Shown here one piece after another: positions 1 to 64,000 of a stretch of 64,000 nt of DNA. The notes beneath the pieces are model-generated. The model had not been told where the DNA came from. It did no database searches and saw only the letters and a list, made by a program, of their open reading frames with translations. The translations under genes and the position numbers were made by a program. This DNA comes from Mesobacillus jeotgali (GTDB lineage: Bacteria; Bacillota; Bacilli; Bacillales; Cytobacillaceae). The stretch spans positions 1,747,444 through 1,811,443 of the forward strand of contig NZ_FVZC01000009.1 of assembly GCF_900166585.1 (NCBI RefSeq). Reading direction: 5' to 3'. Position 1 is the first letter of the stretch. Each line of letters begins with the position of its first letter.

Positions 1-664
1 TCGTCAACTGGAGCTCCACTTGTTCAATATGATTGGAATAAATATGGGTATCCCCAAAGGTATGGACGAATTCACCGGCTTCAAGATTGCAGACATGAGC
101 AACCATCATTGTCAGAAGTGCATAGGAGGCAATATTGAATGGGACTCCCAGGAATACATCTGCTGATCTCTGGTATAGCTGGCATGAAAGCTTCCCATCA
201 GCTACGTAAAATTGGAACATACAGTGGCATGGCGGCAAAGCCATGTTTTTGATTTCTGCTACATTCCATGCATTGACGATCATCCTTCTGGAATCCGGAT
301 TGTTTTTTATTGTGTGGATCAACTCGGTAATCTGGTCGACAGTTTCACCATCAGCACCGGTCCAAGAGCGCCATTGATGTCCGTATACTGGCCCTAGTTC
401 ACCATTTTCATCTGCCCATTCATTCCAGATACGCACACCGTTTTCCTGCAAATACTTAACATTCGTATCACCATTCAAAAACCATAGAAGTTCATGGATG
501 ATTGATTTTAGGTGCAGCTTTTTAGTCGTCAGCAGCGGAAACCCATCCTGGAGATTAAAACGCATCTGGTAACCGAACGTACTTACTGTCCCAGTACCGG
601 TACGGTCTTCCTTCTTTACCCCTGTGTCCAAGACATGTTTGCATAATTCTAGATATTGTTTCAT
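1..664 (-). CDS. thyA: Thymidylate synthase, C-terminus cut by window edge
   Basis: Makes dTMP from dUMP with methylene-tetrahydrofolate as carbon donor and reductant. The reading frame is open from an ATG at the right end to the window edge, about 221 codons, so roughly the last 40 residues lie outside. The start [15 protein letters not shown] and the stretch [15 protein letters not shown] match the N-terminus of the family, and the catalytic cysteine lies in [13 protein letters not shown], preceded by [10 protein letters not shown]. There is no large insertion, so it is the short, E. coli/ThyB-like form of about 264 residues. In B. subtilis thyB stands next to ypjQ and ypjP; here ypjP is close, with a protease gene in between. 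Identification is certain; the 3' part cannot be assessed. Confidence 0.95.
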
Positions 665-805
665 GAATTTCCCTGCCCTTCAAAACGTACGATTTATTCT
701 ATTTATTTTAGCAATTAACAAGAATGATATAAAGAAAATTCCTATATAATGTTTGATGTTTAATAGCTATTTTCCTGCATAAACCCAACAAGATATTTGA
801 AAAAC

Positions 806-1507
806 CTACTTTAGTCCTTCAATATAATGGTAGGTTTGCGGAGCTGCTTCTTTCAAAAGACGCGCTGGAACCCCGCCAATATAGTACATTGCGAAGCTTT
901 CAGCAAAATATTCTTCCGGATAATCCAGGAAATAGGCCCTGCCTGGAAAAAGAAGGCGGCTCTCATGCTTCCAAATCTTAAGGAACCTTTCTTCCTCCCT
1001 GATTCCGTCATAGACATGACGGTCGAGTGAATGTGCGAGTTCATGCAATTCCAGATTGACTGAACCATGCCCCTTCCCCTTTTCACTGCTTCCAATCTTA
1101 ACTAAGACCACCCTTGATCCACCAATTCCCGGAACCTGATCCCATGTCCGTTTCGAAGTATATCCTCGTGGAATGACTCCCTTTAAATGACTTGCCGTAG
1201 GATTGTCAGTAAGGTCCCCTACAAATAATTTGACTTTAATATTTTGATTGATTGCTTTCTTGATCATGGATTCAGGCAAAAGGGTAAGCCGGCCAATAAT
1301 CTTTGCTGCTTCTAATTGATCGAATTCATCCTCCGGAAGGACAACCAAATTTCCTGCCATGTTGGCCGCTTCAGGATCCATTGACTCATAAAGCAATGAT
1401 TGTTTTGGGTATTCATTAAGGGAAACGCCATCCATATTGGCTTTTGAGCTGCCGAGCAGCGTGAAGGAAAGAAAGATAACAACAGATATTAAAAAAACTT
1501 TTCGCAT
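806..1507 (-). CDS. Secreted zinc metalloprotease, anthrax lethal-factor/PPEP-like
   Basis: 233 residues. The N-terminus (MRKVFLISVVIFLSFTLLGS then SKA) is a typical signal peptide, so the protein is probably exported. The C-terminal half contains LELHELAHSLD, an HExxH zinc site, followed about 40 residues later by YPEEYFAESFAMYY, which supplies the downstream glutamate and a tyrosine. This arrangement is that of the ATLF/pro-pro endopeptidase group related to the catalytic lobe of anthrax lethal factor. There are no lethal-factor binding domains, so it is a stand-alone peptidase and its substrate is unknown. The start ATG has AAAGGGGA ahead of it. It stands alone between thyA and ypjP, where B. 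subtilis has ypjQ. Family assignment is firm, function is inference. Confidence 0.8.
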   Translation of the reverse strand: MRKVFLISVVIFLSFTLLGSSKANMDGVSLNEYPKQSLLYESMDPEAANMAGNLVVLPEDEFDQLEAAKIIGRLTLLPESMIKKAINQNIKVKLFVGDLTDNPTASHLKGVIPRGYTSKRTWDQVPGIGGSRVVLVKIGSSEKGKGHGSVNLELHELAHSLDRHVYDGIREEERFLKIWKHESRLLFPGRAYFLDYPEEYFAESFAMYYIGGVPARLLKEAAPQTYHYIEGLK

Positions 1508-1645
1508 GTATTATCCCCTTTCCTGATGTGTATTTACGAGAGAGATAACAAGTGTGGATTAATGAGGGATTTTCTCTTACTAGTCTATTAAAATTATAGC
1601 ATATGGCAGCTTGCCTGCTGTCTGAGAAATTCAGGAAGGATTGGA

Positions 1646-1678
1646 CAAAAAAACTCATCCAATCATGTATGGATGAGC
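1646..1678 (-). terminator. Orphan terminator-like hairpin
   Basis: On the minus strand CTCATCC pairs with GGATGAG and is followed by seven T. The stretch upstream on this strand, between this hairpin and the ypjP terminator, has no gene I can see, so it may end a small RNA or a second readthrough stop for ypjP. Confidence 0.55.
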
Positions 1679-1951
1679 ACTGAACTCGATTTTTGGCCAT
1701 CCAAAAAAGATAACCTAATTTACTGTATGATTGGCTGCTATAGTTAGTTTTTTAAAACAACCTAAGAAAAATAAAAAAAGAACAGACTTGAATCCATTCC
1801 TTAATCACATGAACGATGGCATCTTTTGCTGTTTATTTCCACCAGGTTTCTCTTAATCATATAGTAAAAAACTAAATTTTCAGTTGCCTAATGGTGCAAG
1901 GACGCTACTCAGAAAAGGCCATACTTGATGATCCTCCACTCGCTCTTAGAT

Positions 1952-1976
1952 AGAAAAACCCAGCATCAGCTGGGCC
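1952..1976 (-). terminator. Terminator of ypjP
   Basis: Minus-strand CCCAGC-TGAT-GCTGGG followed by TTTTT, about 65 bases after the ypjP stop. Confidence 0.8.
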
Positions 1977-2039
1977 TGTATTTATAACTATTTGGTTCTA
2001 CTAAATTCAAGTTCGTTTTCAGGCCAAAAAATTAATTTT

Positions 2040-2615
2040 TCAGCTTTTCCATTTAGGAGGAGTGTTTTTTGCCCAGAAAATTTTCCCCAGTTCATAATGG
2101 TTCTGGAAGCCGTCGTGATAGGTATGGTAATGGAAATTAAACCAGTGCCCATCCTTAGGGGGCTGATCTCTCCTTACATGAAAACGGATAATGTCCTTCC
2201 CATTGCCTCCAGTTATATGGAAGATTTTCTCCGACTCCCCGCCTCCTGGCATTTCAGAAATGGTTAGAGTATTCAGCTCTTCTCCGGGGAATTGTATAGC
2301 TACCATCTCAATTGCCTTTTCGATGTTTGGCAAAATGGTCTGTCTGAATTCATCCTCAATTACAGGTCCAATCTTAGAACCGAATTTCTCAAATGACTGG
2401 AATTCAGCTTCCCTCATTGCCCTATTGATAAAATGGTTTCTTACGGCTTCATCATCTAAATGATCCTCGAAAGAATCAATGAAAGATGTTTCTGCTGATG
2501 CAGATTTTTCGGATCTTTCAGCTGTCAGGAACCCATTCGCCTGGGCAGGAGATACCATCCCAAAGGTAAAAATGGATATCATTACGACGAGCGATTTGCG
2601 GAGCCATACTGGCAT
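2040..2615 (-). CDS. ypjP: YpjP-like exported/anchored protein
   Basis: 191 residues from the chosen ATG (MPVWLRKSLVVMISIFTFGM). This start has AAGGATGTG upstream; an in-frame ATG eight codons earlier lacks one. The N-terminus is a signal peptide or signal anchor ending near AQANG. The rest is soluble, with a central acidic helical part and a C-terminal region rich in His, Trp and Phe (HWFNFHYHTYHDGF) that is characteristic of YpjP. Its position near thyA and before ypiP/brxA/ilvD matches B. subtilis ypjP. The biochemical function is unknown. Confidence 0.75.
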   Translation of the reverse strand: MPVWLRKSLVVMISIFTFGMVSPAQANGFLTAERSEKSASAETSFIDSFEDHLDDEAVRNHFINRAMREAEFQSFEKFGSKIGPVIEDEFRQTILPNIEKAIEMVAIQFPGEELNTLTISEMPGGGESEKIFHITGGNGKDIIRFHVRRDQPPKDGHWFNFHYHTYHDGFQNHYELGKIFWAKNTPPKWKS

Positions 2616-2854
2616 CTTGATCACATCCTTAGTACACACGGGGATTTATTAACTGTTAAAATAGAAATCTTTTATCATCATTTAAACAGGTGTAAAAATA
2701 GCCTGTCCTGTTAAAAATAAAATCAGGAGTTTGTTTAATATTATTATAACTTGTTTATACGAAAAAGTGGGCAAAGGGTTTCATTTTTTTCAAAAATGGT
2801 TATAAGGAAATATTATAGGCTTCATTAGTGAAGTATAAAGGGAGGTCAAAAAGT

Positions 2855-2926
2855 ATGGAGTGGATCACGGTCGCTGTTAGTTTATTTATGTTAGCTTATT
2901 TTGTTTTTCTGGCCATTGCAGATTGA
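2855..2926 (+). CDS. 23-residue single-span membrane peptide
   Basis: MEWITVAVSLFMLAYFVFLA then IAD. A strong GGGAGGT ribosome binding site lies 8 bases before the ATG, and a terminator hairpin with a T-run follows about 85 bases after the stop, so the gene forms a complete small transcription unit. The peptide is almost entirely one hydrophobic helix with an acidic residue at each end. It resembles small membrane subunits such as KdpF only in general character. No function can be assigned. Confidence 0.6.
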   Translation: MEWITVAVSLFMLAYFVFLAIAD

Positions 2927-3010
2927 GCCGGCTGTTTATGTGGACGGACAGTAGATTTTATTGTCCGCCACTCAAGATATATATGCTGTGTTTCTTGTTA
3001 CATACTCCGG

Positions 3011-3035
3011 AATGAGGCTTTGCCTCATTCTTTTT
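3011..3035 (+). terminator. Terminator of the 23-residue peptide gene
   Basis: AATGAGGC-TTT-GCCTCATT followed by CTTTTT on the plus strand; it overlaps the last codons of convergent ypiP. Confidence 0.75.
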
Positions 3036-3915
3036 CTATGACCCCAAAGTGGAATTTTGCAGATTTTCTGACAATCACACTAAAACCAAACTCTTCAAAT
3101 CGTCTGCTCCTGAAATGGTCTTTTAGCACTACCCGTTCCCTTGAAATACGCTTTGCGTGTGCCACCATTTCATGGGAGAGGCCCTCATAGACAGCAAATT
3201 TCGTTAAGCTCCTGATTCCATCTGATTCCAGGATCGATTCATCAAACATTGGATCAAAGTAGACACAATCAACACTGCTATCTGGCAGTTCCTTTAATAT
3301 ATCCAGTGAATAACCCTCAATCACTTCTATGTTTTTCATGGCCCTGTTAATCAGTTCGTTTCCTGAATCCCATGTTCTCAATCCCGCCTTCACTAAATAG
3401 GAGAGTTCCTTCCTGGCTTCTATTCCTGTAACAGCTCCTTCATCACTAACAACAAAACTAGCCACAACGCTATCCGAACCAAGCCCCAATGAACAATCAA
3501 GGAAGCTTTTCCCCTTACGTAATTGGGCTGCATCTATAAGGGGATCTCTTTCCAATTTCATAAGTCTCTTGATGCGGAACATCGCAGAATTGGGGTGAAA
3601 GAAGAAGGGCTCTGATTCTCCTAAAGGAAAAAGCTCCAGCCTCTCTTTTCCCACTACAAGGCAATCATCCTTCACCAGTTCCTGAATCTTTGAAACTGAC
3701 CTTTTTTTTCTCGGGATAAATTCTGTTTTAAGCTCCAGCGCAATCAATTTTGCTTGAGCAGTCATATGTTCATCTGTCCTCCCCGCCGTTGTCACAAACA
3801 CATCAAACACCTCCTTCTTCGACAAAAGAAAAAGGACGTCATTGACATCCCTTTTCCTGGCCTTATGAACAAATCTGTTATTCCATGGGCGGAGTCTTTT
3901 TAAGAAAGATTGCAC
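3025..3915 (-). CDS. ypiP: Class I SAM-dependent methyltransferase, YpiP/RsmJ-like
   Basis: 296 residues starting at a GTG. The C-terminal two thirds is a Rossmann methyltransferase: FLDCSLGLGSDSVVASFV is the SAM-binding loop, VTGIEARKEL the acidic second motif and DCVYFDPMFDES the DPxF/Y active-site motif of N-methylating or RsmJ-type enzymes. The N-terminal third (about 1-120) is an accessory part ending with FFFHPNSAMFRIKRL, which in RsmJ-like proteins precedes the fold. Position before brxA matches B. subtilis ypiP. The substrate is probably RNA, but that rests on family resemblance. Confidence 0.75.
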   Translation of the reverse strand: MQSFLKRLRPWNNRFVHKARKRDVNDVLFLLSKKEVFDVFVTTAGRTDEHMTAQAKLIALELKTEFIPRKKRSVSKIQELVKDDCLVVGKERLELFPLGESEPFFFHPNSAMFRIKRLMKLERDPLIDAAQLRKGKSFLDCSLGLGSDSVVASFVVSDEGAVTGIEARKELSYLVKAGLRTWDSGNELINRAMKNIEVIEGYSLDILKELPDSSVDCVYFDPMFDESILESDGIRSLTKFAVYEGLSHEMVAHAKRISRERVVLKDHFRSRRFEEFGFSVIVRKSAKFHFGVIEKE

Positions 3916-3954
3916 GAAGCCTTAATGAATCATTAAACCAAGATAGCAGCTAGT

Positions 3955-4389
3955 TTAACAATTAGCTTCAAACGCAGATGTTAGATTATCCATGATAGCT
4001 TCCATTGGCTGGCCCTCAATATCATGGCGCGGAATGAAGTGAACGACCTCTTTGCCCTTCAACAATGCCATTGATGGTGAAGATGGTTCAAGGCCTGTGA
4101 AGTACTCACGCATTTTAGCAGTCGCTTCTTTATCCTGGCCCGCAAAAACAGTGACTAGATGATCTGGTTTCTTCTCGCTTCTTAAAAGTGCCTGGGTAGC
4201 TGATGGGCGGGCAAGACCTGCTGCACAGCCACACACAGAGTTAACGACAACCAAAGTGGTACCTTCGACGTTTTCCATGAATTCTGTTACATCATCTGCG
4301 GTAAGCAATTCTTTAAAATCTGCACGAGTAAGCTCCTCACGCATCGGTTTTACCATTTGTCTCATATATTCTTCATATGCCATTGACAT
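3955..4389 (-). CDS. brxA: Bacilliredoxin BrxA (YphP)
   Basis: 144 residues. BrxA removes bacillithiol from S-bacillithiolated proteins in the cytosol. The active site is the CGC motif in VVNSVCGCAAGLARPS, diagnostic of the DUF1094/bacilliredoxin family. I start it at ATG-TCA-ATG with GGGAGG seven bases ahead; the open frame runs 31 codons further but has no binding site there and reaches into ilvD. It lies 79 bases after ilvD in the same direction, as in B. subtilis, so co-transcription is likely. The DHAD encoded by ilvD is an Fe-S enzyme, and BrxA has been linked to oxidative protection of such enzymes, which fits the pairing. Confidence 0.9.
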   Translation of the reverse strand: MSMAYEEYMRQMVKPMREELTRADFKELLTADDVTEFMENVEGTTLVVVNSVCGCAAGLARPSATQALLRSEKKPDHLVTVFAGQDKEATAKMREYFTGLEPSSPSMALLKGKEVVHFIPRHDIEGQPMEAIMDNLTSAFEANC

Positions 4390-4468
4390 AAATATTCCCT
4401 CCCAAACATTGGTTTGCAGTGTTAGCATACTATATTTTTTATGCGAAACGCAATAAAAGAACGTCAAG

Positions 4469-6187
4469 TCAGGAATGAACATGAACAGTCTCTTGAACTG
4501 TTTCTCCTTCGAACAGATCGGTTACTGCCCCTTTTGAGGAACAGGACACAAGTCTTGCATACTTAGCCAGCGTTCCCCTCGATGGCAGTGCAGGCGGAGC
4601 CCACTTTAATTTGCGGGTGGCAAGTTCTTCTTGACTAAGCGCCACAGACAATAGTTTTTGTTCACTATCAATCGTGATCAAATCTCCATTCTGTATCAAT
4701 GCAATCGGGCCGCCAACCTGGGCCTCAGGAGCAATATGGCCAATAACCAGTCCATGGCTTCCTCCAGAAAATCTGCCATCTGTAAGCAATGCAACACTCT
4801 CTCCGAGACCTTTTCCAACGAGAATCGCCGATAACGAAAGCATTTCGGGCATTCCAGGACCGCCTTTTGGCCCTTCATAACGTATTACCAGTACATCTCC
4901 ATCGACTATTTCATCTGCCATTACTGCCTTTGATGCTGACTCTTCATCATCATACACCTTTGCAGGGCCCGACATACTTTTCACTTTCAGGCCTGATACC
5001 TTTGCTACAGCGCCGTCTGGTGCAAGATTTCCTTTTAAGACAACAAGCGGCCCATTTTTCCTGAAAGGCTGTTCTACTGGCCTGATCACTTTTTGGCCAG
5101 GCTTTAAGTCTGGGAATTCTTTTAGATTCTCTGCAATTGTTTTGCCAGTAACCGTGAGACAGTCACCGTTCAGCATACCTTCTTTCAAAAGCATTTTCAT
5201 GACCGCTGGAACTCCGCCTGCTTCGAAAAGATCCTGCATGACATATTTACCGCTTGGCTTCAAATCTGCAAGGTGGGGGACTCTTTCCTGGACTTTATTA
5301 AAATCTTCCAGCGTCAATTCCACTTCAGCAGCATTGGCTATTGCCATCAAATGAAGGATCGCATTCGTGGATCCGCCAAGAGCCATTACTACAGTAATAG
5401 CGTTCTCAAAAGCATCCTTCGTTAAAATCTGCCTTGGACGAATATCCTTTTCTAGCAGCTGATAAACTACTTCACCAGCTTTATAGCAATCATCCTGCTT
5501 CTCTTTTGTTTCAGCTGGATGGGATGAACTTCCAGGGAGACTCATTCCCAGGGCCTCGATTGCGCTGGCCATTGTATTGGCGGTGTACATGCCTCCACAA
5601 GAACCAGAACCTGGACATGCATGACACTCGATTTTGTGCAGTTGTCCATCTCCTATAGCTCCCTTGTTATATTGGCCGACACCCTCGAACGCAGACACAA
5701 TGTCAATGTCCTTACCATCCAGCTTTCCTGGTTTAATCGTACCTCCATAAACAAAAACAGCTGGTAGATCCATTCTTGCGATTGCCATCATACAGCCAGG
5801 CATATTTTTATCACAGCCGCCAATTGCAACGAACCCATCAAGACTTTCCCCCTGGACTACTGTTTCAATGGAGTCAGCGATCAAATCGCGGCTTGGGAGC
5901 GAATACCGCATTCCTTCCGTTCCCATTGAGATACCATCTGATACAGTGATAGTGTTGAAGATCAACGGTGCACCACCTGCTGCCCTTGCACCCTCTTTGG
6001 CTTTTAGGGCTAGCTTATCAATATGTATATTACAAGGCGTTACCTCACTCCAAGTACTGGCGATCCCGATCATCGGCTTTTTAAAATCATCATCATTAAA
6101 TCCAACTGCACGCAGCATCGCCCTGTTTGGCGCCTTCCTGGCATCATCGCTGAAAACATGGCTTTTAATTCTTAAATCTTTATCCAC
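4469..6187 (-). CDS. ilvD: Dihydroxy-acid dehydratase
   Basis: 572 residues, cytosolic Fe-S enzyme that dehydrates dihydroxy-isovalerate and dihydroxy-methylvalerate in valine, leucine and isoleucine synthesis. Cluster cysteines are visible in [14 protein letters not shown] and [19 protein letters not shown], and the magnesium/substrate loops in [14 protein letters not shown] and [15 protein letters not shown]. Start is a GTG with GGGAGGGA upstream. It heads a probable ilvD-brxA unit and is not in an ilv operon. I saw no T-box or other leader upstream: the gap to ypgR is only about 160 bases and holds a ypgR terminator. Confidence 0.97.
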
Positions 6188-6298
6188 AGACTGTCCCTCC
6201 CGATTTTTTATTCACTACCTTACTCCTTTTCATTATGAATTGCAATAATTATCTAAATATTTTAATTATTAAATATTTGTAAGCGGATTCAATGAATG

Positions 6299-6343
6299 GA
6301 AAAAGACACACGGGAAAATTATAATCTTTCCGTGTGTCTTATC
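6299..6343 (-). terminator. Terminator of ypgR
   Basis: Minus-strand AAGACACACGG pairs with CCGTGTGTCTT across an AT-rich loop, followed by TTT. Confidence 0.75.
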
Positions 6344-6349
6344 TTTGAA

Positions 6350-7480
6350 TTATTGTTTTCTTGCTTCCGTCATCTGTTTCCAGACTGAACCTTTTGCTTC
6401 TTCTCCATGTTCGATTCGTGCTATTGCCAATTTCACCTGCATGCTTACTTCAAACTCAGGGTCATCTTCTGCGTCCTTTAGTGATGTCAATGCCCTCTCA
6501 TCTCCAACTTCGTAAAGAAACATGGCAGCCCGCCAGCGAACAAGCTTGCTTGGATCTTTAAGTGCCTCTATCATTTTACCCATTGCTTCATGGAAACCAA
6601 GATCGGACAAACAGTCTCCTGCCGTCCTTCGAACCGTAACGGTTTTATCATCAAGGGCCTTATACAATAATGGCAGTACCTTTTTATCCTCAATCATTCC
6701 TAAATATACGGTGGCCAGACGTCGTAATGATGCTTTCTCATCGTGTAACGCTTTTTCGAGGACAGGCAAATCAGCTATTGTTGGATCTTCCATTTGTTCA
6801 AGCAGGTGATATCTCACCCTCCAATCGGAGTCGTCCAAGTCAGCTTCAGTTATCCGGATTTTTTTCTTCGCCGCCTTGATCTGCGTTTCCTGTCCTGGGT
6901 TTTTCGCCAGCTTGACCAGCTCCTCGAGCCTTTCAGGAGGATAAGCTGCCAAAAGCTCTTCAACAACATCATTACCCACCTGCTCAAATTCTCCATAGCG
7001 GACACCAAGTTCTTTCCATCTGCGGACCATTACCACATTATCATCTGGAGTCTGAACCTCTTTAACTTTTTCAACAAATGATTCTGGCAAACCGAAACGT
7101 TTCTCTTCTGTGCCGTCCGTCAGTTTTACTTGCATAGGAATTCCCTTGTAAATTTGCACAAGGACTTTAATCTCCCCAAAATGCTCATTGATATCTGGCT
7201 TACCATCGCCAGCTTCTTCCGCTTCTTCTCCAAATGCCTTCCTTACTTCAGGAAGAATTATTTTCCAGTCATACTTGGCATTTCTTTCAACGGCCAGAAA
7301 ATCGGCAACATGATAGACTCCCTTTACCCCTTCAATATCCAGTATGTTCAAAACGACCTCAGGCGCCCCGGCAGCTGAGTCCTTCTTAAAGTTATTGCTT
7401 TTGCCCATTGGCAATTCTTCATCCAAATTGATTTTCATAGTATTCGGGCTCGGTGTTGGTTCAATAGAAACAATTCTCAT
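6350..7480 (-). CDS. ypgR: YpgR: Nfu-N domain plus HEAT repeats
   Basis: 376 residues. The first ~90 residues (MRIVSIEPTPSPNTMKINLD, VKGVYHVADFLAVERN) form an Nfu/NifU N-terminal-type domain as found in Fe-S scaffold proteins, but without the CxxC scaffold domain. The C-terminal ~170 residues are HEAT-like repeats (DWRVRYHLLEQME, KASLRRLATVYLGMIEDKKV, TVTVRRTAGDCLSDLG, KLVRWRAAMFLYEVGDERAL). Such architecture suggests a scaffold or adaptor that binds a client protein. In B. subtilis it is YpgR, annotated only as a conserved or virulence-factor-like protein; place next to the Fe-S enzyme gene ilvD is suggestive. ATG start with AAGGGGTGG upstream. Confidence 0.8.
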   Translation of the reverse strand: MRIVSIEPTPSPNTMKINLDEELPMGKSNNFKKDSAAGAPEVVLNILDIEGVKGVYHVADFLAVERNAKYDWKIILPEVRKAFGEEAEEAGDGKPDINEHFGEIKVLVQIYKGIPMQVKLTDGTEEKRFGLPESFVEKVKEVQTPDDNVVMVRRWKELGVRYGEFEQVGNDVVEELLAAYPPERLEELVKLAKNPGQETQIKAAKKKIRITEADLDDSDWRVRYHLLEQMEDPTIADLPVLEKALHDEKASLRRLATVYLGMIEDKKVLPLLYKALDDKTVTVRRTAGDCLSDLGFHEAMGKMIEALKDPSKLVRWRAAMFLYEVGDERALTSLKDAEDDPEFEVSMQVKLAIARIEHGEEAKGSVWKQMTEARKQ

Positions 7481-7912
7481 ATTCCCACCCCTTTTTAAAT
7501 TTTCAGGAATGAGGCCATTTTAACATAACAGCAGTTCAATCGCATGTACGAGCCCCCATGGGTCTTGACAGCTTTCGTATCTGCTCATCCCACCCTGGCA
7601 TAATTACTGCGGATTCTTGACAGATTTCCTGCTTCCCCATCCTGACCTTCGGATTCTTGACAGATTTCCGGCCTCCCCATCCTGACCTGCGGATTCTTGA
7701 CAGCTTTCCGGCCTCCCCATCCTAACCTGTCATAATAACTGCAGATTCTTGACAGCGTTCTGGCCTACCTATCCTAACCTGTCATAAAAACAACAAGGTT
7801 CTTGTATGAATATCTTGTCATTGTGCTATTTTCTTTATATTTAATATCCTTCATGCACAAATAAATATGGGGGTGCATGGGAAAAGCAACAAAAGGGCCT
7901 GGAATCCAGACC
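7481..7912. other. Gene-free gap holding a repeat array
   Basis: About 430 bases between ypgR and yfmR with no coding frame of merit. Its centre is the 40/53-bp repeat array listed separately, and its right end carries the yfmR terminator. Confidence 0.7.
7556..7795. repeat. Intergenic tandem repeat, 40- and 53-bp units
   Basis: Five units begin with TTCTTGACAG or TCTTGACAG and run through CCCATCCT(G/A)ACCT. Starts near 7611, 7651 and 7691 are exactly 40 bases apart; the steps 7558 to 7611 and 7691 to 7744 are 53 because those units carry an extra CATAAT(A/T)ACTGC. Units differ by a few substitutions, so the array is old enough to have diverged. Confidence 0.85.
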
Positions 7913-7915
7913 CTA
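7893..7915 (-). terminator. Terminator of yfmR
   Basis: Minus-strand GGGTCTGGATTCCAGGCCC followed by TTTT; it begins within the final codons of yfmR. Confidence 0.7.
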
Positions 7916-9793
7916 TTCGTCGGCGAGCTCGGATAGATAGCTCCATCTTTCAATTAAGTACTCTAGCTGCTGATTCAACTCTTCCTCTTCTTTCACTAAT
8001 GACTGGCCTTTTTCGAAATCGCTTCCGATATTGGCCATTTCTGCCTGTACTTTCTCAAGGCGGGCTTCAGTAGCAGCAATCTTACCGTCAATTTCAGCCC
8101 ATTCTTTTTGTTCCTTGAAGCTCAATTTCTTTTTCTTCGGCTTTTCTGTCTGCTCTACCTTTTCTTTCTTCGGCATGGGAGGAATAGAATCTGCCTTCGG
8201 GCGTTTTTCAAGGTATTCGGTGTAATTGCCATAATAAAGGTCGGTTTTGCCATTGCCTTCCAATACAAGCAACAGATCAACAACCTTATCAAGGAAGTAA
8301 CGGTCATGAGATACGGTGATGACTACTCCAGGGAAGTCCTCTAAATAGTCTTCCAGTACGGTTAATGTCTGCGTATCGAGATCATTTGTCGGCTCATCCA
8401 GCAAGAGCACATTCGGTTCTTCCATCAACAGCTTTAACAGATAAAGCCTGCGTTTCTCTCCTCCAGAAAGTTTCCTGATTGGTGTTCCGTGTGCATATGG
8501 CGGAAAGAGGAAGCGCTCAAGCATTTGCGCTGCTGAAATGGTTTTTCCATCTGTTGTATGGACAATTTCTGCAGTTTCCTTTAGGTATTCAATCACCCTC
8601 TTGTTCTCATCCATATCCTCATTTTCCTGTGTATAGTAAGCGATTCTTACAGTCTGGCCTGTGATGATTTCACCGGAATCCAGATGTATTCTTCCTGCCA
8701 GGATATTCAATAAAGTGGATTTACCTGTCCCATTGCGCCCAATAATCCCCAGCCTGTCACCAGGCTTTACAAGAAGGTTAAATTGATCAAGTATGACCTT
8801 ATCCTCGTATTGTTTGGTTGCATCCTTCAGTTCAAGCACCTGTTTGCCAAGCCTGCTTCCGCTCAGCGAGATGTCGAGTTTATCAGAGGACTTCAAATTG
8901 GACACTTCTTCATCCAGTTTATCGAAACGCTGAATCCTTGCCTTCTGCTTTGTGGTCCTGGCCTTTGCCCCACGCCTGATCCATTCAAGTTCCTGCCTGA
9001 AGAGGTTCTGCTTCTTTTCGAGTGTTGCGGCTTCATTTTCCTCCCGGCTTGCTTTTGCTTCTAGGAAACTCGCATAGTTCCCTTTATAGCTGTAGAGGTT
9101 ACCCCCATCGAGTTCAAACATCCGGTTCGTCACTCTGTCAAGAAAGTATCGATCGTGAGTGACAAGTAAAAGTGATCCCGAATATCGAGATAAATAGTCT
9201 TCCAGCCATTTGACCGTTTCATAATCCAGATGGTTGGTAGGCTCATCAAGAATCAGCAAATCAGGAGATTCAATCAGCACCTGGGCGAGTGCGACACGTT
9301 TCTTCTGTCCGCCGGAAAGCTCTACCACTTTTTTGGTAAAATCCGATATTCCAAGCTGCATCAGAATCGATTTTGCGGCAGTGTTGGCATCCCAGCCATC
9401 AGAACTGTCCATTCTTCGCTGCAACTCATAGAATCTTTCTTGAATTCCTGCATCATCTGGTCTTAAGCTCATTTCCGATAATACCAGTTCATAATCACGC
9501 ATCAGCTTGAGGATCGGAGCCTCTCCGCTGAATACCTGATCAAGGACGGTTTTCTCGGGTTCCATTTCAGGCTGCTGGGATAAAAACGAGATTTTATAGT
9601 CTTTCGCAAAGATTAACTCCCCAGAATCAGGCTGGTCGATCCCCGCAACTATTTTCAGCAGAGAGGATTTCCCAGTTCCGTTTACACCGATCAATCCGAC
9701 TCTTTCGCGCTCACCTATCGTAAATGAAATCCCATTGAATAGTTCTTTTTCTCCGTATGTCTTCGTCACGTTTTCAATCGTGATCATTTTCAT
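7913..9793 (-). CDS. yfmR: ABC-F ATPase, YfmR/Uup type
   Basis: 626 residues with two ABC cassettes and no membrane segment: Walker [13 protein letters not shown] and [12 protein letters not shown], signatures LSGGQKKR and LSGGEKRR, Walker [13 protein letters not shown] and [12 protein letters not shown]. The linker between cassettes and the C-terminal basic coiled coil (from about residue 545, [13 protein letters not shown] onward) are the marks of the Uup subgroup, to which B. subtilis YfmR (629 residues) belongs. ABC-F proteins bind the ribosome; YfmR is reported to help translation of difficult sequences in parallel with EF-P. The start overlaps the ypgQ stop by four bases (ATGA), so the two are translationally coupled. 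Confidence 0.88.
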
Positions 9794-10434
9794 GCCTTAC
9801 CATTCCATTCACTGTAAAATTGTTCAAGGAAAGACTCCATAAATTGATGCCTTTCCTCAGCGAGTTGTTTTGCATGTTCAGTATTCATTTTATCTTTTAG
9901 CTTCAAAAGCTTCTCATAAAAGTGATTAACCGAAGAACTATTCCCATTTCGGTATTCTTCCAGTGTTATTTCCCCTCTAACACCCAGCTCGGGTTCGTAT
10001 ATCGGATGGCCCTTCTTGCCGCCAAAGGCAAAAGTCCTCGCAATTCCGATAGCACCCAGAGCATCAAGGCGGTCAGCATCCTGGACAATCATAGCTTCTA
10101 TACTATCTAGTTCAATCACCCTGCCGCCTTTAAAGGAAACTGTTTCAATACAGCTTTTGATCCTCGAAGCAACTTCACTCTCTATATCTATACTAAGCAA
10201 AAATGAATCCAGCTTAGCCCAACCAGCTGCTTCTGATTCATTCAATTTATCATCCGGTATGTCGTGAAGCAAGGCTGCCATTTCGATGATGAACCAATCA
10301 CCTTGCATTTCCTTGCCCCAAATTAGCTGTGCATTCTTCCTGACTCGGTCAATATGATGCCAATCATGACCGGAAGAATCCCTGCCCAGCTCCTTTTTCA
10401 CAAAACCCTCTGTGATTTCTATTATCTCTTTCAT
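9790..10434 (-). CDS. ypgQ: YpgQ HD-domain nucleotide pyrophosphohydrolase
   Basis: 214 residues. HD fold with metal ligands in [11 protein letters not shown], in the HD pair of [12 protein letters not shown], and in [12 protein letters not shown], in the order expected for the family. B. subtilis YpgQ hydrolyses (d)NTPs to monophosphate and pyrophosphate with manganese. I start at the ATG that has AGGTG six bases ahead rather than at the GTG three codons earlier. Upstream of it lies the 52-bp repeat array. It is the first gene of a ypgQ-yfmR pair; in B. subtilis ypgQ stands next to ypgR, so yfmR has been placed between them here or moved elsewhere there. Confidence 0.87.
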
Positions 10435-10443
10435 ATCCAGCAC

Positions 10444-11284
10444 CTACTTTCCTACCGAACTCATTTTACCATATAAAACGGTTGGAGATAGAGGTAAAAA
10501 GGATCGTGGTCATTTCTTCCCCTGCACCCTTTAGGCTGTAATAGAACGTCCTTCCACATTTCACATTTACTCAGTGTAGACTTCGTTTGTCCAATAGAGC
10601 CCTTCTATCGGACGTTTTTTCTCCAGCAGGCTATCTGGTTGTCCAATAGAGCCCTTCTATCGGACGTTTCTTCTCCAGCAGGCCATTTGTTTGTCCGTTA
10701 TAGCCCTTCTATCGGACATTTTTTCTCCAGCAGGCTATCTGGTCGTCCAATAGAGCCCTTCTATCGGACATTTTTTCTCCAGCAGGCTATCTGGTTGTCC
10801 AATAGAGCCCTTCTATCGGACGTTTTTACTTCAGCGGCTATCTGTTTGTCCAATAGAGCCCTTCTATCGGACGTTTTTTCTCCAGCAGGCTATCTGGTTG
10901 TCCAATAGAGCCCTTCTATCGGACATTTTTTCTCCAGCAGGCTATCTGGTTGTCCAATAGAGCCCTTCTATCGGACGTTTTTTCTCCAGCAGGCTATCTG
11001 TTTGTCCAATAGGGCCCTTCTATCGGACATTTTTTCTCCAGCAGGCTATCTGTTTGTCCAACAGAGCCCTTCTATCGGACATTTTTTCTCCAGCAGGCTA
11101 TCTGTTTGTCCAATAGAGCCCTTCTATCGGACGTTTTTTCTCCAGCAGTCTTACCGTTTGTCCGATAAAGCCTTTCCATCAGAATACTTTGTGGACTCAA
11201 ATACAGGTTCTAGCTGCTGTCATTTATACAAAACTCATTACGTTTCTCAAAAAGGGATTAAAAAAAAAAGTGCCAACTTGGCAC
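10444..11284. other. Gene-free gap dominated by the 52-bp array
   Basis: About 840 bases without a gene. Roughly 600 are the 12-unit array; the remainder is the ypgQ upstream region and the degV terminator. Open frames that cross the array simply read its repeats in three phases. Confidence 0.8.
10588..11190. repeat. Twelve-copy 52-bp tandem repeat of hairpin units
   Basis: Units start at 10588, 10640, 10692, 10744, 10796, 10847, 10899, 10951, 11003, 11055, 11107 and 11159: eleven steps of 52 except one of 51. Each unit has GTCCAATAGA, GCCCT, then TCTATCGGAC, a near-perfect inverted repeat with one A/C mismatch (G-U on the minus strand), followed by (G/A)TTTTTT and CTCCAGCAGGCTATCTG. As RNA on the plus strand each unit is a hairpin followed by a U-run, the form of an intrinsic terminator. 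Units 2, 5, 7 and 8 are almost identical, with more drift at the ends (units 3 and 12). It lies between convergent-free, same-strand genes degV and ypgQ. Confidence 0.95.
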
Positions 11285-11287
11285 TTA
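11260..11287 (-). terminator. Terminator of the DegV gene
   Basis: Minus-strand AAGTGCC-AAGTT-GGCACTT followed by ten T, overlapping the last codons. Confidence 0.85.
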
Positions 11288-12133
11288 GGAGTTTGCGTTA
11301 TTCCAGCTGATTCCGATGGTATGCTCACCGGCATGGACTCCTATGACAGCTCCAATCGGGCAGCTGAGGAAGCGGATATCAGGAAAGATTTCTTCCAGCT
11401 GGCTTTGCCATTCATCTGCTTGCTCCTTATGAAGACCGTAAAGGATGTATACTTCTTCTATTCTATGTTTGTCATGCGAACTCTTTAAAAGATCGAATAT
11501 TTTCTCGCGTGCTTTTTTATCGCTTCGTACTTTTTCTTTGGTTTTCAACTCGCCATCCTCGATACTGATAATCGGTTTTATGCTGAGCATGCTCCCTAAG
11601 TAAAATTGCACACCAGACATTCTCCCGCTTCGATGAAGCTGTTCCAGACTTCCAATCATGACAAAGGTTTCATTTGAATCTCTTATTGTTTCAAGCTTCT
11701 CCTTGATTTCGTCAATGGATGCTCCCTGTTCAGCCAGGGAAATTCCCTTTTTCAGCAGGGATGTCAGCGGATATGTGAGTATCTTTGAGTCAAAAGTAAT
11801 TACCGGTATATTCACTGCTTGCGCTGCCTGCACGCTAGATGCAACTGTTCCGCTTAGTTTCGAGGAAATTAAAACGGAAAACACCATATCATATTCTTTT
11901 TCAAGGTGTTCATACAGTTCCATGAAAGCTCCGACCGGCGGCTGTGAGGTTTTTGGCGGGGTCTTAACCGTCTTTAGTCTCTTATATAGTTCTTCTGCCG
12001 TTAAATCCTTGCCATCAAGGTATTCGACGTCGTCCAAAACAATTGTCATTGGCACCTGGTAGACATCGGGATGGTTTTTTAATTCCTGATCCAGGTAAGC
12101 AGTACTGTCAGTTACCCATGCTATTTTTTTCAA
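11285..12133 (-). CDS. DegV family fatty-acid-binding protein
   Basis: 282 residues. Opens with KKIAWVTDSTAYLDQEL, the DegV nucleotide-free N-terminal motif, followed by the TSQPPVGAF lid sequence, ISSKLSGT and GSLEQLHRSGRMSG, all conserved fatty-acid-contact regions of the family. DegV/FakB proteins present exogenous fatty acids to the FakA kinase for phosphorylation and phospholipid synthesis. Several paralogs exist per Bacillus genome and length is closest to YitS (about 283), but I would not fix the ortholog. Start is TTG with GGGGGAG upstream. Monocistronic by its strong terminator and the 176-base gap before it. Confidence 0.85.
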   Translation of the reverse strand: MKKIAWVTDSTAYLDQELKNHPDVYQVPMTIVLDDVEYLDGKDLTAEELYKRLKTVKTPPKTSQPPVGAFMELYEHLEKEYDMVFSVLISSKLSGTVASSVQAAQAVNIPVITFDSKILTYPLTSLLKKGISLAEQGASIDEIKEKLETIRDSNETFVMIGSLEQLHRSGRMSGVQFYLGSMLSIKPIISIEDGELKTKEKVRSDKKAREKIFDLLKSSHDKHRIEEVYILYGLHKEQADEWQSQLEEIFPDIRFLSCPIGAVIGVHAGEHTIGISWNNANS

Positions 12134-12276
12134 ATAATCTCCCCCTTTTTTTCTCTATTCTTTTAGCCTGTCCTCTTTCGAACAGCTTGTACATATCCAC
12201 TTTTATTTACTCCAGAAAACACTCCATTAATTCTTTTTAAAACTATCCTTTAATAGATTATTCTGAAAACAATAAA

Positions 12277-12306
12277 TAAATTCCTGCCTGAAAATGCAGG
12301 AATTAT
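12277..12306 (-). terminator. Terminator downstream of the 176-residue gene
   Basis: Minus-strand ATTCCTGC-loop-GCAGGAAT hairpin followed by TTTATT. Confidence 0.65.
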
Positions 12307-12309
12307 TAT

Positions 12310-12840
12310 TCATTCAATAATTTTTTTCAGTTTAATTAGTGAGTCAACCATATACTCAATCATTTCCGTTAAATCATCAATTTGTTCCTCGTAAACAAGG
12401 CGGTTGAATGATATGCTGGCAACATTCCTGATTAAAGGTTTTTCTCTTAGTGGGGCTAAATGAACCGCCTGGGCAATGACCCTCTGGCTTCCCCAAATTT
12501 CATCCAGTTCTTTTTGTATGATTTGAAAAATAGCATCATCATACTTATGAAGCAATGAAAAGGTGATACCAACTTCACAGCCTGCAAGCTGATGAGTCCT
12601 GCCTTTGCCCAGCAGTTCAGCAGAAAGGTTTTCGAGTCCCGCCTCCAGGGTCATGGCAGCTGATATTTCACCTGCAGGGTAGTCGTTTAAAGTGAAGGAA
12701 ATTTCGTACTTCCTCGACAACTTCGCTGTATTGATCCAGTCATTGCGGTCAACTACGATGATTTCCCCGCTCAAATCCCTGTCATATATTTCACCTTCAA
12801 TTACGACTTTTATGTTTTCGAAAGCTGTCGGATCAAACAA
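12310..12840 (-). CDS. Hypothetical protein, unrecognised
   Basis: 176 residues if started at the TTG with GGAG eight bases ahead; a GTG three codons earlier sits on top of that binding site. No signal peptide or membrane helix. The middle (ISAAMTLEAGLENLSAELLG) and the C-terminus (DDLTEMIEYMVDSLIKLKKI) are helical, and the protein has one cysteine (LAGCEVGITF). It lies between degV and fhs on the same strand, 92 bases after fhs, whose weak terminator may let transcripts through. I do not recognise the family; codon use is like its neighbours. Confidence 0.55.
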   Translation of the reverse strand: MFDPTAFENIKVVIEGEIYDRDLSGEIIVVDRNDWINTAKLSRKYEISFTLNDYPAGEISAAMTLEAGLENLSAELLGKGRTHQLAGCEVGITFSLLHKYDDAIFQIIQKELDEIWGSQRVIAQAVHLAPLREKPLIRNVASISFNRLVYEEQIDDLTEMIEYMVDSLIKLKKIIE

Positions 12841-12878
12841 AGTCTTCACTCCATTTCAAGCTGAAGTTCTAAATTAAG

Positions 12879-12912
12879 AATCCAGCTTCCCGGGTAAGAG
12901 GCTGGAACTTTT
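12879..12912 (-). terminator. Terminator of fhs (weak)
   Basis: Minus-strand GTTCCAGCCTC pairs imperfectly with GAAGCTGGATTC; only a short AT stretch follows, so termination may be partial. Confidence 0.45.
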
Positions 12913-12932
12913 AGTGCTTTAGATTTACTTGA

Positions 12933-14621
12933 CTAGAATAAGCCAACTGCATTGCCATCTTCATCAACATCCATATTCAGTGCTGCAGGCAGTTTAGGCA
13001 ATCCTGGCATCGTCATGACTTCACCTGTCAGCGCGACGATGAATCCTGCACCGACTGACGGTTTCAATTCTCTGACGGTGATGGTGAAACCCGATGGCCG
13101 CCCTAGTTTTTGCGGATCATCGGACAATGAGTATTGCGTTTTCGCCATACATACTGGTAGCACACCCCAGCCAAATCCTTCAAAATCAGCGAGCTGTTTT
13201 TTAGCTTTTGGTGAAAACTCTACACCGTCTGCACCGTATACCTGTGTCGCAATCGTCTTGATTTTATTCTCAAGAGAATCGGACAGGTCATAAAGATGGG
13301 CAAATGTATTTTCACTTTTTCCGATTACATCCAGAAGGGTCTCAGCAAGCTCGATTCCTCCCGCTCCGCCTTTTTCCCAAACCTCTGTCAGCGCAACTGG
13401 GATCCCTGCATTCTCACACAGTTCTCTTAAAGTGTTTGTTTCGAATTCTGTATCTGTAATGAATCGGTTGATTGCAACCACATATGGCAGGCCGAAACTT
13501 GTAATCGTCTCAACATGCTTTTTCAAATTGGTAAAACCATCCTTTAATGCCTGGACATCTTCATTTACCAACTCGGTTTTCTTCATTCCTCCATGCATCT
13601 TCAGCGCACGGATGGTTGCAACGATGACCACTGCAGATGGCTGGATACCAGCATTTCTAGCTTTTATATTCAGGAATTTTTCAGCACCTAAATCCGCTCC
13701 GAAACCTGCTTCGGTCACGACGAAGTCAGCAAGCTTGGATGCCGCTTCTGTTGCGATGACGCTGTTGCAGCCATGTGCGATGTTCGCAAATGGCCCGCCA
13801 TGGATCAAGGCAGGTGTATGTTCAATCGTTTGAACAAGGTTTGGCTTTACAGCTTCTTTAAGTAAAAGTGTCAGGGCTCCTTCAACTCCAAGGTCACCAA
13901 CAGTAACAGGCTGTCTGTCATAATTATAGGCAACAACCATCCTGGAAAGGCGTCTCTTTAAATCCTTCAGGTCACTTGCAAGACACAGGACGGCCATGAT
14001 TTCAGAAGCTACTGTAATATCAAACCCATCTTCACGGGGTACACCCTGCAAAGGTCCGCCAAGCCCTATGATAACCTTCCTCAGAGCACGGTCATTCAAA
14101 TCCAGGGCCCGTTTCCATACAATTCTCCGTTGGTCGATATTCAGCTTGTTTCCCTGCTGAAGATGGTTATCGATTAGAGCAGCCAGCGCGTTATTTGCTG
14201 TGGTTATGGCATGCAGGTCGCCTGTAAAGTGCAGGTTAATATCTTCCATTGGAAGCACTTGTGCATAGCCGCCGCCAGTTGCCCCGCCCTTGATTCCCAT
14301 TGTCGGTCCAAGTGAGGGTTCACGCATGGCAATCATTGTTTTTTGGCTAAGCCTATTTAAAGCATCAGCAAGGCCGACTGTCACTGTCGATTTTCCCTCG
14401 CCAGCAGGAGTGGGATTGATTGCAGTAACAAGAACAACTTTGCCGCTTTCCTTCGTTTTCAATTTTGCCAGAGCTTCTGTTGACAGCTTGGCTTTGAACT
14501 TTCCGAACATCTCGATATCATCAGCATCGAGGCCAATTGCGGCCGCGATATCAATGATAGGCTTCATTTCACTTTCACGGGCAATTTCAATATCTGACTT
14601 TACTTGAATGTTTGTTTCCAT
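12933..14621 (-). CDS. fhs: Formate-tetrahydrofolate ligase
   Basis: 562 residues. Makes 10-formyl-tetrahydrofolate from formate, tetrahydrofolate and ATP in the cytosol. ATP-binding loop is [18 protein letters not shown]; family motifs [17 protein letters not shown] and [13 protein letters not shown] are intact, and the C-terminus ends with [24 protein letters not shown] signature. The track start is TTG, but GGGGGG is only one base from it; the ATG two codons on has a seven-base spacing and is preferred. Many B. subtilis strains lack fhs, so it marks a difference from that species. Divergent from metA with about 180 bases between. Confidence 0.97.
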
Positions 14622-14732
14622 TTCCAATCCCCCCAGATATTCTCTATATGCTTACCATCTTATATTCTACCATCAGAAAATTATTATCAGGTAAAAAATA
14701 TTTATTTGTCATAAAATTTCCTCTTTAGCCAA

Positions 14733-14761
14733 TTGCTCCGCAAAAGAATTCAGACTATAAT
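14733..14761 (+). promoter_or_regulatory. SigA-type promoter of metA
   Basis: TTGCTC, 17 bases, TATAAT. It would start transcription near 14768, giving a leader of about 35 bases. No S-box or T-box fits in that length. Confidence 0.7.
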
Positions 14762-14802
14762 AAAAATTACTGAATTTAGTAAATGAAAAGGAGGATACGT
14801 CA

Positions 14803-15711
14803 TTGCCAATTAAAATCCCGCTGCATTTGCCAGCGAAAGAAATATTGGAGCAAGAAAATATTTTTATCATGGATGACACCAGGGCAGCAAAGCAGGATAT
14901 CCGCCCATTAAATATTTTGATCCTGAACTTGATGCCAGAAAAAGAAAAGACTGAGAGACAGCTGCTCCGACTGCTTGGAAACACGCCGCTTCAAGTGAAC
15001 ATCAATTTTTTAAAAACTGCTACATACGATTCTAAGAACACATCCGCGTACCATCTGGAGGAGTTTTACCAAACTTTCAGTGAGATAAAAACAAAGAAAT
15101 ATGACGGCATGATCATTACAGGTGCTCCAATCGAACTTATGGCATTCGAGGAAGTGGAATATTGGAATGAACTTATGGAAATCCTCGATTGGACAAAGAA
15201 GAACGTGACGTCGACTTTGCATATATGCTGGGGTGCCCAGGCTGCTTTATATCATCACTATGGCATTGCCAAATACCTTCTGCCGCAAAAGTGTTCAGGT
15301 ATATTTAATCACCAGGTTCTCGATGAAACCGAAAGGCTGTTAAGAGGTTTTGACGATGAATTTCCGGCTCCTCATTCACGGAACACCGAGCTGTCAATAG
15401 CTGAACTCAACGAGCATCCAGAATTAAAAGTCCTTGCGGTTTCCGATGAAGCTGGCCCTTTGATTATTTCTAGCAAGGATGGTGCCAGAATCATGATTAC
15501 CGGACATCTAGAATACGAAGCTACAACTCTAGCTGAAGAATATTCTAGGGACAGAGCCAGAGGAATTGATATCCATGTTCCTGAAAATTACTTTCCAGGC
15601 GATAATCCAGAAAAGAAACCGCCTAACCGCTGGAGATCCCACGCTCATTTGTTCTTTTCCAACTGGCTCAATTATTATGTGTACCAGGAAACTCCGTTTG
15701 AATGGAAATAA
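14803..15711 (+). CDS. metA: Homoserine O-acetyltransferase (MetA family)
   Basis: 302 residues. First committed step of methionine synthesis, acylating homoserine. The nucleophile is Cys142 in [10 protein letters not shown], with the His/Glu pair in [12 protein letters not shown]. The acyl-CoA selecting residue 111, in [12 protein letters not shown], is glutamate; in characterised MetA proteins Glu at 111 goes with acetyl-CoA and Gly with succinyl-CoA, so this should be an acetyltransferase although the family is often named succinyltransferase. TTG start with AAGGAGG seven to eight bases ahead. Own promoter upstream and a strong terminator downstream make it monocistronic. Same locus as B. 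subtilis metA. Confidence 0.95.
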
Positions 15712-15714
15712 AAT

Positions 15715-15744
15715 AAGGCGCCGACAAGTGTCGGCGCCTTTCGA
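15715..15744 (+). terminator. Terminator of metA
   Basis: Perfect 12-bp inverted repeat AAGGCGCCGACA / TGTCGGCGCCTT followed by TCG; strong in both directions. Confidence 0.85.
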
Positions 15745-15783
15745 TTGCTGTCTTTTGCTAATATTCTTGAAGAGGGAGGAAGC

Positions 15784-16461
15784 TTATTTTTGAACCTGGA
15801 ACATGAAAACCCACATAAAGGAAAGTGACTGCTGGAGCTCTAATGGCAATGAGCCAAGGGAAAGCTGCTCAGCTGCCTTTTTGAAAACTCCATATTCTCC
15901 AACCTTTTTCCATCCATTTTCCCCGGCCATTTTTTCAAGCTCCCATGGCATGATTGTATTGCAGAAGACTTCCTCTCCATATAGCCTCCGGAAACTGTTC
16001 TTTCTTGGAGCAGCCGTGGGGCCTAGTATCGCAATGCACGCGAATCCATCAGGCTTTAAAATCCTTGCCACTTCCTTCAAAGAATCATAGGGACTATCCG
16101 TCCACTCTATTGAATTGATTGCCATCACTGCTTCAAAGGTGTTGTCCTGTATTCCGTTATCAGCTAAGTGCGCCTTAATAAAATCACAATTAATGGCACC
16201 TTGCCTGGCTTTTTCTAGCATCTCCTCGGAAACATCTATCCCCGTTATCACATAACCTGCTTCCGCAAGCTTCCTTGAACCGACACCATCTCCGCATCCC
16301 AAGTCGCAAATCGCAGAACCAGGAGAAACAAATTTCTTTATGAAGGAAACTATATCCTTACGGCTCCCCTCCTCCCACATCCCCTTGCTTCTAGAATTCC
16401 ACGATGTTGCCATACTGTCCCACAGTTTTTCCGATTCCTGCTTCCAATCAGATGTTTTCAA
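15784..16461 (-). CDS. Class I SAM-dependent methyltransferase
   Basis: 225 residues starting at TTG. SAM-binding motif ICDLGCGDGVGSRKLAEAG, second motif VITGIDVSEEMLEKAR, and EAVMAINSIEWTDSP as motif IV, all of the UbiE/small-molecule methyltransferase type. C-terminal part is helical and contains the cap over the active site. No partner gene or specific motif gives the substrate. It stands alone between metA and a DUF3892 gene. The family is certain, the role is not. Confidence 0.8.
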   Translation of the reverse strand: MKTSDWKQESEKLWDSMATSWNSRSKGMWEEGSRKDIVSFIKKFVSPGSAICDLGCGDGVGSRKLAEAGYVITGIDVSEEMLEKARQGAINCDFIKAHLADNGIQDNTFEAVMAINSIEWTDSPYDSLKEVARILKPDGFACIAILGPTAAPRKNSFRRLYGEEVFCNTIMPWELEKMAGENGWKKVGEYGVFKKAAEQLSLGSLPLELQQSLSFMWVFMFQVQK

Positions 16462-16578
16462 AATCTCACCCGCCTGACTTTTTCTTATAATAGTTATTTC
16501 GGCAAGAAAGGCAGAATTCCTGTTACGTTTATTTTTTCAAGGAAAGTGCAAGACAGGAGGATGAAAGGAGAGATTAGA

Positions 16579-16797
16579 TTGGAACAAGAACAGTTAGTCG
16601 CGGTACATAAAAATAATGCAGGTGAAATCATCAGCTTCCAGACTTCAAGCGGCAGGATTATCTCTTATCGCAAAGCTTTGATGGAAGCAACTGCAGGGAA
16701 TATTTCAGGAGTAAATATCAACGAGGGTACAGAGGGGCTTTCTTCCTTAATATCATCAGATGGCTCTGATTTTCTCGCTTATCCAGATATATATTAA
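16579..16797 (+). CDS. DUF3892-like small protein
   Basis: 72 residues from TTG, chosen because AAAGGAG lies seven bases ahead; the in-frame ATG at six codons earlier is directly on another AGGAGG and is less well placed. The pattern LVAVHKNNAGEIISFQTSSG, followed by NISGVNINEGTEG, matches the compact beta-rich DUF3892 family found in Bacilli. Function unknown. Divergent from the methyltransferase and convergent with mntR, so it is its own unit. Confidence 0.65.
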   Translation: MEQEQLVAVHKNNAGEIISFQTSSGRIISYRKALMEATAGNISGVNINEGTEGLSSLISSDGSDFLAYPDIY

Positions 16798-16805
16798 TCG
16801 ACGGA

Positions 16806-16834
16806 AAAACACCTGACAGCGATGCCAGGTGTTT
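16806..16834. terminator. Bidirectional terminator between DUF3892 gene and mntR
   Basis: ACACCTG-loop-CAGGTGT with a T-run on both strands (TTTGGTTT plus, TTTTTCC minus). Confidence 0.75.
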
Positions 16835-16837
16835 GGT

Positions 16838-17260
16838 TTATTGTTCGTCGTTTAGTTTTTGGATCGCTCTTAATTCCTGGACCCGTGTTTTGTCTTCATC
16901 AAAGAACTGGACAAGGTCACCGATCCTGTCGATGGCATCCCAGCTTAAATGATGTTCAATCCCTTCAACATCATTATAGATATTCTCTTCCTTTACCCCG
17001 ATCACTTTTAATAATTGTTCAAGCAATTCATGGCGGTATACCAGCCTTTTACCGGTTTTGTATCCTTTAGGAGTAAGCACAAGCCCCCGATATTTCTCGT
17101 AGACCACGAACTGGTCTTTATCCAGCTTTTGAACCATTTTAGTCACTGAGGAGGGATGAACCGATAATGCCTCTGCGATATCCACTACCCGGGCATATCC
17201 TTTTTGTTCTATTAAGATGAATATTTGTTCTATATAATCTTCCATACTAGGTGTTGGCAT
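16838..17260 (-). CDS. mntR: Manganese-responsive repressor MntR
   Basis: 140 residues, DtxR family. Represses manganese uptake genes when Mn is bound and in Bacillus activates efflux genes. The winged helix is at the N-terminus ([20 protein letters not shown]), followed by the metal-binding dimerisation domain with [20 protein letters not shown], which contains the Glu/His ligands. Sequence is close to B. subtilis MntR throughout, including residues 5-15 ([10 protein letters not shown]) with the Asp at the metal site. ATG start with GGAGGTC upstream. In B. subtilis mntR is elsewhere, so this is local rearrangement. Confidence 0.95.
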
Positions 17261-17333
17261 CCCATGACCTCCAATGCTTAAACAATAGCCATATTAAAGT
17301 TTACTATAGAAGAATAAGGGTGACAAGGCGCTA

Positions 17334-19508
17334 TCAATCTTGATTTACCGGTTGTTTAGCCAAATCGAATTTCAGCTTATTTTCAGATCCATCCCAAAAG
17401 AGCTTCGCGCTGAAGCTTCTATCCTTGCTTTGGAAGCCTTCAATCACTTCTGTGCTTCCATCTGTCAGCAGCTTTTTAATATTTTTTTGCGTCAATGTTT
17501 TGCCAAGGATTTGTTTGGAAAGTGTGAAATTGCATTTAGTTTTCTGATAGTTAGAACATCCATAAAACGTACCTTTATCCACAACCATGCCGTCACATTT
17601 TTTGCATTTGCCCAGATTCGTGCTGCGTCGTGACTTCCCGCCTTTTTTTCCAGGCACAAAGGCATTGGTAAGATCCTCTGAAAATGTCCAGCCAGACGAC
17701 CCTTCGGAGGTTTCTGTTACCAGATGCTTAATCATTTTCGAAGTCTGCTCAATGAACTGTTTAGGAGAGGCCTCTCCCTCCCCTATCTGATGCAAGCGCT
17801 GTTCCCATTTAGCTGTCATTTCTGGTGAGGCAAGTACTTGTCCGCCAACCGCTGCTACAAGTATTTTTGCTTTAGCCGTTGCATATACGAGGTTTTTGCG
17901 GACATCTATATAAGCACGGTCCTTCAGCATGGTTATGATTCCTGCTCTTGTTGCTTCAGTTCCCAGTCCTTCAGCCTTCATCAATACCTTTTCGAGTTCT
18001 TTATCCTCAATATGCTTTCCGGCCGTTTTCATCAACGTGATCAGTTGGCCTTCAGTCAGCCTTTTTGGCGGCTGAGTCTTGCTTTCTTTCACTTCTGTTT
18101 TTAAGACAGTGCCCGTCTCTCCCTGCTGTACTGCAGGGAGTTCTGGCTCTTTATCTGCCTCTTTTTGCGGAAGTACCTTCTTCCAGCCTTCCTCAAGCTG
18201 GACTTTTCCCTTTGAAATAAATTCAGCCCTGCCGTCGGCGACTGTCCTGATGGTCGTGTACTCTGCTATATAAGGACCATAGTGAGCGGCAATCAATGTC
18301 CTGGCAATTAAATCATATAATTTCAGCTCGTCTCCCGAAAGCCTGCTCAGGTTGGGCACTTGTTCGGTAGGGATGATTGCATAGTGGTCTGTCACCTTTT
18401 TCTCATTTACATACCGTTTATTATTTTTGATGGACTGTACCGGCAAAGGAAAGAGCGCTTCATAATCAGATATGGACTGGAGTTTATTCAGGATAGCCGG
18501 AAACCCTTCCGCTTCCCCTGGAGTTACATACCTTGAATCTGAACGGGGATATGAAACGATACCCTTTTGATAAAGCCCCTGTAAAATGTCCAGTGTCTTT
18601 TTTGGTGACATCTTAAAGCGCCGGTTTGCGTCTGCCTGAATCGCCGAAAGATTATATAATAGCGGCGGCAAGAATTCTTTTTTCTCGGAAATCACTTCTT
18701 TTGCTTCAGCAGCTTTTCCATCGCAGAACGCTGCAATTTTTTCTGCCATTTCCTTTGATTGGATGCGAGAATCGCCATCTTTTTCCCATTTTCCGGTGTA
18801 TTTCTTGCCATTGATATTAAATTTACCAATTACTTCCCAGAAAGGTTCTGATACAAAACTTTCAATCTCAAGCTCCCTCTTTACTATGAGAGCGAGCGTG
18901 GGAGTCTGGACTCTGCCGACTGAAAACACATCGGAATACCCTTTTTTCTGGAGTAACAGAGTGTACAGTCTGGAAGCATTCATGCCGACAACCCAATCTG
19001 CACATGCCCGTGTATATGCTTCAAAATATAAATTCTTTGTATCTGATTCACTTAATAACTTCTGGAATCCTTCTTTAATCGCTTTTGGCGTGAGGGAAGA
19101 AATCCACAGCCTCTTCATCGGCTTCGTGCAGTTTGCCAGACGGAGGATATTCCTGATGATTAGTTCACCCTCCCGCCCGGCGTCACCGGCATGGATGATT
19201 TCGGTGACCTGAGGATCAGAAATCAGTCTTTTTATGATATTGAATTGCTTTGCTTTCGATTTTACGACTTCATACTTGAATTGTTCCGGAATGATCGGCA
19301 ATGTATTTAACGACCACTTTTTCCAGGTCGGATTGTAATGTTCAGGTGCAGACAATTCGGTCAGATGGCCAATTGCCCAGGATACATAAGCCCCGTCTGG
19401 AAAAATTTCATTTGGAAGGATCTCTAGGTAACCTTCTCTCTTTTTCATCTTAAAAACGGAGGCCAGCGTTCTGCCCTGGTCAGGCTTTTCTGCAACGATC
19501 AGCTTCAT
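17334..19508 (-). CDS. topB: DNA topoisomerase III
   Basis: 724 residues, type IA topoisomerase that decatenates and relaxes DNA. Toprim start MKLIVAEKPDQGRTLA, acidic metal motif HAGDAGREGELI, catalytic tyrosine in GIVSYPRSDSRYVTPGEA. C-terminal part holds a four-cysteine zinc ribbon (CKKCDGMVVDKGTFYGC then NYQKTKC). Length and layout match TopB of Bacilli. ATG start with AGGAGG. No operon partner. Confidence 0.96.
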   Translation of the reverse strand: MKLIVAEKPDQGRTLASVFKMKKREGYLEILPNEIFPDGAYVSWAIGHLTELSAPEHYNPTWKKWSLNTLPIIPEQFKYEVVKSKAKQFNIIKRLISDPQVTEIIHAGDAGREGELIIRNILRLANCTKPMKRLWISSLTPKAIKEGFQKLLSESDTKNLYFEAYTRACADWVVGMNASRLYTLLLQKKGYSDVFSVGRVQTPTLALIVKRELEIESFVSEPFWEVIGKFNINGKKYTGKWEKDGDSRIQSKEMAEKIAAFCDGKAAEAKEVISEKKEFLPPLLYNLSAIQADANRRFKMSPKKTLDILQGLYQKGIVSYPRSDSRYVTPGEAEGFPAILNKLQSISDYEALFPLPVQSIKNNKRYVNEKKVTDHYAIIPTEQVPNLSRLSGDELKLYDLIARTLIAAHYGPYIAEYTTIRTVADGRAEFISKGKVQLEEGWKKVLPQKEADKEPELPAVQQGETGTVLKTEVKESKTQPPKRLTEGQLITLMKTAGKHIEDKELEKVLMKAEGLGTEATRAGIITMLKDRAYIDVRKNLVYATAKAKILVAAVGGQVLASPEMTAKWEQRLHQIGEGEASPKQFIEQTSKMIKHLVTETSEGSSGWTFSEDLTNAFVPGKKGGKSRRSTNLGKCKKCDGMVVDKGTFYGCSNYQKTKCNFTLSKQILGKTLTQKNIKKLLTDGSTEVIEGFQSKDRSFSAKLFWDGSENKLKFDLAKQPVNQD

Positions 19509-19621
19509 AATTTCCTCCTGAAAACCTTTTATATGACGTACCTTACAAACCTAGAATTCTATTTTATCTTTTTTTCGACAAAACCGTAAAGGACTTTTAT
19601 CTCAGATTCCCCAACCACATA

Positions 19622-19648
19622 AACAGGCAGCTGATTGCTCAGCTGCCT
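19622..19648 (-). terminator. Hairpin downstream of the 95-residue gene
   Basis: GGCAGCTGA-loop-TCAGCTGCC, minus-strand tail TGTTTATG. The T-run is weak. Confidence 0.55.
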
Positions 19649-19658
19649 TCATAAAATA

Positions 19659-19946
19659 TTAATTCTCAAACGGCTCTATCTTTTTATTGTCATTAATATA
19701 CCATCGATCCCTGTGAACAACTGCTGAAACAGTCAAGATTAATGAAGGAACTTTTTCTATCCGAACCACTATCGCACCGACCAGCTCTTGAAAAATCAAG
19801 AATGACTCTCCGTGGCTGAAAGCTGCCCATTGCGGGCCCATGATGGCGATGGAACGAATAATTTCTTCTTTTTCGTTTTGCTCAAGGGAAAGATGCGAAG
19901 AAAAAATGATAATCCAGTCCTCATCACCAATCGAAAAGCGGTACAT
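19659..19946 (-). CDS. Hypothetical 95-residue protein
   Basis: No cysteine and no membrane helix. The sequence alternates hydrophobic strands (FSIGDEDWIIIFSSHLSL, LVGAIVVRIEKVPSLILTVS), suggesting a small beta protein. ATG start with AAGGGTGAG upstream. Lies between topB and the HD-GYP gene on the same strand, 61 bases after the latter. I do not recognise it. Confidence 0.5.
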   Translation of the reverse strand: MYRFSIGDEDWIIIFSSHLSLEQNEKEEIIRSIAIMGPQWAAFSHGESFLIFQELVGAIVVRIEKVPSLILTVSAVVHRDRWYINDNKKIEPFEN

Positions 19947-20007
19947 GCCCTCACCCTTTTAAATTCATCATTTTGAACTATTAAAAGATATGAATGGCAA
20001 ATGTTTT

Positions 20008-20994
20008 TTATACCCCTACAATGGAATCATTTAAGACCCTGGAAATCCTTAATCCTCTGTTAAGACGCATGTCGATCAGTGTGTCTTCGGTCTTTATCAG
20101 GGCACGCAGCGGCTCAAACGGGTCGACCATAAGGATTGTACCCTCTTCTCCGTTACTTAAAAGGACACGTCTGCCGACAAGGCTGTCCATGATTTTGTAT
20201 AAAAAGACCAGCATGATTTTCGGATTGAATTTTCCAAAGACATCATTCTGCATCTGAGAAATGACAATATGGAATGGTTCCGCCTGATGGTAAACACGCG
20301 AAGAGGACATAGCGTGATAGACATCAGCGATTGCAACGATTTTTGCATACTCGTCGATCTTTTTACTCCGCAGGCTGAACGGATAGCCGCCGCCATCCTC
20401 CCGTTCATGGTGCTGAAGAGCGATAAGGGCAACCCTGTCATTAAGCTCCGGGATATCCTTTAGCATTTTATATCCATAGACTGTATGCCGTTTCATTTCA
20501 GCGTATTCTTCCTGTGACAGCCTGCCCGGTTTATTAAGGATGTCAGCAGGTATTCGTGCCTTGCCAATATCATGAAGGGTCGCCCCAAGGGACAGGTCAT
20601 ACAGGTCAGATTGATTCAAATTCAGCCATTTTCCAATCAATGTTGAGATGATGCCGACACAGACTGTATGCCTGTATGTATATTCATCTTTCGATTTAAG
20701 CTCATAGAAAAGATGATAGATATGCGGTATTTCCGCAGCCTGCCTGATTGCAGGCATGATTTCATTCTTAATCTCAGCGACGGGGACTACGCCTGTCCTG
20801 GCAACCACATCGAATATCTCTTCCATCTGCATCGACGCTGCGTCTAGCCTCCTGGAAATATCGACGATTTTATTATTTACTGCTGTCTGTGTTGTAGGGT
20901 CCTGAATGGCATTACCATTCCTGATTGAATCCAATAATGTTTCAATTTGGTAATCAGATAGGGACGTGAACGCTGATGGAGTGGTCTTCTTCAT
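20008..20994 (-). CDS. HD-GYP domain protein, probable cyclic-di-GMP phosphodiesterase
   Basis: 328 residues, soluble. The first ~100 residues form a helical accessory region without a recognised sensor. The HD-GYP domain follows: YRHTVCVGIISTL, then the HD pair in GATLHDIGKARIP, KRHTVYGYKML, and LQHHEREDGGGYPFSL, which is the HHExxDGxGYP signature with all metal residues. The C-terminal ~70 residues resemble the small beta tail often found in Bacillus HD-GYP proteins (GRRVLLSNGEEGTI, PLRALIKT). Likely hydrolyses cyclic di-GMP or a related cyclic dinucleotide. ATG start with AGGAGGAGG. Confidence 0.82.
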   Translation of the reverse strand: MKKTTPSAFTSLSDYQIETLLDSIRNGNAIQDPTTQTAVNNKIVDISRRLDAASMQMEEIFDVVARTGVVPVAEIKNEIMPAIRQAAEIPHIYHLFYELKSKDEYTYRHTVCVGIISTLIGKWLNLNQSDLYDLSLGATLHDIGKARIPADILNKPGRLSQEEYAEMKRHTVYGYKMLKDIPELNDRVALIALQHHEREDGGGYPFSLRSKKIDEYAKIVAIADVYHAMSSSRVYHQAEPFHIVISQMQNDVFGKFNPKIMLVFLYKIMDSLVGRRVLLSNGEEGTILMVDPFEPLRALIKTEDTLIDMRLNRGLRISRVLNDSIVGV

Positions 20995-21328
20995 TAGTAC
21001 CCTCCTCCTAGCAAAATGATAGTCTTGTTTTTGGTGTTACTGCCCAAAAAAGAATTGTTATGACATTTGCTTAATAAGAAAATAATAACAAATTTTACCG
21101 AAAATAGGAACTAAAGAGGTATTTTTTTAAATTAACAAAATTTTGAGATTATTACTCTCTAATAGCGCTTACATTCTTGACTAGGACTATTCCAATATTG
21201 TATATTTAAGACATCATTTAATAGAATATATTTGCCATGTCAGAAAATGCAGGTGTATCCCATTAGATGATAATATTCAACTTAGGCACAGACTTTGTGT
21301 CGCGAAAGACATGGGAGGAAAGTTTAAC
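20995..21328. other. Regulatory gap upstream of cspD
   Basis: About 330 bases with no gene. It is very AT-rich between 21060 and 21180 and holds the csp promoter and a leader of more than 100 bases, where cold-shock genes usually carry a temperature-sensitive RNA structure. Confidence 0.6.
21177..21206 (+). promoter_or_regulatory. Promoter of the cold-shock gene
   Basis: TTGACT, 18 bases, TATATT. Start near 21213 would leave a leader of about 115 bases before the coding region. Confidence 0.6.
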
Positions 21329-21529
21329 ATGCAAAACGGTAAAGTCAAATGGTTCAACAATGAAAAAGGTTTCGGTTTCATCGAAGTAGAAGGCGGAGAC
21401 GATGTATTCGTTCACTTCTCAGCAATCCAGGGTGATGGCTACAAATCATTAGAAGAAGGCCAGGAAGTTTCTTTCGAAATCGTTGAAGGAAACCGCGGAC
21501 CACAAGCAGCTAACGTAGTAAAATTATAA
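21329..21529 (+). CDS. cspD: Cold-shock protein
   Basis: 66 residues. Single OB fold that binds single-stranded RNA and DNA; RNP1 is KGFGFIEV and RNP2 is VFVHFSAI. I start at ATGCAAAACGG, which has GGGAGG eight bases before it. Codons are strongly biased towards abundant tRNAs, as usual for csp genes. Position between metA and the ypeQ/ypeP pair matches B. subtilis cspD. The leader is long and a strong terminator follows. Confidence 0.92.
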
Positions 21530-21542
21530 TTCAAAAAGTTAA

Positions 21543-21568
21543 AGGCTGGCGCCATCGCCAGCCTTTTT
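21543..21568 (+). terminator. Terminator of cspD
   Basis: GGCTGGCG-CCAT-CGCCAGCC followed by TTTTT. Confidence 0.9.
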
Positions 21569-21759
21569 GTTTCGTCCAGGTTAATATCTCCGTCAAACAT
21601 TCGATCACTTTTGTTGACCTTTTATCCTGATCGATAACGAGTGATCATTTACAGGTGTTTCTTATACATTTTGCTTTTCATGGCGCTGAAATGTCCATTA
21701 AACCCACTTTCTTAGACAGGCAGGCTTCTTCCTTACATCAAATGTCTATTACATCTACA

Positions 21760-21933
21760 TTATAATTTCTGACCGCACTTTTTTATTTTCTCGCCGACGG
21801 TGCATTGTGTTATGCAAAACCGGTGGGCGGATCTTTTTCCGTGTACTTGCCGGTGATGCTTTTTTAGGAAGCATCCATTGCAATATGTATTGAGCAATGT
21901 TTCAACCTCGGCAAGGATATCATTTCGAGTCAA
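21760..21933 (-). CDS. ypeQ: YpeQ-like zinc-finger protein
   Basis: 57 residues from TTG with GGGAGGGA seven bases ahead. The pattern NTYCNGCFLKKH, then HRFCITQCTVGEKIKKC, gives two CxxC-type pairs around a basic linker, as in Bacillus YpeQ-type zinc-finger proteins. It begins 15 bases after the stop of ypeP on the same strand, as in B. subtilis, so the two are surely co-transcribed. The role is unknown but the link to an RNase H-type protein suggests RNA or DNA binding. Confidence 0.75.
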   Translation of the reverse strand: MTRNDILAEVETLLNTYCNGCFLKKHHRQVHGKRSAHRFCITQCTVGEKIKKCGQKL

Positions 21934-21948
21934 TCTTTTCCCTCCCAG

Positions 21949-22605
21949 TTATATTATTTGCATTTTGCTGTTGATCATTTTACCCTGTAATGCCTGGGTT
22001 GCCAGTTTGTCGGCCTCTTTGTTTTCTTTTCTTCCGATTGCATAGTATTTTGGATGCAATCCTAGCTGCTTAATTTTATTTTCTATCCTGTCAAGCCATC
22101 GGTTAAGGGTTTCTTCGTAACAAGGCCACTCTCCCTCCAGCTGCTTCAGAACCACCTGGGAATCACCTTTTATTTCACAGGTCATATTTCTGACTCCCAT
22201 TTCGTCCAGTATGGTAAGCGCAAAATAAAGAGCGGCGTATTCCGCTTCATTATTCGTTTCCAGTTCGTCGAATACTTCGTTGGCACGCAGTCTGTATTTC
22301 TTTTTGCCCTGTTTGTAGTAGATTATTGTTCCTAGACCAGCTTTAAAGTGGGCATTATCAAAACCTCCGTCGAAATAAAGGGTCAGGTCATGAGGCTCTT
22401 CTTCCACCTCTTCCAGGAGTTTGCGCATTTCCTTAATTGTCCATGAAGTCCCGATCTCATCTATGAAGGATATGTTCATTGCTTTCCCCGATTTCTCCAG
22501 TTCTTCTCCGGCCTGGAGCGCATGCTCGCCATCCAGAAAATCAGAGGTGAACAGGATAGGGTCCAGCGCTTTTGCTTTATATTCCCATTCTAATTTATAT
22601 TTCAA
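21949..22605 (-). CDS. ypeP: YpeP RNase HI-family protein
   Basis: 218 residues from a TTG that follows GGGGAG by five bases (KYKLEWEYKAK); the frame is open for 19 more codons but no binding site supports them. An N-terminal ~75-residue region precedes the RNase H fold. The DEDD residues are present: LYFDGGFD, ETNNEAEYAALY, EIKGDSQVVLKQL, KEADKLATQAL. It should therefore be able to cut RNA in hybrids, unless the extra N-terminus changes specificity. B. subtilis YpeP is the positional ortholog, next to ypdQ, another RNase H-like gene, here divergently transcribed. Confidence 0.8.
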   Translation of the reverse strand: MKYKLEWEYKAKALDPILFTSDFLDGEHALQAGEELEKSGKAMNISFIDEIGTSWTIKEMRKLLEEVEEEPHDLTLYFDGGFDNAHFKAGLGTIIYYKQGKKKYRLRANEVFDELETNNEAEYAALYFALTILDEMGVRNMTCEIKGDSQVVLKQLEGEWPCYEETLNRWLDRIENKIKQLGLHPKYYAIGRKENKEADKLATQALQGKMINSKMQII

Positions 22606-22777
22606 GACTTCTCCCCGCTTTCCCATCATTTTTTCTCGATCATTTTTAGTTATCTTACCCATTTTCCATGTACGTTACCATGAAAAAGGATTATGGGCTT
22701 TTGTATATTTTATAAAAAATATGGCTCCTATTATGATACACTAACTATTATCTGTACAAACCAACTGGGAGTGATCT

Positions 22778-23188
22778 TTGTTGTTCGAAGTATATATCGA
22801 TGGCGCAAGTGCTGGCAATCCCGGTCCAAGCGGTGCTGGGATTTTTATTAAAGGAGAAGGAGAAGTTTTCAGATATTCCATTCCTCTTGGCGTCATGTCA
22901 AACCATGAAGCTGAATATCATGCATTTATAATAGCATTGGAAATCTGTATCGAGAAGAGTTTGAAGGTAGTTTCATTCAGGACTGATTCTCAGCTTGTTA
23001 ATGCGGCAGTCGAGAAAGAATTTGTTAAAAACAAGCTTTATGCCCCTCTTTTGGAAAAAGCCTTGATTCTTACCGGGCAATTCGACCTGTTTTTCATGAA
23101 ATGGATTCCATCGAGTGAAAATAAGACTGCTGATGAATTGGCCAGAAAAGCAATCAGAGACAACGATACGAAAGGAACCGAAAATTAA
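22778..23188 (+). CDS. ypdQ: YpdQ RNase HI-like protein
   Basis: 136 residues starting at TTG. Compact RNase H fold of the reverse-transcriptase-like group: EVYIDGASAGNPGPSGAG, NHEAEYHAFIIAL, VVSFRTDSQLV and NKTADELARKAI give all four acidic residues. It lacks the basic handle of E. coli RnhA. The next gene, an EamA transporter, begins directly after its stop (TAA-ATG), so the two share a transcript. Divergent from ypeP across a gap of about 170 bases. Confidence 0.82.
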   Translation: MLFEVYIDGASAGNPGPSGAGIFIKGEGEVFRYSIPLGVMSNHEAEYHAFIIALEICIEKSLKVVSFRTDSQLVNAAVEKEFVKNKLYAPLLEKALILTGQFDLFFMKWIPSSENKTADELARKAIRDNDTKGTEN

Positions 23189-24127
23189 ATGAAAGCATCA
23201 ACTCTTGCTGACCTAAGTTTATTGTTTGTGGCTCTTATCTGGGGAGCGACTTTTGTTCTGGTGCAAAATGCCATCTCATTCCTTGAGCCCCTTTCTTTTA
23301 ATGCAGTTCGTTTTACGATCGCTGCAATTCTTCTGGGGTTATGGCTTATAATTTTTGAAAGGCATCAACTTCAAAAACTAGATAGGAAATTGATTTTATC
23401 AGGTATAATGCTCGGAATATGGCTTTTTATTGGCTACGCCTTTCAGACACTTGGTCTCCTTTATACTACCTCATCAAAAGCTGGCTTTATTACAGGGCTA
23501 AGTGTGGTACTGGTTCCTTTATTGATGATTGCGATTTTAAAACAGCGCCCGGGCATGAATTCCATCGCAGGCGTTATTGCAGCCACAATTGGCCTGTATC
23601 TTTTAACAATGTCAGATGTGTCGGGCCTAAATATCGGTGATGCATTTGTTCTTATATGCGCAGCGGGTTTTGCCTTGCACATCGTTTTTACCGGGAAATT
23701 TTCAAGCAGTTTTCCTACATTGATTTTGACGACTGTGCAAATATTTACTGTTGCGGCCTTATCTGCCGTATCTTCGGTTCTTTTTGAGGACTGGCAAAGA
23801 GCTTTTCAGCCAGACGTCATTTTTTCTGCGAATGTAATAACCGCTCTATTGATTACATCGGTCCTTGCCACAGCACTGGCGTTTTTCATCCAGACAAATT
23901 TCCAGAAGCACACTACAGCAACACGAGTTGCGTTGATTTTTGCGATGGAACCTGTCTTTGCAGCGATTACGGCGTATTTCTGGGCAGAAGAACGCCTGGC
24001 ATATAGTGCCCTCGTTGGATGCGGGATGATTTTTGCCGGAATGATTCTTGCTGAATTGCCAGCTGGAAAATTTGAAAGCTTTGTACGTAAAATAATCCCT
24101 AAAAAAGAGGCTGATTTCAAAGCATGA
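23189..24127 (+). CDS. EamA/DMT-family transporter
   Basis: 312 residues, ten predicted membrane helices in two EamA repeats. Starts LADLSLLFVALIWGATFVLV with the conserved WG; the second repeat opens near GDAFVLICAAGFALHI and ends with RVALIFAMEPVFAAITAYF, the family signature. A drug/metabolite exporter; substrate cannot be read from sequence. Directly follows ypdQ without a gap. C-terminus is a short charged tail. Confidence 0.82.
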   Translation: MKASTLADLSLLFVALIWGATFVLVQNAISFLEPLSFNAVRFTIAAILLGLWLIIFERHQLQKLDRKLILSGIMLGIWLFIGYAFQTLGLLYTTSSKAGFITGLSVVLVPLLMIAILKQRPGMNSIAGVIAATIGLYLLTMSDVSGLNIGDAFVLICAAGFALHIVFTGKFSSSFPTLILTTVQIFTVAALSAVSSVLFEDWQRAFQPDVIFSANVITALLITSVLATALAFFIQTNFQKHTTATRVALIFAMEPVFAAITAYFWAEERLAYSALVGCGMIFAGMILAELPAGKFESFVRKIIPKKEADFKA

Positions 24128-24152
24128 CGCTTTGGAATCAGCCTCTTTTTCT
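24103..24152. terminator. Bidirectional terminator after the EamA gene
   Basis: Long stem AAAGAGGCTGATT-CAAAGC against GCTTTG-AATCAGCCTCTTT, with T-runs on both sides. Confidence 0.85.
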
Positions 24153-24187
24153 AAGCTAGTGAAGAACAACTTCACTGTATGGCCCTC

Positions 24188-24330
24188 CGTGGCAAACGAT
24201 GTGCTTGACCCGCCAGCCACAGGATAAGGAGAGCTTCGAAGCGAAGCATCGCACTACCGAAAGCGGTAGCTTTTGGGAGGACGTGGCGTTTTTAGACGGG
24301 CAGCGCTGGTCCGGGCTGACCAGGGGGCTT
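24188..24330. other. Structured non-coding segment, possible RNA or small repeat element
   Basis: A GC-richer stretch with GCTTCG-AAG-CGAAGC, TACCG-AAAG-CGGTA and CTGGTC-CGGGCT-GACCAG as perfect hairpins. The GCCAC at 24216-24220 can pair with GTGGC at 24189-24193 or with GTGGC at 24283-24287; the second choice encloses the two inner hairpins and is followed by GTTTTT. No open frame. It may be a structured RNA, an attenuator-like element or a miniature repeat. Confidence 0.4.
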
Positions 24331-24340
24331 CAGCTTTTCG

Positions 24341-24622
24341 TCATACGGCCAAAAGCTCGATCTTTTTGATAAACTCCCATGCTTCTTTGCGGGAATCAAT
24401 TTTATTTGAAGCGAAAGTTTCAAGTAATGATATAAAAAAGCTTCCGTCAAATCCTTTTTGTGCCTTGAGGGTAATCTCAATGGCAGTATTTGTGATTTCA
24501 TCGGAGGAATTCGTATATTGCTGTCCGAAATAAATGAAGCCGATGGCATCCTCACGGAAAACGAACCCTTTGCTCTTCAAATGAAACAGGTAATCTTCAA
24601 CTGTCCGCACTGAGTGAATCAA
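24341..24622 (-). CDS. DUF6123-like small protein
   Basis: 93 residues with a probable TTG start; a GTG five codons later (VRTVEDYLFHLKS) is an alternative and neither has a clear ribosome binding site. Soluble, helical, with AIGFIYFGQQYTNSSDEI and KAQKGFDGSFFISLLETF as the conserved-looking core that I associate with DUF6123 of Bacillaceae. Stands between the EamA and PAP2 genes. Function unknown. Confidence 0.55.
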   Translation of the reverse strand: MIHSVRTVEDYLFHLKSKGFVFREDAIGFIYFGQQYTNSSDEITNTAIEITLKAQKGFDGSFFISLLETFASNKIDSRKEAWEFIKKIELLAV

Positions 24623-24677
24623 TCCTCTCTCTTCTAGCCGGTTCTAGTCAAATTTTACCGCATTATTCACGCTTTTT

Positions 24678-25142
24678 CTACCGTTTTCTCGTTAGAAGAT
24701 ATCCAGCATATCCCATGACCATCCCAAGAAGTGCGCCGCCAAGCACCTCTTTTGGCTGGTGTCCGAGCATTTCCTTCAAAGGATCCTTGGATTTTTCTTC
24801 AAATTCAACAGGGTCATCCTCGTTGATTTTATCAATCAATTCATCAAGGTCATTCACCTTCAGAGTGAGTTCTCCTGTTTGCCGTCTGATACCCTGAGCA
24901 TCATACATAACAATCATGCCATAAACAAGTGACAAAGCGAAATCAATTGAACGCACACCTCTTGTAAGGGCTACATATGTGGTTAAGGATGAGACACCTG
25001 CTGAGTGGGAGCTCGGCATGCCTCCTGTTGCCAAAAATAAATCCGGTTTCCATTCCTTTGTTTTTGCATAATGAATCGGTATTTTTAAAGCCTGTGCCAG
25101 GCCTATACTGGTTATAGCAATAACTGCACCTTTATTCATCAT
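24678..25142 (-). CDS. Divergent PAP2-family membrane protein (YuiD-like)
   Basis: 154 residues. The acid-phosphatase motif GMPSSHSAGVSSL in the first half and three hydrophobic segments, the last near EVLGGALLGMVMGYAGYLL, place it in the divergent PAP2 (DUF212) group with B. subtilis YuiD. The usual KWKPDLF-type stretch is EWKPDLFLATGG. Probably a membrane-bound lipid or undecaprenyl phosphatase. An acidic loop between helices (KVNDLDELIDKINEDDPVEF) is part of the family. Start ATG-ATG with GGAGGTG. Confidence 0.82.
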   Translation of the reverse strand: MMNKGAVIAITSIGLAQALKIPIHYAKTKEWKPDLFLATGGMPSSHSAGVSSLTTYVALTRGVRSIDFALSLVYGMIVMYDAQGIRRQTGELTLKVNDLDELIDKINEDDPVEFEEKSKDPLKEMLGHQPKEVLGGALLGMVMGYAGYLLTRKR

Positions 25143-25293
25143 CAGTCACCTCCATGTTATTTTGAAGAAAAATGATTGCTTTTATACTTGACCGTTCATA
25201 ATAAGGGTTAAGCGGTACGAGCATACAACCTATTAAGGTTAATTCACTTTTCTTTGGGTTTTTAAACAAATTTTTTTGGAGGGATCATCTAAA

Positions 25294-25425
25294 ATGAGTA
25301 AAAAGCGAAACAGAGGAACGAAGGCTCCAGGAGTCACTCCTCAAGGTTACGGGCAGGATGCTGAATTTGCAGAAGAGCCAAAGTCAAAACTTGAAAATGC
25401 TGCCAAGAAAAAGAATTCTAAATAA
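25294..25425 (+). CDS. sspL: Small acid-soluble spore protein SspL
   Basis: 43 residues. The GVTPQG motif and the C-terminal LENAAKKKNSK tail match SspL, a minor spore core protein made in the forespore. The strong GGAGGG site lies ahead of ATG. Located immediately before convergent ypcP, as in B. subtilis. Transcription should depend on SigG, but I could not fix a clear SigG promoter by eye. Confidence 0.82.
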   Translation: MSKKRNRGTKAPGVTPQGYGQDAEFAEEPKSKLENAAKKKNSK

Positions 25426-25441
25426 ACATTGAGAATAAAAA

Positions 25442-25469
25442 AACGGCTGGATCCACATCCAGCCGTTTT
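25442..25469. terminator. Bidirectional terminator between sspL and ypcP
   Basis: AACGGCTGGAT-CCAC-ATCCAGCCGTT with T-runs on both strands. Confidence 0.85.
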
Positions 25470-25472
25470 GTT

Positions 25473-26366
25473 CTATGCGTACATAGTTTCGGTTTCAAAG
25501 AGACGGTGCAGCCCTCTCAATTCTACTTCATTGAACTTGGAAAGGAGCTTCTCTCTGTCAATTCTATATAAGGCATCATCCATCTTGCATTCAACCGGAA
25601 CGTCACACTTAATTTCAGCGAGCTGCCTGCTTAAATGAAGCATCTCTAGGTCCGCCTCAATTTTGGCGCGCTGTGATTTCGTCAATTGGTGCAGGTTTGC
25701 AATGACGCCTTCTACATTTGAATGTTCTTGTAGCAGCTTAATGGCAGTTTTTTCACCGATTCCGCGAACTCCGGGATAATTATCACTAGGGTCTCCCATA
25801 AAAGCTTTTAAGTCAATCATCTGTTCTGGCCAAATTCCCTTTTCAGCATAAAGGGTATCGCGATTATGAACTAGATAATTCCCGTAGCCTTTCTGCAGTA
25901 GGATGACTGAAACACGATCGTCAATCAGCTGGAGAATGTCCTTATCCCCTGTCAAAATCGTTACGGTATCTACTTCCTTCACCGTCTTGGCAATAGTCCC
26001 GATACAGTCGTCCGCTTCATAGCCAGGCAGACCGATATTAGGAATATCTAAAGCTTCTACAACCTCTTTTACAAGATCGAATTGCGGAAGCAGCTCGACA
26101 GGTGCATCTGGCCTGTTTGCTTTGTAATTATCAAACATTTCTGTACGGAATGTCTTGCTTCCCATATCCCAGCATACAGCTGTATGTGTAGGCTTGAATT
26201 TTGCAACTGCTGTTGCGAAATGCTTGATAAATCCATGGATAGCGTTGGTCGGAACCCCTTTGGAATTGATCATGAACTGACCTGAAACAGCAGTTGCGAA
26301 AAAAGCCCTGAACAGCAAAGCCATTCCGTCAACAAGCATAAGTGAAGATTTATTATTAGTATCCAA
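25473..26366 (-). CDS. ypcP: 5'-3' exonuclease YpcP (FEN-type)
   Basis: 297 residues, a stand-alone version of the 5' nuclease domain of DNA polymerase I. Acidic metal sites are in MLVDGMALLFRAF, YEADDCIGTIA, ILTGDKDILQLI and LKAFMGDPSDNYPGVRGIGE, the last being the helix-hairpin-helix start. B. subtilis YpcP processes RNA primers on Okazaki fragments in parallel with PolA and RNase HIII. TTG start with GGGGG some nine bases ahead. Convergent with sspL, with a gap of about 320 bases upstream. Confidence 0.9.
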   Translation of the reverse strand: MDTNNKSSLMLVDGMALLFRAFFATAVSGQFMINSKGVPTNAIHGFIKHFATAVAKFKPTHTAVCWDMGSKTFRTEMFDNYKANRPDAPVELLPQFDLVKEVVEALDIPNIGLPGYEADDCIGTIAKTVKEVDTVTILTGDKDILQLIDDRVSVILLQKGYGNYLVHNRDTLYAEKGIWPEQMIDLKAFMGDPSDNYPGVRGIGEKTAIKLLQEHSNVEGVIANLHQLTKSQRAKIEADLEMLHLSRQLAEIKCDVPVECKMDDALYRIDREKLLSKFNEVELRGLHRLFETETMYA

Positions 26367-26689
26367 GCTGGTACCCCCTATATTTGATTTAACTAAGGTT
26401 TTATTTTAACGCTTAAAGCAAAATATTAAAAATAACCTTTTTATTATAACATAATTCAAGCTATAAAAATGGCCGGTAAATTGCGCCTTTTCCCATTAGT
26501 GCCCTGTACGAATGTAGTAACATTCTGCAATTTTGTGCACTTTCGTTAAATGAGTTACTAATAGCTTGGAAAAGGATGACGTACTGGAATACTTTTTTAA
26601 ATCTGCAAAAAAACATGCCTCCAAAAACCTCTAACGCAGGAGTTAATTGCGAAAGCAGGCTCAAGGAGGCTCGCTCACTTACCCTTCAG
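26367..26689. other. Gap between ypcP and the rhodanese gene
   Basis: About 320 AT-rich bases, no gene. On the minus strand GCCTCC near 26668 and GGAGGC near 26619, followed by ATGTTTTTTT, could form a long-loop terminator for the rhodanese gene. The 67-codon frame here lacks a binding site. Confidence 0.45.
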
Positions 26690-27532
26690 TTATAGTTCAT
26701 TCTCCCGGATCACAGGATTCTCTTTGTAAGATACCCAGTCGCTGTAACTACCTGCATACAGTTTGACGTTTTTAAAACCAGCTTCCTTTAAAGCAATATA
26801 GTTAGGTGTGGCTGTTATTCCCGAACCGCAATATACGATGATGGGCTGATTCCGGTCCAGTTCTGCAAAACGCTTTTCCTGCTCTTCCCTCGGCTTAAAG
26901 GCACCATTTTCCAAGCCGTCCATCCACGGTTTATTGATGGCTGTGGGAATATGACCCGCGATTCTGTCAATTGGCTCTTCGATTCCTTTGTAACGTTTGC
27001 TTTCCCTGGAGTCTATAAGGACATTGTTCCCAGACTCATTCAACGCTGTATCCCTCACGTCTTGATAAGAGGCAAGCATCTCTTTATTTTCTGATATGGT
27101 GAATGATGTTTTCTCAAATTTCGGGATGGATTGATTATATGGGTATCCTTTCTTTTCCCACCCAGTGAAGCCACCATTTAGTATATACACCTTTTCGTGG
27201 CCAACGTATTTCATGAGCCACCAGAATCTAGAAGCGAAAGCACCTTCAATACCATCGTAGGCAATTACTGTTGTTTCGCTGCCTATTCCAGCGTCCTGCA
27301 GTTTTTCTTTTAACAGGTTCAACTCAGGAAGCGGGTGTCTGCCTCCATGCTCCCCAACTGAGCCTGATAAATCCTTTTCCAGATCGAAATAAACTGCCCC
27401 TGGAATATGACCTTCTTGATATTGTCTTCTGCCTTCTTCCGGACTACCCAGCTTGAACCGGCAATCCACGATTCTTATTTCCTTTTCACCAAGATGCTCT
27501 TTAAGCCATTCCAAATCAACATAATATTGCAA
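26690..27532 (-). CDS. Two-domain sulfurtransferase (rhodanese / mercaptopyruvate type)
   Basis: 280 residues. N-terminal rhodanese domain (inactive, IVDCRFKLGSPEEGRRQY) and a C-terminal domain with active cysteine in IVYCGSGITATPNYIAL. The loop CGSGITA is nearer the CG(S/T)GVTA of 3-mercaptopyruvate sulfurtransferases than the CRKGVTA of thiosulfate enzymes. It would transfer sulfane sulfur to thiols in the cytosol. TTG start with AAGGAG. It follows a small Cys-rich gene by 13 bases and dynA before that, forming a likely dynA-cysteine protein-sulfurtransferase operon. Confidence 0.87.
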   Translation of the reverse strand: MQYYVDLEWLKEHLGEKEIRIVDCRFKLGSPEEGRRQYQEGHIPGAVYFDLEKDLSGSVGEHGGRHPLPELNLLKEKLQDAGIGSETTVIAYDGIEGAFASRFWWLMKYVGHEKVYILNGGFTGWEKKGYPYNQSIPKFEKTSFTISENKEMLASYQDVRDTALNESGNNVLIDSRESKRYKGIEEPIDRIAGHIPTAINKPWMDGLENGAFKPREEQEKRFAELDRNQPIIVYCGSGITATPNYIALKEAGFKNVKLYAGSYSDWVSYKENPVIRENEL

Positions 27533-27545
27533 AGGAAACCACTCC

Positions 27546-27725
27546 TTAGCTCTTCATTTTCGACATTAAATTCTTCACATGTTCTTTAGGGTCCCAGCAG
27601 GCAAATTGATAATGGCTCTTTGTCTCATAGCCCAGCCTGCTGCAATAATATCTCATTTTGCCATTCTGTTTTTCAGCCTGGAAATTAACACATGTCGCAC
27701 ATGCATGGAATCTGTTACTGCTCAT
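27546..27725 (-). CDS. Small cysteine-rich protein
   Basis: 59 residues from ATG; a TTG four codons earlier is directly after the dynA stop with no spacing to a binding site. Cysteines in FHACATCVNFQAEK, RYYCSRLGYETK and FACWDPKEH form a possible four-ligand zinc or redox site. It is between dynA and the sulfurtransferase, the spot where B. subtilis has ypbS, but I cannot confirm homology to YpbS. Unknown role. Confidence 0.65.
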   Translation of the reverse strand: MSSNRFHACATCVNFQAEKQNGKMRYYCSRLGYETKSHYQFACWDPKEHVKNLMSKMKS

Positions 27726-27739
27726 CCTGGCATCCAACC

Positions 27740-30700
27740 TTATTGATAGTTTTTGATTTTTAAGAGCGCTTGTTTAACTGTATCGATAGAGAAGTTTTCA
27801 TCAAGAGCAGAGGTGATTCCTTCAAAATATTCGATGATTTGCTCTGAAAAATCATTCTGTACTTTTTCAAATTCCTGCTTTAATTCTTGCAGATAGTGTT
27901 CTTTTAATCTTGAATTCTCCTCCTCAAGATATTCACCTGCAGGTCCATGTAAAAGCTGTTCCAGCTCTTCTGCCATATATCTTTTTTCATTCTTCTCAAA
28001 GAACGATTTAGGGTTTTTGAACATTCCTAGCGCTCTCTTGAAAATGGCGCGATCGATACTTTGGTAAGCTGTTTCAAATTCAATTCCGGATAGCGGCCCA
28101 TTTTCAGTTAATGATATTGAGACTAGAGAATTTACTTTCGATAGGTCAGCCAGGAGAGCCTGCTGATGATCCTTGAGTATTTGACTAATGTATGTCTCAA
28201 CCCTTAATGAAGTAGCCCTCATTTCCTGTGCCAGATCATATCCAATGCTTTCAATCAAATCATCGAGCGCCGATTCCACTGCCTTCTTCAAGTTGCGGCC
28301 ATCGTCCTTCAGAAGAGCCGGATTGAAAGCTTCCCTAAAGAATTCACCAAAACGTATAAAGACACGCTGGCGAATATAATAAGTTAACTCATCCGCCTCT
28401 TGTTTCAAACGTTCCTCAAGGACAGCCGGATTCTTTTGTGAAAGAACAGCCAGCATTTTTTCCTTTTCGGATAACAGATTTTGGCGTTTTTCCGCTTTCG
28501 CTGCCTTGTCTTCCTCAGAAGAACGAATCATTTCTTGGATCAGACTGACAGCCTGGGACCATTTTGCCTCGGCAGCTTCGGCAGCCATATTCATAAGATC
28601 ATTAGCGATGAATTTGTAAAACGCTTTTTCAAATTGATTAAATTGCAGGTCCCCAGCGCTTCCCGGCTGAAGTTTCTCATTCAATCCTTTTAAGCTTGAT
28701 ACCGGGAAGAGGTGAGGTTTCCTAATGCCGTACTGGACAAGCTGCCCTTCAACATATTCAAGTACAGCCTCTTGTTCTTCCTCTGAGTTCGCCAAGTCCA
28801 CTGCATTGACAATAAAGAACATTTTATCAAGTTCAAAGCTGTCTTTGACCCTTCCGAGCTGAATCAGAAATTCCCGATCCGCTTTTGAGAAGGCATGGTT
28901 ATAGTACGTTACGAAAAGAATAGCATCGGAATTCTTGATATATTCAAAGGCAACCCCCGTATGCCGCGCATTGATAGAATCGGCCCCAGGAGTATCGACA
29001 AGGGTGATTCCTTCCCTAGTCAGCTCACAGTCATAATAGACTTCAATCCAGTCAACAAAGCATGATTTTTCCTCTTCGGCCACATATCCGCGGAAAGAAT
29101 CCAGATCAACGAATAACTGCTCACCGAGTTTGTCGCTGAGATTTCCAAAGCCTTTTGCAAAAGCCTGGAGGAAAGAGAAATGTGTCTTTTCTGATGCACT
29201 ATAGCCACTGTCTTCCCATTTAAGATTTTTAATTTGATCGATCGCTCGCTCAAAATCCGAAATGCTCTCCCCAAACAATCCAAGGGAACGTTCCAATTCT
29301 TTCAGCAGTTCCTTGTCTGTTTTAATTTTTACAATGACCGTCCCGTGAGGATACTCTTGTGTTACCGGTTTTATCTTATTGATCGCCGCAGTAGTCGGGT
29401 TAGGTGACACTGGCAAAAGCCTCTCTCCAACGAGCGCATTGGCAAATGAAGATTTACCCGCACTGAATGCGCCGAACAAGGCAACAGTAAATTCTCTGTC
29501 TTTTATGCGAGCAGCCTTATCCTTTAATTCTCGGGCAATCTTTTTCAGTCCTGGTATCCCCTCAACCTGTTCAGATGTGAAGTTCAATTTCCGGACTAAT
29601 TGCTTTTGTACTTCATGAATCCGCCCTATATCATTGCCTACATTTTGATCAGAAGAAGGCTCCTCCTGCTCGGGTTTAACTTTTTCCTTTTTAGTTTCTG
29701 AGGGACCATGGTGCATATTTTCTATAACTTCTGGCTCAACAGCTTCTTGACTGAAAAGGTTAAGGTCCTCATGTTTAACCACAATTGGTTCACCATAGAG
29801 AATTTCCGAAACCCGTCTTCTGTCTCCAGCAATTTTTTCCTTAATTGCGGACAGACCTTCCCATGCAGCCAAAAGCGTTTCGTATTTCTGTTCTTTTTTT
29901 ATAAGCTCACTAACTTGCTCGTCATCATTGACTCTTGCATATTCAAGGAACATTTCTTTAATAGGTTCGACTTTCCGCCTTGCAAGGTTTTTCAAAGCCT
30001 CAGCCACATCATTTGTATAATTGAGAACATAATCACCCGAAAGTCTTGCCCCAGGCTTGACTGCTCCTGCAAGCAATTCGTCATTGTAATCGATTTTGAA
30101 ACCATTGGCCGCTGCCTGAAGTTCAGGTTGTGAGAGTTTGTGTTTTTTAAACAGCTTAGTCAAAAAGTCTTTGATATGCCAGTTAAGCTGCGACTGGACC
30201 TTTTCCTCCAGATCCTGATAGAAGCTTGCCAGCCTGGCGGATCTTTCCTGCTCTGTTTTTTGTTTTGAAAATAACAAGCCTACTTTGAAATCCGGCTGAC
30301 GTGCCTGCAGGTATGCTTCTGCCAGCTCCCTTGTCTGAAAAGGCATAAGATAAGCGTTCTTCAGAATGTCATTAAGGCCAGATCTAAATTCCTTTTCCGG
30401 ATCCTGTTCTATTCTTATTTTTGCAATCTCATTCCTTATTTGGTCAAGATTTTTTGATAGCTGCTGTCTTTCATCATCAGACAGCTCTGCAAGAACAGAT
30501 TCAAACTGGTCAACCTGTGTTGACAGATCCTGCTGCAGCCTTCCCAAATAGTCCTCTGAGAGCTTTTCCAGCGACCTGAAGATCGACACAGGCAGTATTT
30601 CAGCCCTGCTGCTCTTCCGCTCCATAATGAAAGTACGAAGCTCATCAAACTGGTTGTATGGCGATTGCGGTGCTTTCAGCGATGTATAAAAAATCCCCGA

Positions 30701-31396
30701 ATGCTTGACTCCCCAATCTGCAAAGGATACTTCGACGCTTTCCTTGAATTGTTCAAAGCTAAGCTCGGCATCCTGATGTTTATCGACCTGATTGATAATT
30801 AAATACAGCTCTTTTCCTGCATCTGTCAGTTCTTTTGTAAAAAGGAAGTTGAGCTCCGATTGCACATGGTTATAATCCATAACGTAAAAAACAAGGTCGG
30901 AAAGATGCAGTGCGGATTCTGTCGCTATACGGTGTGCATCATCCGTTGAATCAATTCCAGGTGTATCCATAATAACCGCTTGCTCCAGGAATTCTGCACC
31001 ATCATAGCTGATTTCGATCTCCTGGATCTGGTCTCCATCCTTACAGTACGTTTTTACTGTTTCATAGTCATATGGTGCCGGATACAGGCGGGACCCTCCA
31101 TTTTTAAAAATGACCTTTGCATATTCTGCTCCTGATTTAATCCTCACCAGATTCGCACTGGTTGGAATCGGACTTGATGGAAGTATATTATCGCCGACCA
31201 GTTTATTGATCATGCTGGACTTACCTGCCGAAAAATGGCCGCAGAAGGCAATCGAAAATTCTTCTTCAATTGCTTTCTTTCCCAGCTGCCTTACTTTTTC
31301 AGCCGTTTCTTCGTCTTGATTTGTTTTGATTAAATTATATAGAGATAAAATCTTCCCCAGAAGTTTTTGTTCTTGATGCGCTACAGTCTGGCCCAT
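27740..31396 (-). CDS. dynA: Dynamin-like membrane-fusion protein DynA
   Basis: 1218 residues, carrying two dynamin units in one chain as in B. subtilis DynA (YpbR, 1193). First GTPase: P-loop GHFSAGKSSMINKLVG, DTPGIDST switch and NQVD. Second GTPase near residue 640: GAFSAGKSSFANALVG, LVDTPGADSIN and VNAVDLANS. Long helical bundles follow each. DynA tethers and fuses membranes and protects cells against phage and membrane stress. I start at ATG-GGC-CAG with AAGGAG eight bases ahead rather than at the track ATG seven codons before. First gene of the unit with the small Cys protein and sulfurtransferase. Confidence 0.95.
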   Translation of the reverse strand: MGQTVAHQEQKLLGKILSLYNLIKTNQDEETAEKVRQLGKKAIEEEFSIAFCGHFSAGKSSMINKLVGDNILPSSPIPTSANLVRIKSGAEYAKVIFKNGGSRLYPAPYDYETVKTYCKDGDQIQEIEISYDGAEFLEQAVIMDTPGIDSTDDAHRIATESALHLSDLVFYVMDYNHVQSELNFLFTKELTDAGKELYLIINQVDKHQDAELSFEQFKESVEVSFADWGVKHSGIFYTSLKAPQSPYNQFDELRTFIMERKSSRAEILPVSIFRSLEKLSEDYLGRLQQDLSTQVDQFESVLAELSDDERQQLSKNLDQIRNEIAKIRIEQDPEKEFRSGLNDILKNAYLMPFQTRELAEAYLQARQPDFKVGLLFSKQKTEQERSARLASFYQDLEEKVQSQLNWHIKDFLTKLFKKHKLSQPELQAAANGFKIDYNDELLAGAVKPGARLSGDYVLNYTNDVAEALKNLARRKVEPIKEMFLEYARVNDDEQVSELIKKEQKYETLLAAWEGLSAIKEKIAGDRRRVSEILYGEPIVVKHEDLNLFSQEAVEPEVIENMHHGPSETKKEKVKPEQEEPSSDQNVGNDIGRIHEVQKQLVRKLNFTSEQVEGIPGLKKIARELKDKAARIKDREFTVALFGAFSAGKSSFANALVGERLLPVSPNPTTAAINKIKPVTQEYPHGTVIVKIKTDKELLKELERSLGLFGESISDFERAIDQIKNLKWEDSGYSASEKTHFSFLQAFAKGFGNLSDKLGEQLFVDLDSFRGYVAEEEKSCFVDWIEVYYDCELTREGITLVDTPGADSINARHTGVAFEYIKNSDAILFVTYYNHAFSKADREFLIQLGRVKDSFELDKMFFIVNAVDLANSEEEQEAVLEYVEGQLVQYGIRKPHLFPVSSLKGLNEKLQPGSAGDLQFNQFEKAFYKFIANDLMNMAAEAAEAKWSQAVSLIQEMIRSSEEDKAAKAEKRQNLLSEKEKMLAVLSQKNPAVLEERLKQEADELTYYIRQRVFIRFGEFFREAFNPALLKDDGRNLKKAVESALDDLIESIGYDLAQEMRATSLRVETYISQILKDHQQALLADLSKVNSLVSISLTENGPLSGIEFETAYQSIDRAIFKRALGMFKNPKSFFEKNEKRYMAEELEQLLHGPAGEYLEEENSRLKEHYLQELKQEFEKVQNDFSEQIIEYFEGITSALDENFSIDTVKQALLKIKNYQ

Positions 31397-31490
31397 TCCT
31401 CTAACTCCTTGTGACAAAATTGTGAATATCTATATTTTATACGATTTTTCGGTCTTTTCCTATTATTACATTTTTTCCGGGACAAAAAGA

Positions 31491-31516
31491 AAAACCCGGA
31501 CCTAATGTCCGGGCTT
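31491..31516 (-). terminator. Terminator after bpsAB
   Basis: Minus-strand GCCCGGACATTAGGTCCGGGT followed by TTTTCTTTTT. Confidence 0.85.
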
Positions 31517-31538
31517 CAACTGAAAGATCATTTTCACT

Positions 31539-31625
31539 TTAATGTGGTTTTAAAACATTGTCCAACACATACTTCATAACTAAGGAGTAAGCTGCTACAG
31601 TGGAAACAACTAATAACGAAACCAT
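31539..31625 (-). CDS. Possible 28-residue membrane peptide
   Basis: MVSLLVVSTVAAYSLVMKYV followed by LDNVLKPH, a single hydrophobic helix with a polar tail. The binding site (AAGGA, 13 bases ahead) is poor. The frame continues upstream in-frame (DENSSHLKQNFKDGV) to a stop, so it could be a remnant of a longer protein. It lies between bpsB and the terminator. Low confidence. Confidence 0.3.
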   Translation of the reverse strand: MVSLLVVSTVAAYSLVMKYVLDNVLKPH

Positions 31626-31723
31626 TGATACGACACCATCCTTAAAGTTCTGTTTTAAATGAGAACTGTTTTCATCTTAAGGAAAGTGTATCATTATTGA
31701 TTATCATTTTCAATGAATCATAG

Positions 31724-32293
31724 TTAATTGTCACACTTATTTAACAAGTTCGGAAGAAATCGCCCCTGATTTGTAAAAGCAGCTTCGTATTTGGTCAGCT
31801 CTCTTAATGCCTTTTCTTCTGCAGGAATCCTGATCGAAAGAATGAGGATATTTAAAAGGGTAAATACCGCTGCTGTTACATGGGCATTAAACATTAAAGG
31901 AATCACGATTAATTCTACTGCAACAATTAGATAATTTGGATGCTTGATGATTTTATAGGGACCGCGCTTAACGACATTCGCTCCGGGAAGGATGATGATT
32001 TTTGTATTCCAATACCTTCCTAATGAAGCAAGTGCCCAAACTCTCATTGCCTGTGTTATAAGGAACAACGCCAGTAAAATTGGCCAATAATTTGACAGCT
32101 CTTTATTAAATAGCATCACTTCTGTTATAAAAAAAAGGAAAAAGGCTGTGTGAATTGCCACCATCGCTGGATAATGCCCCTGCCCGAATTCTATTGCGCC
32201 CTGGCTCTTCATCCAGGCCTCATTCCTTCTGGCTATCACTAGTTCCGTTATCCTCTGGAATATAATCAATCCGACAAATAGGAAAAATACCAC
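31724..32293 (-). CDS. bpsB: Isoprenylcysteine-carboxyl-methyltransferase-like protein BpsB
   Basis: 189 residues, membrane protein with about five helices. C-terminal signature RGPYKIIKHPNYLIVAVEL is the ICMT/phospholipid methyltransferase SAM site. In B. subtilis BpsB (YpbQ) methylates the alkylpyrones made by BpsA. GTG start one base after the bpsA stop, so expression is coupled. Terminated by the hairpin further downstream. Confidence 0.9.
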   Translation of the reverse strand: MVFFLFVGLIIFQRITELVIARRNEAWMKSQGAIEFGQGHYPAMVAIHTAFFLFFITEVMLFNKELSNYWPILLALFLITQAMRVWALASLGRYWNTKIIILPGANVVKRGPYKIIKHPNYLIVAVELIVIPLMFNAHVTAAVFTLLNILILSIRIPAEEKALRELTKYEAAFTNQGRFLPNLLNKCDN

Positions 32294-32294
32294 C

Positions 32295-33380
32295 TTATTC
32301 CCACCTCATCAAAAGCAATTCGGAGCTAAACCCTGGACCAAGGGCGGCTCCAAGGCCCACGTCGCCCTCCTTAGCAGTTTCCATGAACCGTTTTAGCACA
32401 TAGAGAATGGTCACAGAAGACATATTTCCGTATTCTTGTAAAACTTCCAGAGATGTTTTTGTCATGTCATCCGGCAACTTCAAAGCTGAAACGTAGGCGT
32501 CAAGTACCTTTTTTCCTCCTGGGTGTGCAATGAAATGGTCAATATCCAGAATGTCCAGCCCGTTCGTATTCATAAACCTGTGAACATTTGGCTGAAGCCA
32601 ATTTTCGATAATTGAAGGAATATCCTTTGAAAAAACAACATAAAGTCCTTCGTTTCTAATATCCCACCCCATAACATCCTCTGAATCCGGCATAGTGGTG
32701 GATTGTGTTCCCATAATATTGGGGGCAGCATCCTTCTTCATTAGCTTTTCATAACCAGATTCATCTCCGCAGACAAGGGCACACGCAACACCATCCGCAA
32801 ACAGAGATGTCCCGATTAAATTACTTTTTGAACGGTCATTACGCTGAAACGTCAGGCTGCAGAGCTCGATGGAGAGGACGAGCACTTTTGCATCTGGGTA
32901 AGCAAGGCAGTATTCATATGCACGTGAAAGTCCTGCAGCCCCTCCTGCACATCCAAGCCCCCAAATCGGAATCCTTTTCGTATATTGAGATGACGGCAGG
33001 ATATTCATGATTCTTGCGTCTATGCTGGGAGTAGACAGCCCTGTGCTGCTGATTGTAAAAATAGCATCTATATCTTCAAGATGGATTTCATTTTTCAAGA
33101 AATCGTCACTCTTTAAGCATTTTGTAATTGCCTTTGCACCTAGTTGTACAGCTGTTTCTATATAAGCATCATTCTTTTCTTCAAATGTATGGTCCACCTC
33201 AAACCAGTCCAGGTCCTTGGCAAAATGACGTTTTTCGATCTGGCCATTCTGGAAAACTGTAAGCAGACGTTTAATGTCTTTAAAGGATTCTTTGAATAAT
33301 TTTTCAGCAAAATCCATGACCTTATCCTGTTCAATTGAATAAGGCGGTGCAACATCGGCTATTGAAATAATTCTGGGCAT
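32295..33380 (-). CDS. bpsA: Type III polyketide synthase BpsA
   Basis: 361 residues, close to B. subtilis BpsA (365). Thiolase fold with Cys in IWGLGCAGGAAGLSRA, His in DHFIAHPGGKKVLDA and Asn in LQEYGNMSSVTILYVL, the catalytic triad. It condenses long acyl-CoA starters with malonyl- and methylmalonyl-CoA to alkylpyrones, which are thought to modify the membrane. Start is ATG with GAGGAG nine bases ahead; the longer frame adds 14 codons without a site. First gene of bpsAB. Confidence 0.93.
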   Translation of the reverse strand: MPRIISIADVAPPYSIEQDKVMDFAEKLFKESFKDIKRLLTVFQNGQIEKRHFAKDLDWFEVDHTFEEKNDAYIETAVQLGAKAITKCLKSDDFLKNEIHLEDIDAIFTISSTGLSTPSIDARIMNILPSSQYTKRIPIWGLGCAGGAAGLSRAYEYCLAYPDAKVLVLSIELCSLTFQRNDRSKSNLIGTSLFADGVACALVCGDESGYEKLMKKDAAPNIMGTQSTTMPDSEDVMGWDIRNEGLYVVFSKDIPSIIENWLQPNVHRFMNTNGLDILDIDHFIAHPGGKKVLDAYVSALKLPDDMTKTSLEVLQEYGNMSSVTILYVLKRFMETAKEGDVGLGAALGPGFSSELLLMRWE

Positions 33381-33469
33381 ATTGATACTCTCCTCATATA
33401 TATGTACGGTTACTTTTTCCATTTACCCAGAGAGTATGCAGACAAACAATTATTGTATTAAAACGAAAA

Positions 33470-33497
33470 AAAGCTTTCCCCAAAAAGGAGAAAGCCT
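33470..33497 (-). terminator. Terminator toward bpsA, probably for the SDR gene
   Basis: Minus-strand GGCTTTC-TCC-loop-GGGAAAGC followed by TTTTTTT. Confidence 0.7.
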
Positions 33498-33644
33498 AAC
33501 GTTTTGAAGGAGTTGCTGTGCAAGTTCATTATACAACGCCAAAAGGTCCAGTACATTATAAAATCTTTACCAGTTGACATCGCCCGTCCTGTTTTATGCA
33601 ATTCTTTAGTGGAGAGCAATAATGATTAGAGCTCCCTGCCTTTA

Positions 33645-33755
33645 CTGTTTTGCGCCATTTTGCTCTTTTTCAGGCAATGCAGGGTCTCTGCTTTTACCGT
33701 TTTCCGATTTGTGGCTCGTTTTCGGGCAATGCAGTGCTCCTAGTTTTATAGCGTT
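33645..33755. repeat. Two-copy degenerate 52-bp repeat
   Basis: GCTTTTAC(T/C)GTTTT...CTCnTTTTC(A/G)GGCAATGCAG occurs at 33671 and again at 33723, exactly 52 bases on, with about 75 percent identity by eye. A third, more decayed copy may lie before it. Confidence 0.6.
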
Positions 33756-33813
33756 CATTCGAAAGAAACTTCCAGGGTGATAAAAGCATCTCGTGCTTAT
33801 CTATATCATCATA

Positions 33814-34587
33814 TTAAAATCCATGAATTGTCATTCCGCCATCTACGAATAGGGTTTGTCCGGTTACATAATTCCCTGCATCTGAGCTTAGGAATACAAC
33901 TGGCCCCACGAGTTCTGGCAGCTCGCCGATCCGTTTCAGCGGTGTAACGGCGAGGATGTCATTTATATATGCTTCATCTGCCAACAGTTTTTCGGTAAGG
34001 GGAGTTTTAAAGTACCATGGACCTATTGAGTTTACATTGATGCCATATTGGCCCCACTCCATTGCAAGTACCTTTGTCATTTGCATGAGCGCTGCCTTTG
34101 TGGCTGCATAGACCACACCGGTCCTGAGGGCAACCTGGCCGGCTACGGAAGCTATATTGATGATTTTGCCGCCAGATGGCTGGTCTTTCATTATTTTACC
34201 AGTTTCCTGGGACATCATGAATGCTGATTTCAAGTTGGTGTCCATTATCTTTTGCCATTCTTCATCTGTCGCATCCAGAGCTTTGGAACGAATGTTCATT
34301 CCTGCATTATTTACAAGTATGTCAATTTTGCCCCATCTTGAACCAATTTCAGTGATTGCATTATGTACTTGTTCTCTTTCCGTTACATCTGACGGAATTA
34401 TAAGTGCTTTTCTTCCCAGGTTCTCAATTATTTCCGCAGTTTCCCCAAGGTCTTTTTCTGTTCTCGCAAGGAGCGCGACATCCGCCCCTGCTTCAGCTAG
34501 ACCAACCGCAATTGCCCTGCCAATTCCCCGGCCCGCACCAGTTACAACTGCCGTCTTTCCGTTTAATTCAAAAGAAGGTAAAAACAT
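33814..34587 (-). CDS. Short-chain dehydrogenase/reductase
   Basis: 257 residues, classical SDR. Cofactor loop TGAGRGIGRAIA, NNAG at NILVNNAGMNIR, catalytic Ser in INIASVAGQ and the YxxxK in YAATKAAL. The C-terminus ends DGGMTIHGF. An Arg-containing stretch after beta2 (LLARTEKDL) suggests NADP(H). Similar to gluconate 5-dehydrogenase and glucose-1-dehydrogenase types, but substrate is not determined. ATG with GGGAGG. Monocistronic. Confidence 0.85.
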   Translation of the reverse strand: MFLPSFELNGKTAVVTGAGRGIGRAIAVGLAEAGADVALLARTEKDLGETAEIIENLGRKALIIPSDVTEREQVHNAITEIGSRWGKIDILVNNAGMNIRSKALDATDEEWQKIMDTNLKSAFMMSQETGKIMKDQPSGGKIINIASVAGQVALRTGVVYAATKAALMQMTKVLAMEWGQYGINVNSIGPWYFKTPLTEKLLADEAYINDILAVTPLKRIGELPELVGPVVFLSSDAGNYVTGQTLFVDGGMTIHGF

Positions 34588-34687
34588 TCTACCAGCCTCC
34601 CAATTTAAAATTGTATATATTTTACCATAGCCAGCGGCCCATTGTGCTCGGCAAGCTTTTACAAAGAAAAAAGCACCATATCAGGTG

Positions 34688-34813
34688 CTAGTTTTCGTCA
34701 GACTGCTTTTGCACTTCAATCCAGATTTGTTTTTCTGCTAATTCCCCGCACTTATTGCATGTTCTGATTTCATCATAGATAAGACGGCAATGATCACAAT
34801 AATACTTCTGCAT
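34688..34813 (-). CDS. Small zinc-ribbon protein
   Basis: 41 residues, MQKYYCDHCRLIYDEIRTCN then KCGELAEKQIWIEVQKQ. Two CxxC knuckles 11 residues apart make a zinc ribbon. The ATG follows GGAAGTGAG at normal distance. Lies alone upstream of the SDR gene on the same strand. Function unknown. Confidence 0.65.
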   Translation of the reverse strand: MQKYYCDHCRLIYDEIRTCNKCGELAEKQIWIEVQKQSDEN

Positions 34814-35179
34814 TTATCTCACTTCCTGAAAATACTTTACTATCAGTTTATTAGAGCAATGCAGAATGGTGATACCCGAGTATGAAGACTTACTCTTTTA
34901 AAAAAGTCAAGCCATTCTGTCACACGCCTCCTTAGGTAAAAGTTATTTTGATCAGCTTTTCACAAGGTTGTTTTCACAGATTATTCACATTTACCTACCT
35001 TTGCATGTGACTTAAATCACTGTGTTGACGCGTTTTCACCATTACCATAGTAAATAAGTCAGGTATGAACAATTTGTGAACTGTCAGAAACCATATTTAC
35101 GTTTTCAAATTGTTTTGTATGATGAAAATGTACTCATCAATTTATCAACGACTTATTTATTCGAAGGGAGTTGACCGGG
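34814..35179. other. Upstream region of the ba3 oxidase operon
   Basis: About 365 bases, no gene; it carries the Fnr-like box and its promoter (listed separately). Confidence 0.6.
35006..35048 (+). promoter_or_regulatory. Fnr/Crp-like box and -10 of the cba operon
   Basis: TGTGACTTAAATCACT at 35006-35021, a near-perfect TGTGA-N6-TCACA palindrome. TACCAT begins 29.5 bases after its centre, the class II distance. Suggests activation under low oxygen or NO. Confidence 0.7.
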
Positions 35180-35329
35180 ATGGCTCAACCTGGGATCGGG
35201 AAGAAAACAAATACAAAGGTAGAGGATCAATCTTCCTTGAAAGGAACACTTGCATCTGTTTTCTTGTTAGGATTCTTTTTAATTGCCACTTGGGTAGGCG
35301 TTTATTTCTTGTTTGTAGATCGTTTCTAA
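35180..35329 (+). CDS. Cytochrome c oxidase subunit IIa (ba3 type)
   Basis: 49 residues, too short for common gene callers. The basic soluble N-terminus (MAQPGIGKKTNTKVEDQSS) is followed by one membrane helix (SVFLLGFFLIATWVGVYFLF), as in subunit IIa of Thermus ba3 oxidase. The start has AGGGAG nine bases ahead. It precedes subunit II by 25 bases, giving the IIa-II-I order of ba3 operons. Confidence 0.82.
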   Translation: MAQPGIGKKTNTKVEDQSSLKGTLASVFLLGFFLIATWVGVYFLFVDRF

Positions 35330-35354
35330 GAGACCAAAAGGGGAGAAGGAAATT

Positions 35355-35831
35355 ATGCACATTCATAAATTTGAAAAAATCTGGCTTATATTCGGGATTA
35401 CGACATTGCTAGTCTTCCTGACAGTCATCGGGGTCAGTGCATTTTATTTAGGCAACCAGCCGCCAAGCTGTCTGGCGACAATCAATCCGGAGAAGGTTGA
35501 CACAACCGCACCCTTCAATGAACCGGGTTTGAAAAAAGTTGAAGGAAAAGAGTGGGATTACGAACTTGTATACGTGGCCTCCGCATTTTCTTACAACCCT
35601 GCAAAGGTGGAAGTTCCACTAGGAGCAAAAGTAAAAGTAATTGCGACGACTAAAGACGTCATCCATGGTTTCGAAGTGGCGGGAACCAATATAAATATGA
35701 TGCTCGAGCCAGGTTTTATCAGTGAATATGTCACTACTTTTGATAAGGCCGGGGATTATCTGATCGTTTGTAATGAGTATTGTGGCGTCGGCCACCACAT
35801 GATGTCTTCTAAAATCGAGGTGGTAGAATAA
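35355..35831 (+). CDS. cbaA: ba3-type cytochrome oxidase subunit II
   Basis: 158 residues. One N-terminal membrane helix, then a cupredoxin domain outside the membrane. The dinuclear CuA site is VCNEYCGVGHHMM, with the distal histidine in DVIHGFEVAG. It passes electrons from cytochrome c to subunit I. ATG with AGAAGGA upstream; its stop overlaps the start of subunit I (TAATG). Confidence 0.92.
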   Translation: MHIHKFEKIWLIFGITTLLVFLTVIGVSAFYLGNQPPSCLATINPEKVDTTAPFNEPGLKKVEGKEWDYELVYVASAFSYNPAKVEVPLGAKVKVIATTKDVIHGFEVAGTNINMMLEPGFISEYVTTFDKAGDYLIVCNEYCGVGHHMMSSKIEVVE

Positions 35832-37486
35832 TGAATACAAAATCAATCAATCCAAGAGTTGACCGCCGTGATGGCAAACTATCAATGGCCCACTTCTATG
35901 TGGCTTTCATCGCTCTTGCAATCGGCGGACTTGCAGGCTTGCTGCAAACCCTTGTCCGTTCTGGAAAGTTCGAATTGCCTTCATGGACTGGATATTACCA
36001 GATCCTCACGATTCACGGTGTCGTACTGGGACTCGTTTTAACTACCTTTTTCATAATGGGCTTCCAGCTTGCCCTTGTAAGTAAAACATCAGGAACCTTA
36101 ACTGACAAACAGCGCCGTATCGGCTGGATCGGTTTCTGGACAATGACAATCGGTACTGTAATGGCCGCCATCATGATCCTTACTAACCAGGCTTCTGTAC
36201 TGTACACGTTTTACGCACCTTTACAGGCACATGCACTATTTTACTTAGGTCTGACACTTGTTATAGTCGGAAGCTGGATTGATGGTGCTGCAATCATCAT
36301 GGCTTACGCTTCCTGGAGAAAAGCAAACCCTGGCAAGCCTAGCCCGCTGCTGACTTTCATGTCTCTAGTAAACACACTTATGTGGATTGTAGCAACTATC
36401 GGCGTAGCTGCAACAGTACTTTTCCAGCTGCTGCCTTGGTCTTTAGGACTTGTAGAGCGTGTTGATGTATTGGTCAGCCGGACACTGTTCTGGTATTTCG
36501 GTCACCCGCTTGTATATTTCTGGCTATTGCCTGCATACATGGCTTGGTACGCAATCGTTCCAAAAATCATTGGCGGTAAAATTTTCTCTGATTCACTGGC
36601 AAGGATGTCCTTTATCCTGTTCCTGCTGTTCTCAATCCCTGTCGGTTTCCACCATCAGCTTATGGAACCAGGAATTGATCCGGCTTGGAAATTCCTTCAG
36701 GTAATTTTGACATTCCTTGTCGTTATTCCGTCACTGATGACCGCTTTTTCACTATTTGCCACATTTGAGATGTTTGGACGTTCTAAAGGTGCTACCGGCC
36801 TTTTTGGCTGGGTTAAAAAGCTGCCTTGGGGAGATGCACGCTTCGCAGTTCCATTCATCGGTATGCTTGCATTCATCCCTGCTGGTGCTGGCGGACTTGT
36901 CAACGCTTCTCACCAGCTGAACCAGGTAGTCCATAATACGATCTGGGTTACTGGGCACTTTCATTTAACTCTTGCAACTTCTGTAGTATTGACGTTCTTC
37001 GGAATCTCTTATTGGCTGGTCCCTCACCTTACTGGAAGGGTACTTACGAAAGCAATGAACAAATTAGCCATCATCCAGGGTGTTGTCTGGGCAATTGGGA
37101 TGACCTTCATGTCTGGAGCCATGCACGCAGCTGGATTGCTAGGAGCACCGCGCCGCTCCTCTTTCTCAACCTATGGAGGTTCAGAGCAAGCTGCTGAATG
37201 GATTCCTTATCAGGTAGCCCAAGCGATCGGTGGTTCTATCCTTTTCCTTGGTATCATCCTGATGCTCTATATTTTCATCAATCTTGCTTTCTTCGCACCT
37301 AAAGGTGAGGAAGAGTTCCCTGTAGGAGAGGTTGCTGATCAGGCCGAAAAGACTCCAATGGTATTTGAAAATTGGAAGCTATGGCTCGGTATCACAGTTC
37401 TTTTGATTCTGTTCGCCTACACAATTCCATTCATCGATATGATTCAAAATGCACCAATTGGGTCGAAGGGATACAAATTCTTCTAA
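35831..37486 (+). CDS. cbaB: ba3-type cytochrome oxidase subunit I
   Basis: 551 residues with about 13-14 membrane helices, heme-copper type B. CuB and heme ligands are in FWYFGHPLVYFWLLPAY, VGFHHQLMEP and VTGHFHLTLATS. It lacks the D-channel motifs of type A enzymes. Reduces oxygen to water with high affinity and pumps protons. Coupled to subunit II by a one-base overlap. Predicted Fnr-type control of the operon fits use at low oxygen. Confidence 0.93.
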   Translation: MNTKSINPRVDRRDGKLSMAHFYVAFIALAIGGLAGLLQTLVRSGKFELPSWTGYYQILTIHGVVLGLVLTTFFIMGFQLALVSKTSGTLTDKQRRIGWIGFWTMTIGTVMAAIMILTNQASVLYTFYAPLQAHALFYLGLTLVIVGSWIDGAAIIMAYASWRKANPGKPSPLLTFMSLVNTLMWIVATIGVAATVLFQLLPWSLGLVERVDVLVSRTLFWYFGHPLVYFWLLPAYMAWYAIVPKIIGGKIFSDSLARMSFILFLLFSIPVGFHHQLMEPGIDPAWKFLQVILTFLVVIPSLMTAFSLFATFEMFGRSKGATGLFGWVKKLPWGDARFAVPFIGMLAFIPAGAGGLVNASHQLNQVVHNTIWVTGHFHLTLATSVVLTFFGISYWLVPHLTGRVLTKAMNKLAIIQGVVWAIGMTFMSGAMHAAGLLGAPRRSSFSTYGGSEQAAEWIPYQVAQAIGGSILFLGIILMLYIFINLAFFAPKGEEEFPVGEVADQAEKTPMVFENWKLWLGITVLLILFAYTIPFIDMIQNAPIGSKGYKFF

Positions 37487-37530
37487 TAATGAACGGGCTT
37501 TCTTTTTAAAAAAATATTAATTCTAGCAAA

Positions 37531-37570
37531 ACAGGGGATGAAATCTGTCGCGATATCATCCCCTGTTTTT
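37531..37570 (+). terminator. Terminator of the cba operon
   Basis: ACAGGGGATGA-loop-TCATCCCCTGT followed by TTTTT. Confidence 0.88.
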
Positions 37571-37685
37571 TACTGTTACCACAGAATTTTAGCAGGACAA
37601 AAATTAAGAACACCGACCTGAATTACACAATAGTCTGCATGCTGATCATGTTCATTTTGGCTACAATATGAACATCTATATTATA

Positions 37686-37718
37686 AAAAAACAATAGGAT
37701 GCCGCAGCATCCTATTGT
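37686..37718 (-). terminator. Terminator of asnS
   Basis: Minus-strand ACAATAGGATGC-TGC-GGCATCCTATTGT followed by seven T. Confidence 0.9.
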
Positions 37719-37739
37719 CCTTTATTTACATAGATGAAA

Positions 37740-39131
37740 TTAAAAATCTGCATTTCCTGGTGTACGAGGGAATGGAATGACATCTCGGATATTTTTCATA
37801 CCGGTTAAATACATGACAAGTCGTTCGAACCCAATTCCATAGCCGGAATGCTTGGTGCCGCCGTATTTTCTAAGCTCGAGATACCACCAATAATCTTCTT
37901 CCGCCATACCAAGTTCTTTAATCCGTTCTGCAAGGACATCTTCTCTTTCCTCACGCTGGCTTCCGCCGATTAACTCGCCGATGCCGGGAACCAAAAGATC
38001 GGTTGCTGCAACTGTCTTGCCATCCTCATTCGCTCTCATATAAAATGCCTTGATTTCTTTCGGATAGTCAGTTACGAAGACAGGACGCTTGTAAATTTCC
38101 TCGCTAAGGTAACGTTCATGTTCAGTTTGCAGGTCTGTACCCCATTCAACAGCGTATTCAAATTGCTTACCAGAGTTCTTTAATAATTCAACAGCTTCGC
38201 TATAAGTAACCCTTCCGAAATCAGAATTTAAAGCATTCTGCAATCTTTCAATAAGTGTTTTATCAATAAAGCTGTTAAAGAAATCCATTTCTTCTGGTGC
38301 ATGCTCAAAAACATAATCAATGACGTACTTAATCATTTCTTCTCCAAGGTCCATGATATCCGGTAATTCCGCAAAGGCTACTTCCGGTTCGACCATCCAG
38401 AATTCTGCGGCATGTCGTGCCGTATTTGAATTTTCCGCCCTAAATGTCGGACCAAAGGTATACACATTACGGAAAGCAAGAGCAAAGCTTTCCGCATTCA
38501 ATTGACCGCTCACGGTTAAGTTGGTTTCTTTGCCGAAGAAATCTGCACTTTCATCCACATTACCGTCTTCAGTTTTTGGCAGCTGGTTCAAGTCCATCGA
38601 AGTCACACGGAACATTTCCCCGGCTCCTTCTGTATCGCTGCCGGTAATAATCGGTGTATGTACATAAACAAACCCTTTGTCCTGGAAGAATTTATGAAGA
38701 GCATAGGATGCAACAGATCTTACTCTAAAAACGGCCGAAAAGGCATTGGCTCTCGGACGCAAGTGAGCGATTGTTCTTAAATATTCAAGCGTATGCCGCT
38801 TTTTTTGTATAGGATAATCTGTATCCGATAATCCTTCGACGACAATTTTTGTCGCTTTAATTTCAAAAGGCTGTTTCATTTCCGGAGTTGGAACAAATTC
38901 ACCCTCTACTAAAACAGAAGAGCTAATCGGCAACTTTGTAATTTCTTTGAAGTTATCAAGCGTATCCTCAAAAACAACTTGTACACTCTTAAAGAATGTA
39001 CCATCATTCAACTCCATGAAGCCAATAGTTTTCGAATCGCGAAGAGTGCGTATCCATCCTGTTAATTGAACAGTTTTATCTTTAAAACTTTCTTGATTTC
39101 TGTATAGATCTTTTACTACGCTCTTGATCAT
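37740..39131 (-). CDS. asnS: Asparaginyl-tRNA synthetase, long form
   Basis: 463 residues, class IIb. The OB anticodon-binding domain comes first ([18 protein letters not shown]), then motif 2 [21 protein letters not shown] and motif 3 [13 protein letters not shown]. Start at ATG with AAGGAGG six bases ahead; the track start ten codons before has none. B. subtilis AsnS has about 430 residues and a different N-terminus, while this one looks like the ~465-residue type of clostridia and enterobacteria. It is T-box controlled. A standard short asnS usually sits beside aspB, so this may be a second copy. Confidence 0.93.
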
Positions 39132-39156
39132 GATAAGCCTCCTTATGGTAATTTTT

Positions 39157-39410
39157 TGCATTAAAAAAGCCTTCTATCCCTAAAAAAGGGACGAAAGGCT
39201 GAACTTCCGCGGTACCACCCAAATTGTCATAAAATGACCAACTTCATAATTGCTTCTCCCAGTCTATAACGTGCTGGACACGTCTAAGCCTACTCGTGAT
39301 TTCCCTTTCGGTTAGAACTCAAAGGTGTTCTTCATTTATGCATCATCACCAGGCTTCCACCGTCCCCGGCTCGCTATAGAATATAGCAAAAACTACTTTC
39401 CTTTTCATCG
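39157..39410 (-). promoter_or_regulatory. T-box leader for tRNA-Asn ahead of asnS
   Basis: Minus-strand leader with the T-box core GGGTGGTACCGCGGAAG and a competing terminator GCCTTTCGTCCC-TTTTTTAGGGATAGAAGGC-TTTTTT. Stem I begins with AAAAGGAAAGTAGTTTTT, whose AAAGG pairs with CCTTT; in the loop opposite AGUA is AAC followed by A, at 39327-39329. AAC is an asparagine codon, which agrees with the gene it controls. Uncharged tRNA-Asn should relieve termination. Confidence 0.9.
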
Positions 39411-39439
39411 ATTTAGGTATGCTGTTTTCAAAAGGATTT

Positions 39440-39475
39440 TTACTGTAATAATTTATCACATAATAACAGCCTTTG
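39440..39475 (-). promoter_or_regulatory. Possible promoter of the asnS leader
   Basis: Minus-strand TAGACA, 17 bases, ATAAAT. Only a moderate match to SigA. Confidence 0.35.
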
Positions 39476-39539
39476 TCTAGTTGGCCCTTGTTTTATATAC
39501 ATTATCACTAAAAATCATATAAAGATTTACTAAACTAAA

Positions 39540-39760
39540 ATTGTTTGAGTAATAAACGGAAAAATTCCGTTTAAATTGGAAACTGCCCTCATTTCCTTCA
39601 AAATAAGGGCAGTTATTCCGATTATCTAAACCAAATCGTTTTATATTGTCTTATTTTTAGCAATTAACCGGAATTTCTCCGCCTATTCTGTTTAAAAAGC
39701 TTCTTTTGTAGACAATAGCCGGAAATTATCCGCTTATGGATTCGCATATGAACTCGAAAA
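39540..39760. repeat. Degenerate ~51-bp intergenic repeat with hairpins
   Basis: Segments with CCGGAA(A/T)TT(A/C)TCCGC(C/T)TAT occur near 39668 and 39719 (51 apart), and GGAAAAATTCCG near 39558, with a decayed copy near 39613. Each is a short palindrome with AT-rich flanks. The rest of the gap to the EamA gene shows nothing. Confidence 0.5.
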
Positions 39761-39880
39761 TCAATTTTTAATGTTAACTTACCCTTAACTATAAAATGCT
39801 GGCATAAAAATAGGAGCTTGGATTTGAACCTCTATCTCTGTTAATTGGTACACTTATTGTTTAATATTCTTGACCCTGAA

Positions 39881-40786
39881 TCACACAGTGAATTGCTTTT
39901 TTGGCTTCCTGATTGGAATTGAGATATTGATAGCAATGACTGATATGATAATCAACGTGGAGCCGATTAGCTGCAGACCGCCCAGCCTGTCACCATACAC
40001 CAGAATTCCCAGCATGGTGGCAATGACAGGTTCCAATGTTGCTACAACAGCAGCAGTACTGCTTTCTGTTCTCTCAAGACCCCATGAGTATGCAAAATAA
40101 GCAACCACGGTCGGAATAATCCCTAACCCTACCGCATAAAGCCACGCATCCCCGGTGAAAAGGACATCAGCCTTGCTGACTATACCGGTTGTCGGAACCA
40201 GTGCAGCCGAGGCAACAAGGAAGGTGTACAAAGTGACTGTAAAAGGATGGTACCGCCTTAATGCCACCTTGCCAAAAATGCTGTAAAGGGCATAACCGAA
40301 CCCAGCTCCTAGACCAATCAGGATACTGGAGACTGAGAAAGAAGTTCCTCCCTGCCCGGTGATGCCTGCCGCAAGCGTACAGCCAATGACTGTCATGACA
40401 ATCGCCAATAATTTCTTCCTGTTCATGCTTTCTTTCAGGAAAAGAAATGACAAAACCGCCACAAAAGCAGGAGATGTGTACAATAAAGCCACTGCAATCG
40501 GAATATTCATCAGATTGATTGCCGTAAAATAAGACCAATTAAAAAACACGATGCTTAAAATTCCTGTGCCTACAAAAAGATACAAGTCTTTTAACCTGAT
40601 TTTCAAGCGGTTTCTGTAAAAGGAAATACCTACCATTATCAAAACAATGGCAGCGGTCATAACTCTGATGGCCACAATCTCCATTGCACTGAATCCAGCG
40701 TTATTCAGGCCTTTTACAAAAAAACCAATCAAGCCCCACATAGCTGCTGCAAATGCGATCATAAAATAAGGCATTTTCCCTTTCAT
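39881..40786 (-). CDS. EamA/DMT-family transporter
   Basis: 301 residues from ATG-AAA-GGG, with GGTGA seven bases ahead; the frame extends 47 codons further but into the end of ypwA. Ten membrane helices, starting FMIAFAAAMWGLIGFF (conserved WG) and ending with ESSTAAVVATLEPVIATMLG, the EamA signature. Metabolite exporter of unknown substrate. Downstream of ypwA by 94 bases. Confidence 0.8.
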   Translation of the reverse strand: MKGKMPYFMIAFAAAMWGLIGFFVKGLNNAGFSAMEIVAIRVMTAAIVLIMVGISFYRNRLKIRLKDLYLFVGTGILSIVFFNWSYFTAINLMNIPIAVALLYTSPAFVAVLSFLFLKESMNRKKLLAIVMTVIGCTLAAGITGQGGTSFSVSSILIGLGAGFGYALYSIFGKVALRRYHPFTVTLYTFLVASAALVPTTGIVSKADVLFTGDAWLYAVGLGIIPTVVAYFAYSWGLERTESSTAAVVATLEPVIATMLGILVYGDRLGGLQLIGSTLIIISVIAINISIPIRKPKKQFTV

Positions 40787-40880
40787 ACGTTCACCACACA
40801 GAAAAGATGACAGAAAGACTGCCATCTCATATTCTAAATGCTGTTCACACAAATTGTTAGTTAAGTTAAAACCTTTGATA

Positions 40881-42389
40881 CTAGACCAGATGGTATACCT
40901 TGCTGTATTTTTCGTATAAATATTCAACTAAGTACTGAGCATTGAGTCCCTCTCCAGTTACATCCGTCAATATTTCAAGCGGCTTTTTCATTTTTCCATG
41001 CTTATGAACTTTCTCAGTCATCCACTCTTTAATCGGCTGAAGATTTCCCTGTTCCAGGAGTTTCTCATAGTCAGGCAAGTCTTCGAGCATGGCATGCTTG
41101 AACTGAGCTGCATACATATAGCCTAATGCATATGATGGAAAATATCCAAAGCTCCCGCCAGCCCAATGAACATCCTGCAGCACTCCTTCGGCATCCTTTT
41201 CCGGCCTGATCCCCAGATACTGTTCATATTTTTCATTCCATATCTTTGGCAGGTCTTTTACCTGGATTTCATCATTGAATAAGCCTTTTTCAATTTCATA
41301 ACGAACCATGACATGCAGCGGATAGGTAAGTTCGTCTGCCTCAATCCTGATCAGGCTCGGCTTTGACTCATTGATGGCGCGATAGAAGTCTTCTGCTGCC
41401 ACCCCGGTGAATTGCCCTTCGGAAAACTGCTGCAGCAGGCTGTAGTTATGCTTCCAGAAAGAAATATTGCGCCCTACAAAGTTCTCATAGAAAAGTGACT
41501 GTGATTCATGTATTCCCATGGATGTGCCCGAACTCAGCGGAGTTCCGACAAGATCCTCGGAAATATTTTGCTCATATAGCGCATGCCCGCCCTCATGAAT
41601 AGTGCCGAATACCGCTGTCCTGAAATCTGATTCATCATATTTGGTTGTTACCCTCACATCTCCAGGATTAAGCCCCATTGCAAATGGGTGGACCGTTTCA
41701 TCAAGACGGCCAGCATCGAAGTCGTATCCCATTTGTTTAAGGATTTCCAGACTGAATGCACGTTGCTTATCCTTAGGGAAATGCTTGAAAAGGAACCGAG
41801 TTTCTGGTTTTTCAGATGAGGCCGAAATTTGCTGGACAAGCGGAACAATTTTTTCACGGAGGTCACCAAAAACCTGATCTAAAACCTCGACTGTGACGCC
41901 AGGTTCATACATATCGAGCAGGGTATTGTACTTATTTCCTTCATAGCCCCAGTACCCTATAAATCTCTTTGTCATTTCCACAAGCTTTTCAAGGTACGGC
42001 CTGAACATTTCAAAATCCGATTTAGCCTTAGCCTCTTCCCACACTGTTTCGGCTTTGGATTGAAGAATCACGTATTCTCGATATTCTTCTGCTGGAATCT
42101 TCTTATTCCGGTCGTAATCCTTCCTGCATTCCTCCAGGGTTTTACGGGTAATTTCGGATAAACTTGGTTCATTTGAAAGTCTAGCTATGTATGATGCCAT
42201 TTCTTCTGACGTTGACATATGGAATACTTCAGATGAAAGAACACCAATCACTTCAGACCGCTGTTCTGCTCCCTTTTTTGGTGCGCCTGTCCTTAAATCC
42301 CAATAAATCAAGGATAGTGCTTCGCCATAGGCAGCCATCTTTTTTACATAATCCAAAAATCTCTTTTCAGTCTGCATTATTTCACTCAC
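40881..42389 (-). CDS. ypwA: Carboxypeptidase Taq family (M32)
   Basis: 502 residues, close to B. subtilis YpwA (501). Zinc motif is GTIHEGGHALYEQN, an HExxH with the glutamate further on in MGIHESQSLFYENFVGR. The large alpha-helical M32 fold fills the rest. Cytosolic metallo-carboxypeptidase that prefers certain short peptides. GTG start with GAGGTG. It overlaps nothing downstream. Confidence 0.93.
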   Translation of the reverse strand: MSEIMQTEKRFLDYVKKMAAYGEALSLIYWDLRTGAPKKGAEQRSEVIGVLSSEVFHMSTSEEMASYIARLSNEPSLSEITRKTLEECRKDYDRNKKIPAEEYREYVILQSKAETVWEEAKAKSDFEMFRPYLEKLVEMTKRFIGYWGYEGNKYNTLLDMYEPGVTVEVLDQVFGDLREKIVPLVQQISASSEKPETRFLFKHFPKDKQRAFSLEILKQMGYDFDAGRLDETVHPFAMGLNPGDVRVTTKYDESDFRTAVFGTIHEGGHALYEQNISEDLVGTPLSSGTSMGIHESQSLFYENFVGRNISFWKHNYSLLQQFSEGQFTGVAAEDFYRAINESKPSLIRIEADELTYPLHVMVRYEIEKGLFNDEIQVKDLPKIWNEKYEQYLGIRPEKDAEGVLQDVHWAGGSFGYFPSYALGYMYAAQFKHAMLEDLPDYEKLLEQGNLQPIKEWMTEKVHKHGKMKKPLEILTDVTGEGLNAQYLVEYLYEKYSKVYHLV

Positions 42390-42481
42390 GATATCACCTC
42401 ATTTTATCTTTCTACATCATCTTATCACACTTTTCTGATACTTTGGTTTACGAAATGATCAAATGGAAAAGGCACTAATAT

Positions 42482-42508
42482 AAAAAACAACAGGTGAACC
42501 TGTTGTTT
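42482..42508 (-). terminator. Terminator of the first DUF2249 gene
   Basis: Minus-strand ACAACAGGTTCACCTGTTGT followed by TTTTTT. Confidence 0.85.
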
Positions 42509-42533
42509 GGGAGAATTAGTGGCTTTATATCTT

Positions 42534-42767
42534 TTATTTTGTTTTCCCGATTGCCACACGCCATGTTTCCGGACCTTCCTCGAGATACTCCCATGAAAAA
42601 ATTTCTGGCCTTTCCATCATGAATTGATGGTGAAGCGGTCTTGGGTCATGATCATTGACAATTTGCATGAAATCTCCCGGATTCAGTGAATCAAAGTTTT
42701 GGAATATAGCAGGATGCTTTTCCCTTGGTGCATAATCAGGAACATTGATAATTACGTTGAAAGTCAT
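42534..42767 (-). CDS. DUF2249-domain protein
   Basis: 77 residues. NVIINVPDYAPREKHPAIFQ, then FDSLNPGDFMQIVNDHDPRP with L-HHQFMMERPEIFSWEY, is the DUF2249 sequence pattern; in Gram-positive denitrifiers it is often fused to or encoded beside hemerythrin or NO-related genes. A small TusA-like fold is likely. ATG with GGAGAGAGG. It has its own Fnr-like box and a perfect TATAAT upstream and a terminator after it, so it is a single-gene unit in the predicted regulon. Function unknown. Confidence 0.8.
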   Translation of the reverse strand: MTFNVIINVPDYAPREKHPAIFQNFDSLNPGDFMQIVNDHDPRPLHHQFMMERPEIFSWEYLEEGPETWRVAIGKTK

Positions 42768-42808
42768 TTCCCTCTCTCCTTTAAATCTATTTTTTTCTTT
42801 ACACCTAA

Positions 42809-42851
42809 ATTATAAAGCCGCTTCTTCCCCCCTGTTGTGAACCCGGTCACT
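42809..42851 (-). promoter_or_regulatory. Fnr/Crp-like box and -10 of the DUF2249 gene
   Basis: TGTGA-ACCCGG-TCACT at 42836-42851. On the minus strand a perfect TATAAT (42814-42809) begins 29.5 bases from its centre. On the plus strand TTGAAT (42873-42878) has the same distance, so the zinc-finger peptide gene could share the site. Confidence 0.75.
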
Positions 42852-42954
42852 GTTCTACTATCACTTCTTTCATTGAATTACAGAATGAATATCCTCTGGT
42901 AAAAAAGGAACTTCGGGTAAAAGCAAGAATTATTTAATTAGGAGGGATATATAC

Positions 42955-43089
42955 ATGAAAGAGCTGGTAGGATCTTGTGATAAATGCGGAAAAGAAATTT
43001 TTTGCTTGGATGGCTTTTTAAATGGATTACATGACAATGGGAAATTGCTATGTTTTGAATGTGAAAAAGTCACTCAACAAGACTCATAG
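42955..43089 (+). CDS. Small zinc-finger peptide
   Basis: 44 residues, MKELVGSCDKCGKEIFCLDG and a later LCFECEK. Two CxxC pairs with a spacer of about 22 residues. Strong GGAGGG eight bases ahead of ATG. It lies between the Fnr-like box and norZ, in the NO block, and ends in a terminator shared with norZ. Unknown function; a zinc or iron site is inferred. Confidence 0.65.
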   Translation: MKELVGSCDKCGKEIFCLDGFLNGLHDNGKLLCFECEKVTQQDS

Positions 43090-43091
43090 TT

Positions 43092-43121
43092 AAAACCGCA
43101 AAGCATTGTTGCTTTGCGGTT
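43092..43121. terminator. Bidirectional terminator between zinc peptide and norZ
   Basis: AACCGCAAAGC-loop-GCTTTGCGGTT with T-runs on both strands. Confidence 0.85.
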
Positions 43122-43128
43122 TGTTCGT

Positions 43129-45492
43129 TTATTCCTCTTCTACTGCCAAGTCTTTAACGGGCAGCTGCTCCTCTTCCTTGTGGGTTACTTTTCTCAGATT
43201 GAAGAGTGCCTTAATGCTGAAGACTGCCAGGGCAGCGACACCTATCAAGAAAATCGTGTCCGGAATAGCCCTTAAGGTCAGAAGCTTTTCGACCGGCTCC
43301 TGCTGTAAAAATTCAGCGGAACGTGAAGCTGCATATCCATTGAAGAAAGCTTCTTTAATTTGAAGGTAGCCAACCGGCAGCAAGGACAGAAATACCATGC
43401 CAGCCAAACCGGCGTTCAGCATGATGACGATGAATTTGACCCATCTATCACTCCACTTTTCAGGCTCGACGATATTACGAAGTGAATAGATCAATACTGC
43501 CCCGGCAAACATGCCATACACGCCCATCATTGAAGCGTGGCCATGTGTTGGAGTGAGAAACTGTCCGTGCTCAAAGAAGCTGACAGCGGGCAGGTTAATC
43601 AGGAAGCCCAATACACCAGCTCCCACAAGATTCCAGATTGCAACAGAAATCAAGAACCAGAATGTACCTTTATAAGGGAAATCGACTCCGCCGTCCCGCA
43701 TCATTTTATATTGCTCATATGCTTCTAAAATCAACAGAGTCAATGGGATGACTTCAAGTGCCGAGAATACTGCTCCCAATGCGATCCAAACCTCAGCTGA
43801 TCCGTTGTAGTAGTAGTGGTGGCCAATCCCGATGACACCCGCTCCCATTAGAAGGATCAACTGGAAATACAATGCTTTTACGGTCGATTTCTTTGTCACC
43901 AGATTCATTTGTACCATCAAGAACCCAATGACCACAACAGCGAATACTTCAAAAATCCCTTCCACCCAAAGATGGATAATCCACCAGCGCCAATAGTCGG
44001 CAAATGTATAATGTGTACCAGGATTGATCATGAAAGCGAAGAAGTAAAATGCTGGTACTGCAATAGCTGAATAGAATAACAGGTGAATCAAACCGCCTTT
44101 ATCAGACTCCCTCTTCAATCCGCTTCTGATGCCTCGGAATACGATGAATAACCAGATCAGCATGCCGACCGCGAGTATGAATTGCCATATGCGTCCCAGT
44201 TCGAGATATTCCCAGCCCTGATGACCAAGGAGGAACCAATTGTTGCCCAGGTAACCGTTGGCACCAAGCCATTGGCCAATCATGCTGCCAGCGACAAGGA
44301 CTACTAATGCCCAGAACAAAATATCTACCAGTAATCCCTGGCGTTTCGGCTCATGACCTCCTACAAGAGGGGCCACGAATATACCCATTCCAAGCCAGGC
44401 TGTCGCAATCCAGAAGATTGCAAGCTGCAAATGGAAGCCTTTCGTGATGTTAAACGGCAGAATGTCATGAATCCATTTGATTCCGAAGAAACTGTCAGGC
44501 TCAATATAATAGTGTGCCAACAACGCTCCAAACATTGATTGTATAAAGAACAAAACGGATACAATTGCAAAATACTTGGCTGTTTTCTTCTGCGAAGAAG
44601 TCAGGGGCAGCTTTTTCAAATCGATTTTAGGGAAGTTGTCCCCGGTATAGGCCTCTTTCATACCGAGATGATAGCGATAGAAGACAAACAGGATTAAGCC
44701 CACAAACAAAATCAATATCGTTACGCTGGCTCCGCTCCACCATACTGCTGAGAAGGACATTGTGTTTCCTGCGTCCTCATAATATGGCCAGTTATTTGTA
44801 TATGTGATTTTATCATCAGGTCTTTGCGTACTCGATAACCATGCAGTCCAGAAAAAGAAATCAGAAATTTGTTCAATCTGGTCACCTTTTGCTACCCACG
44901 CACGCTTGCCATCCGGCATGTGTTTTTCCTGGATCAATCCTGACTTAAGGCCCCAATCGTCGCCCTCTGTGAAAATAGTATGATAGAACTCCCTTATCTT
45001 TTGGTGACCAAAGACTTGCGCATCTGTGAGCACCAGTTTATCTTTATCGGAATCATAGTGATTCTCGCGCATTTCCTTCAATACTCTATCCCGAATGATC
45101 GTTTGGTCATCCTTGTTTAAATCTTTGAAGTCCTTTTTAAAATCTTCCTGAGACCTAAAATCCTGCATTCCTTCCGTGTAAATTTTTAGTGCCTCTGCAG
45201 TATAGTCAGGCCCCATATAGGAGCCGTGTCCCAGGACTGTACCATAATCCATCAGGCCATATTTCTGGAATACCGCCTGGCCGCCAACAATGCTTTCCTT
45301 CGTTAAAATAAGTTCGCCCTTCTCGCTTATGACTTCAAGCGGTCTAGGAGCCATCTCCTTAAAAATCCAGTAGCCTCCTGTCAGAAGTACTGTAAAGCTT
45401 AATAATAATGTAATAATAAGTACGGATTTCAGCAGTGAATTTCGATTTTTTTTGACCACTGCCTTTGTGGATGTTCCTTGCTGGATCTCCAT
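43129..45492 (-). CDS. norZ: Quinol-dependent nitric oxide reductase
   Basis: 787 residues in one chain, the fused qNOR form (NorB plus NorC-like N-terminus). An N-terminal helix is followed by a ~200-residue outer domain without a heme c CxxCH, then about 13 helices with WWRWWIIHLWVEGIFEVFAV, VIGIGHHYYYNGSAEVW and GHASMMGVYGMFAGAV, holding the heme and FeB histidines and the glutamate that marks NORs. It reduces two NO to N2O, using quinol. The reading frame is intact. ATG lies directly after GGGAGG, unusually close. The gene has an Fnr-like box upstream. Confidence 0.95.
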   Translation of the reverse strand: MEIQQGTSTKAVVKKNRNSLLKSVLIITLLLSFTVLLTGGYWIFKEMAPRPLEVISEKGELILTKESIVGGQAVFQKYGLMDYGTVLGHGSYMGPDYTAEALKIYTEGMQDFRSQEDFKKDFKDLNKDDQTIIRDRVLKEMRENHYDSDKDKLVLTDAQVFGHQKIREFYHTIFTEGDDWGLKSGLIQEKHMPDGKRAWVAKGDQIEQISDFFFWTAWLSSTQRPDDKITYTNNWPYYEDAGNTMSFSAVWWSGASVTILILFVGLILFVFYRYHLGMKEAYTGDNFPKIDLKKLPLTSSQKKTAKYFAIVSVLFFIQSMFGALLAHYYIEPDSFFGIKWIHDILPFNITKGFHLQLAIFWIATAWLGMGIFVAPLVGGHEPKRQGLLVDILFWALVVLVAGSMIGQWLGANGYLGNNWFLLGHQGWEYLELGRIWQFILAVGMLIWLFIVFRGIRSGLKRESDKGGLIHLLFYSAIAVPAFYFFAFMINPGTHYTFADYWRWWIIHLWVEGIFEVFAVVVIGFLMVQMNLVTKKSTVKALYFQLILLMGAGVIGIGHHYYYNGSAEVWIALGAVFSALEVIPLTLLILEAYEQYKMMRDGGVDFPYKGTFWFLISVAIWNLVGAGVLGFLINLPAVSFFEHGQFLTPTHGHASMMGVYGMFAGAVLIYSLRNIVEPEKWSDRWVKFIVIMLNAGLAGMVFLSLLPVGYLQIKEAFFNGYAASRSAEFLQQEPVEKLLTLRAIPDTIFLIGVAALAVFSIKALFNLRKVTHKEEEQLPVKDLAVEEE

Positions 45493-45553
45493 CCTCCCTG
45501 CAACCCCTTCCTAATTTGATTTGCTAGTTAAGCATAAAACCGATTGACCAGAG

Positions 45554-45596
45554 AGTTTGTGAACTTCCTCATTTAACAGGTGTGATATTTCCCACA
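45554..45596 (-). promoter_or_regulatory. Fnr/Crp-like box of norZ
   Basis: TGTGA-TATTTC-CCACA at 45581-45596. At the class II distance the minus strand has CAAACT, only a 3/6 match to TATAAT, so this promoter would rely on the activator. Confidence 0.6.
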
Positions 45597-45629
45597 GCAA
45601 GGAGAATTATTTTCAAAAAATCTTCAAAT

Positions 45630-45672
45630 TATGATTCAGGTCACTTAGCGCTCGAGGAACTGTTGATAGAAT
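45630..45672 (+). promoter_or_regulatory. Fnr/Crp-like box and -10 of the regulator gene
   Basis: TATGA-TTCAGG-TCACT at 45630-45645; TAGAAT at 45667-45672 begins 29.5 bases after its centre. Suggests that the regulator gene is controlled by itself or its paralog. Confidence 0.7.
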
Positions 45673-45712
45673 TTATTGTAGAAACATAAACCGATATAAG
45701 GAGCAGAATGCT

Positions 45713-46402
45713 ATGCATATATCCCAAATCAGGCAGCAACTAAAGGAAGTCCCCATTTTCAAGGAATTATCCACTGAAGAGCTTGACCCGATTGTTGAAA
45801 TTGCCCAGCCGCGATTCTTTAAAAATAAAATGTATGCTTTTATGCAGGGAGACGCGCTTGACCGGGTTTTCTTCATCCACTCTGGTAAGGTGAAAATCTA
45901 TAAAACCGATTCCTCAGGGAGGGAACAAATCGTTTCAGTTCTGGAGACAGGTGAGATGTTCCCGCATGCCGGCTTCTTTAGAAAAGGCCAATACCCTGCA
46001 CACGCCGAAATGATGGAAGACACACAGATGATTGTCGTCCCGATTTCCAAATTTGAAGAAATCCTGGTAGCCTACCCAGAGCTCTCCATCAAGTTATTCA
46101 GGGTCCTTGGTGAGAAAATCATCGATTTGCAAGCTCGCCTTGAAGAACAAATTCTTCATAATACGTACGAGCAAATCATCATGCTCCTGCTTCGCCTTTG
46201 CAAAACAAATGGCGAAAAACGGGATCAAGGGTTTAAGCTGTCCACCCAATTCACCAATAAAGAATTCGCTAACATGATAGGCACTTCCCGTGAAACCGTC
46301 AGCCGGACCATCAATTATCTCAAGAAAAAACAATATTTAAATGTCGATTCGGATGGCTGTTATTTGATCGACCATGAAAAATTGCATCAGGAGTTATTTT
46401 GA
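45713..46402 (+). CDS. Crp/Fnr-family regulator (first copy)
   Basis: 229 residues. N-terminal cyclic-nucleotide-binding-like beta barrel (MQGDALDRVFFIHSGKVKIY), dimer helix and a helix-turn-helix with FTNKEFANMIGTSRETVSRT, whose recognition residues E-SR fit a TGTGA half site. There are only two cysteines, near LLLRLCKTNG and DSDGCYLI, and no Fe-S cysteine cluster as in Fnr, so its sensing is different (perhaps heme, NO or redox). It lies next to norZ, divergent, with a box of its own. About 60 percent identical by eye to the second copy at 56.4 kb. Confidence 0.9.
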   Translation: MHISQIRQQLKEVPIFKELSTEELDPIVEIAQPRFFKNKMYAFMQGDALDRVFFIHSGKVKIYKTDSSGREQIVSVLETGEMFPHAGFFRKGQYPAHAEMMEDTQMIVVPISKFEEILVAYPELSIKLFRVLGEKIIDLQARLEEQILHNTYEQIIMLLLRLCKTNGEKRDQGFKLSTQFTNKEFANMIGTSRETVSRTINYLKKKQYLNVDSDGCYLIDHEKLHQELF

Positions 46403-46421
46403 TTCCCAATTATCCACACTC

Positions 46422-46464
46422 AGTGATGCACGTCACGGAAAAATCGATTGAAAATCATTATCAT
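46422..46464 (+). promoter_or_regulatory. Fnr/Crp-like box and -10 of the DUF2249 operon
   Basis: AGTGA-TGCACG-TCACG at 46422-46437, and TATCAT at 46459-46464, starting 29.5 bases from its centre. The predicted start near 46471 gives a ~31-base leader. Confidence 0.7.
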
Positions 46465-46501
46465 TAACTTTAGAACAAACAGAACAAAGGAGATGAATCG
46501 A

Positions 46502-46741
46502 ATGGAACAAAAAACGATTGAACTGGATGTCAGAGAAGATATCAATAACAAGCTTGAGCCTTTCCAGAAAATCATGGAGGCGATTGGAGAGTTGAAATTG
46601 CATGACGTGCTCGTGCTGCATGCCCCCTTCAAGCCTGTCCCTCTTTACGGAGTTTTAAAGGCCAAAGGCTTTGAACACGAGGTTGAAAAAATAGAGGCAA
46701 AACACTATAAAATCACTTTTACCAAAATGGGAGGGAAATAA
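46502..46741 (+). CDS. DUF2249-domain protein (second copy)
   Basis: 79 residues from ATG-GAA-CAA; AAGGAG is nine bases ahead, whereas the ATG three codons earlier touches it. EQKTIELDVREDINNKLEPF, then LHDVLVLHAPFKPVPLYGVL, is the DUF2249/TusA-like layout, with a C-terminal beta strand YKITFTKMG. First gene of a four-gene operon; two bases separate it from the next gene. Unknown role. Confidence 0.75.
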   Translation: MEQKTIELDVREDINNKLEPFQKIMEAIGELKLHDVLVLHAPFKPVPLYGVLKAKGFEHEVEKIEAKHYKITFTKMGGK

Positions 46742-46742
46742 G

Positions 46743-46958
46743 ATGATTCTTGATAATAGAGGGCTTGAACCGCCGCAGCCGATGATGAGAACTCTGGCAG
46801 CACTTGAGGAGCTTGATGAGGGCCAGAATCTGATCATCATCAATGACCGCAGGCCGATGTTTTTGTTTGAGCAGCTGGATGAACTGGGTTATCTGTTTTT
46901 GACAGAACAACAGGAAGACGGAAGCTATCGTGTGACAATTTCCCGAAAAGCGGGGTGA
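46743..46958 (+). CDS. DUF2249-domain protein (third copy)
   Basis: 71 residues, MILDNRGLEPPQPMMRTLAA, then EGQNLIIINDRRPMFLFEQL, again DUF2249 with the RxPxxLFEQLxxxG feature common in this family. GGGAGGG ahead of ATG. It follows the second DUF2249 gene by one base and overlaps the next gene's upstream region. The pair may form a heterodimer. Confidence 0.75.
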   Translation: MILDNRGLEPPQPMMRTLAALEELDEGQNLIIINDRRPMFLFEQLDELGYLFLTEQQEDGSYRVTISRKAG

Positions 46959-46963
46959 TAGGA

Positions 46964-48205
46964 ATGTTTCAGCAAAGCAGCAACGAAACAAACATTAAGC
47001 TGCCTTTTTCATTCATCGCTTTCAGCATGCTAGCGTTGATTTCATCCCAGCTGCTGATCCTGCTGAACGGGGATGTATTCATTACAGGTATATTCCGTCT
47101 GCCGGCTATCTGGTCTGCAGCCCATTTATTCGCTCTAGGCTGGGCATTGATGGTTGCGATGGGAGCTATGTACCAGCTGGTGCCAGTCGCATTCCTGACT
47201 CCTATTTGGAGTGAAAAGTTCGGCTTCTGGCAGTTTGCCGTCACATCAATTGGAATTCTAACATTTGCTACGGCGCTTTATCTTCGTCCACAGAATGCTC
47301 TGATTCCTGGAATATTGACGTTAATAGGCATCCTGATGTTCCTTTTTCAAATGTTCATGACGCTGAAAAGCCAGGCAAAACCGACCATACTCACTTTGTT
47401 TGTCGGCAGCGCATTATTGTCACTCCTGCTGACCATAAGCCTGGGTATCACGCTCGTGTTAAGCATAAAAACTGGCTTCGCATCTGATTATTACCAGGCT
47501 ATTTTCAAGACGCATATACTCCTCGGTACAGTCGGGTGGTTCTCACTGCTGATTTTCGGCTTCTCATATAAAATGGTACCCATGTTTTCACTTTCACATG
47601 GGTATACCATGAAACCGGCAGCATATGTGTTCGCAGTTTATTTTACCGGTATTATATTGCTGATTTCCTCATTCATTAAAGACAGCCATTTGCTAGAAAC
47701 CCTGGGGACTTTCATGCTATTGGCTGGATTCACGGTTTTCATGTGGCATGTCAAAATAATTATCGATAAGCGTGTGAAAAAGAAGCTGGACCGTCCTTTT
47801 ATGTTCGCCTTATTCGCGATTGTCTGCGGTGCTGCCATTCACCTGGCCGCTTTTGCAGCAAGTTCTGTAAACCTTCTCACGAAATTGGCGGGACCCATTT
47901 TATTATTGTACTTGATCGCCTGGATTGCTTTTAGCATCATCGGTTACTTGTATAAGATCGTTCCATTCCTATGGTGGACGCATAAATACAGCAAGGAAAT
48001 CGGCAAAAAACAGGTACCTGCCTTAAAAGATATGATGGATGAAAAACTGGCACTACCCTTGTTCATGCTATTCACGGGCGGAACATTGCTTCTAATTCTA
48101 TCCTTGTTTTTCAAATTCCTGGCGATTTTCTATATCGGCCAGTGCCTGATTTTGACTGCAGCGCTTCTGTTCGGCTACGTCATCATAAAAGTGTTAACAC
48201 TCTAA
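46964..48205 (+). CDS. Polytopic membrane protein, NnrS/heme-copper-like
   Basis: 413 residues, about 12 membrane helices. Conserved-looking histidines lie within helices: IWSAAHLFALGW, AIFKTHILLGTVGWFSLL, GAAIHLAAFAASS and FLWWTHKYSKE. The layout is like NnrS, a heme-copper membrane protein tied to NO tolerance, and like subunit I-type heme proteins. I start at ATG (GGGGTG six bases ahead) rather than at the overlapping GTG three codons earlier. It sits in the operon with two DUF2249 proteins and DUF59. A NO-related role is inference. Confidence 0.7.
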   Translation: MFQQSSNETNIKLPFSFIAFSMLALISSQLLILLNGDVFITGIFRLPAIWSAAHLFALGWALMVAMGAMYQLVPVAFLTPIWSEKFGFWQFAVTSIGILTFATALYLRPQNALIPGILTLIGILMFLFQMFMTLKSQAKPTILTLFVGSALLSLLLTISLGITLVLSIKTGFASDYYQAIFKTHILLGTVGWFSLLIFGFSYKMVPMFSLSHGYTMKPAAYVFAVYFTGIILLISSFIKDSHLLETLGTFMLLAGFTVFMWHVKIIIDKRVKKKLDRPFMFALFAIVCGAAIHLAAFAASSVNLLTKLAGPILLLYLIAWIAFSIIGYLYKIVPFLWWTHKYSKEIGKKQVPALKDMMDEKLALPLFMLFTGGTLLLILSLFFKFLAIFYIGQCLILTAALLFGYVIIKVLTL

Positions 48206-48218
48206 GGAGGAAATCAAT

Positions 48219-48521
48219 ATGACAGACTTAAAAAATAAAATCAGAGAAGCTTTGAAGACAGTGTATGATCCTGAACTAAATATTAATGTCGTCGATTTAG
48301 GTCTAATCTATGATATTGAAATACCTGAACACCGAAAGGCAAGAATTTTAATGACATTAACTACCCCAGGCTGCCCTCTTCATGACAGCATTGCGGGCGG
48401 CATTAAATATTGTGTGCAGGGTATGGATGAAATTGATCAAGCAGACGTTGAGCTGACCTGGGAGCCTGCCTGGACACCTGACAGGATGACAGAGGATGGA
48501 AAAAGACAGCTGCAGGGATAA
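48219..48521 (+). CDS. DUF59/MIP18-family Fe-S assembly protein
   Basis: 100 residues. KTVYDPELNINVVDLGLIYD, then TLTTPGCPLHDSI with the conserved cysteine, are the PaaD/SufT-like DUF59 marks. The C-terminal ELTWEPAWTPDRMTEDGKRQ is standard. This group helps place Fe-S clusters into target enzymes. Last gene of the operon, with AAGGAGG. It may mature the nearby redox proteins. Confidence 0.88.
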   Translation: MTDLKNKIREALKTVYDPELNINVVDLGLIYDIEIPEHRKARILMTLTTPGCPLHDSIAGGIKYCVQGMDEIDQADVELTWEPAWTPDRMTEDGKRQLQG

Positions 48522-48536
48522 TAATTTGGGCAATAA

Positions 48537-48569
48537 AAGAAACGCTTGATCTCAAGCGTTTCTTTACTT
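48537..48569 (+). terminator. Terminator of the DUF2249 operon
   Basis: AAGAAACGCTTGA-TC-TCAAGCGTTTCTTT followed by ACTTTTT. Confidence 0.85.
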
Positions 48570-48570
48570 T

Positions 48571-48738
48571 TTATTTAGGATTTGAAAGGCCAAATGACAA
48601 TGCTTGACGGAAATTGTTTTCTGCTTCCTGCATTTCAGCCATCTGAACATCGTCAGACTGGAACTCATTACGCAAAGCCTCAGTACTAGAAGTAAGTGCT
48701 TTTGAAATACGCTGGAAATCAATAAATGAATAATTCAT
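48571..48738 (-). CDS. Small acidic helical protein, unrecognised
   Basis: 55 residues: MNYSFIDFQRISKALTSSTE, a middle with DDVQMAEMQEAENNFRQALS, and the end FGLSNPK. GGAGGG is six bases ahead of the chosen ATG; another ATG two codons earlier is against it. Rich in Asp, Glu and Gln, no cysteine, predicted helical. Lies convergent to the operon and upstream of ypsC. Possibly spore-associated by its composition, but I do not recognise it. Confidence 0.6.
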   Translation of the reverse strand: MNYSFIDFQRISKALTSSTEALRNEFQSDDVQMAEMQEAENNFRQALSFGLSNPK

Positions 48739-48844
48739 TGCCATCCCTCCATTCTGTGCAAATATGGATTTATTGTATTCATAAAAGCCTTCGATTATTC
48801 TAATAAAATTTCCAAAAGGCAGGATTTACTCGATAGCTTTAATA

Positions 48845-48874
48845 AAAAAATCCTCCTGCTATATAGCAGGAGGT
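48845..48874 (-). terminator. Terminator of ypsC
   Basis: Minus-strand ACCTCCTGCTATATAGCAGGAGG followed by ATTTTTTT. Confidence 0.9.
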
Positions 48875-48904
48875 TAGGATTCGTACCTGTTTTATTTACT
48901 GCAA

Positions 48905-50059
48905 TCAATTATCTTCTTTGTTAACCCGCGGAGGTCGTTTGCCCCAGTACTGGTAGTAGTCGGTACGGATAAAGCCGTTGAACAGCTTACGTTTCTTTGT
49001 AGCAGGCTTTCCGTAAACTTGTTCAAAATTCTCATTTGAAGTCAGCATATAAATGGACCAGGTATCAAGAGGAGCGAATGCCTTCCCCATTTGACTGTAC
49101 ATTTCTTCGACTGCTTTCTTATCACCAAGGCGTTCGCCGTATGGAGGGTTTCCCACTATTACGCCGTATTCCTTTTTAGTCGTAAAATCCTGTACTCTCA
49201 TTTGCTTAAAGGAAATCAAATCACCAAGACCTGCTTCAAAAGCATTTTCCTCAGCAATCTTAACCATCCTGTGATCTATATCCATCCCGCTGATATCCAG
49301 CGGCTGGTCATATTTTGCAAGGTCTTCTGCTTCCACCCTGACTTCATCCCAGATGGATTCAGGAATAATCCCCCAGCCTTCGGAAACAAACTCCCGATTG
49401 AAGCCAGGTGCGATATTCTGGCCAATCAACGACGCTTCAATAGGGATGGTTCCAGATCCACAGAATGGATCAACAAATGGCTTGTCCGGATTCCAGTTTG
49501 TAAGCATGATCAGGGCTGCAGCCAATGTTTCCTTCAACGGAGCTTCCCCCTGGCCAGTTCTGTATCCGCGCTTGTGCAGACCGCTGCCGCTTGTATCGAT
49601 TGTTAATGTAACAACATCTTTAAGCAGAGCCACCTCAATTTTGAATAAAGGGCCGTTTTCTTCAAACCAGCCAGTTTTTTTATAAGATGTTCTCAAACGT
49701 TCAACTACAGCTTTTTTCACAATTGCCTGGCAGTCGGAGACGCTGAATAGCTTTGATTTAACGGATTTGCCGGAAACAGGGAATTCAGCATTCTCCGGTA
49801 AAAATGCCTCCCACGGCAGTGCCTTCGTTTTTTCAAAGAGTTCGTCAAATGTATAAGCCTTAAATTCGCCAATTTTAATTTTCACCCTGTCGGCAGTACG
49901 GAGCCACATATTGCTTCTTGCGATTGCGCGAGCATCTCCTTTATAGACGATCTTCCCGTTATCCACCTGGCAATCATATCCCAGGTCGCGAACTTCCTTG
50001 GCAACAATTGCTTCAAGACCCATTGCTGAGGTTGCTATTATATCGAAATTTTTCATCAT
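48905..50059 (-). CDS. ypsC: THUMP-domain RNA methyltransferase YpsC
   Basis: 384 residues. N-terminal ferredoxin-like/THUMP region to about residue 160, then a Rossmann methyltransferase: PFVDPFCGSGTIPIEA is the SAM loop, and VIVGNPPYGERLG the NPPY catalytic motif of N2-guanine methylases. Related to the RlmL N-terminal half, which acts on 23S rRNA G2445. ATG-ATG with AAAGGGTGA. Same position before rnpB and gpsB as in B. subtilis. Confidence 0.9.
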   Translation of the reverse strand: MMKNFDIIATSAMGLEAIVAKEVRDLGYDCQVDNGKIVYKGDARAIARSNMWLRTADRVKIKIGEFKAYTFDELFEKTKALPWEAFLPENAEFPVSGKSVKSKLFSVSDCQAIVKKAVVERLRTSYKKTGWFEENGPLFKIEVALLKDVVTLTIDTSGSGLHKRGYRTGQGEAPLKETLAAALIMLTNWNPDKPFVDPFCGSGTIPIEASLIGQNIAPGFNREFVSEGWGIIPESIWDEVRVEAEDLAKYDQPLDISGMDIDHRMVKIAEENAFEAGLGDLISFKQMRVQDFTTKKEYGVIVGNPPYGERLGDKKAVEEMYSQMGKAFAPLDTWSIYMLTSNENFEQVYGKPATKKRKLFNGFIRTDYYQYWGKRPPRVNKEDN

Positions 50060-50125
50060 ATCACCCTTTATGTATCAATATACTTATCCCAATATTAAAT
50101 TGCCCAATAACTTTTAATATACATA

Positions 50126-50156
50126 AAAAAAGCTCTCCTGGCAAAAGGAGAGCTTT
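50126..50156 (-). terminator. Terminator of rnpB
   Basis: Minus-strand AAGCTCTCCTTTTGCCAGGAGAGCTT followed by TTTTT. Confidence 0.88.
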
Positions 50157-50178
50157 AATAAACACTCATACAAACCCA

Positions 50179-50584
50179 TTAATAACGTTCTGTAAGCCAT
50201 GTTTTGTACCATCGTACTGCAAACGACCAAAAGTCTCGTACTCCGGCGGTAATCATCTATCTACAGATGATGAATCATCTGTCCTTCCCTTCGTTCAGTT
50301 CCTTCAGGAAGGTGCCCCTACCATCGTTTGGGTTTCTCGCTCGTGGGGTTTACCTCGTTCCACCCTCCCAATTTCTTGGAAGGCTCCGTCACTGTGGCAC
50401 TTTTATAGGTATTCATGCCATATCGTTGCCGACTTAGGCATTTTCCCTGCCGTCAGCCAAGCGTGAGCCTGACTGCCCTGGCTTATGAATTGGCCAGGCA
50501 CGAACACTACAGGCATCTCAGCCTGTGCGAGCATGGACTTTCCTCTGCAGCAGAACTGCAGCGATTACCCGAACGTTATTAACA
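50179..50584 (-). ncRNA. rnpB: RNase P RNA, B type
   Basis: About 406 nt. The minus strand begins GTTAATAACGTTCGGGTAAT and ends CAGAACGTTATTAATGGG, the ends pairing as P1. Conserved core segments GAGGAAAGTCCATGCTC, GGCTGAGATGCCTGTAG, and the late GGGTGGAACGAGGTAAAC and ACGAGCGAGAAACCCAAA are present, as in bacillus type B RNAs. It cuts the 5' leader from precursor tRNAs. Located between gpsB and ypsC as in B. subtilis. Confidence 0.96.
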
Positions 50585-50659
50585 GCTACAAAAATTATTA
50601 TATGTAAGTTCAGCCCAAAAAGCAATGGTAATACATTTCAAGAACTAGCAGGATCTGGA

Positions 50660-50959
50660 TTAATCGTAAAGTTTATCTCCAAACACATGCTTTTCTAGAT
50701 TAGACAATCTCTTCAGGATGTCAAAATTCGTTGTGCCTGCTGCCTGTGTACTCGGGCGGCGTGATGCCTCATCAAGCTGTTTCTTCAGGCGAAGATTGTC
50801 CTGCTGCAGCTCTTCAATCTCCTGTTGCATGAATTCATAATCCTTAATGATCATGTCAAGAAACTTATCTACATCCTCTGGCTTATAACCTCGCATTGCT
50901 GTTTTAAATTCTTTTTCTAAAATATCTTTAGCAGTTAACTGTATTTTATCGGATAGCAT
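50660..50959 (-). CDS. gpsB: Cell-division regulator GpsB
   Basis: 99 residues (B. subtilis: 98). N-terminal DivIVA-like membrane-binding domain ([20 protein letters not shown]), coiled coil ([16 protein letters not shown]) and a short C-terminal domain [20 protein letters not shown]. It links division and cell-wall synthesis and binds PBP1, whose gene ponA lies downstream in this window. ATG with GAGGTG six bases ahead rather than the GTG three codons earlier. Confidence 0.95.
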
Positions 50960-51202
50960 TCTATTCACCTCAATATACCCCTATCTTCACACTTATTTTT
51001 TCAAAAACATGGGGATTTGTCAATTTTTCTTTCCTTAAGCTAATTTCGTCTACTCTGTTCCTTTCACAACTATAGGAAAAAACCAGCTTTTTTTATTCAT
51101 ACTTTCGCAAAAACAGCTAAAAAGACTCATGAAAAGAGCACGAAACTTCAGGATTTGTTTTTTGATAACTATCGGCAAATAAGAAAACAGCATCAAATCA
51201 TG

Positions 51203-51763
51203 CTAAAAGCCCTGTTGTCTTAATTGCTCTTCTTCTACGATCATTTGTAAATCATACAAAGTGATCAAATGTGTATCATAAGTATGTGATTCCTGATATT
51301 TTTTTGCAGTCTCATAAATGAATTTGGGACTGCCCTCTTTTTCAGGGTCATATAGCAAAACCAATACATCACTTTTCTCAACAAAAAATTGGTTTTTCAG
51401 CCTGAATTGCCAAGGGTTTTCGTAAGGTTTTCTTGTGATGGCATCAACGTGATCAGCTCCTGCCAGCACAGACTCATACCACTCTTTATTGGCTTCTTTC
51501 CATGTTTCCTCCTGATTAAGGAAAGGCGTGAATACCGACAGTTTCAGGTCTGGATATTCTTCCTGAAGTTCAAGTACAGCCTCACCAGCCCATAGTTCGA
51601 CACCAAGCTGGCCGCTGATCATCACCCATTCAAGACCATCATCTATCATTGGCAATAAGGTTTTTTTTATTGCTGTTTTTATGTATTCAGCTGCAGGATG
51701 GTTCTTCTGGAATATGCCAAGCTCAAAAGGTTTATACCCTGATATCGCAGCTATTTTAACCAT
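51203..51763 (-). CDS. ypsA: YpsA (DUF1273, SLOG-like)
   Basis: 186 residues from ATG with AAAGGAG six bases ahead; the long frame's first 27 codons lack a site. [16 protein letters not shown] is the SLOG/Rossmann start, [20 protein letters not shown] the family motif, and [17 protein letters not shown] a nucleotide site. YpsA inhibits or regulates cell division in Firmicutes. In the same place as in B. subtilis. Confidence 0.92.
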
Positions 51764-51849
51764 GGTATCTCCTTTAGAATGTTTTTTGTCAATTCTACAT
51801 TTGAAGTTATTCCCTATAAACGGTATATATAACACCATTTTCAATCTTA

Positions 51850-51877
51850 AAAAAACAAGGGCCCTTAAGCCCTTGTT
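51850..51877 (-). terminator. Terminator of the cotD gene
   Basis: Minus-strand ACAAGGGCTTAAGGGCCCTTGT followed by TTTTTTT. Confidence 0.85.
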
Positions 51878-51886
51878 GCAGTCACT

Positions 51887-52225
51887 TTATCGACCAAATC
51901 CCATACCTGGGCCATATCCCATTCCAGGGCCAGGGCCATATCCATAGCCCATTGGACCGCCAAATCCCGGGCGCGGTCTAGGACCAACTGGAGCTACTCC
52001 TCCTGGTACCGGACCAGGTCCGCCATAGTGATTTTGGTGTGTTACCTGGTTCACTGTAGATTGGGTATGAGGGAAGTAATGGACATGATCGTAGTTGATG
52101 TGATTTACGTTAGTTGTATGTGATGGATGAACATGCGGAACCACATTGTTCACAAAATTATGGTTCACACAGCATTTAGTAGGATGAACTACTGTTGGCA
52201 AAACATTAGTTGGCTTGCAGTGCAT
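51887..52225 (-). CDS. cotD: CotD-family spore coat protein
   Basis: 112 residues. N-terminal MHCKPTNVLPTVVHPTKCCV and a His/Asn/Val-rich core (HINYDHVHYFPHTQSTVNQV) match CotD, an inner-coat protein made late in the mother cell. The C-terminal 45 residues are Gly/Pro-rich (GPGPGMGYGPGMGFGR), more repetitive than in B. subtilis. Found between ypsA and yprB as expected. A SigK promoter is likely but not fixed by eye. Confidence 0.88.
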   Translation of the reverse strand: MHCKPTNVLPTVVHPTKCCVNHNFVNNVVPHVHPSHTTNVNHINYDHVHYFPHTQSTVNQVTHQNHYGGPGPVPGGVAPVGPRPRPGFGGPMGYGYGPGPGMGYGPGMGFGR

Positions 52226-52352
52226 AGTGCATAACTCCTTTCCTTTAGACTTATTCTTTACATTAATAGCCTATGAAGAAGTCATGCGTCTTGTACTAAT
52301 GAAAACACCTATTTTTTCAAGTTTTCTTCATGCACACCCGCCTATGAATCTC

Positions 52353-52448
52353 TTAAAGGAACGTGTAGAAGTTGTCCTTCAGACCGCTGAAGATAACAGC
52401 TATAAGAGTAATTACAACAAAATAGAGAACTAAAACCGCTTTATACAT
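52353..52448 (-). CDS. Possible 31-residue membrane peptide
   Basis: MYKAVLVLYFVVITLIAVIF plus a short polar tail, one helix. The binding site is weak (GGGGCTGGTAAG). It lies between mrfB and cotD. Low confidence. Confidence 0.35.
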   Translation of the reverse strand: MYKAVLVLYFVVITLIAVIFSGLKDNFYTFL

Positions 52449-52610
52449 CTTACCAGCCCCGTAAAATTATATTGATTTTTAACACCATACAATTTTACAT
52501 TTTACAATGTCTAAACCATTCCTACAACAGGATATTACAGGTTTTGCGCTATTAAATGTTAAAATTTTGTTACAAATAAAGATTTCCTGACGAAACTTGT
52601 TAAAACGCTC

Positions 52611-53918
52611 TTATTTTGCCGAATTTTGCGCTTGCCCGGGAAATGCTTTCCGGGAAATTCTCTGTATCCTTTTTTCGAGCTCCTGTTTAAAAATCATGTC
52701 TTTTTTTGTTGCCAGCTTCTCTCCAGGAATATGCTCCTCAGCAAGCCGGCAATACTTAAGTGCCAGTTCAAAATTCTTTTCACGATGTTCAAAATGCTTG
52801 GCCAACTCCACACATGCTTCTTTTTTTTGCTTGATGCTTCCCTTCTCAGCACTCTCTTTCCATAGTAATGCAGCATCGTCCCATTCTTGCTGCTTTTTAT
52901 GCTCGAAAGCAAGTGCGTGCTTTGCTGAGACTTCCTGCTCGCTTTTACCATCAATTATACCAGTAAAGGCCTGCTTTGCTTTGGCGGTATCACCAAGATA
53001 GGAAAACCAGCGTCCAACCTCATAAGTTTCCTGTGCGGTCTGGAATCGGTCATACCCAAGTATCTGGAAAGTTAAGTGTGTATAAAGTGTCAATAATGAC
53101 AGGATATCCGTTTCGTTGTGCCTGATGACACCCAGCAATCCTTCCGGGTCTTTCCTTTCCAGAAAGTCGAAGTAGATCATGGGTGCCAGGAAGCCGGGTA
53201 TATCATCTTTCCGCTCAAGACCTAATACTTCCTGTTCGACTATACTAAGTTTCATTCGTTCAATCTTATGCTTCCACATTCTCCTTGCAGCATGATACAA
53301 ATCAAAATGACCAAAGGAAGGCAGCTTTGGGACATGGTCACGGACAAGGGTATGCCTTGTTTTAACTTGAGGCCAGTCAAACGCCTTCCCGTTGTATGTA
53401 ACCAGTGTAGTATAATCTGCATTTTCCAAGAAGCTCTGGTAAAGAGCGACTTCTGCCCCCGGACTAGGCAGGATGTGCTGTATAAGCTTTACTGAATCCT
53501 CTGAGACACTCGCATGGCCAAGCAAGAAAATCGTATTCCCTGCCCCGCCGCCAAGTCCCGTAGTTTCTGTGTCAAAAAACACCAAATCGGCCGCGCTATG
53601 ACCAAAAGCAGATAGTGGGTGCTTTGTCTGTTCCTGATTCCACATGGAGACAGCCTTAAGCAGGTCACTGAACTGGTAATGCCCATGCTTATGGTCCAGC
53701 GGATAAACGACTTCCCTTACAAGGCAGTATTGGCCATCAAAATAGAAGGGGGAAACATGCTCTTTTTCCCATACGTCGAAAAACGGAATTTCTGGTTCAG
53801 CTTTTTCGTTAACCGGTTCTGATTCCGGAATGATATTTTTGACTTCCACTAGTTCCTTTATCTCAAGCCCACTCTTAATGTGCGGCTTCAGCCTGTTCAG
53901 TTTATTCTTTAAACTCAT
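52611..53918 (-). CDS. mrfB: MrfB exonuclease (YprB)
   Basis: 435 residues from ATG with GGAGGGGG three bases ahead, 14 bases after mrfA. RNase H-like exonuclease domain: DLVFFDTETTGLGGGAGN is the DEDD ExoI, TLVTYNGKAFDWPQVK ExoII and GLLGVIRHNETDILSLLTLY ExoIII. The C-terminal ~140 residues are TPR-like repeats (AKHALAFEHKKQQEWDDAAL). In B. subtilis MrfA and MrfB repair mitomycin C adducts without UvrABC, MrfB as nuclease. Confidence 0.9.
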   Translation of the reverse strand: MSLKNKLNRLKPHIKSGLEIKELVEVKNIIPESEPVNEKAEPEIPFFDVWEKEHVSPFYFDGQYCLVREVVYPLDHKHGHYQFSDLLKAVSMWNQEQTKHPLSAFGHSAADLVFFDTETTGLGGGAGNTIFLLGHASVSEDSVKLIQHILPSPGAEVALYQSFLENADYTTLVTYNGKAFDWPQVKTRHTLVRDHVPKLPSFGHFDLYHAARRMWKHKIERMKLSIVEQEVLGLERKDDIPGFLAPMIYFDFLERKDPEGLLGVIRHNETDILSLLTLYTHLTFQILGYDRFQTAQETYEVGRWFSYLGDTAKAKQAFTGIIDGKSEQEVSAKHALAFEHKKQQEWDDAALLWKESAEKGSIKQKKEACVELAKHFEHREKNFELALKYCRLAEEHIPGEKLATKKDMIFKQELEKRIQRISRKAFPGQAQNSAK

Positions 53919-53932
53919 TTTCCCCCTCCTTC

Positions 53933-56209
53933 CTATACTGCCGTTTTTAAAAATAGATTCAATATTTTCACAACATCTTTTTTTGAGTGGATAGATGTTG
54001 TATCGGTCCCTATACATGATGGACAGCCATCTGAACACTGACAATTTAGGACCATTTGTTTCGTCTGGTTCAGAATGTCCTCAATGCCAGAATAGATTTT
54101 TTCGCTCAGGCCTATTCCACCAGGATAGCGATCGTAAAAGAAAATCGTTGGTTTTTCATTATGCGCTGCCTTCACCTGCGGAACTACATGGACATCAGAG
54201 GGATCGCACATCACAAATAATGGCGCGATATGCTTCAATGCCTGCGATGTACCGATCAATCCTTCCTCCAGACGGTCATCACTGAATTCTGACAGTTCCT
54301 TATTTAGAGATATCCATGCGGAGCTAGTGTGCAACTCCTCTTCTGGAAGATATATCGGGCCTGACCCGATATTTTCATGAGTCTCAAATCTGATTTTCTT
54401 AAAGATGGTAGCCATTGCCCTTACGCTTACATCACCATAGCCAATTTCTGTCTCGTCATTACCCCTGTGCTTGTCTTCTTCAAGTACACTGAGCTGGACG
54501 GCAAGATTGGCATCAGTAAAATAATCGACATCTACTTCACGGACGAACGCCTTCTTTTCTTCCCAATCAAGCTTTTCTACCTGGTATTGAATACCCTGGT
54601 GCAGATAAATCGCTTCTTCATGCAATAGGGTCATTGCTGAAAAAGTATCCATTTCACCAATTACCCGGACATTTGCGACATCTGATTGGTCGATAATCAC
54701 GACATTTTCCTGAGATGCCGACCGAAGACTGATATTATGGGCCGGGAAAGCATCATTCATCCAGAACCATTTTTCGCCGTTTTGGTGAAGAATCCGCTCT
54801 TCCGTTAAATATTCAAGAATTTCTTCAATTTCTGCTGCCCCGAAAGTGTCCCCCTTTTTAAAAGGCAATTCATACGAAGCACATTTGATATGGTCGATCA
54901 GGATGATCAAATTGTCAGGATTGATTCTGGCTGTTTCCGGACTGCGATTGAAAAAGTAATCCGGATTTTGGATGACATATTGGTCCAGGGGGCTTGAGCT
55001 AGCCACCATGATCACCACGGATTCTCCGTGGCGCCTGCCGGCACGCCCTGCCTGCTGCCAGGCACTTGCGATCGTCCCCGGATATCCGTTCATGATGCAT
55101 ACCTGCAGCTGTCCGATATCTACACCTAATTCAAGGGCATTCGTGCTGACCACTCCATATATTTCGCCGGAACGCAGTCCTTTTTCAATTTCCCTTCTCT
55201 CAGTTGGAAGATATCCGCCTCTGTACCCTCTTATAGCTTTGGGCCCAAGCTTATGCTTGACCAGTTCCTGAAGATAGGTTAGTAAAATCTCCACCCTTAC
55301 CCTGCTTCTTGCAAAGATGATGGTCTGGATCTTGTTTCTCAGGAATTCTCCCGCGAGCTTTCTGGTTTCAAGAGTCGCACTCCTGCGTACATTGAGCGGA
55401 ATATTGACAACTGGCGGATTATAGAATAAAAAATGCTTCCGTCCGGAAGGGGCTCCATTATTGTCTATTAATACCATTTCTTTCTCGGTCAAACCTTCTG
55501 CCAGTTCAAGTGGATTGGCAATAGTTGCGGATGTACAGATAAAAACAGGGTCACTGCCATAATAACGGCAAATTCTTTTCAGTCTCCTGATGACATTTGC
55601 AACATGGCTGCCAAACACTCCTCTGTAAATATGCAGTTCATCGATTACAACATATTTCAGATTCTCAAAAAGAGATACCCACTTAGTATGATGCGGGAGA
55701 ATCGCCGAGTGGAGCATGTCCGGATTGGTAATAACGATATGCCCTGCCCTCCTGACCTTCTGGCGTATATTAGATGGAGTGTCTCCGTCATATGTATAAC
55801 TGTTGATTGACAGTTCTGCCTCCTGAATCAATTCATTTATTTCACTTTTTTGGTCCTGTGCCAGTGCTTTCGTAGGAAACATATAAAGAGCTCTCGCATT
55901 TGGATCATCAATGATGGATTGCAGTACCGGCAGATTATAGCATAGCGTTTTCCCTGAGGCTGTCGGTGTGACAGCAACAACGCTTTGCCCCTTCATGATT
56001 TGTTCGTAGGATGACCTCTGGTGTGTATACAACCGGGATATCCCACGCCTTTCCAGAGCACTTTTCAGGATTCCGCTTAAATCCTCTGGCATTTCTTCGG
56101 TCTGGGCTTCTTTTTCCTCAATTGTATGCCAGTGGACGATATTCTTCTTTACCGATTCACTAACCTTTAAGTCTTGCAAAATCTCTTGCATGCTTTTCCG
56201 GACTTTCAT
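53933..56209 (-). CDS. mrfA: MrfA DEAD/DEAH helicase (YprA)
   Basis: 758 residues. VTPTASGKTLCYNLP is motif I, YVVIDELHIY motif II (DELH rather than DEAH), FICTSATI motif III, and QQAGRAGRRHG motif VI. The C-terminal DUF1998 region contains LNCQCSDGCPSCIG, a four-cysteine metal site. B. subtilis MrfA unwinds DNA 3' to 5' and repairs mitomycin damage with MrfB. Start is ATG with GAGGTG six bases ahead. Operon mrfA-mrfB. Confidence 0.92.
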   Translation of the reverse strand: MKVRKSMQEILQDLKVSESVKKNIVHWHTIEEKEAQTEEMPEDLSGILKSALERRGISRLYTHQRSSYEQIMKGQSVVAVTPTASGKTLCYNLPVLQSIIDDPNARALYMFPTKALAQDQKSEINELIQEAELSINSYTYDGDTPSNIRQKVRRAGHIVITNPDMLHSAILPHHTKWVSLFENLKYVVIDELHIYRGVFGSHVANVIRRLKRICRYYGSDPVFICTSATIANPLELAEGLTEKEMVLIDNNGAPSGRKHFLFYNPPVVNIPLNVRRSATLETRKLAGEFLRNKIQTIIFARSRVRVEILLTYLQELVKHKLGPKAIRGYRGGYLPTERREIEKGLRSGEIYGVVSTNALELGVDIGQLQVCIMNGYPGTIASAWQQAGRAGRRHGESVVIMVASSSPLDQYVIQNPDYFFNRSPETARINPDNLIILIDHIKCASYELPFKKGDTFGAAEIEEILEYLTEERILHQNGEKWFWMNDAFPAHNISLRSASQENVVIIDQSDVANVRVIGEMDTFSAMTLLHEEAIYLHQGIQYQVEKLDWEEKKAFVREVDVDYFTDANLAVQLSVLEEDKHRGNDETEIGYGDVSVRAMATIFKKIRFETHENIGSGPIYLPEEELHTSSAWISLNKELSEFSDDRLEEGLIGTSQALKHIAPLFVMCDPSDVHVVPQVKAAHNEKPTIFFYDRYPGGIGLSEKIYSGIEDILNQTKQMVLNCQCSDGCPSCIGTDTTSIHSKKDVVKILNLFLKTAV

Positions 56210-56398
56210 AACGTTCACCTCGTTATCCTTATTTTAGCGAATAAACGTTCGTTGCAAAAGAAAAATTATCATTAAACCAGGCTGCTAGATTTTGGCATTG
56301 CATTTATATCGAAGCTTCAATAGGAAATGCATATGTTTTTGAGCGTTCTTTTGCTAAAATGATAGAAGCGGACTATAGCTAATATAGAGGTGTTTCTT

Positions 56399-57091
56399 TT
56401 GGATAAAAATGAGATAAAAAAGGTCCTGGCTGGCTTTTCATTGTTCAGAGATCTGGAAGATGATGAACTTGACAAGATCGTAGATATATCGATTTCCCGG
56501 GAATGGAAGAAAAATAGCCATATTTTCATGCAGGGGGACCCTCTTGAAAATGTTTATTTCATCCATGAAGGAAAAGTGAAAATCTATAAAAGCGATGCCA
56601 GTGGCCGGGAGCAAATTGTCGCCATTCTTAAAAAGGGTGAAATGTTCCCGCATGTGGGCTTCTTCAGGAAAGGCGGCTATCCGGGATACTCAGAGGTATT
56701 AGAAAGGGCAAACCTTGTCGTTGTCCCGATTTCACAATTCGAAAAGGTCCTTGTTGAAAACCCCCACTTGAGCATAAAGGTGTTCAAGGTGCTTGGGGAG
56801 AAAATTGTCGACCTTCAGGAAAGACTCGAAGCCCAAATCCTTAACAATACCTACGAACAAATCATTAAGCTTCTAATCAGGCTTGGTGAACTTCACGGAG
56901 AACAGCATGAAGATGGCAAGGTTCTATTGAAGACGGATTTTACAAACAAAGACCTGGCCAATATGATTGGAACGACCAGGGAAACGGTCAGCAGGACGTT
57001 GACCAAAATGAAAAAAGATAACCTATTATCCACCGATTCAAATGGGAATATGATATTTGACCCTGATGTGTTACTGGACGAGCTTGTCTAG
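56399..57091 (+). CDS. Crp/Fnr-family regulator (second copy)
   Basis: 230 residues, started at TTG with GAGGTG six bases ahead (the open frame's GTG lies in the binding site). Barrel HIFMQGDPLENVYFIHEG and helix-turn-helix FTNKDLANMIGTTRETVSRT; no cysteines at all, so no Fe-S or thiol sensor. The recognition helix is the same (E-T-SR) as in the first copy, so the two may bind the same boxes. It is convergent with hcp, and no Fnr-like box was seen ahead of it. Confidence 0.9.
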   Translation: MDKNEIKKVLAGFSLFRDLEDDELDKIVDISISREWKKNSHIFMQGDPLENVYFIHEGKVKIYKSDASGREQIVAILKKGEMFPHVGFFRKGGYPGYSEVLERANLVVVPISQFEKVLVENPHLSIKVFKVLGEKIVDLQERLEAQILNNTYEQIIKLLIRLGELHGEQHEDGKVLLKTDFTNKDLANMIGTTRETVSRTLTKMKKDNLLSTDSNGNMIFDPDVLLDELV

Positions 57092-57118
57092 ACCAGTCAT
57101 GAACTTCCTAAAAATAGC

Positions 57119-57152
57119 AAACACCCGAAGCAAATTGCTCCGGGTGTTTATT
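57119..57152. terminator. Terminator between crp/fnr copy 2 and hcp
   Basis: AACACCCG-loop-CGGGTGTT followed by TATTT; usable in both directions. Confidence 0.75.
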
Positions 57153-57154
57153 TA

Positions 57155-58456
57155 TTAGTTTGTTTTACTCATGCCCATCATTGTTTCCATGTCTTCCTTG
57201 GCTGTTGTGATTAACTTCAGGTTGAAGGTATCCTGAAGAACCTCCATCACACCTTCAGAAATGAATTCCGGCGGCTTTGGACCAATGCGGATATCCTGGA
57301 TACCGAGGCTGAACAGTCCAAGCAGGATGGCTACCGCTTTTTGCTCAAACCATGACAGGACGATGCTTACTGGAAGTTCATTCACGCCACATTCAAAAGC
57401 ATCAGCAAGTGCTTTGGCAATTTTCACTGTCGATACAGAGTTATTGCACTGCCCAAGATCCAGGTAACGTGGGATATTGGTTCCAGGAACCACTCCATAA
57501 TCTACATCATTGAAGCGGAACTTTCCACATGAAGTAGTCAGGATGACTGCTTCTGGAGGGAGTGATGTTGCAAGCTCTCGATAGTATTCCCCGCCTTTTC
57601 CTGGTGCATCACACCCGGCAATGACAAAGAAGCGCTTGATTTTGCCTGACTTAACTGCCTCGATTACTTCAGGAGCGAGACCAATGACTGTTTCATGGTG
57701 AAAGCCTGTCACCAATGTTTCATCCGATTCCATGTTAGCTTCTGGAAGCTCTAATGCTCTTTCAATCAGGATGGAGAAATCCTCATTTTCAATTTTTCTT
57801 ACATTTTCAAGCCCCGCCACTTCGTATGTAAACATACGGTCTGCATAGGAACCCTTGATTGGCATCACGCAGTTTGTCGTTGCCAGAATAGCGCCCGGGA
57901 ATTTTTCGAACAGACGGCGCTGGTCAAACCATGCCTTACCGATGTTCCCTTTTAGGTGCGGATATTTTTTCAATGCTGGATAACCATGGGCTGGCAGCAT
58001 TTCAGAGTGTGTGTAAATATTAATTCCTTTTCCTTCAGTTTGCTTCAATAATTCTTCAAGCGCGAACAGGTTGTGACCCGTTACTACGATTGCTTTACCT
58101 TCAATCTTATTCTGGCTGACCTTAACAGGCTGCGGAATGCCAAGGCGGCTTGTGTGGGCCTCATCAAGCATTTCCATAACACGTACTGCGGACTGGCCTA
58201 CCTTCATTGCCATATCAATATGTTCCTGTACATTAAAGTTTGAATTAGTCAATGTCATATATAATGCTTCGTGTGTGGTGGCATCGACAAATGAATCCGT
58301 GAATCCAAGCTGATTTGCATGGGTTCTGTATGCTGCAATGCCTTTTAGTGCAAAAATGATTGTATCCTGGAGACTTGCAATCGTTTCATCTTTCCCGCAT
58401 ACACCAACAACTTTACATCCACCTGTCGGAGTTTGTTCGCATTGGTAACAAAACAT
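57155..58456 (-). CDS. hcp: Hybrid-cluster protein / hydroxylamine reductase, short class
   Basis: 433 residues, against about 550 in E. coli, because an internal helical domain is shortened (class III Hcp). N-terminal cluster cysteines are in FCYQCEQTPTGGCKVVGVC, spaced 2, 7 and 5. The hybrid cluster ligands are all visible: VVTGHN, HSEMLPAHGY, ATTNCVMPI, IAGCDAPGK, LTTSCGKF, DLGQCNN and SWFEQKAV. Hcp reduces NO to N2O and can trans-nitrosylate proteins in anaerobic cells. ATG with AAAAGGGGA. A class II Fnr-like promoter precedes it. Confidence 0.93.
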   Translation of the reverse strand: MFCYQCEQTPTGGCKVVGVCGKDETIASLQDTIIFALKGIAAYRTHANQLGFTDSFVDATTHEALYMTLTNSNFNVQEHIDMAMKVGQSAVRVMEMLDEAHTSRLGIPQPVKVSQNKIEGKAIVVTGHNLFALEELLKQTEGKGINIYTHSEMLPAHGYPALKKYPHLKGNIGKAWFDQRRLFEKFPGAILATTNCVMPIKGSYADRMFTYEVAGLENVRKIENEDFSILIERALELPEANMESDETLVTGFHHETVIGLAPEVIEAVKSGKIKRFFVIAGCDAPGKGGEYYRELATSLPPEAVILTTSCGKFRFNDVDYGVVPGTNIPRYLDLGQCNNSVSTVKIAKALADAFECGVNELPVSIVLSWFEQKAVAILLGLFSLGIQDIRIGPKPPEFISEGVMEVLQDTFNLKLITTAKEDMETMMGMSKTN

Positions 58457-58492
58457 ATGTTTATTCCCCTTTTCGGCTTTATTTACTGTTTC

Positions 58493-58534
58493 AGCATAAC
58501 TAGGTTGATGAATTGGTTAAGTGACCTAAATCAC
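58493..58534 (-). promoter_or_regulatory. Fnr/Crp-like box and -10 of hcp
   Basis: AGTGA-CCTAAA-TCACA at 58519-58534. On the minus strand TATGCT (58498-58493) begins 28.5 bases from its centre, giving a start near 58486. Confidence 0.75.
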
Positions 58535-58678
58535 ACTAAAGGCATTTTTCACAAAGTGTTCAAATATAAGGAGAAGCAATGAGCGGTGATTCTGCACAAA
58601 AATTATCTCACTTTGAACAGGGACATTCATCCTGACATATTCTGTTATAAGAATTTTTGCAGAGGAGGATGTATAACG

Positions 58679-59149
58679 ATGGCAACCAACCATCCTGATC
58701 GCCCAAAAAGATATGAAACTCTTGAACAATGGTTTAAATCAATGAACCAGCTAATGCAGGAGAAGCCAGTTAAAGGTCTTTTGGAAAGTATTGATGATTT
58801 TTTCAGGCATCCGTTCCCCCATTCATCGTTAAATTTACGGGTACATGAAACAGTCAAGGAATATGTTGTCACAGCAGAATTGCCTGGAGTCAAAAGAGAA
58901 GAAATTTCGATTGATATCATTAACAACTCCCTGACAATACTTGTAAACAAAACACAAATGACTTCAGAAATCAACGAGATCGCAAAAACAGAGAAGCATA
59001 TGGCGTCATCCAGACAATCTAGCCGGACAATACCATTTGCTCATCCCATCAACGAAAAAAGGGCTCAAGCTTCCTATCGTGATGGATTACTTGAAATAAG
59101 AATCGCCAAGAAACAAGGTAAGAAACTTGATATATTAATTGAGGAATAG
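58679..59149 (+). CDS. Hsp20/alpha-crystallin-family protein
   Basis: 156 residues from ATG with AGGAGG about ten bases ahead. The alpha-crystallin domain spans about 60-155: LRVHETVKEYVVTAELPGVK, then IDIINNSLTILVNK, RTIPFAH and the end SYRDGLLEIRIAKKQ. The IxI tail motif appears as DILIEE. The N-terminal 55 residues contain a basic stretch. Holdase chaperone; may be vegetative or a spore coat form (CotM/CotP-like). Divergent from hcp across a 220-base gap; the Fnr box faces hcp. Confidence 0.87.
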   Translation: MATNHPDRPKRYETLEQWFKSMNQLMQEKPVKGLLESIDDFFRHPFPHSSLNLRVHETVKEYVVTAELPGVKREEISIDIINNSLTILVNKTQMTSEINEIAKTEKHMASSRQSSRTIPFAHPINEKRAQASYRDGLLEIRIAKKQGKKLDILIEE

Positions 59150-59162
59150 GAAAGCAACAAGA

Positions 59163-59196
59163 ACAAGCAGGCGGTAATCGCCTGCTTGTTTGTTTT
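59163..59196. terminator. Terminator between Hsp20 gene and yppG
   Basis: ACAAGCAGGCG-GTAAT-CGCCTGCTTGT followed by TTGTTTT; works in both directions. Confidence 0.85.
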
Positions 59197-59740
59197 AGAC
59201 TTTGAACATTCCACCGAGTCCCTTCACAAGTGAGGAGACCTGGGTAACAGCATTCATCATCTGACCCGCTGTATCTACCATCTTATTAATATCTAGGTTT
59301 CCATCCTGGCTTTTAAACGAATTCATGATCGACTGCATGCCAGATGGCTGTTTTGGCATGAAAGCATGCTGCGGATAGGGGTTGAAGTTCTGGTAGTCAG
59401 CCTGCGGGTTATAGTACCCATAAATAGGGTCATCATCTGGCTGGAGCGGATTTTGAAAAAGCATTTTTGAATAGTTATCCTTGCTTTGAGCCATTGGATA
59501 TGTTTGATTCCATTGAGGGTTGCCAGGAGCATAAGGATTCACAGGATATCCCTGCTGCGAATATTGGTTTTGCCAGTTCCCCGGCATTGCATTCCAATAT
59601 GGTACGTTATATTGTTGAGGGAGCGGCTGCTGCCGGTTTACATATTGATTATTCCCGTTATACAGATAGGGGTTTTGACTGTATTGGAATTCCCATCCTT
59701 GTGGCTGATAGGCATTCGTCTTATTTCTGCGGCCAAACAT
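59195..59740 (-). CDS. yppG: YppG-like coat protein
   Basis: 181 residues from ATG with GGAGGAGG nine bases ahead; two earlier in-frame starts are within that binding site. N-terminal MFGRRNKTNAYQPQGWEFQY, then a long Gln/Pro/Tyr/Asn-rich middle, and a hydrophobic-capped C-terminus MVDTAGQMMNAVTQVSSLVK. Low-complexity QNPY composition is typical of YppG-type spore proteins. Next to yppF as in B. subtilis. Confidence 0.78.
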   Translation of the reverse strand: MFGRRNKTNAYQPQGWEFQYSQNPYLYNGNNQYVNRQQPLPQQYNVPYWNAMPGNWQNQYSQQGYPVNPYAPGNPQWNQTYPMAQSKDNYSKMLFQNPLQPDDDPIYGYYNPQADYQNFNPYPQHAFMPKQPSGMQSIMNSFKSQDGNLDINKMVDTAGQMMNAVTQVSSLVKGLGGMFKV

Positions 59741-59931
59741 GGCGAACATCCTCCTCCAATTTTTCATTACGATAGCATATGATAAAACCGCCCGATGGGT
59801 GATAAGAATGGAAAAGCCTTCCGGTTTTGTCTAACGATGAAAAATGTTGTCGGAAGTTTCAATTTTTGAAAAATAAATGACAATTCCCTTTTCATGATAA
59901 TATTGATTCAAATGATGGAGGAGGATGAAAA

Positions 59932-60129
59932 ATGAACGTTCACGAACTGAAGAATCTATTTGCCCAGACAAAAGAATACACTCCGGAACATGTAAATGAA
60001 TTACTAGACTTCACTAAAAAGTCGTATATTCAAAATGAAATCACGATTCTGGAATACAGGAACCTTGTTCGTGAGCTGGAATTGCAAGGAGCTTTCATTC
60101 CCGAAGATCAGAAAGAACTAACCCTATAA
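59932..60129 (+). CDS. yppF: YppF-like small protein
   Basis: 65 residues (B. subtilis YppF about 62). MNVHELKNLFAQTKEYTPEH, then YIQNEITILEYRNLVRELEL, two helices with a conserved YIQNEI-type stretch. ATG with GGAGGAGG. Between divergent yppG and convergent yppE. Unknown function. Confidence 0.82.
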   Translation: MNVHELKNLFAQTKEYTPEHVNELLDFTKKSYIQNEITILEYRNLVRELELQGAFIPEDQKELTL

Positions 60130-60219
60130 TAAACTTGAAGCACCATAATGCATAATCTGCCCCCACTCTTTGACGGACACGTCCTGTCAAGCAGGTGCAG
60201 TTCATGCAAAGGTGCTTCT

Positions 60220-60606
60220 TTATTTTTTGCTGCCTGTTTGCTTAAGAGCGAGAATTAAACTGCTCAGGATGAATTCCACGGATTGTATTTGGTCAAGGAA
60301 TCTCTTCTTGCTCGTTTCCGGAAAAAACGCCTGGATAGAAATGACCTCCAAATAGTTCGCCGCCGTTTCAATCTGGTTCACATGAAGATTCTTCGGTTTA
60401 TTCTGCTTCACCCACATCGAAGCTGATTCTCTCCAGGAATCCGTATTCACTTTTACTTCGTCAGCAAAGGGTTTTACCTCTCCATCAAAGTCTCCCCTTA
60501 CTCCTTCTTGCTTTGAAAGCTGAAAACGCCTATGGGCAAATTTCAGTTTCTCAAGCAGCTTCTCAGACAATTCAATAAGGTTATGTTCTTGTTTCAATTT
60601 AATCAC
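60220..60606 (-). CDS. yppE: YppE (DUF1798)
   Basis: 128 residues, all-helical four-helix bundle fold known from YppE. Start GTG at IKLKQEHNLIELSEKLLEKL; the C-terminus is KKRFLDQIQSVEFILSSLIL. No catalytic motif. Convergent with yppF; the gap between holds a long hairpin GAAGCACC...GGTGCTTC. Unknown function. Confidence 0.82.
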   Translation of the reverse strand: MIKLKQEHNLIELSEKLLEKLKFAHRRFQLSKQEGVRGDFDGEVKPFADEVKVNTDSWRESASMWVKQNKPKNLHVNQIETAANYLEVISIQAFFPETSKKRFLDQIQSVEFILSSLILALKQTGSKK

Positions 60607-60897
60607 GCTTTCTCACGTTCTGTATTTTGTGATACTGCAGCTTAGCTACCGGTTTTTCCAGGTGACCTTTTTGTTACTGAACCTTTTTGGGCTGATAGAT
60701 TGTTTCTATGTGACCTTTTCTCAGGCTCTGCTCCTTTTTGAGCTTATCGATCTTTCTATATCACCTTATTTTTATAACGGCCTCTGCCTTTATTTTGACT
60801 AGTCTCAAATTAACCAGATTTTTTCGTAACCAAAAAACACAAAAAAAGCAGCTTTCATGGAAAAAGCTACTCAATGCTGAATATATTCTATTATATT
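60607..60897. repeat. Gap with a degenerate ~50-bp repeat
   Basis: GTGACCTTTT at 60662 and 60710, and ATCACCTTATT at 60760, share following stretches CCTTTTTG(G/A)GCT...GATnG...TTTCTAT. Steps are about 48 and 50 bases. No gene in this gap. Confidence 0.5.
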
Positions 60898-61338
60898 TTA
60901 AAAACTCATTTCAAGTTTTAAAGAAGCTGTTTCGTTTTTTGGTTTCATGGATTTTGGGAGTTCCCCTTCCATTTTGTCCAAAAGCATGTTGGTTTCTTCT
61001 ATATGTGAGGCATGCACATTGTACATAGTTTCACGGATTTCCAACAAGGATTCCTGCAAGTTCATGTCAGTTTCTTCGAGGCAACAGGCCATTTCAGTCA
61101 ATACCCCTAAAATTTCCTCTCTTTCAATTCCTGGTTTCATGTACATCTCTCCTAACTTAAGATTTATGATCTGGCAATATGAACCCGGGCGCAGGACAAA
61201 GAATTTATACAATGTTTCAAGTGTCTTGAACTGTAAATTCTCTACCTGGATGGAACTTCCTTCATGGTTGACAAAACTAGAAGAGATTCGCCAAACAAAG
61301 TGCATTTCAGCAGAGGTGAGAACAGTCTTCGACATAGA
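60898..61338 (-). CDS. Hypothetical protein between yppC and yppE
   Basis: 146 residues from ATG-TCG-AAG. The open frame runs 68 codons upstream but that part overlaps sspm on the other strand and reads as a shadow. The kept part has a strand-rich first half (FKTLETLYKFFVLRPGSYCQ) and an acidic helical C-terminus. The binding site is weak. Its position corresponds to B. subtilis yppD, but I cannot confirm the homology. Confidence 0.5.
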   Translation of the reverse strand, partial: SMSKTVLTSAEMHFVWRISSSFVNHEGSSIQVENLQFKTLETLYKFFVLRPGSYCQIINLKLGEMYMKPGIEREEILGVLTEMACCLEETDMNLQESLLEIRETMYNVHASHIEETNMLLDKMEGELPKSMKPKNETASLKLEMSF

Positions 61339-61391
61339 CCCATCGAATGAAAAATAAACAAATGAACAAACTAAGATCGGGAGGTGTTCAC

Positions 61392-61499
61392 ATGAATAAA
61401 AAACAACGTAAAACTGCACAGGAGCCCAATAAAGCAGCAGAGAAGAAAACGGGATATGGTGACAAAAAACTTGAAGGACCAAACCGTCCGGCAGAGTGA
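61392..61499 (+). CDS. sspM: Small acid-soluble spore protein SspM
   Basis: 35 residues. Lys/Gln-rich start MNKKQRKTAQEPNKAAEKKT and the C-terminal DKKLEGPNRPAE match SspM (DKKLGGPNRPST in B. subtilis). GGGAGGTG is ahead of ATG. A terminator follows. In the expected place between yppE and yppC. Confidence 0.85.
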   Translation: MNKKQRKTAQEPNKAAEKKTGYGDKKLEGPNRPAE

Positions 61500-61503
61500 C
61501 GAA

Positions 61504-61534
61504 CAAAAAGCAAGGACATCCCTTGCTTTTTTGT
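61504..61534. terminator. Terminator of sspM
   Basis: AAGCAAGG-ACAT-CCCTTGCTT followed by TTTTT. Confidence 0.8.
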
Positions 61535-61543
61535 TTTTCCAAG

Positions 61544-62536
61544 TCATTCCGGAGCGAATAATTCTTTTACTGAGATTAAGGCATGCAGTTGTTTTTGTTT
61601 TTTCATGTACCATTTTGTCAGATGGATAGGATGTCTGTGTTTTGTCTCTGAATTGAACCACTCGCTGCGAAACTTCCGCTTCTTATACCAATCTCCCTGG
61701 TCACGGTAATGATGATGGATGATAGGGTACGCACATCGAAGGAATGGAGTATCCCTCTTCTTATAGTTCGGAAAGTATTTCTCGTAGTCATATCTTGAGG
61801 CAGTATGTTCTGTGTTCAAAGCAAATTCCAGAAACAATGGATAGTAATAAGGATCAAATAATATAGAGGCCAGCCGTTTTCCTAGGTTGATCCTTTTGCT
61901 TACAGATTTGAAACCATTCACGCTTGCCCCGTACAGCTCCCCTTCACAGGTAGGAAAGAGGACCGTACTAAAGTGAAGATGATCTTCAAAGGAGAACATG
62001 AAAGTATTGAAAACTCTTCTCCTATATACAGGCTCTCTGATTACCGGCTCATGGATAACATTTTGTTCGTTGATGATCAGTGCATTCAATAACCTTCTTT
62101 TATTTCCGTCCTCCCAAAACAGCCGCCATTCATTCTCCATAAATGTTGATACATCGAGGTATTTCAGCAAGTGAAACATCGGAGCGCTTTTTTTCGTCGA
62201 ATAAGAGTATAAAAGGAGTTGAGAAAAAGCATCACGAAAAATCAGCCAATTTGCTCTTTCATATGTGAGGAATAATCGTTTGCGGATGTCAGGAGCAAGC
62301 ATTTTTGTGAACCAGTCACCTTCCAGATCACACATGCTGTAGCCTCCGTTTCTTGATACCATGCTGGCTAGGAAGGACCAGATCATCTCTGGATATTCCA
62401 GATAGAAATCTAGATATGCTTGTGTTCGTGATATATTGTCCATGTTCTTTTGATCCGTTTCTTTCCTTATTTGCATAACAATCTCTGCTTCATGGTCAGG
62501 CAGCTGATAAATTTGAGGAATTTGGGTTATTGACAC
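61544..62536 (-). CDS. yppC: YppC (DUF2515)
   Basis: 330 residues, GTG start with AAAAGG close by. Many Trp/Tyr/Phe residues (SFEDHLHFSTVLFPTCEGEL, YFPNYKKRDTPFLRCAYPII). It has two cysteines and no catalytic motif I recognise. B. subtilis YppC is the same length and next to recU and ponA, divergently. Function unknown. Confidence 0.85.
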   Translation of the reverse strand: MSITQIPQIYQLPDHEAEIVMQIRKETDQKNMDNISRTQAYLDFYLEYPEMIWSFLASMVSRNGGYSMCDLEGDWFTKMLAPDIRKRLFLTYERANWLIFRDAFSQLLLYSYSTKKSAPMFHLLKYLDVSTFMENEWRLFWEDGNKRRLLNALIINEQNVIHEPVIREPVYRRRVFNTFMFSFEDHLHFSTVLFPTCEGELYGASVNGFKSVSKRINLGKRLASILFDPYYYPLFLEFALNTEHTASRYDYEKYFPNYKKRDTPFLRCAYPIIHHHYRDQGDWYKKRKFRSEWFNSETKHRHPIHLTKWYMKKQKQLHALISVKELFAPE

Positions 62537-62621
62537 ACCTTTTCTCTTCCTTTTCTATAGGTTCTTCTTAGAGTGAATTGAAATGAGGCTTTTTATTCAA
62601 CCAAACGAAGCTGAAATTTGG

Positions 62622-62627
62622 TATGAT
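62622..62627 (+). promoter_or_regulatory. Extended -10 promoter of recU-ponA
   Basis: TGGTATGAT: a TGn extension before TATGAT. The -35 is poor. Confidence 0.45.
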
Positions 62628-62653
62628 ATAGAGTAGTCTGCGAGGTGGTCAGC

Positions 62654-63271
62654 TTGATTTTCAATTATCCAAACGGAAAAAAATATATCCCTAACACTAA
62701 CAATGAGCCGGCAAAAAGAAGCAAAAATCAAAAGAATGCCGCTTACAGCAATAGAGGGATGACATTAGAGGAGGACCTGAATGAAACAAACTCCTTTTAT
62801 CTTGACCGGAACATTGCGGTAATCCATAAGAAGCCTACACCTGTTCAAATCGTCAATGTTGATTATCCGCGAAGGAGTGCTGCTGTCATAAAAGAGGCAT
62901 ACTTTAAACAAGCTTCTACAACAGACTATAACGGCGTTTATAAAGGAAAATATATTGATTTTGAAGCAAAGGAGACGAAGTTTTCAACATCTTTCCCATT
63001 AAAAAACTTTCATGAACACCAGATTATCCATATGAAAGCGGTACTTGAGCAAGGAGGAATATGTTTTGTCATCCTCCGTTTCTCGACCGAGGAGGAAATC
63101 TACCTGCTCGAAGCGAACCAATTGCTTACATTTTGGGAGAGAATGATTACCGGCGGAAGGAAGTCGATTACAAAAGAAGAAGTCATCCATTTCGGCCATA
63201 AAATCCCCCTTGGGCTTCATCCGAGGATTGACTATATCAGAGTTATCGATTATCTTTATAAACTTAGTTAG
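62654..63271 (+). CDS. recU: Holliday-junction resolvase RecU
   Basis: 205 residues from TTG with GAGGTG six bases ahead ([13 protein letters not shown] matches the start IRYPNGKTY). Catalytic core: [20 protein letters not shown] with Asp, Glu and Lys of the PD-ExK fold. RecU resolves crossovers during repair and chromosome segregation. It precedes ponA by about 30 bases, one unit as in B. subtilis. Confidence 0.94.
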
Positions 63272-63303
63272 TTTTTCTATTGCGAGAAAGGAATGAACTA
63301 TAT

Positions 63304-64000
63304 ATGGCACAAAAACCTCAAACTAGAGAGGAGCGACGCAGACAGCAGGCAGTCAAGAACAAGAAAACTAAAGGCAAAAAAGCGAATAAAGGAATGTTCA
63401 AGAAGATTTTCCTGACGCTGATTGCGCTTGGCATCATTGGCATGCTGACTGGTATCGCTACCTTTGCATTCATGATACAGGATACGCCAAAGCTCGACGA
63501 AACCTTACTTAAAGACCCTATATCATCCAAAATCTATGATAAAGATAAAAAGCTCATAACAGAAGTAGGTTCACAGAACAGGGATTACGTCGCCTATGAA
63601 GACATACCCAAACTTGTCGAAAACGCCTTTTTGGCGACTGAAGATGTCAGGTTTTACAAGCATAACGGCATAGACGTTATCCGTCTTGGTGGAGCAGTCA
63701 TTGCCAATGTCACGAATGGCTTTGGTTCAGAGGGTGCTTCTACCATCACCCAACAGGTAGTTAAAAACTACTTCCTTGGCTTTGAAAAGACAATCTCCAG
63801 AAAGGCTCAGGAAGCCTGGCTTGCGTACCAGCTGGAACAAAAATATACAAAACACCAAATCTTCGAAATGTACGTCAATAAGATCTATATGTCAGAAAAC
63901 ATGCACGGTGTGCTGACTGCTTCCAAGACGTATTTCGATAAAGATTTAGATGAACTGGAACTTCATGAAGCTGCTTTGTTAGCAGGTATGCCGCAAAGCC
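63304..64000 (+). CDS. ponA: Penicillin-binding protein 1A, N-terminus (cut by window)
   Basis: The first 232 codons. A basic cytosolic tail (KNKKTKGKKANKGMFKKI), one membrane helix (FLTLIALGIIGMLTGIATFA), then the glycosyltransferase domain with AFLATEDVRFYKHNGI, where Glu is catalytic, and EGASTITQQVVKNYFLG. The penicillin-binding part lies beyond the window. Downstream partner of recU. ATG with AAAGGAA about ten bases ahead. Confidence 0.95.
   Translation, partial: MAQKPQTREERRRQQAVKNKKTKGKKANKGMFKKIFLTLIALGIIGMLTGIATFAFMIQDTPKLDETLLKDPISSKIYDKDKKLITEVGSQNRDYVAYEDIPKLVENAFLATEDVRFYKHNGIDVIRLGGAVIANVTNGFGSEGASTITQQVVKNYFLGFEKTISRKAQEAWLAYQLEQKYTKHQIFEMYVNKIYMSENMHGVLTASKTYFDKDLDELELHEAALLAGMPQS

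Follow-up and report, generated by a model that had tools for sequence, protein, structure and literature searches.

Gene and promoter content of the locus

The window analysed is the whole 64,000 nt stretch of Mesobacillus jeotgali (assembly GCF_900166585.1, contig NZ_FVZC01000009.1, positions 1,747,444-1,811,443 of the forward strand), in which two Crp/Fnr-family regulators, Crp1 and Crp2, are encoded together with a quinol nitric oxide reductase (qNOR), a hybrid cluster protein (Hcp), a ba3-type oxidase and DUF2249 proteins. The promoters, which are predicted, and the genes are as follows (window coordinates):

35006-35048, plus strand: ba3 oxidase operon promoter; class II box TGTGACTTAAATCACT at 35006-35021, -10 TACCAT at 35043-35048
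35180-37486, plus strand: ba3-type oxidase operon; CoxIIa-like 35180-35329, cbaB 35355-35831, cbaA 35831-37486
42534-42767, minus strand: DUF2249 protein, 77 aa (PF10006, E 1.3e-26)
42809-42851, minus strand: promoter of the 77-aa DUF2249 gene; class II box 42836-42851, -10 TATAAT
42955-43089, plus strand: four-cysteine protein, 44 aa, conserved in the cluster
43129-45492, minus strand: qNOR (PF22085 and PF00115)
45531-45573, minus strand: qNOR promoter, missed in the first-pass annotation; class II box 45558-45573, -10 TATGCT 45536-45531
45581-45596, no strand: extra box TGTGATATTTCCCACA, upstream of the class II box of the qNOR promoter at a distance of 23 bases
45630-45672, plus strand: crp1 promoter; class II box and -10 TAGAAT, putative autoregulation
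45713-46402, plus strand: Crp1, Crp/Fnr-family regulator, 229 aa, without the Fe-S cysteine motif
46422-46464, plus strand: DUF2249 operon promoter; class II box and -10 TATCAT
46449-46463, plus strand: Fur-box-like TGAAAATCATTATCA over the -10 of the DUF2249 operon (13 of 14 fixed positions)
46502-48521, plus strand: DUF2249 operon, four genes; DUF2249 46502-46741, DUF2249/TusA-like 46743-46958, COX1-like membrane protein 46964-48205 (below Pfam cut-off), DUF59 protein 48219-48521
56390-57091, plus strand: Crp2, paralog of Crp1 (56% identical), without cysteines
57155-58456, minus strand: Hcp, short form
58493-58535, minus strand: hcp promoter; class II box 58520-58535, -10 TATGCT

In the ba3 operon, PF00116 and PF00115 score above and PF08113 below the Pfam cut-off. 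The crp2 gene adjoins hcp, which carries a class II box; no such box was found upstream of crp2 itself. The gap at 42836 serves the minus-strand gene for the 77-aa DUF2249 protein, and its box was rejected as a promoter toward the 44-aa protein, since a -10 at class II distance in that direction is not kept in relatives. An NCBIfam scan of the stretch covering the relative of the 44-aa protein in locus L042 gave no match.

A shared class II promoter arrangement

Six palindromes of the TGTGA-N6-TCACA type had been reported in gene-free gaps in the first-pass annotation (35006, 42836, 45581, 45630, 46422 and 58519). All are present, the last with its start corrected to 58520, and the gaps are gene-free if the DUF2249 gene begins at the ATG at 46502. 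A -10-like hexamer had further been placed 28.5-29.5 bases from the palindrome centre in five of the gaps. The class II spacing stands and the range does not, the distance from box centre to the start of the -10 being exactly 29.5 bases at all six promoters. The box at 45581 has no -10 at this distance and was rejected as the class II site of qNOR; a weaker, previously unnoticed box at 45558-45573 has one, so that all six promoters fit and the 45581 box is an additional one. It lies at -64.5 for qNOR and -90.5 for crp1, as counted from inferred start sites, and is retained at an unchanged distance in Mesobacillus and a number of further loci. With class II defined as a box centre at -41.5, equal to 29.5 bases before the start of the -10 where start sites are inferred, the six promoters in the window are predicted to be class II Crp/Fnr-dependent.

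Whether such sites are equally frequent in random gaps, which the first-pass annotation had named as grounds for refutation, depends on what is counted. The palindrome alone, with up to two mismatches, is not enriched in the window (23 versus 30.45 expected in shuffles) and with up to one mismatch occurs 118 times genome-wide versus 81 in the control, and bare palindrome counts were dropped as evidence for this reason. The full class II pattern, a TGTGA-N6-TCACA-like box followed by N21 and TANNNT, is enriched, with six matches in the window versus a mean of 0.03 (largest 1) over 100 shuffles. This pattern was composed only after the six sites had been viewed; the independent tests are therefore the rest of the genome and other species.

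Distribution in the genome and among the Bacillaceae

The whole-genome search proposed in the first-pass annotation, performed with the class II pattern, gave 21 matches versus one for the reversed-pattern control, and 15 of these lie outside the window. Three of the 15 precede genes of nitric oxide (NO) defence, namely hmp and the genes for a truncated haemoglobin and a DUF438-hemerythrin protein, and others precede a NirB-type nitrite reductase, a second ba3-type oxidase and genes with no evident connection to NO. For at least five of the 21 matches no target could be named. The proposed link to NO is thus clear for only part of the targets. Seven of ten selected sites in this genome end in TCACT, a base preference considered as a means of separating Fnr from Crp1 sites; sites in thermophiles often end in TCACA, so no claim is made from it.

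Among 38 Bacillaceae loci, hand-picked from 63 as non-redundant, the N21 spacing gave 98 matches versus 2-14 (mean 6) at 27 other spacings. The conserved arrangement precedes qNOR, hcp, hmp, DUF2249, ba3-oxidase and crp genes in this family. With up to three mismatches allowed, it was found at 15 of 15 coxIIa promoters, at qNOR in 32 of 34 related loci, at the 77-aa DUF2249 gene in 39 of 49, at the DUF2249 operon in 30 of 43 and at crp1 in 45 of 63, leaving 18 crp1 loci in which it was not found. It also precedes hcp in 11 of 16 hcp loci, or 11 of the 12 with the short form. Displaced gaps at the related promoters gave means of 0.02-0.05 (up to two mismatches). The related-locus promoter scan and the Fur-box scan made use of 40 loci, hand-picked from the 63 as non-redundant. 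Window, own genome and other species together strongly support the single regulon with class II geometry that had been predicted.

At hmp, 29 loci were compared: the box is present in 10, an adjacent NsrR-like gene in 19, and both in none. Two Rrf2 proteins of the M. jeotgali genome pass the Pfam threshold, neither of them NsrR-like; L272 and L275 score below it.

The promoter of the DUF2249 operon, whose core is covered by a 7-1-7 Fur box, has the make-up of a Fur-controlled promoter, as judged by scoring against the 7-1-7 consensus. A Fur-like box agreeing at 12 or more of the 14 positions is present in 15 of 23 loci chosen by hand as non-redundant, with the shuffling of single bases as control.

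The Crp1 and Crp2 regulators

Crp1 and Crp2 both score above cut-off for PF00027 and PF13545 and, with a cNMP-binding-type domain and a Crp helix-turn-helix, belong to the Crp/Fnr superfamily. Cysteines occur only at positions 163 and 216 in Crp1 and nowhere in Crp2; in agreement with the lack of Fe-S cysteines stated in the first-pass annotation, the C-terminal CxxCxxxxC of the Fe-S Fnr of Bacillus is absent from both. In the alignment to mycobacterial CRP, GELSIF...GPRTSS corresponds to PHAGFF...EYPAHA; the Glu and Arg of the phosphate-binding cassette, which contact cAMP in CRP, were not found by this alignment. A near-invariant histidine in the pocket loop (85 in Crp1, 88 in Crp2) is a lead only toward heme binding. 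No NCBIfam cut-off was reached for the regulator, and among the best 120 of 1273 relatives, which carry general Crp/Fnr or cAMP-binding labels, one is labelled 'anaerobic regulatory protein'.

Candidate regulators of the boxes

The Fe-S Fnr of Bacillus uses its box in the class II position. Its consensus is given as TGTGA-N6-TCACA (PMC8151001), and the M. jeotgali genome encodes four Fnr paralogs that have CxxCxxxxC in their C-terminal part, so that Fnr could bind every box and the two local regulators are not the sole candidates. Ten relatives encode a Crp1-type protein and no Bacillus-type Fe-S Fnr, CxxCxxxxC being present in none of their 26 PF13545 matches. Of their 65 class II sites, 14 lie within 10 kb of the crp1-type gene (0.4 expected), spread over nine of the ten genomes (G096 has none) and preceding hmp, hcp, ba3, DUF2249 or repair-protein genes. 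In G210 the gene for the single PF13545 protein is divergent from hmp, with a box between the two. G253 encodes a further Crp-type protein, L191, whose cysteines, three of them N-terminal and one at position 125, might bind a cluster, and a CxxC elsewhere in the sequence occurs in a protein of G096 and one of G027 (L196 and L206); when these three genomes are excluded, 12 of 45 sites lie near crp1, in seven of seven genomes. Lysinibacillus antri (L070) has neither Fnr nor the class II arrangement at crp1, yet carries a site at its ba3 operon. The earlier proposal that a local Crp/Fnr protein without Fe-S cysteines binds the boxes is supported by the Fnr-less relatives, which keep them beside the Crp1-type gene; the four Fnr paralogs and the kind of box that Bacillus Fnr reads leave room for shared or sole control by Fnr.

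Class II sites in excess of the control were compared in 229 of 249 genomes, with hand-chosen limits (Crp1 at or below 1e-60; Fnr present at or below 1e-35, absent above 1e-26 or without a match) and 20 genomes set aside (16 with an intermediate Crp, four with an ambiguous Fnr). The mean excess, uncorrected for kinship, is 12.8 with both proteins (n=60), 4.2 with Fnr only (n=80), 3.3 with Crp1 only (n=9; few sites, P 0.04, likewise uncorrected) and 0.8 with neither (n=80). The excess is greatest where both proteins are present, and their recognition helices are similar (RETVSR in Crp1 and Crp2, RESVSR in one Fnr), suggesting, at rather less than even odds, that Fnr (oxygen) and Crp1/Crp2 (NO) compete or alternate on the same sites. 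The joint action of ANR and DNR on narK1K2GHJI in Pseudomonas aeruginosa (PMC8139620) is somewhat comparable. Such sharing overlaps with control mainly by Crp1/Crp2 and differs from it mainly in emphasis, and the odds of the two are not mutually exclusive. Sole control by Fe-S Fnr, with the boxes as ordinary anaerobic Fnr sites and with other roles for Crp1/Crp2, would accord with the four paralogs, the two sites adjoining fnr genes in this genome (L098 and L099) and the excess of 4.2 versus 0.8 in genomes without Crp1; it is nevertheless unlikely, given the boxes beside crp1-type and NO-related genes in nine of ten genomes without a Bacillus-type Fnr and an excess with both proteins three times that with Fnr alone. 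An origin by chance, or as a feature common to promoters in AT-rich gaps, is in keeping with the bare palindrome counts and is refuted by the exact 21-base spacing at six of six promoters, the conservation across genera and the genome-wide ratio of 21 to 1.

Comparison with known systems

The heme-based NO-sensing activators DNR and NnrR of Proteobacteria resemble Crp1 in combining a Crp/Fnr fold without Fe-S cysteines with a gene adjoining NO reductase and a regulon of NO-handling genes; judged by the predicted sites, such a regulon also lies beside crp1. The highest TM-score among the 50 Foldseek matches listed, 0.72, is that of DNR (3dkw), which ranks 49th of these by E-value, however, and belongs to a different phylum; the first places in both sequence and fold searches go to GlxR and mycobacterial CRP. 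HcpR, compared by description only, is an FNR-like factor over hcp and NO-stress genes, described for diverse anaerobic bacteria other than Bacillus, for which NsrR is named over hmp (Rodionov et al. 2005, PMC1274295). Bacillus NsrR likewise controls hmp in NO stress, but is an Rrf2 repressor, whereas Crp1 and Crp2 are predicted activators of the Crp/Fnr type. Bacillus Fnr shares the box consensus (PMC8151001) and differs in the C-terminal CxxCxxxxC.

In Thermus, DnrT, a Crp-family protein of the non-Fe-S type, activates its own operon and works with DnrS, and its mutants lose nor expression (PMC5748679), while the DUF2249 proteins DrpA and DrpB are linked to nitrate respiration (PMC11218638). 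Activator type, activation of the own operon and DUF2249 proteins are points of likeness; the organism is distant, DnrT has its DnrS partner, and a regulon of the present make-up is not described in the passages on these proteins. In Bacillus licheniformis, a Crp/Fnr gene called a second 'Fnr' lies next to qnorB and dnrN (fnr2-qnorB-dnrN) and is likened to crp1 by gene order, the account of this cluster giving no sites, regulon or signal (PMC4719734).

A predicted NO-stress regulon

The data are best explained by an NO-stress regulon whose main regulators are non-Fe-S Crp/Fnr proteins of an unnamed subfamily, which partly replaces NsrR (probability about 0.72). The Crp1/Crp2 subfamily is the most likely activator. 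NO or an NO-derived signal would be sensed by these proteins, which would then bind the TGTGA-N6-TCACA-type boxes and act on RNA polymerase as class II activators centred at -41.5. Crp1 would raise its own expression, and NO reductase, hcp, hmp, the DUF2249 genes and the ba3 oxidase would be turned on. The regulon would take the role of NsrR in M. jeotgali, and some of the sites may also be used by Fe-S Fnr when oxygen is absent. Fur bound over the -10 of the DUF2249 operon would add iron-dependent repression, so that full expression would need both the activator and inactive Fur.

An even chance is given to the wider proposal of an undescribed NO-sensing Crp/Fnr subfamily across the Bacillaceae, with repeated swaps of control with NsrR and an AND gate with Fur at the DUF2249 operon. 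The swaps would correspond to the one control or the other, never both, at hmp in the 29 loci, and through the gate NO could exert two effects, one on the Crp-type protein, which it would activate, and one on Fur, which it would disable.

NO defence in relatives of Bacillus is usually explained through NsrR, ResD and Fnr. If correct, the present explanation would supply a regulator for those Bacillaceae in which no NsrR adjoins hmp, and would unite qNOR, a source of N2O, with Hcp, Hmp, the ba3 oxidases and the DUF2249 proteins, about which little is known, in one response. Which signal the subfamily reads could then be put to a direct test on two genes and six promoters.

Class II boxes in the window

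The six TGTGA-N6-TCACA-like palindromes that the first-pass annotation placed in gene gaps are all present in the window, which is part of the 4.63 Mb chromosome of this member of the Bacillaceae (G000). Palindromes alone prove little, since 23 with up to two mismatches occur in the window against 30.45 expected; the decisive feature is their spacing. The pattern box-N21-TANNNT, which sets the palindrome centre exactly 29.5 bases upstream of the -10, has six matches in the window against 0.03 expected, a count that is partly circular because the pattern was drawn up after the sites had been seen. One match each lies in the promoters of:

the ba3 oxidase
the 77-aa DUF2249 gene (start 42767, minus strand)
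qNOR (box at 45558)
crp1 (45713..46402, plus strand), coding for a Crp/Fnr-family regulator
the DUF2249 operon (46502-48521, plus strand)
hcp

The class II geometry claimed earlier thus holds at six promoters, except that the palindrome at 45581 is not the qNOR site; it is an extra box 23 bases farther upstream than the overlooked one at 45558. No class II box was found upstream of crp2 (56390..57091, plus strand) in the pattern search of the window. Further features of the window are:

21153-21570, cspA thermoregulator, an ordinary RNA
39184-39417, T-box leader upstream of the gene at 37740-39161, an ordinary RNA
42955-43089, plus strand, 44-aa four-cysteine protein
46964-48205, plus strand, 413-aa COX1-like membrane protein, below the Pfam cut-off
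50188-50576, RNase P class B, an ordinary RNA

The 44-aa protein is kept in many Crp1 clusters, its gene lying immediately 5' of crp1 on the same strand in loci L042, L048, L051 and L053; the COX1-like gene, two DUF2249 genes and a DUF59 gene form a unit kept in many relatives.

Class II boxes in the genome and in related loci

The genome search proposed earlier, run with box-N21-TANNNT, gave 21 matches against one for the reversed-pattern control. The observation of the sites holds, more strongly than first stated. Fifteen matches lie outside the window, where the count is free of the circularity of the pattern. Among the genes behind them are ywiC, miaB and those for two globins (the flavohaemoglobin Hmp and a truncated haemoglobin), a NirB-type nitrite reductase, a DUF438-hemerythrin-PAS protein, a TIGR04053 radical SAM protein, a hexapeptide-repeat protein and a membrane protein that weakly matches nitrate-reductase-gamma. 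Another is a COX2-domain gene, followed by that of a putative second ba3-type subunit I. Behind five of the 15 (L093, L095, L100, L103 and L104) no nameable target was found.

Conservation was scored around Crp1 relatives in 63 loci, tolerating three mismatches at most and counting each gene where it was present with sufficient upstream sequence. The class II arrangement occurs upstream of crp1 in 45/63 loci, qNOR in 32/34 and coxIIa in 15/15, and at the DUF2249 promoters in 39/49 (42767 type) and 30/43 (operon). Displaced-gap controls in the Crp1-relative loci averaged 0.02 to 0.05 when two mismatches at most were allowed, and in 38 hand-picked loci the N21 spacing had 98 hits against 2 to 14 for the other 27 spacings (8 to 35).

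Crp1, Crp2 and the Fe-S-type Fnr proteins

Crp1 and Crp2 are 56% identical. The cAMP-holding loop of CRP is rewritten in both as MFPHxGFFR...YPAHAE; its histidine hardly varies, and both the Glu and the Arg of CRP are missing. The AlphaFold model (mean pLDDT 88.2, pTM 0.62) is least certain at residues 81-100, the loop. In a Foldseek search GlxR and mycobacterial CRP lead the E-value order; DNR comes 49th, yet has the top TM-score (0.72) among the 50 matches listed. This is taken only to mean 'not a cAMP protein', and any heme or NO site would be a guess. In the named collection the nearest relatives of Crp1 are at most 93% identical and mostly labelled Mesobacillus or Bacillus; among the best 120 of 1273 relatives the names are general.

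One of the two local regulators had been proposed as the binder. Crp1 and Crp2 remain the most likely candidates, but this choice was too narrow because four of the seven Crp/Fnr-length proteins above the PF13545 cut-off in G000 end in CxxCxxxxC, the signature of Bacillus Fnr. These four Fe-S-type Fnr paralogs are L001, L002, L003 and L005, of which L003 adjoins ywiC and a narI-like gene; an eighth PF13545 match, L008, is another kind of protein.

Discriminating genomes, in which a strong Crp1 relative occurs but a Bacillus-type Fnr does not, comprise nine of the 249 of the order plus Lysinibacillus antri, and CxxCxxxxC is absent from all 26 of their PF13545 matches. Class II matches number 65 in these ten genomes, and 14 of them, distributed over nine genomes, are no more than 10 kb from a crp1-type gene (0.4 expected); in G096 none was found that close to crp1. 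Three of the ten are less clear-cut. In G253 a Crp-type protein (L191) carries three cysteines in a His/Cys-rich N-terminal stretch and a fourth at 125, and may hold a metal or cluster; G096 and G027 each have one Crp-type protein with CxxC elsewhere. In the other seven genomes 12/45 sites are close to crp1, and every one of the seven has such a site. G210 has a single PF13545 match. The near-crp1 neighbours include hmp (G210, G158), hcp (G088), the ba3 oxidase (G093, G027), putative RIC/ScdA-like genes (G089, G253), a putative DUF2249 operon with a radical SAM gene (G234) and apparently several such kinds (G100); the names RIC and radical SAM, and part of those for ba3 and DUF2249, were read from translations. 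A radical SAM gene stands behind a class II box beside Crp1-type or Fnr genes in L098 (TIGR04053 by HMM), L149 and L153 (both by reading).

Across 229 of the 249 genomes the mean site excess over control was 12.8 with Crp1 and Fnr, 4.2 with Fnr only, 3.3 with Crp1 only and 0.8 with neither. Mann-Whitney tests, in which kinship is ignored, gave P 3e-14 for Crp1 among genomes with Fnr, 0.04 for Crp1 among those without and 3e-7 for Fnr among those lacking Crp1. On these means and P values both protein groups appear to make use of boxes of this type, and Crp1 raises their number whether or not Fnr is present.

Possible exchange of the box with an NsrR-like gene at hmp

Rodionov 2005 (PMC1274295) assigns Bacillus hmp to NsrR. 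Among 29 hmp loci (L233-L261) from 28 of the 36 Crp1-bearing genomes, a class II box lies no more than 300 bases upstream of hmp in ten, and an NsrR-like Rrf2 gene no more than 1.5 kb away in 19; none has both and none neither. The chance of such a lack of overlap, calculated by hand with kinship ignored, is 1 in 20,030,010 (29 choose 10). Two of the 19, L244 and L248, have a two-mismatch palindrome without a -10. Both states occur in G210, with a boxed hmp beside the Crp gene and an unboxed one beside an NsrR-like gene. The label "NsrR-like" is used because the two hmp-adjacent Rrf2 proteins scanned (best model NsrR for one, RirA with NsrR second for the other) both score below curated cut-offs. 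In G000 hmp carries the class II box. Two Rrf2 proteins of this genome exceed the Pfam cut-off: one is CymR, and the other stays below every NCBIfam cut-off, with HypR as its best specific model.

A Fur-like sequence at the DUF2249 operon promoter

NO can disable Fur. At the DUF2249 operon promoter the sequence TGAAAATCATTATCA (46449-46463) covers the -10 and agrees with 13/14 positions of the Fur 7-1-7 consensus. Matches of at least 12/14 occur at this promoter in 15/23 hand-picked non-redundant loci against 0.4% of shuffles, and elsewhere at crp1 in 3/40, qNOR in 1/15, DUF2249 (42767 type) in 0/28 and coxIIa in 0/11. Of the eight operon loci without the match, only L065 retains the class II box; it is absent from the other seven. 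A Fur-like sequence between box and -10 is also seen in L111, whose promoter serves an apparent second ba3 oxidase, and in G100 and G234.

Place among known regulons

In the titles and abstract openings of the open-licence literature on Bacillus and Bacillaceae qNOR, Fnr, NsrR, NO-responsive Crp/Fnr, DUF2249 and Geobacillus NO reductase, no description of this regulon was found, nor did the open-licence literature searched show this group of regulators, its possible exchange with NsrR or the Fur overlap. Regulons of this kind are already known elsewhere under DNR, NnrR and HcpR. For B. licheniformis, PMC4719734 reports another 'fnr' next to qnorB and dnrN. The interpretation of the first-pass annotation survives in part: the regulon is real and has a clear NO-stress core, and the choice between two local regulators was too narrow. 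The most likely driver of the regulon is the non-Fe-S Crp1/Crp2 subfamily, which possibly shares its boxes with Fnr.
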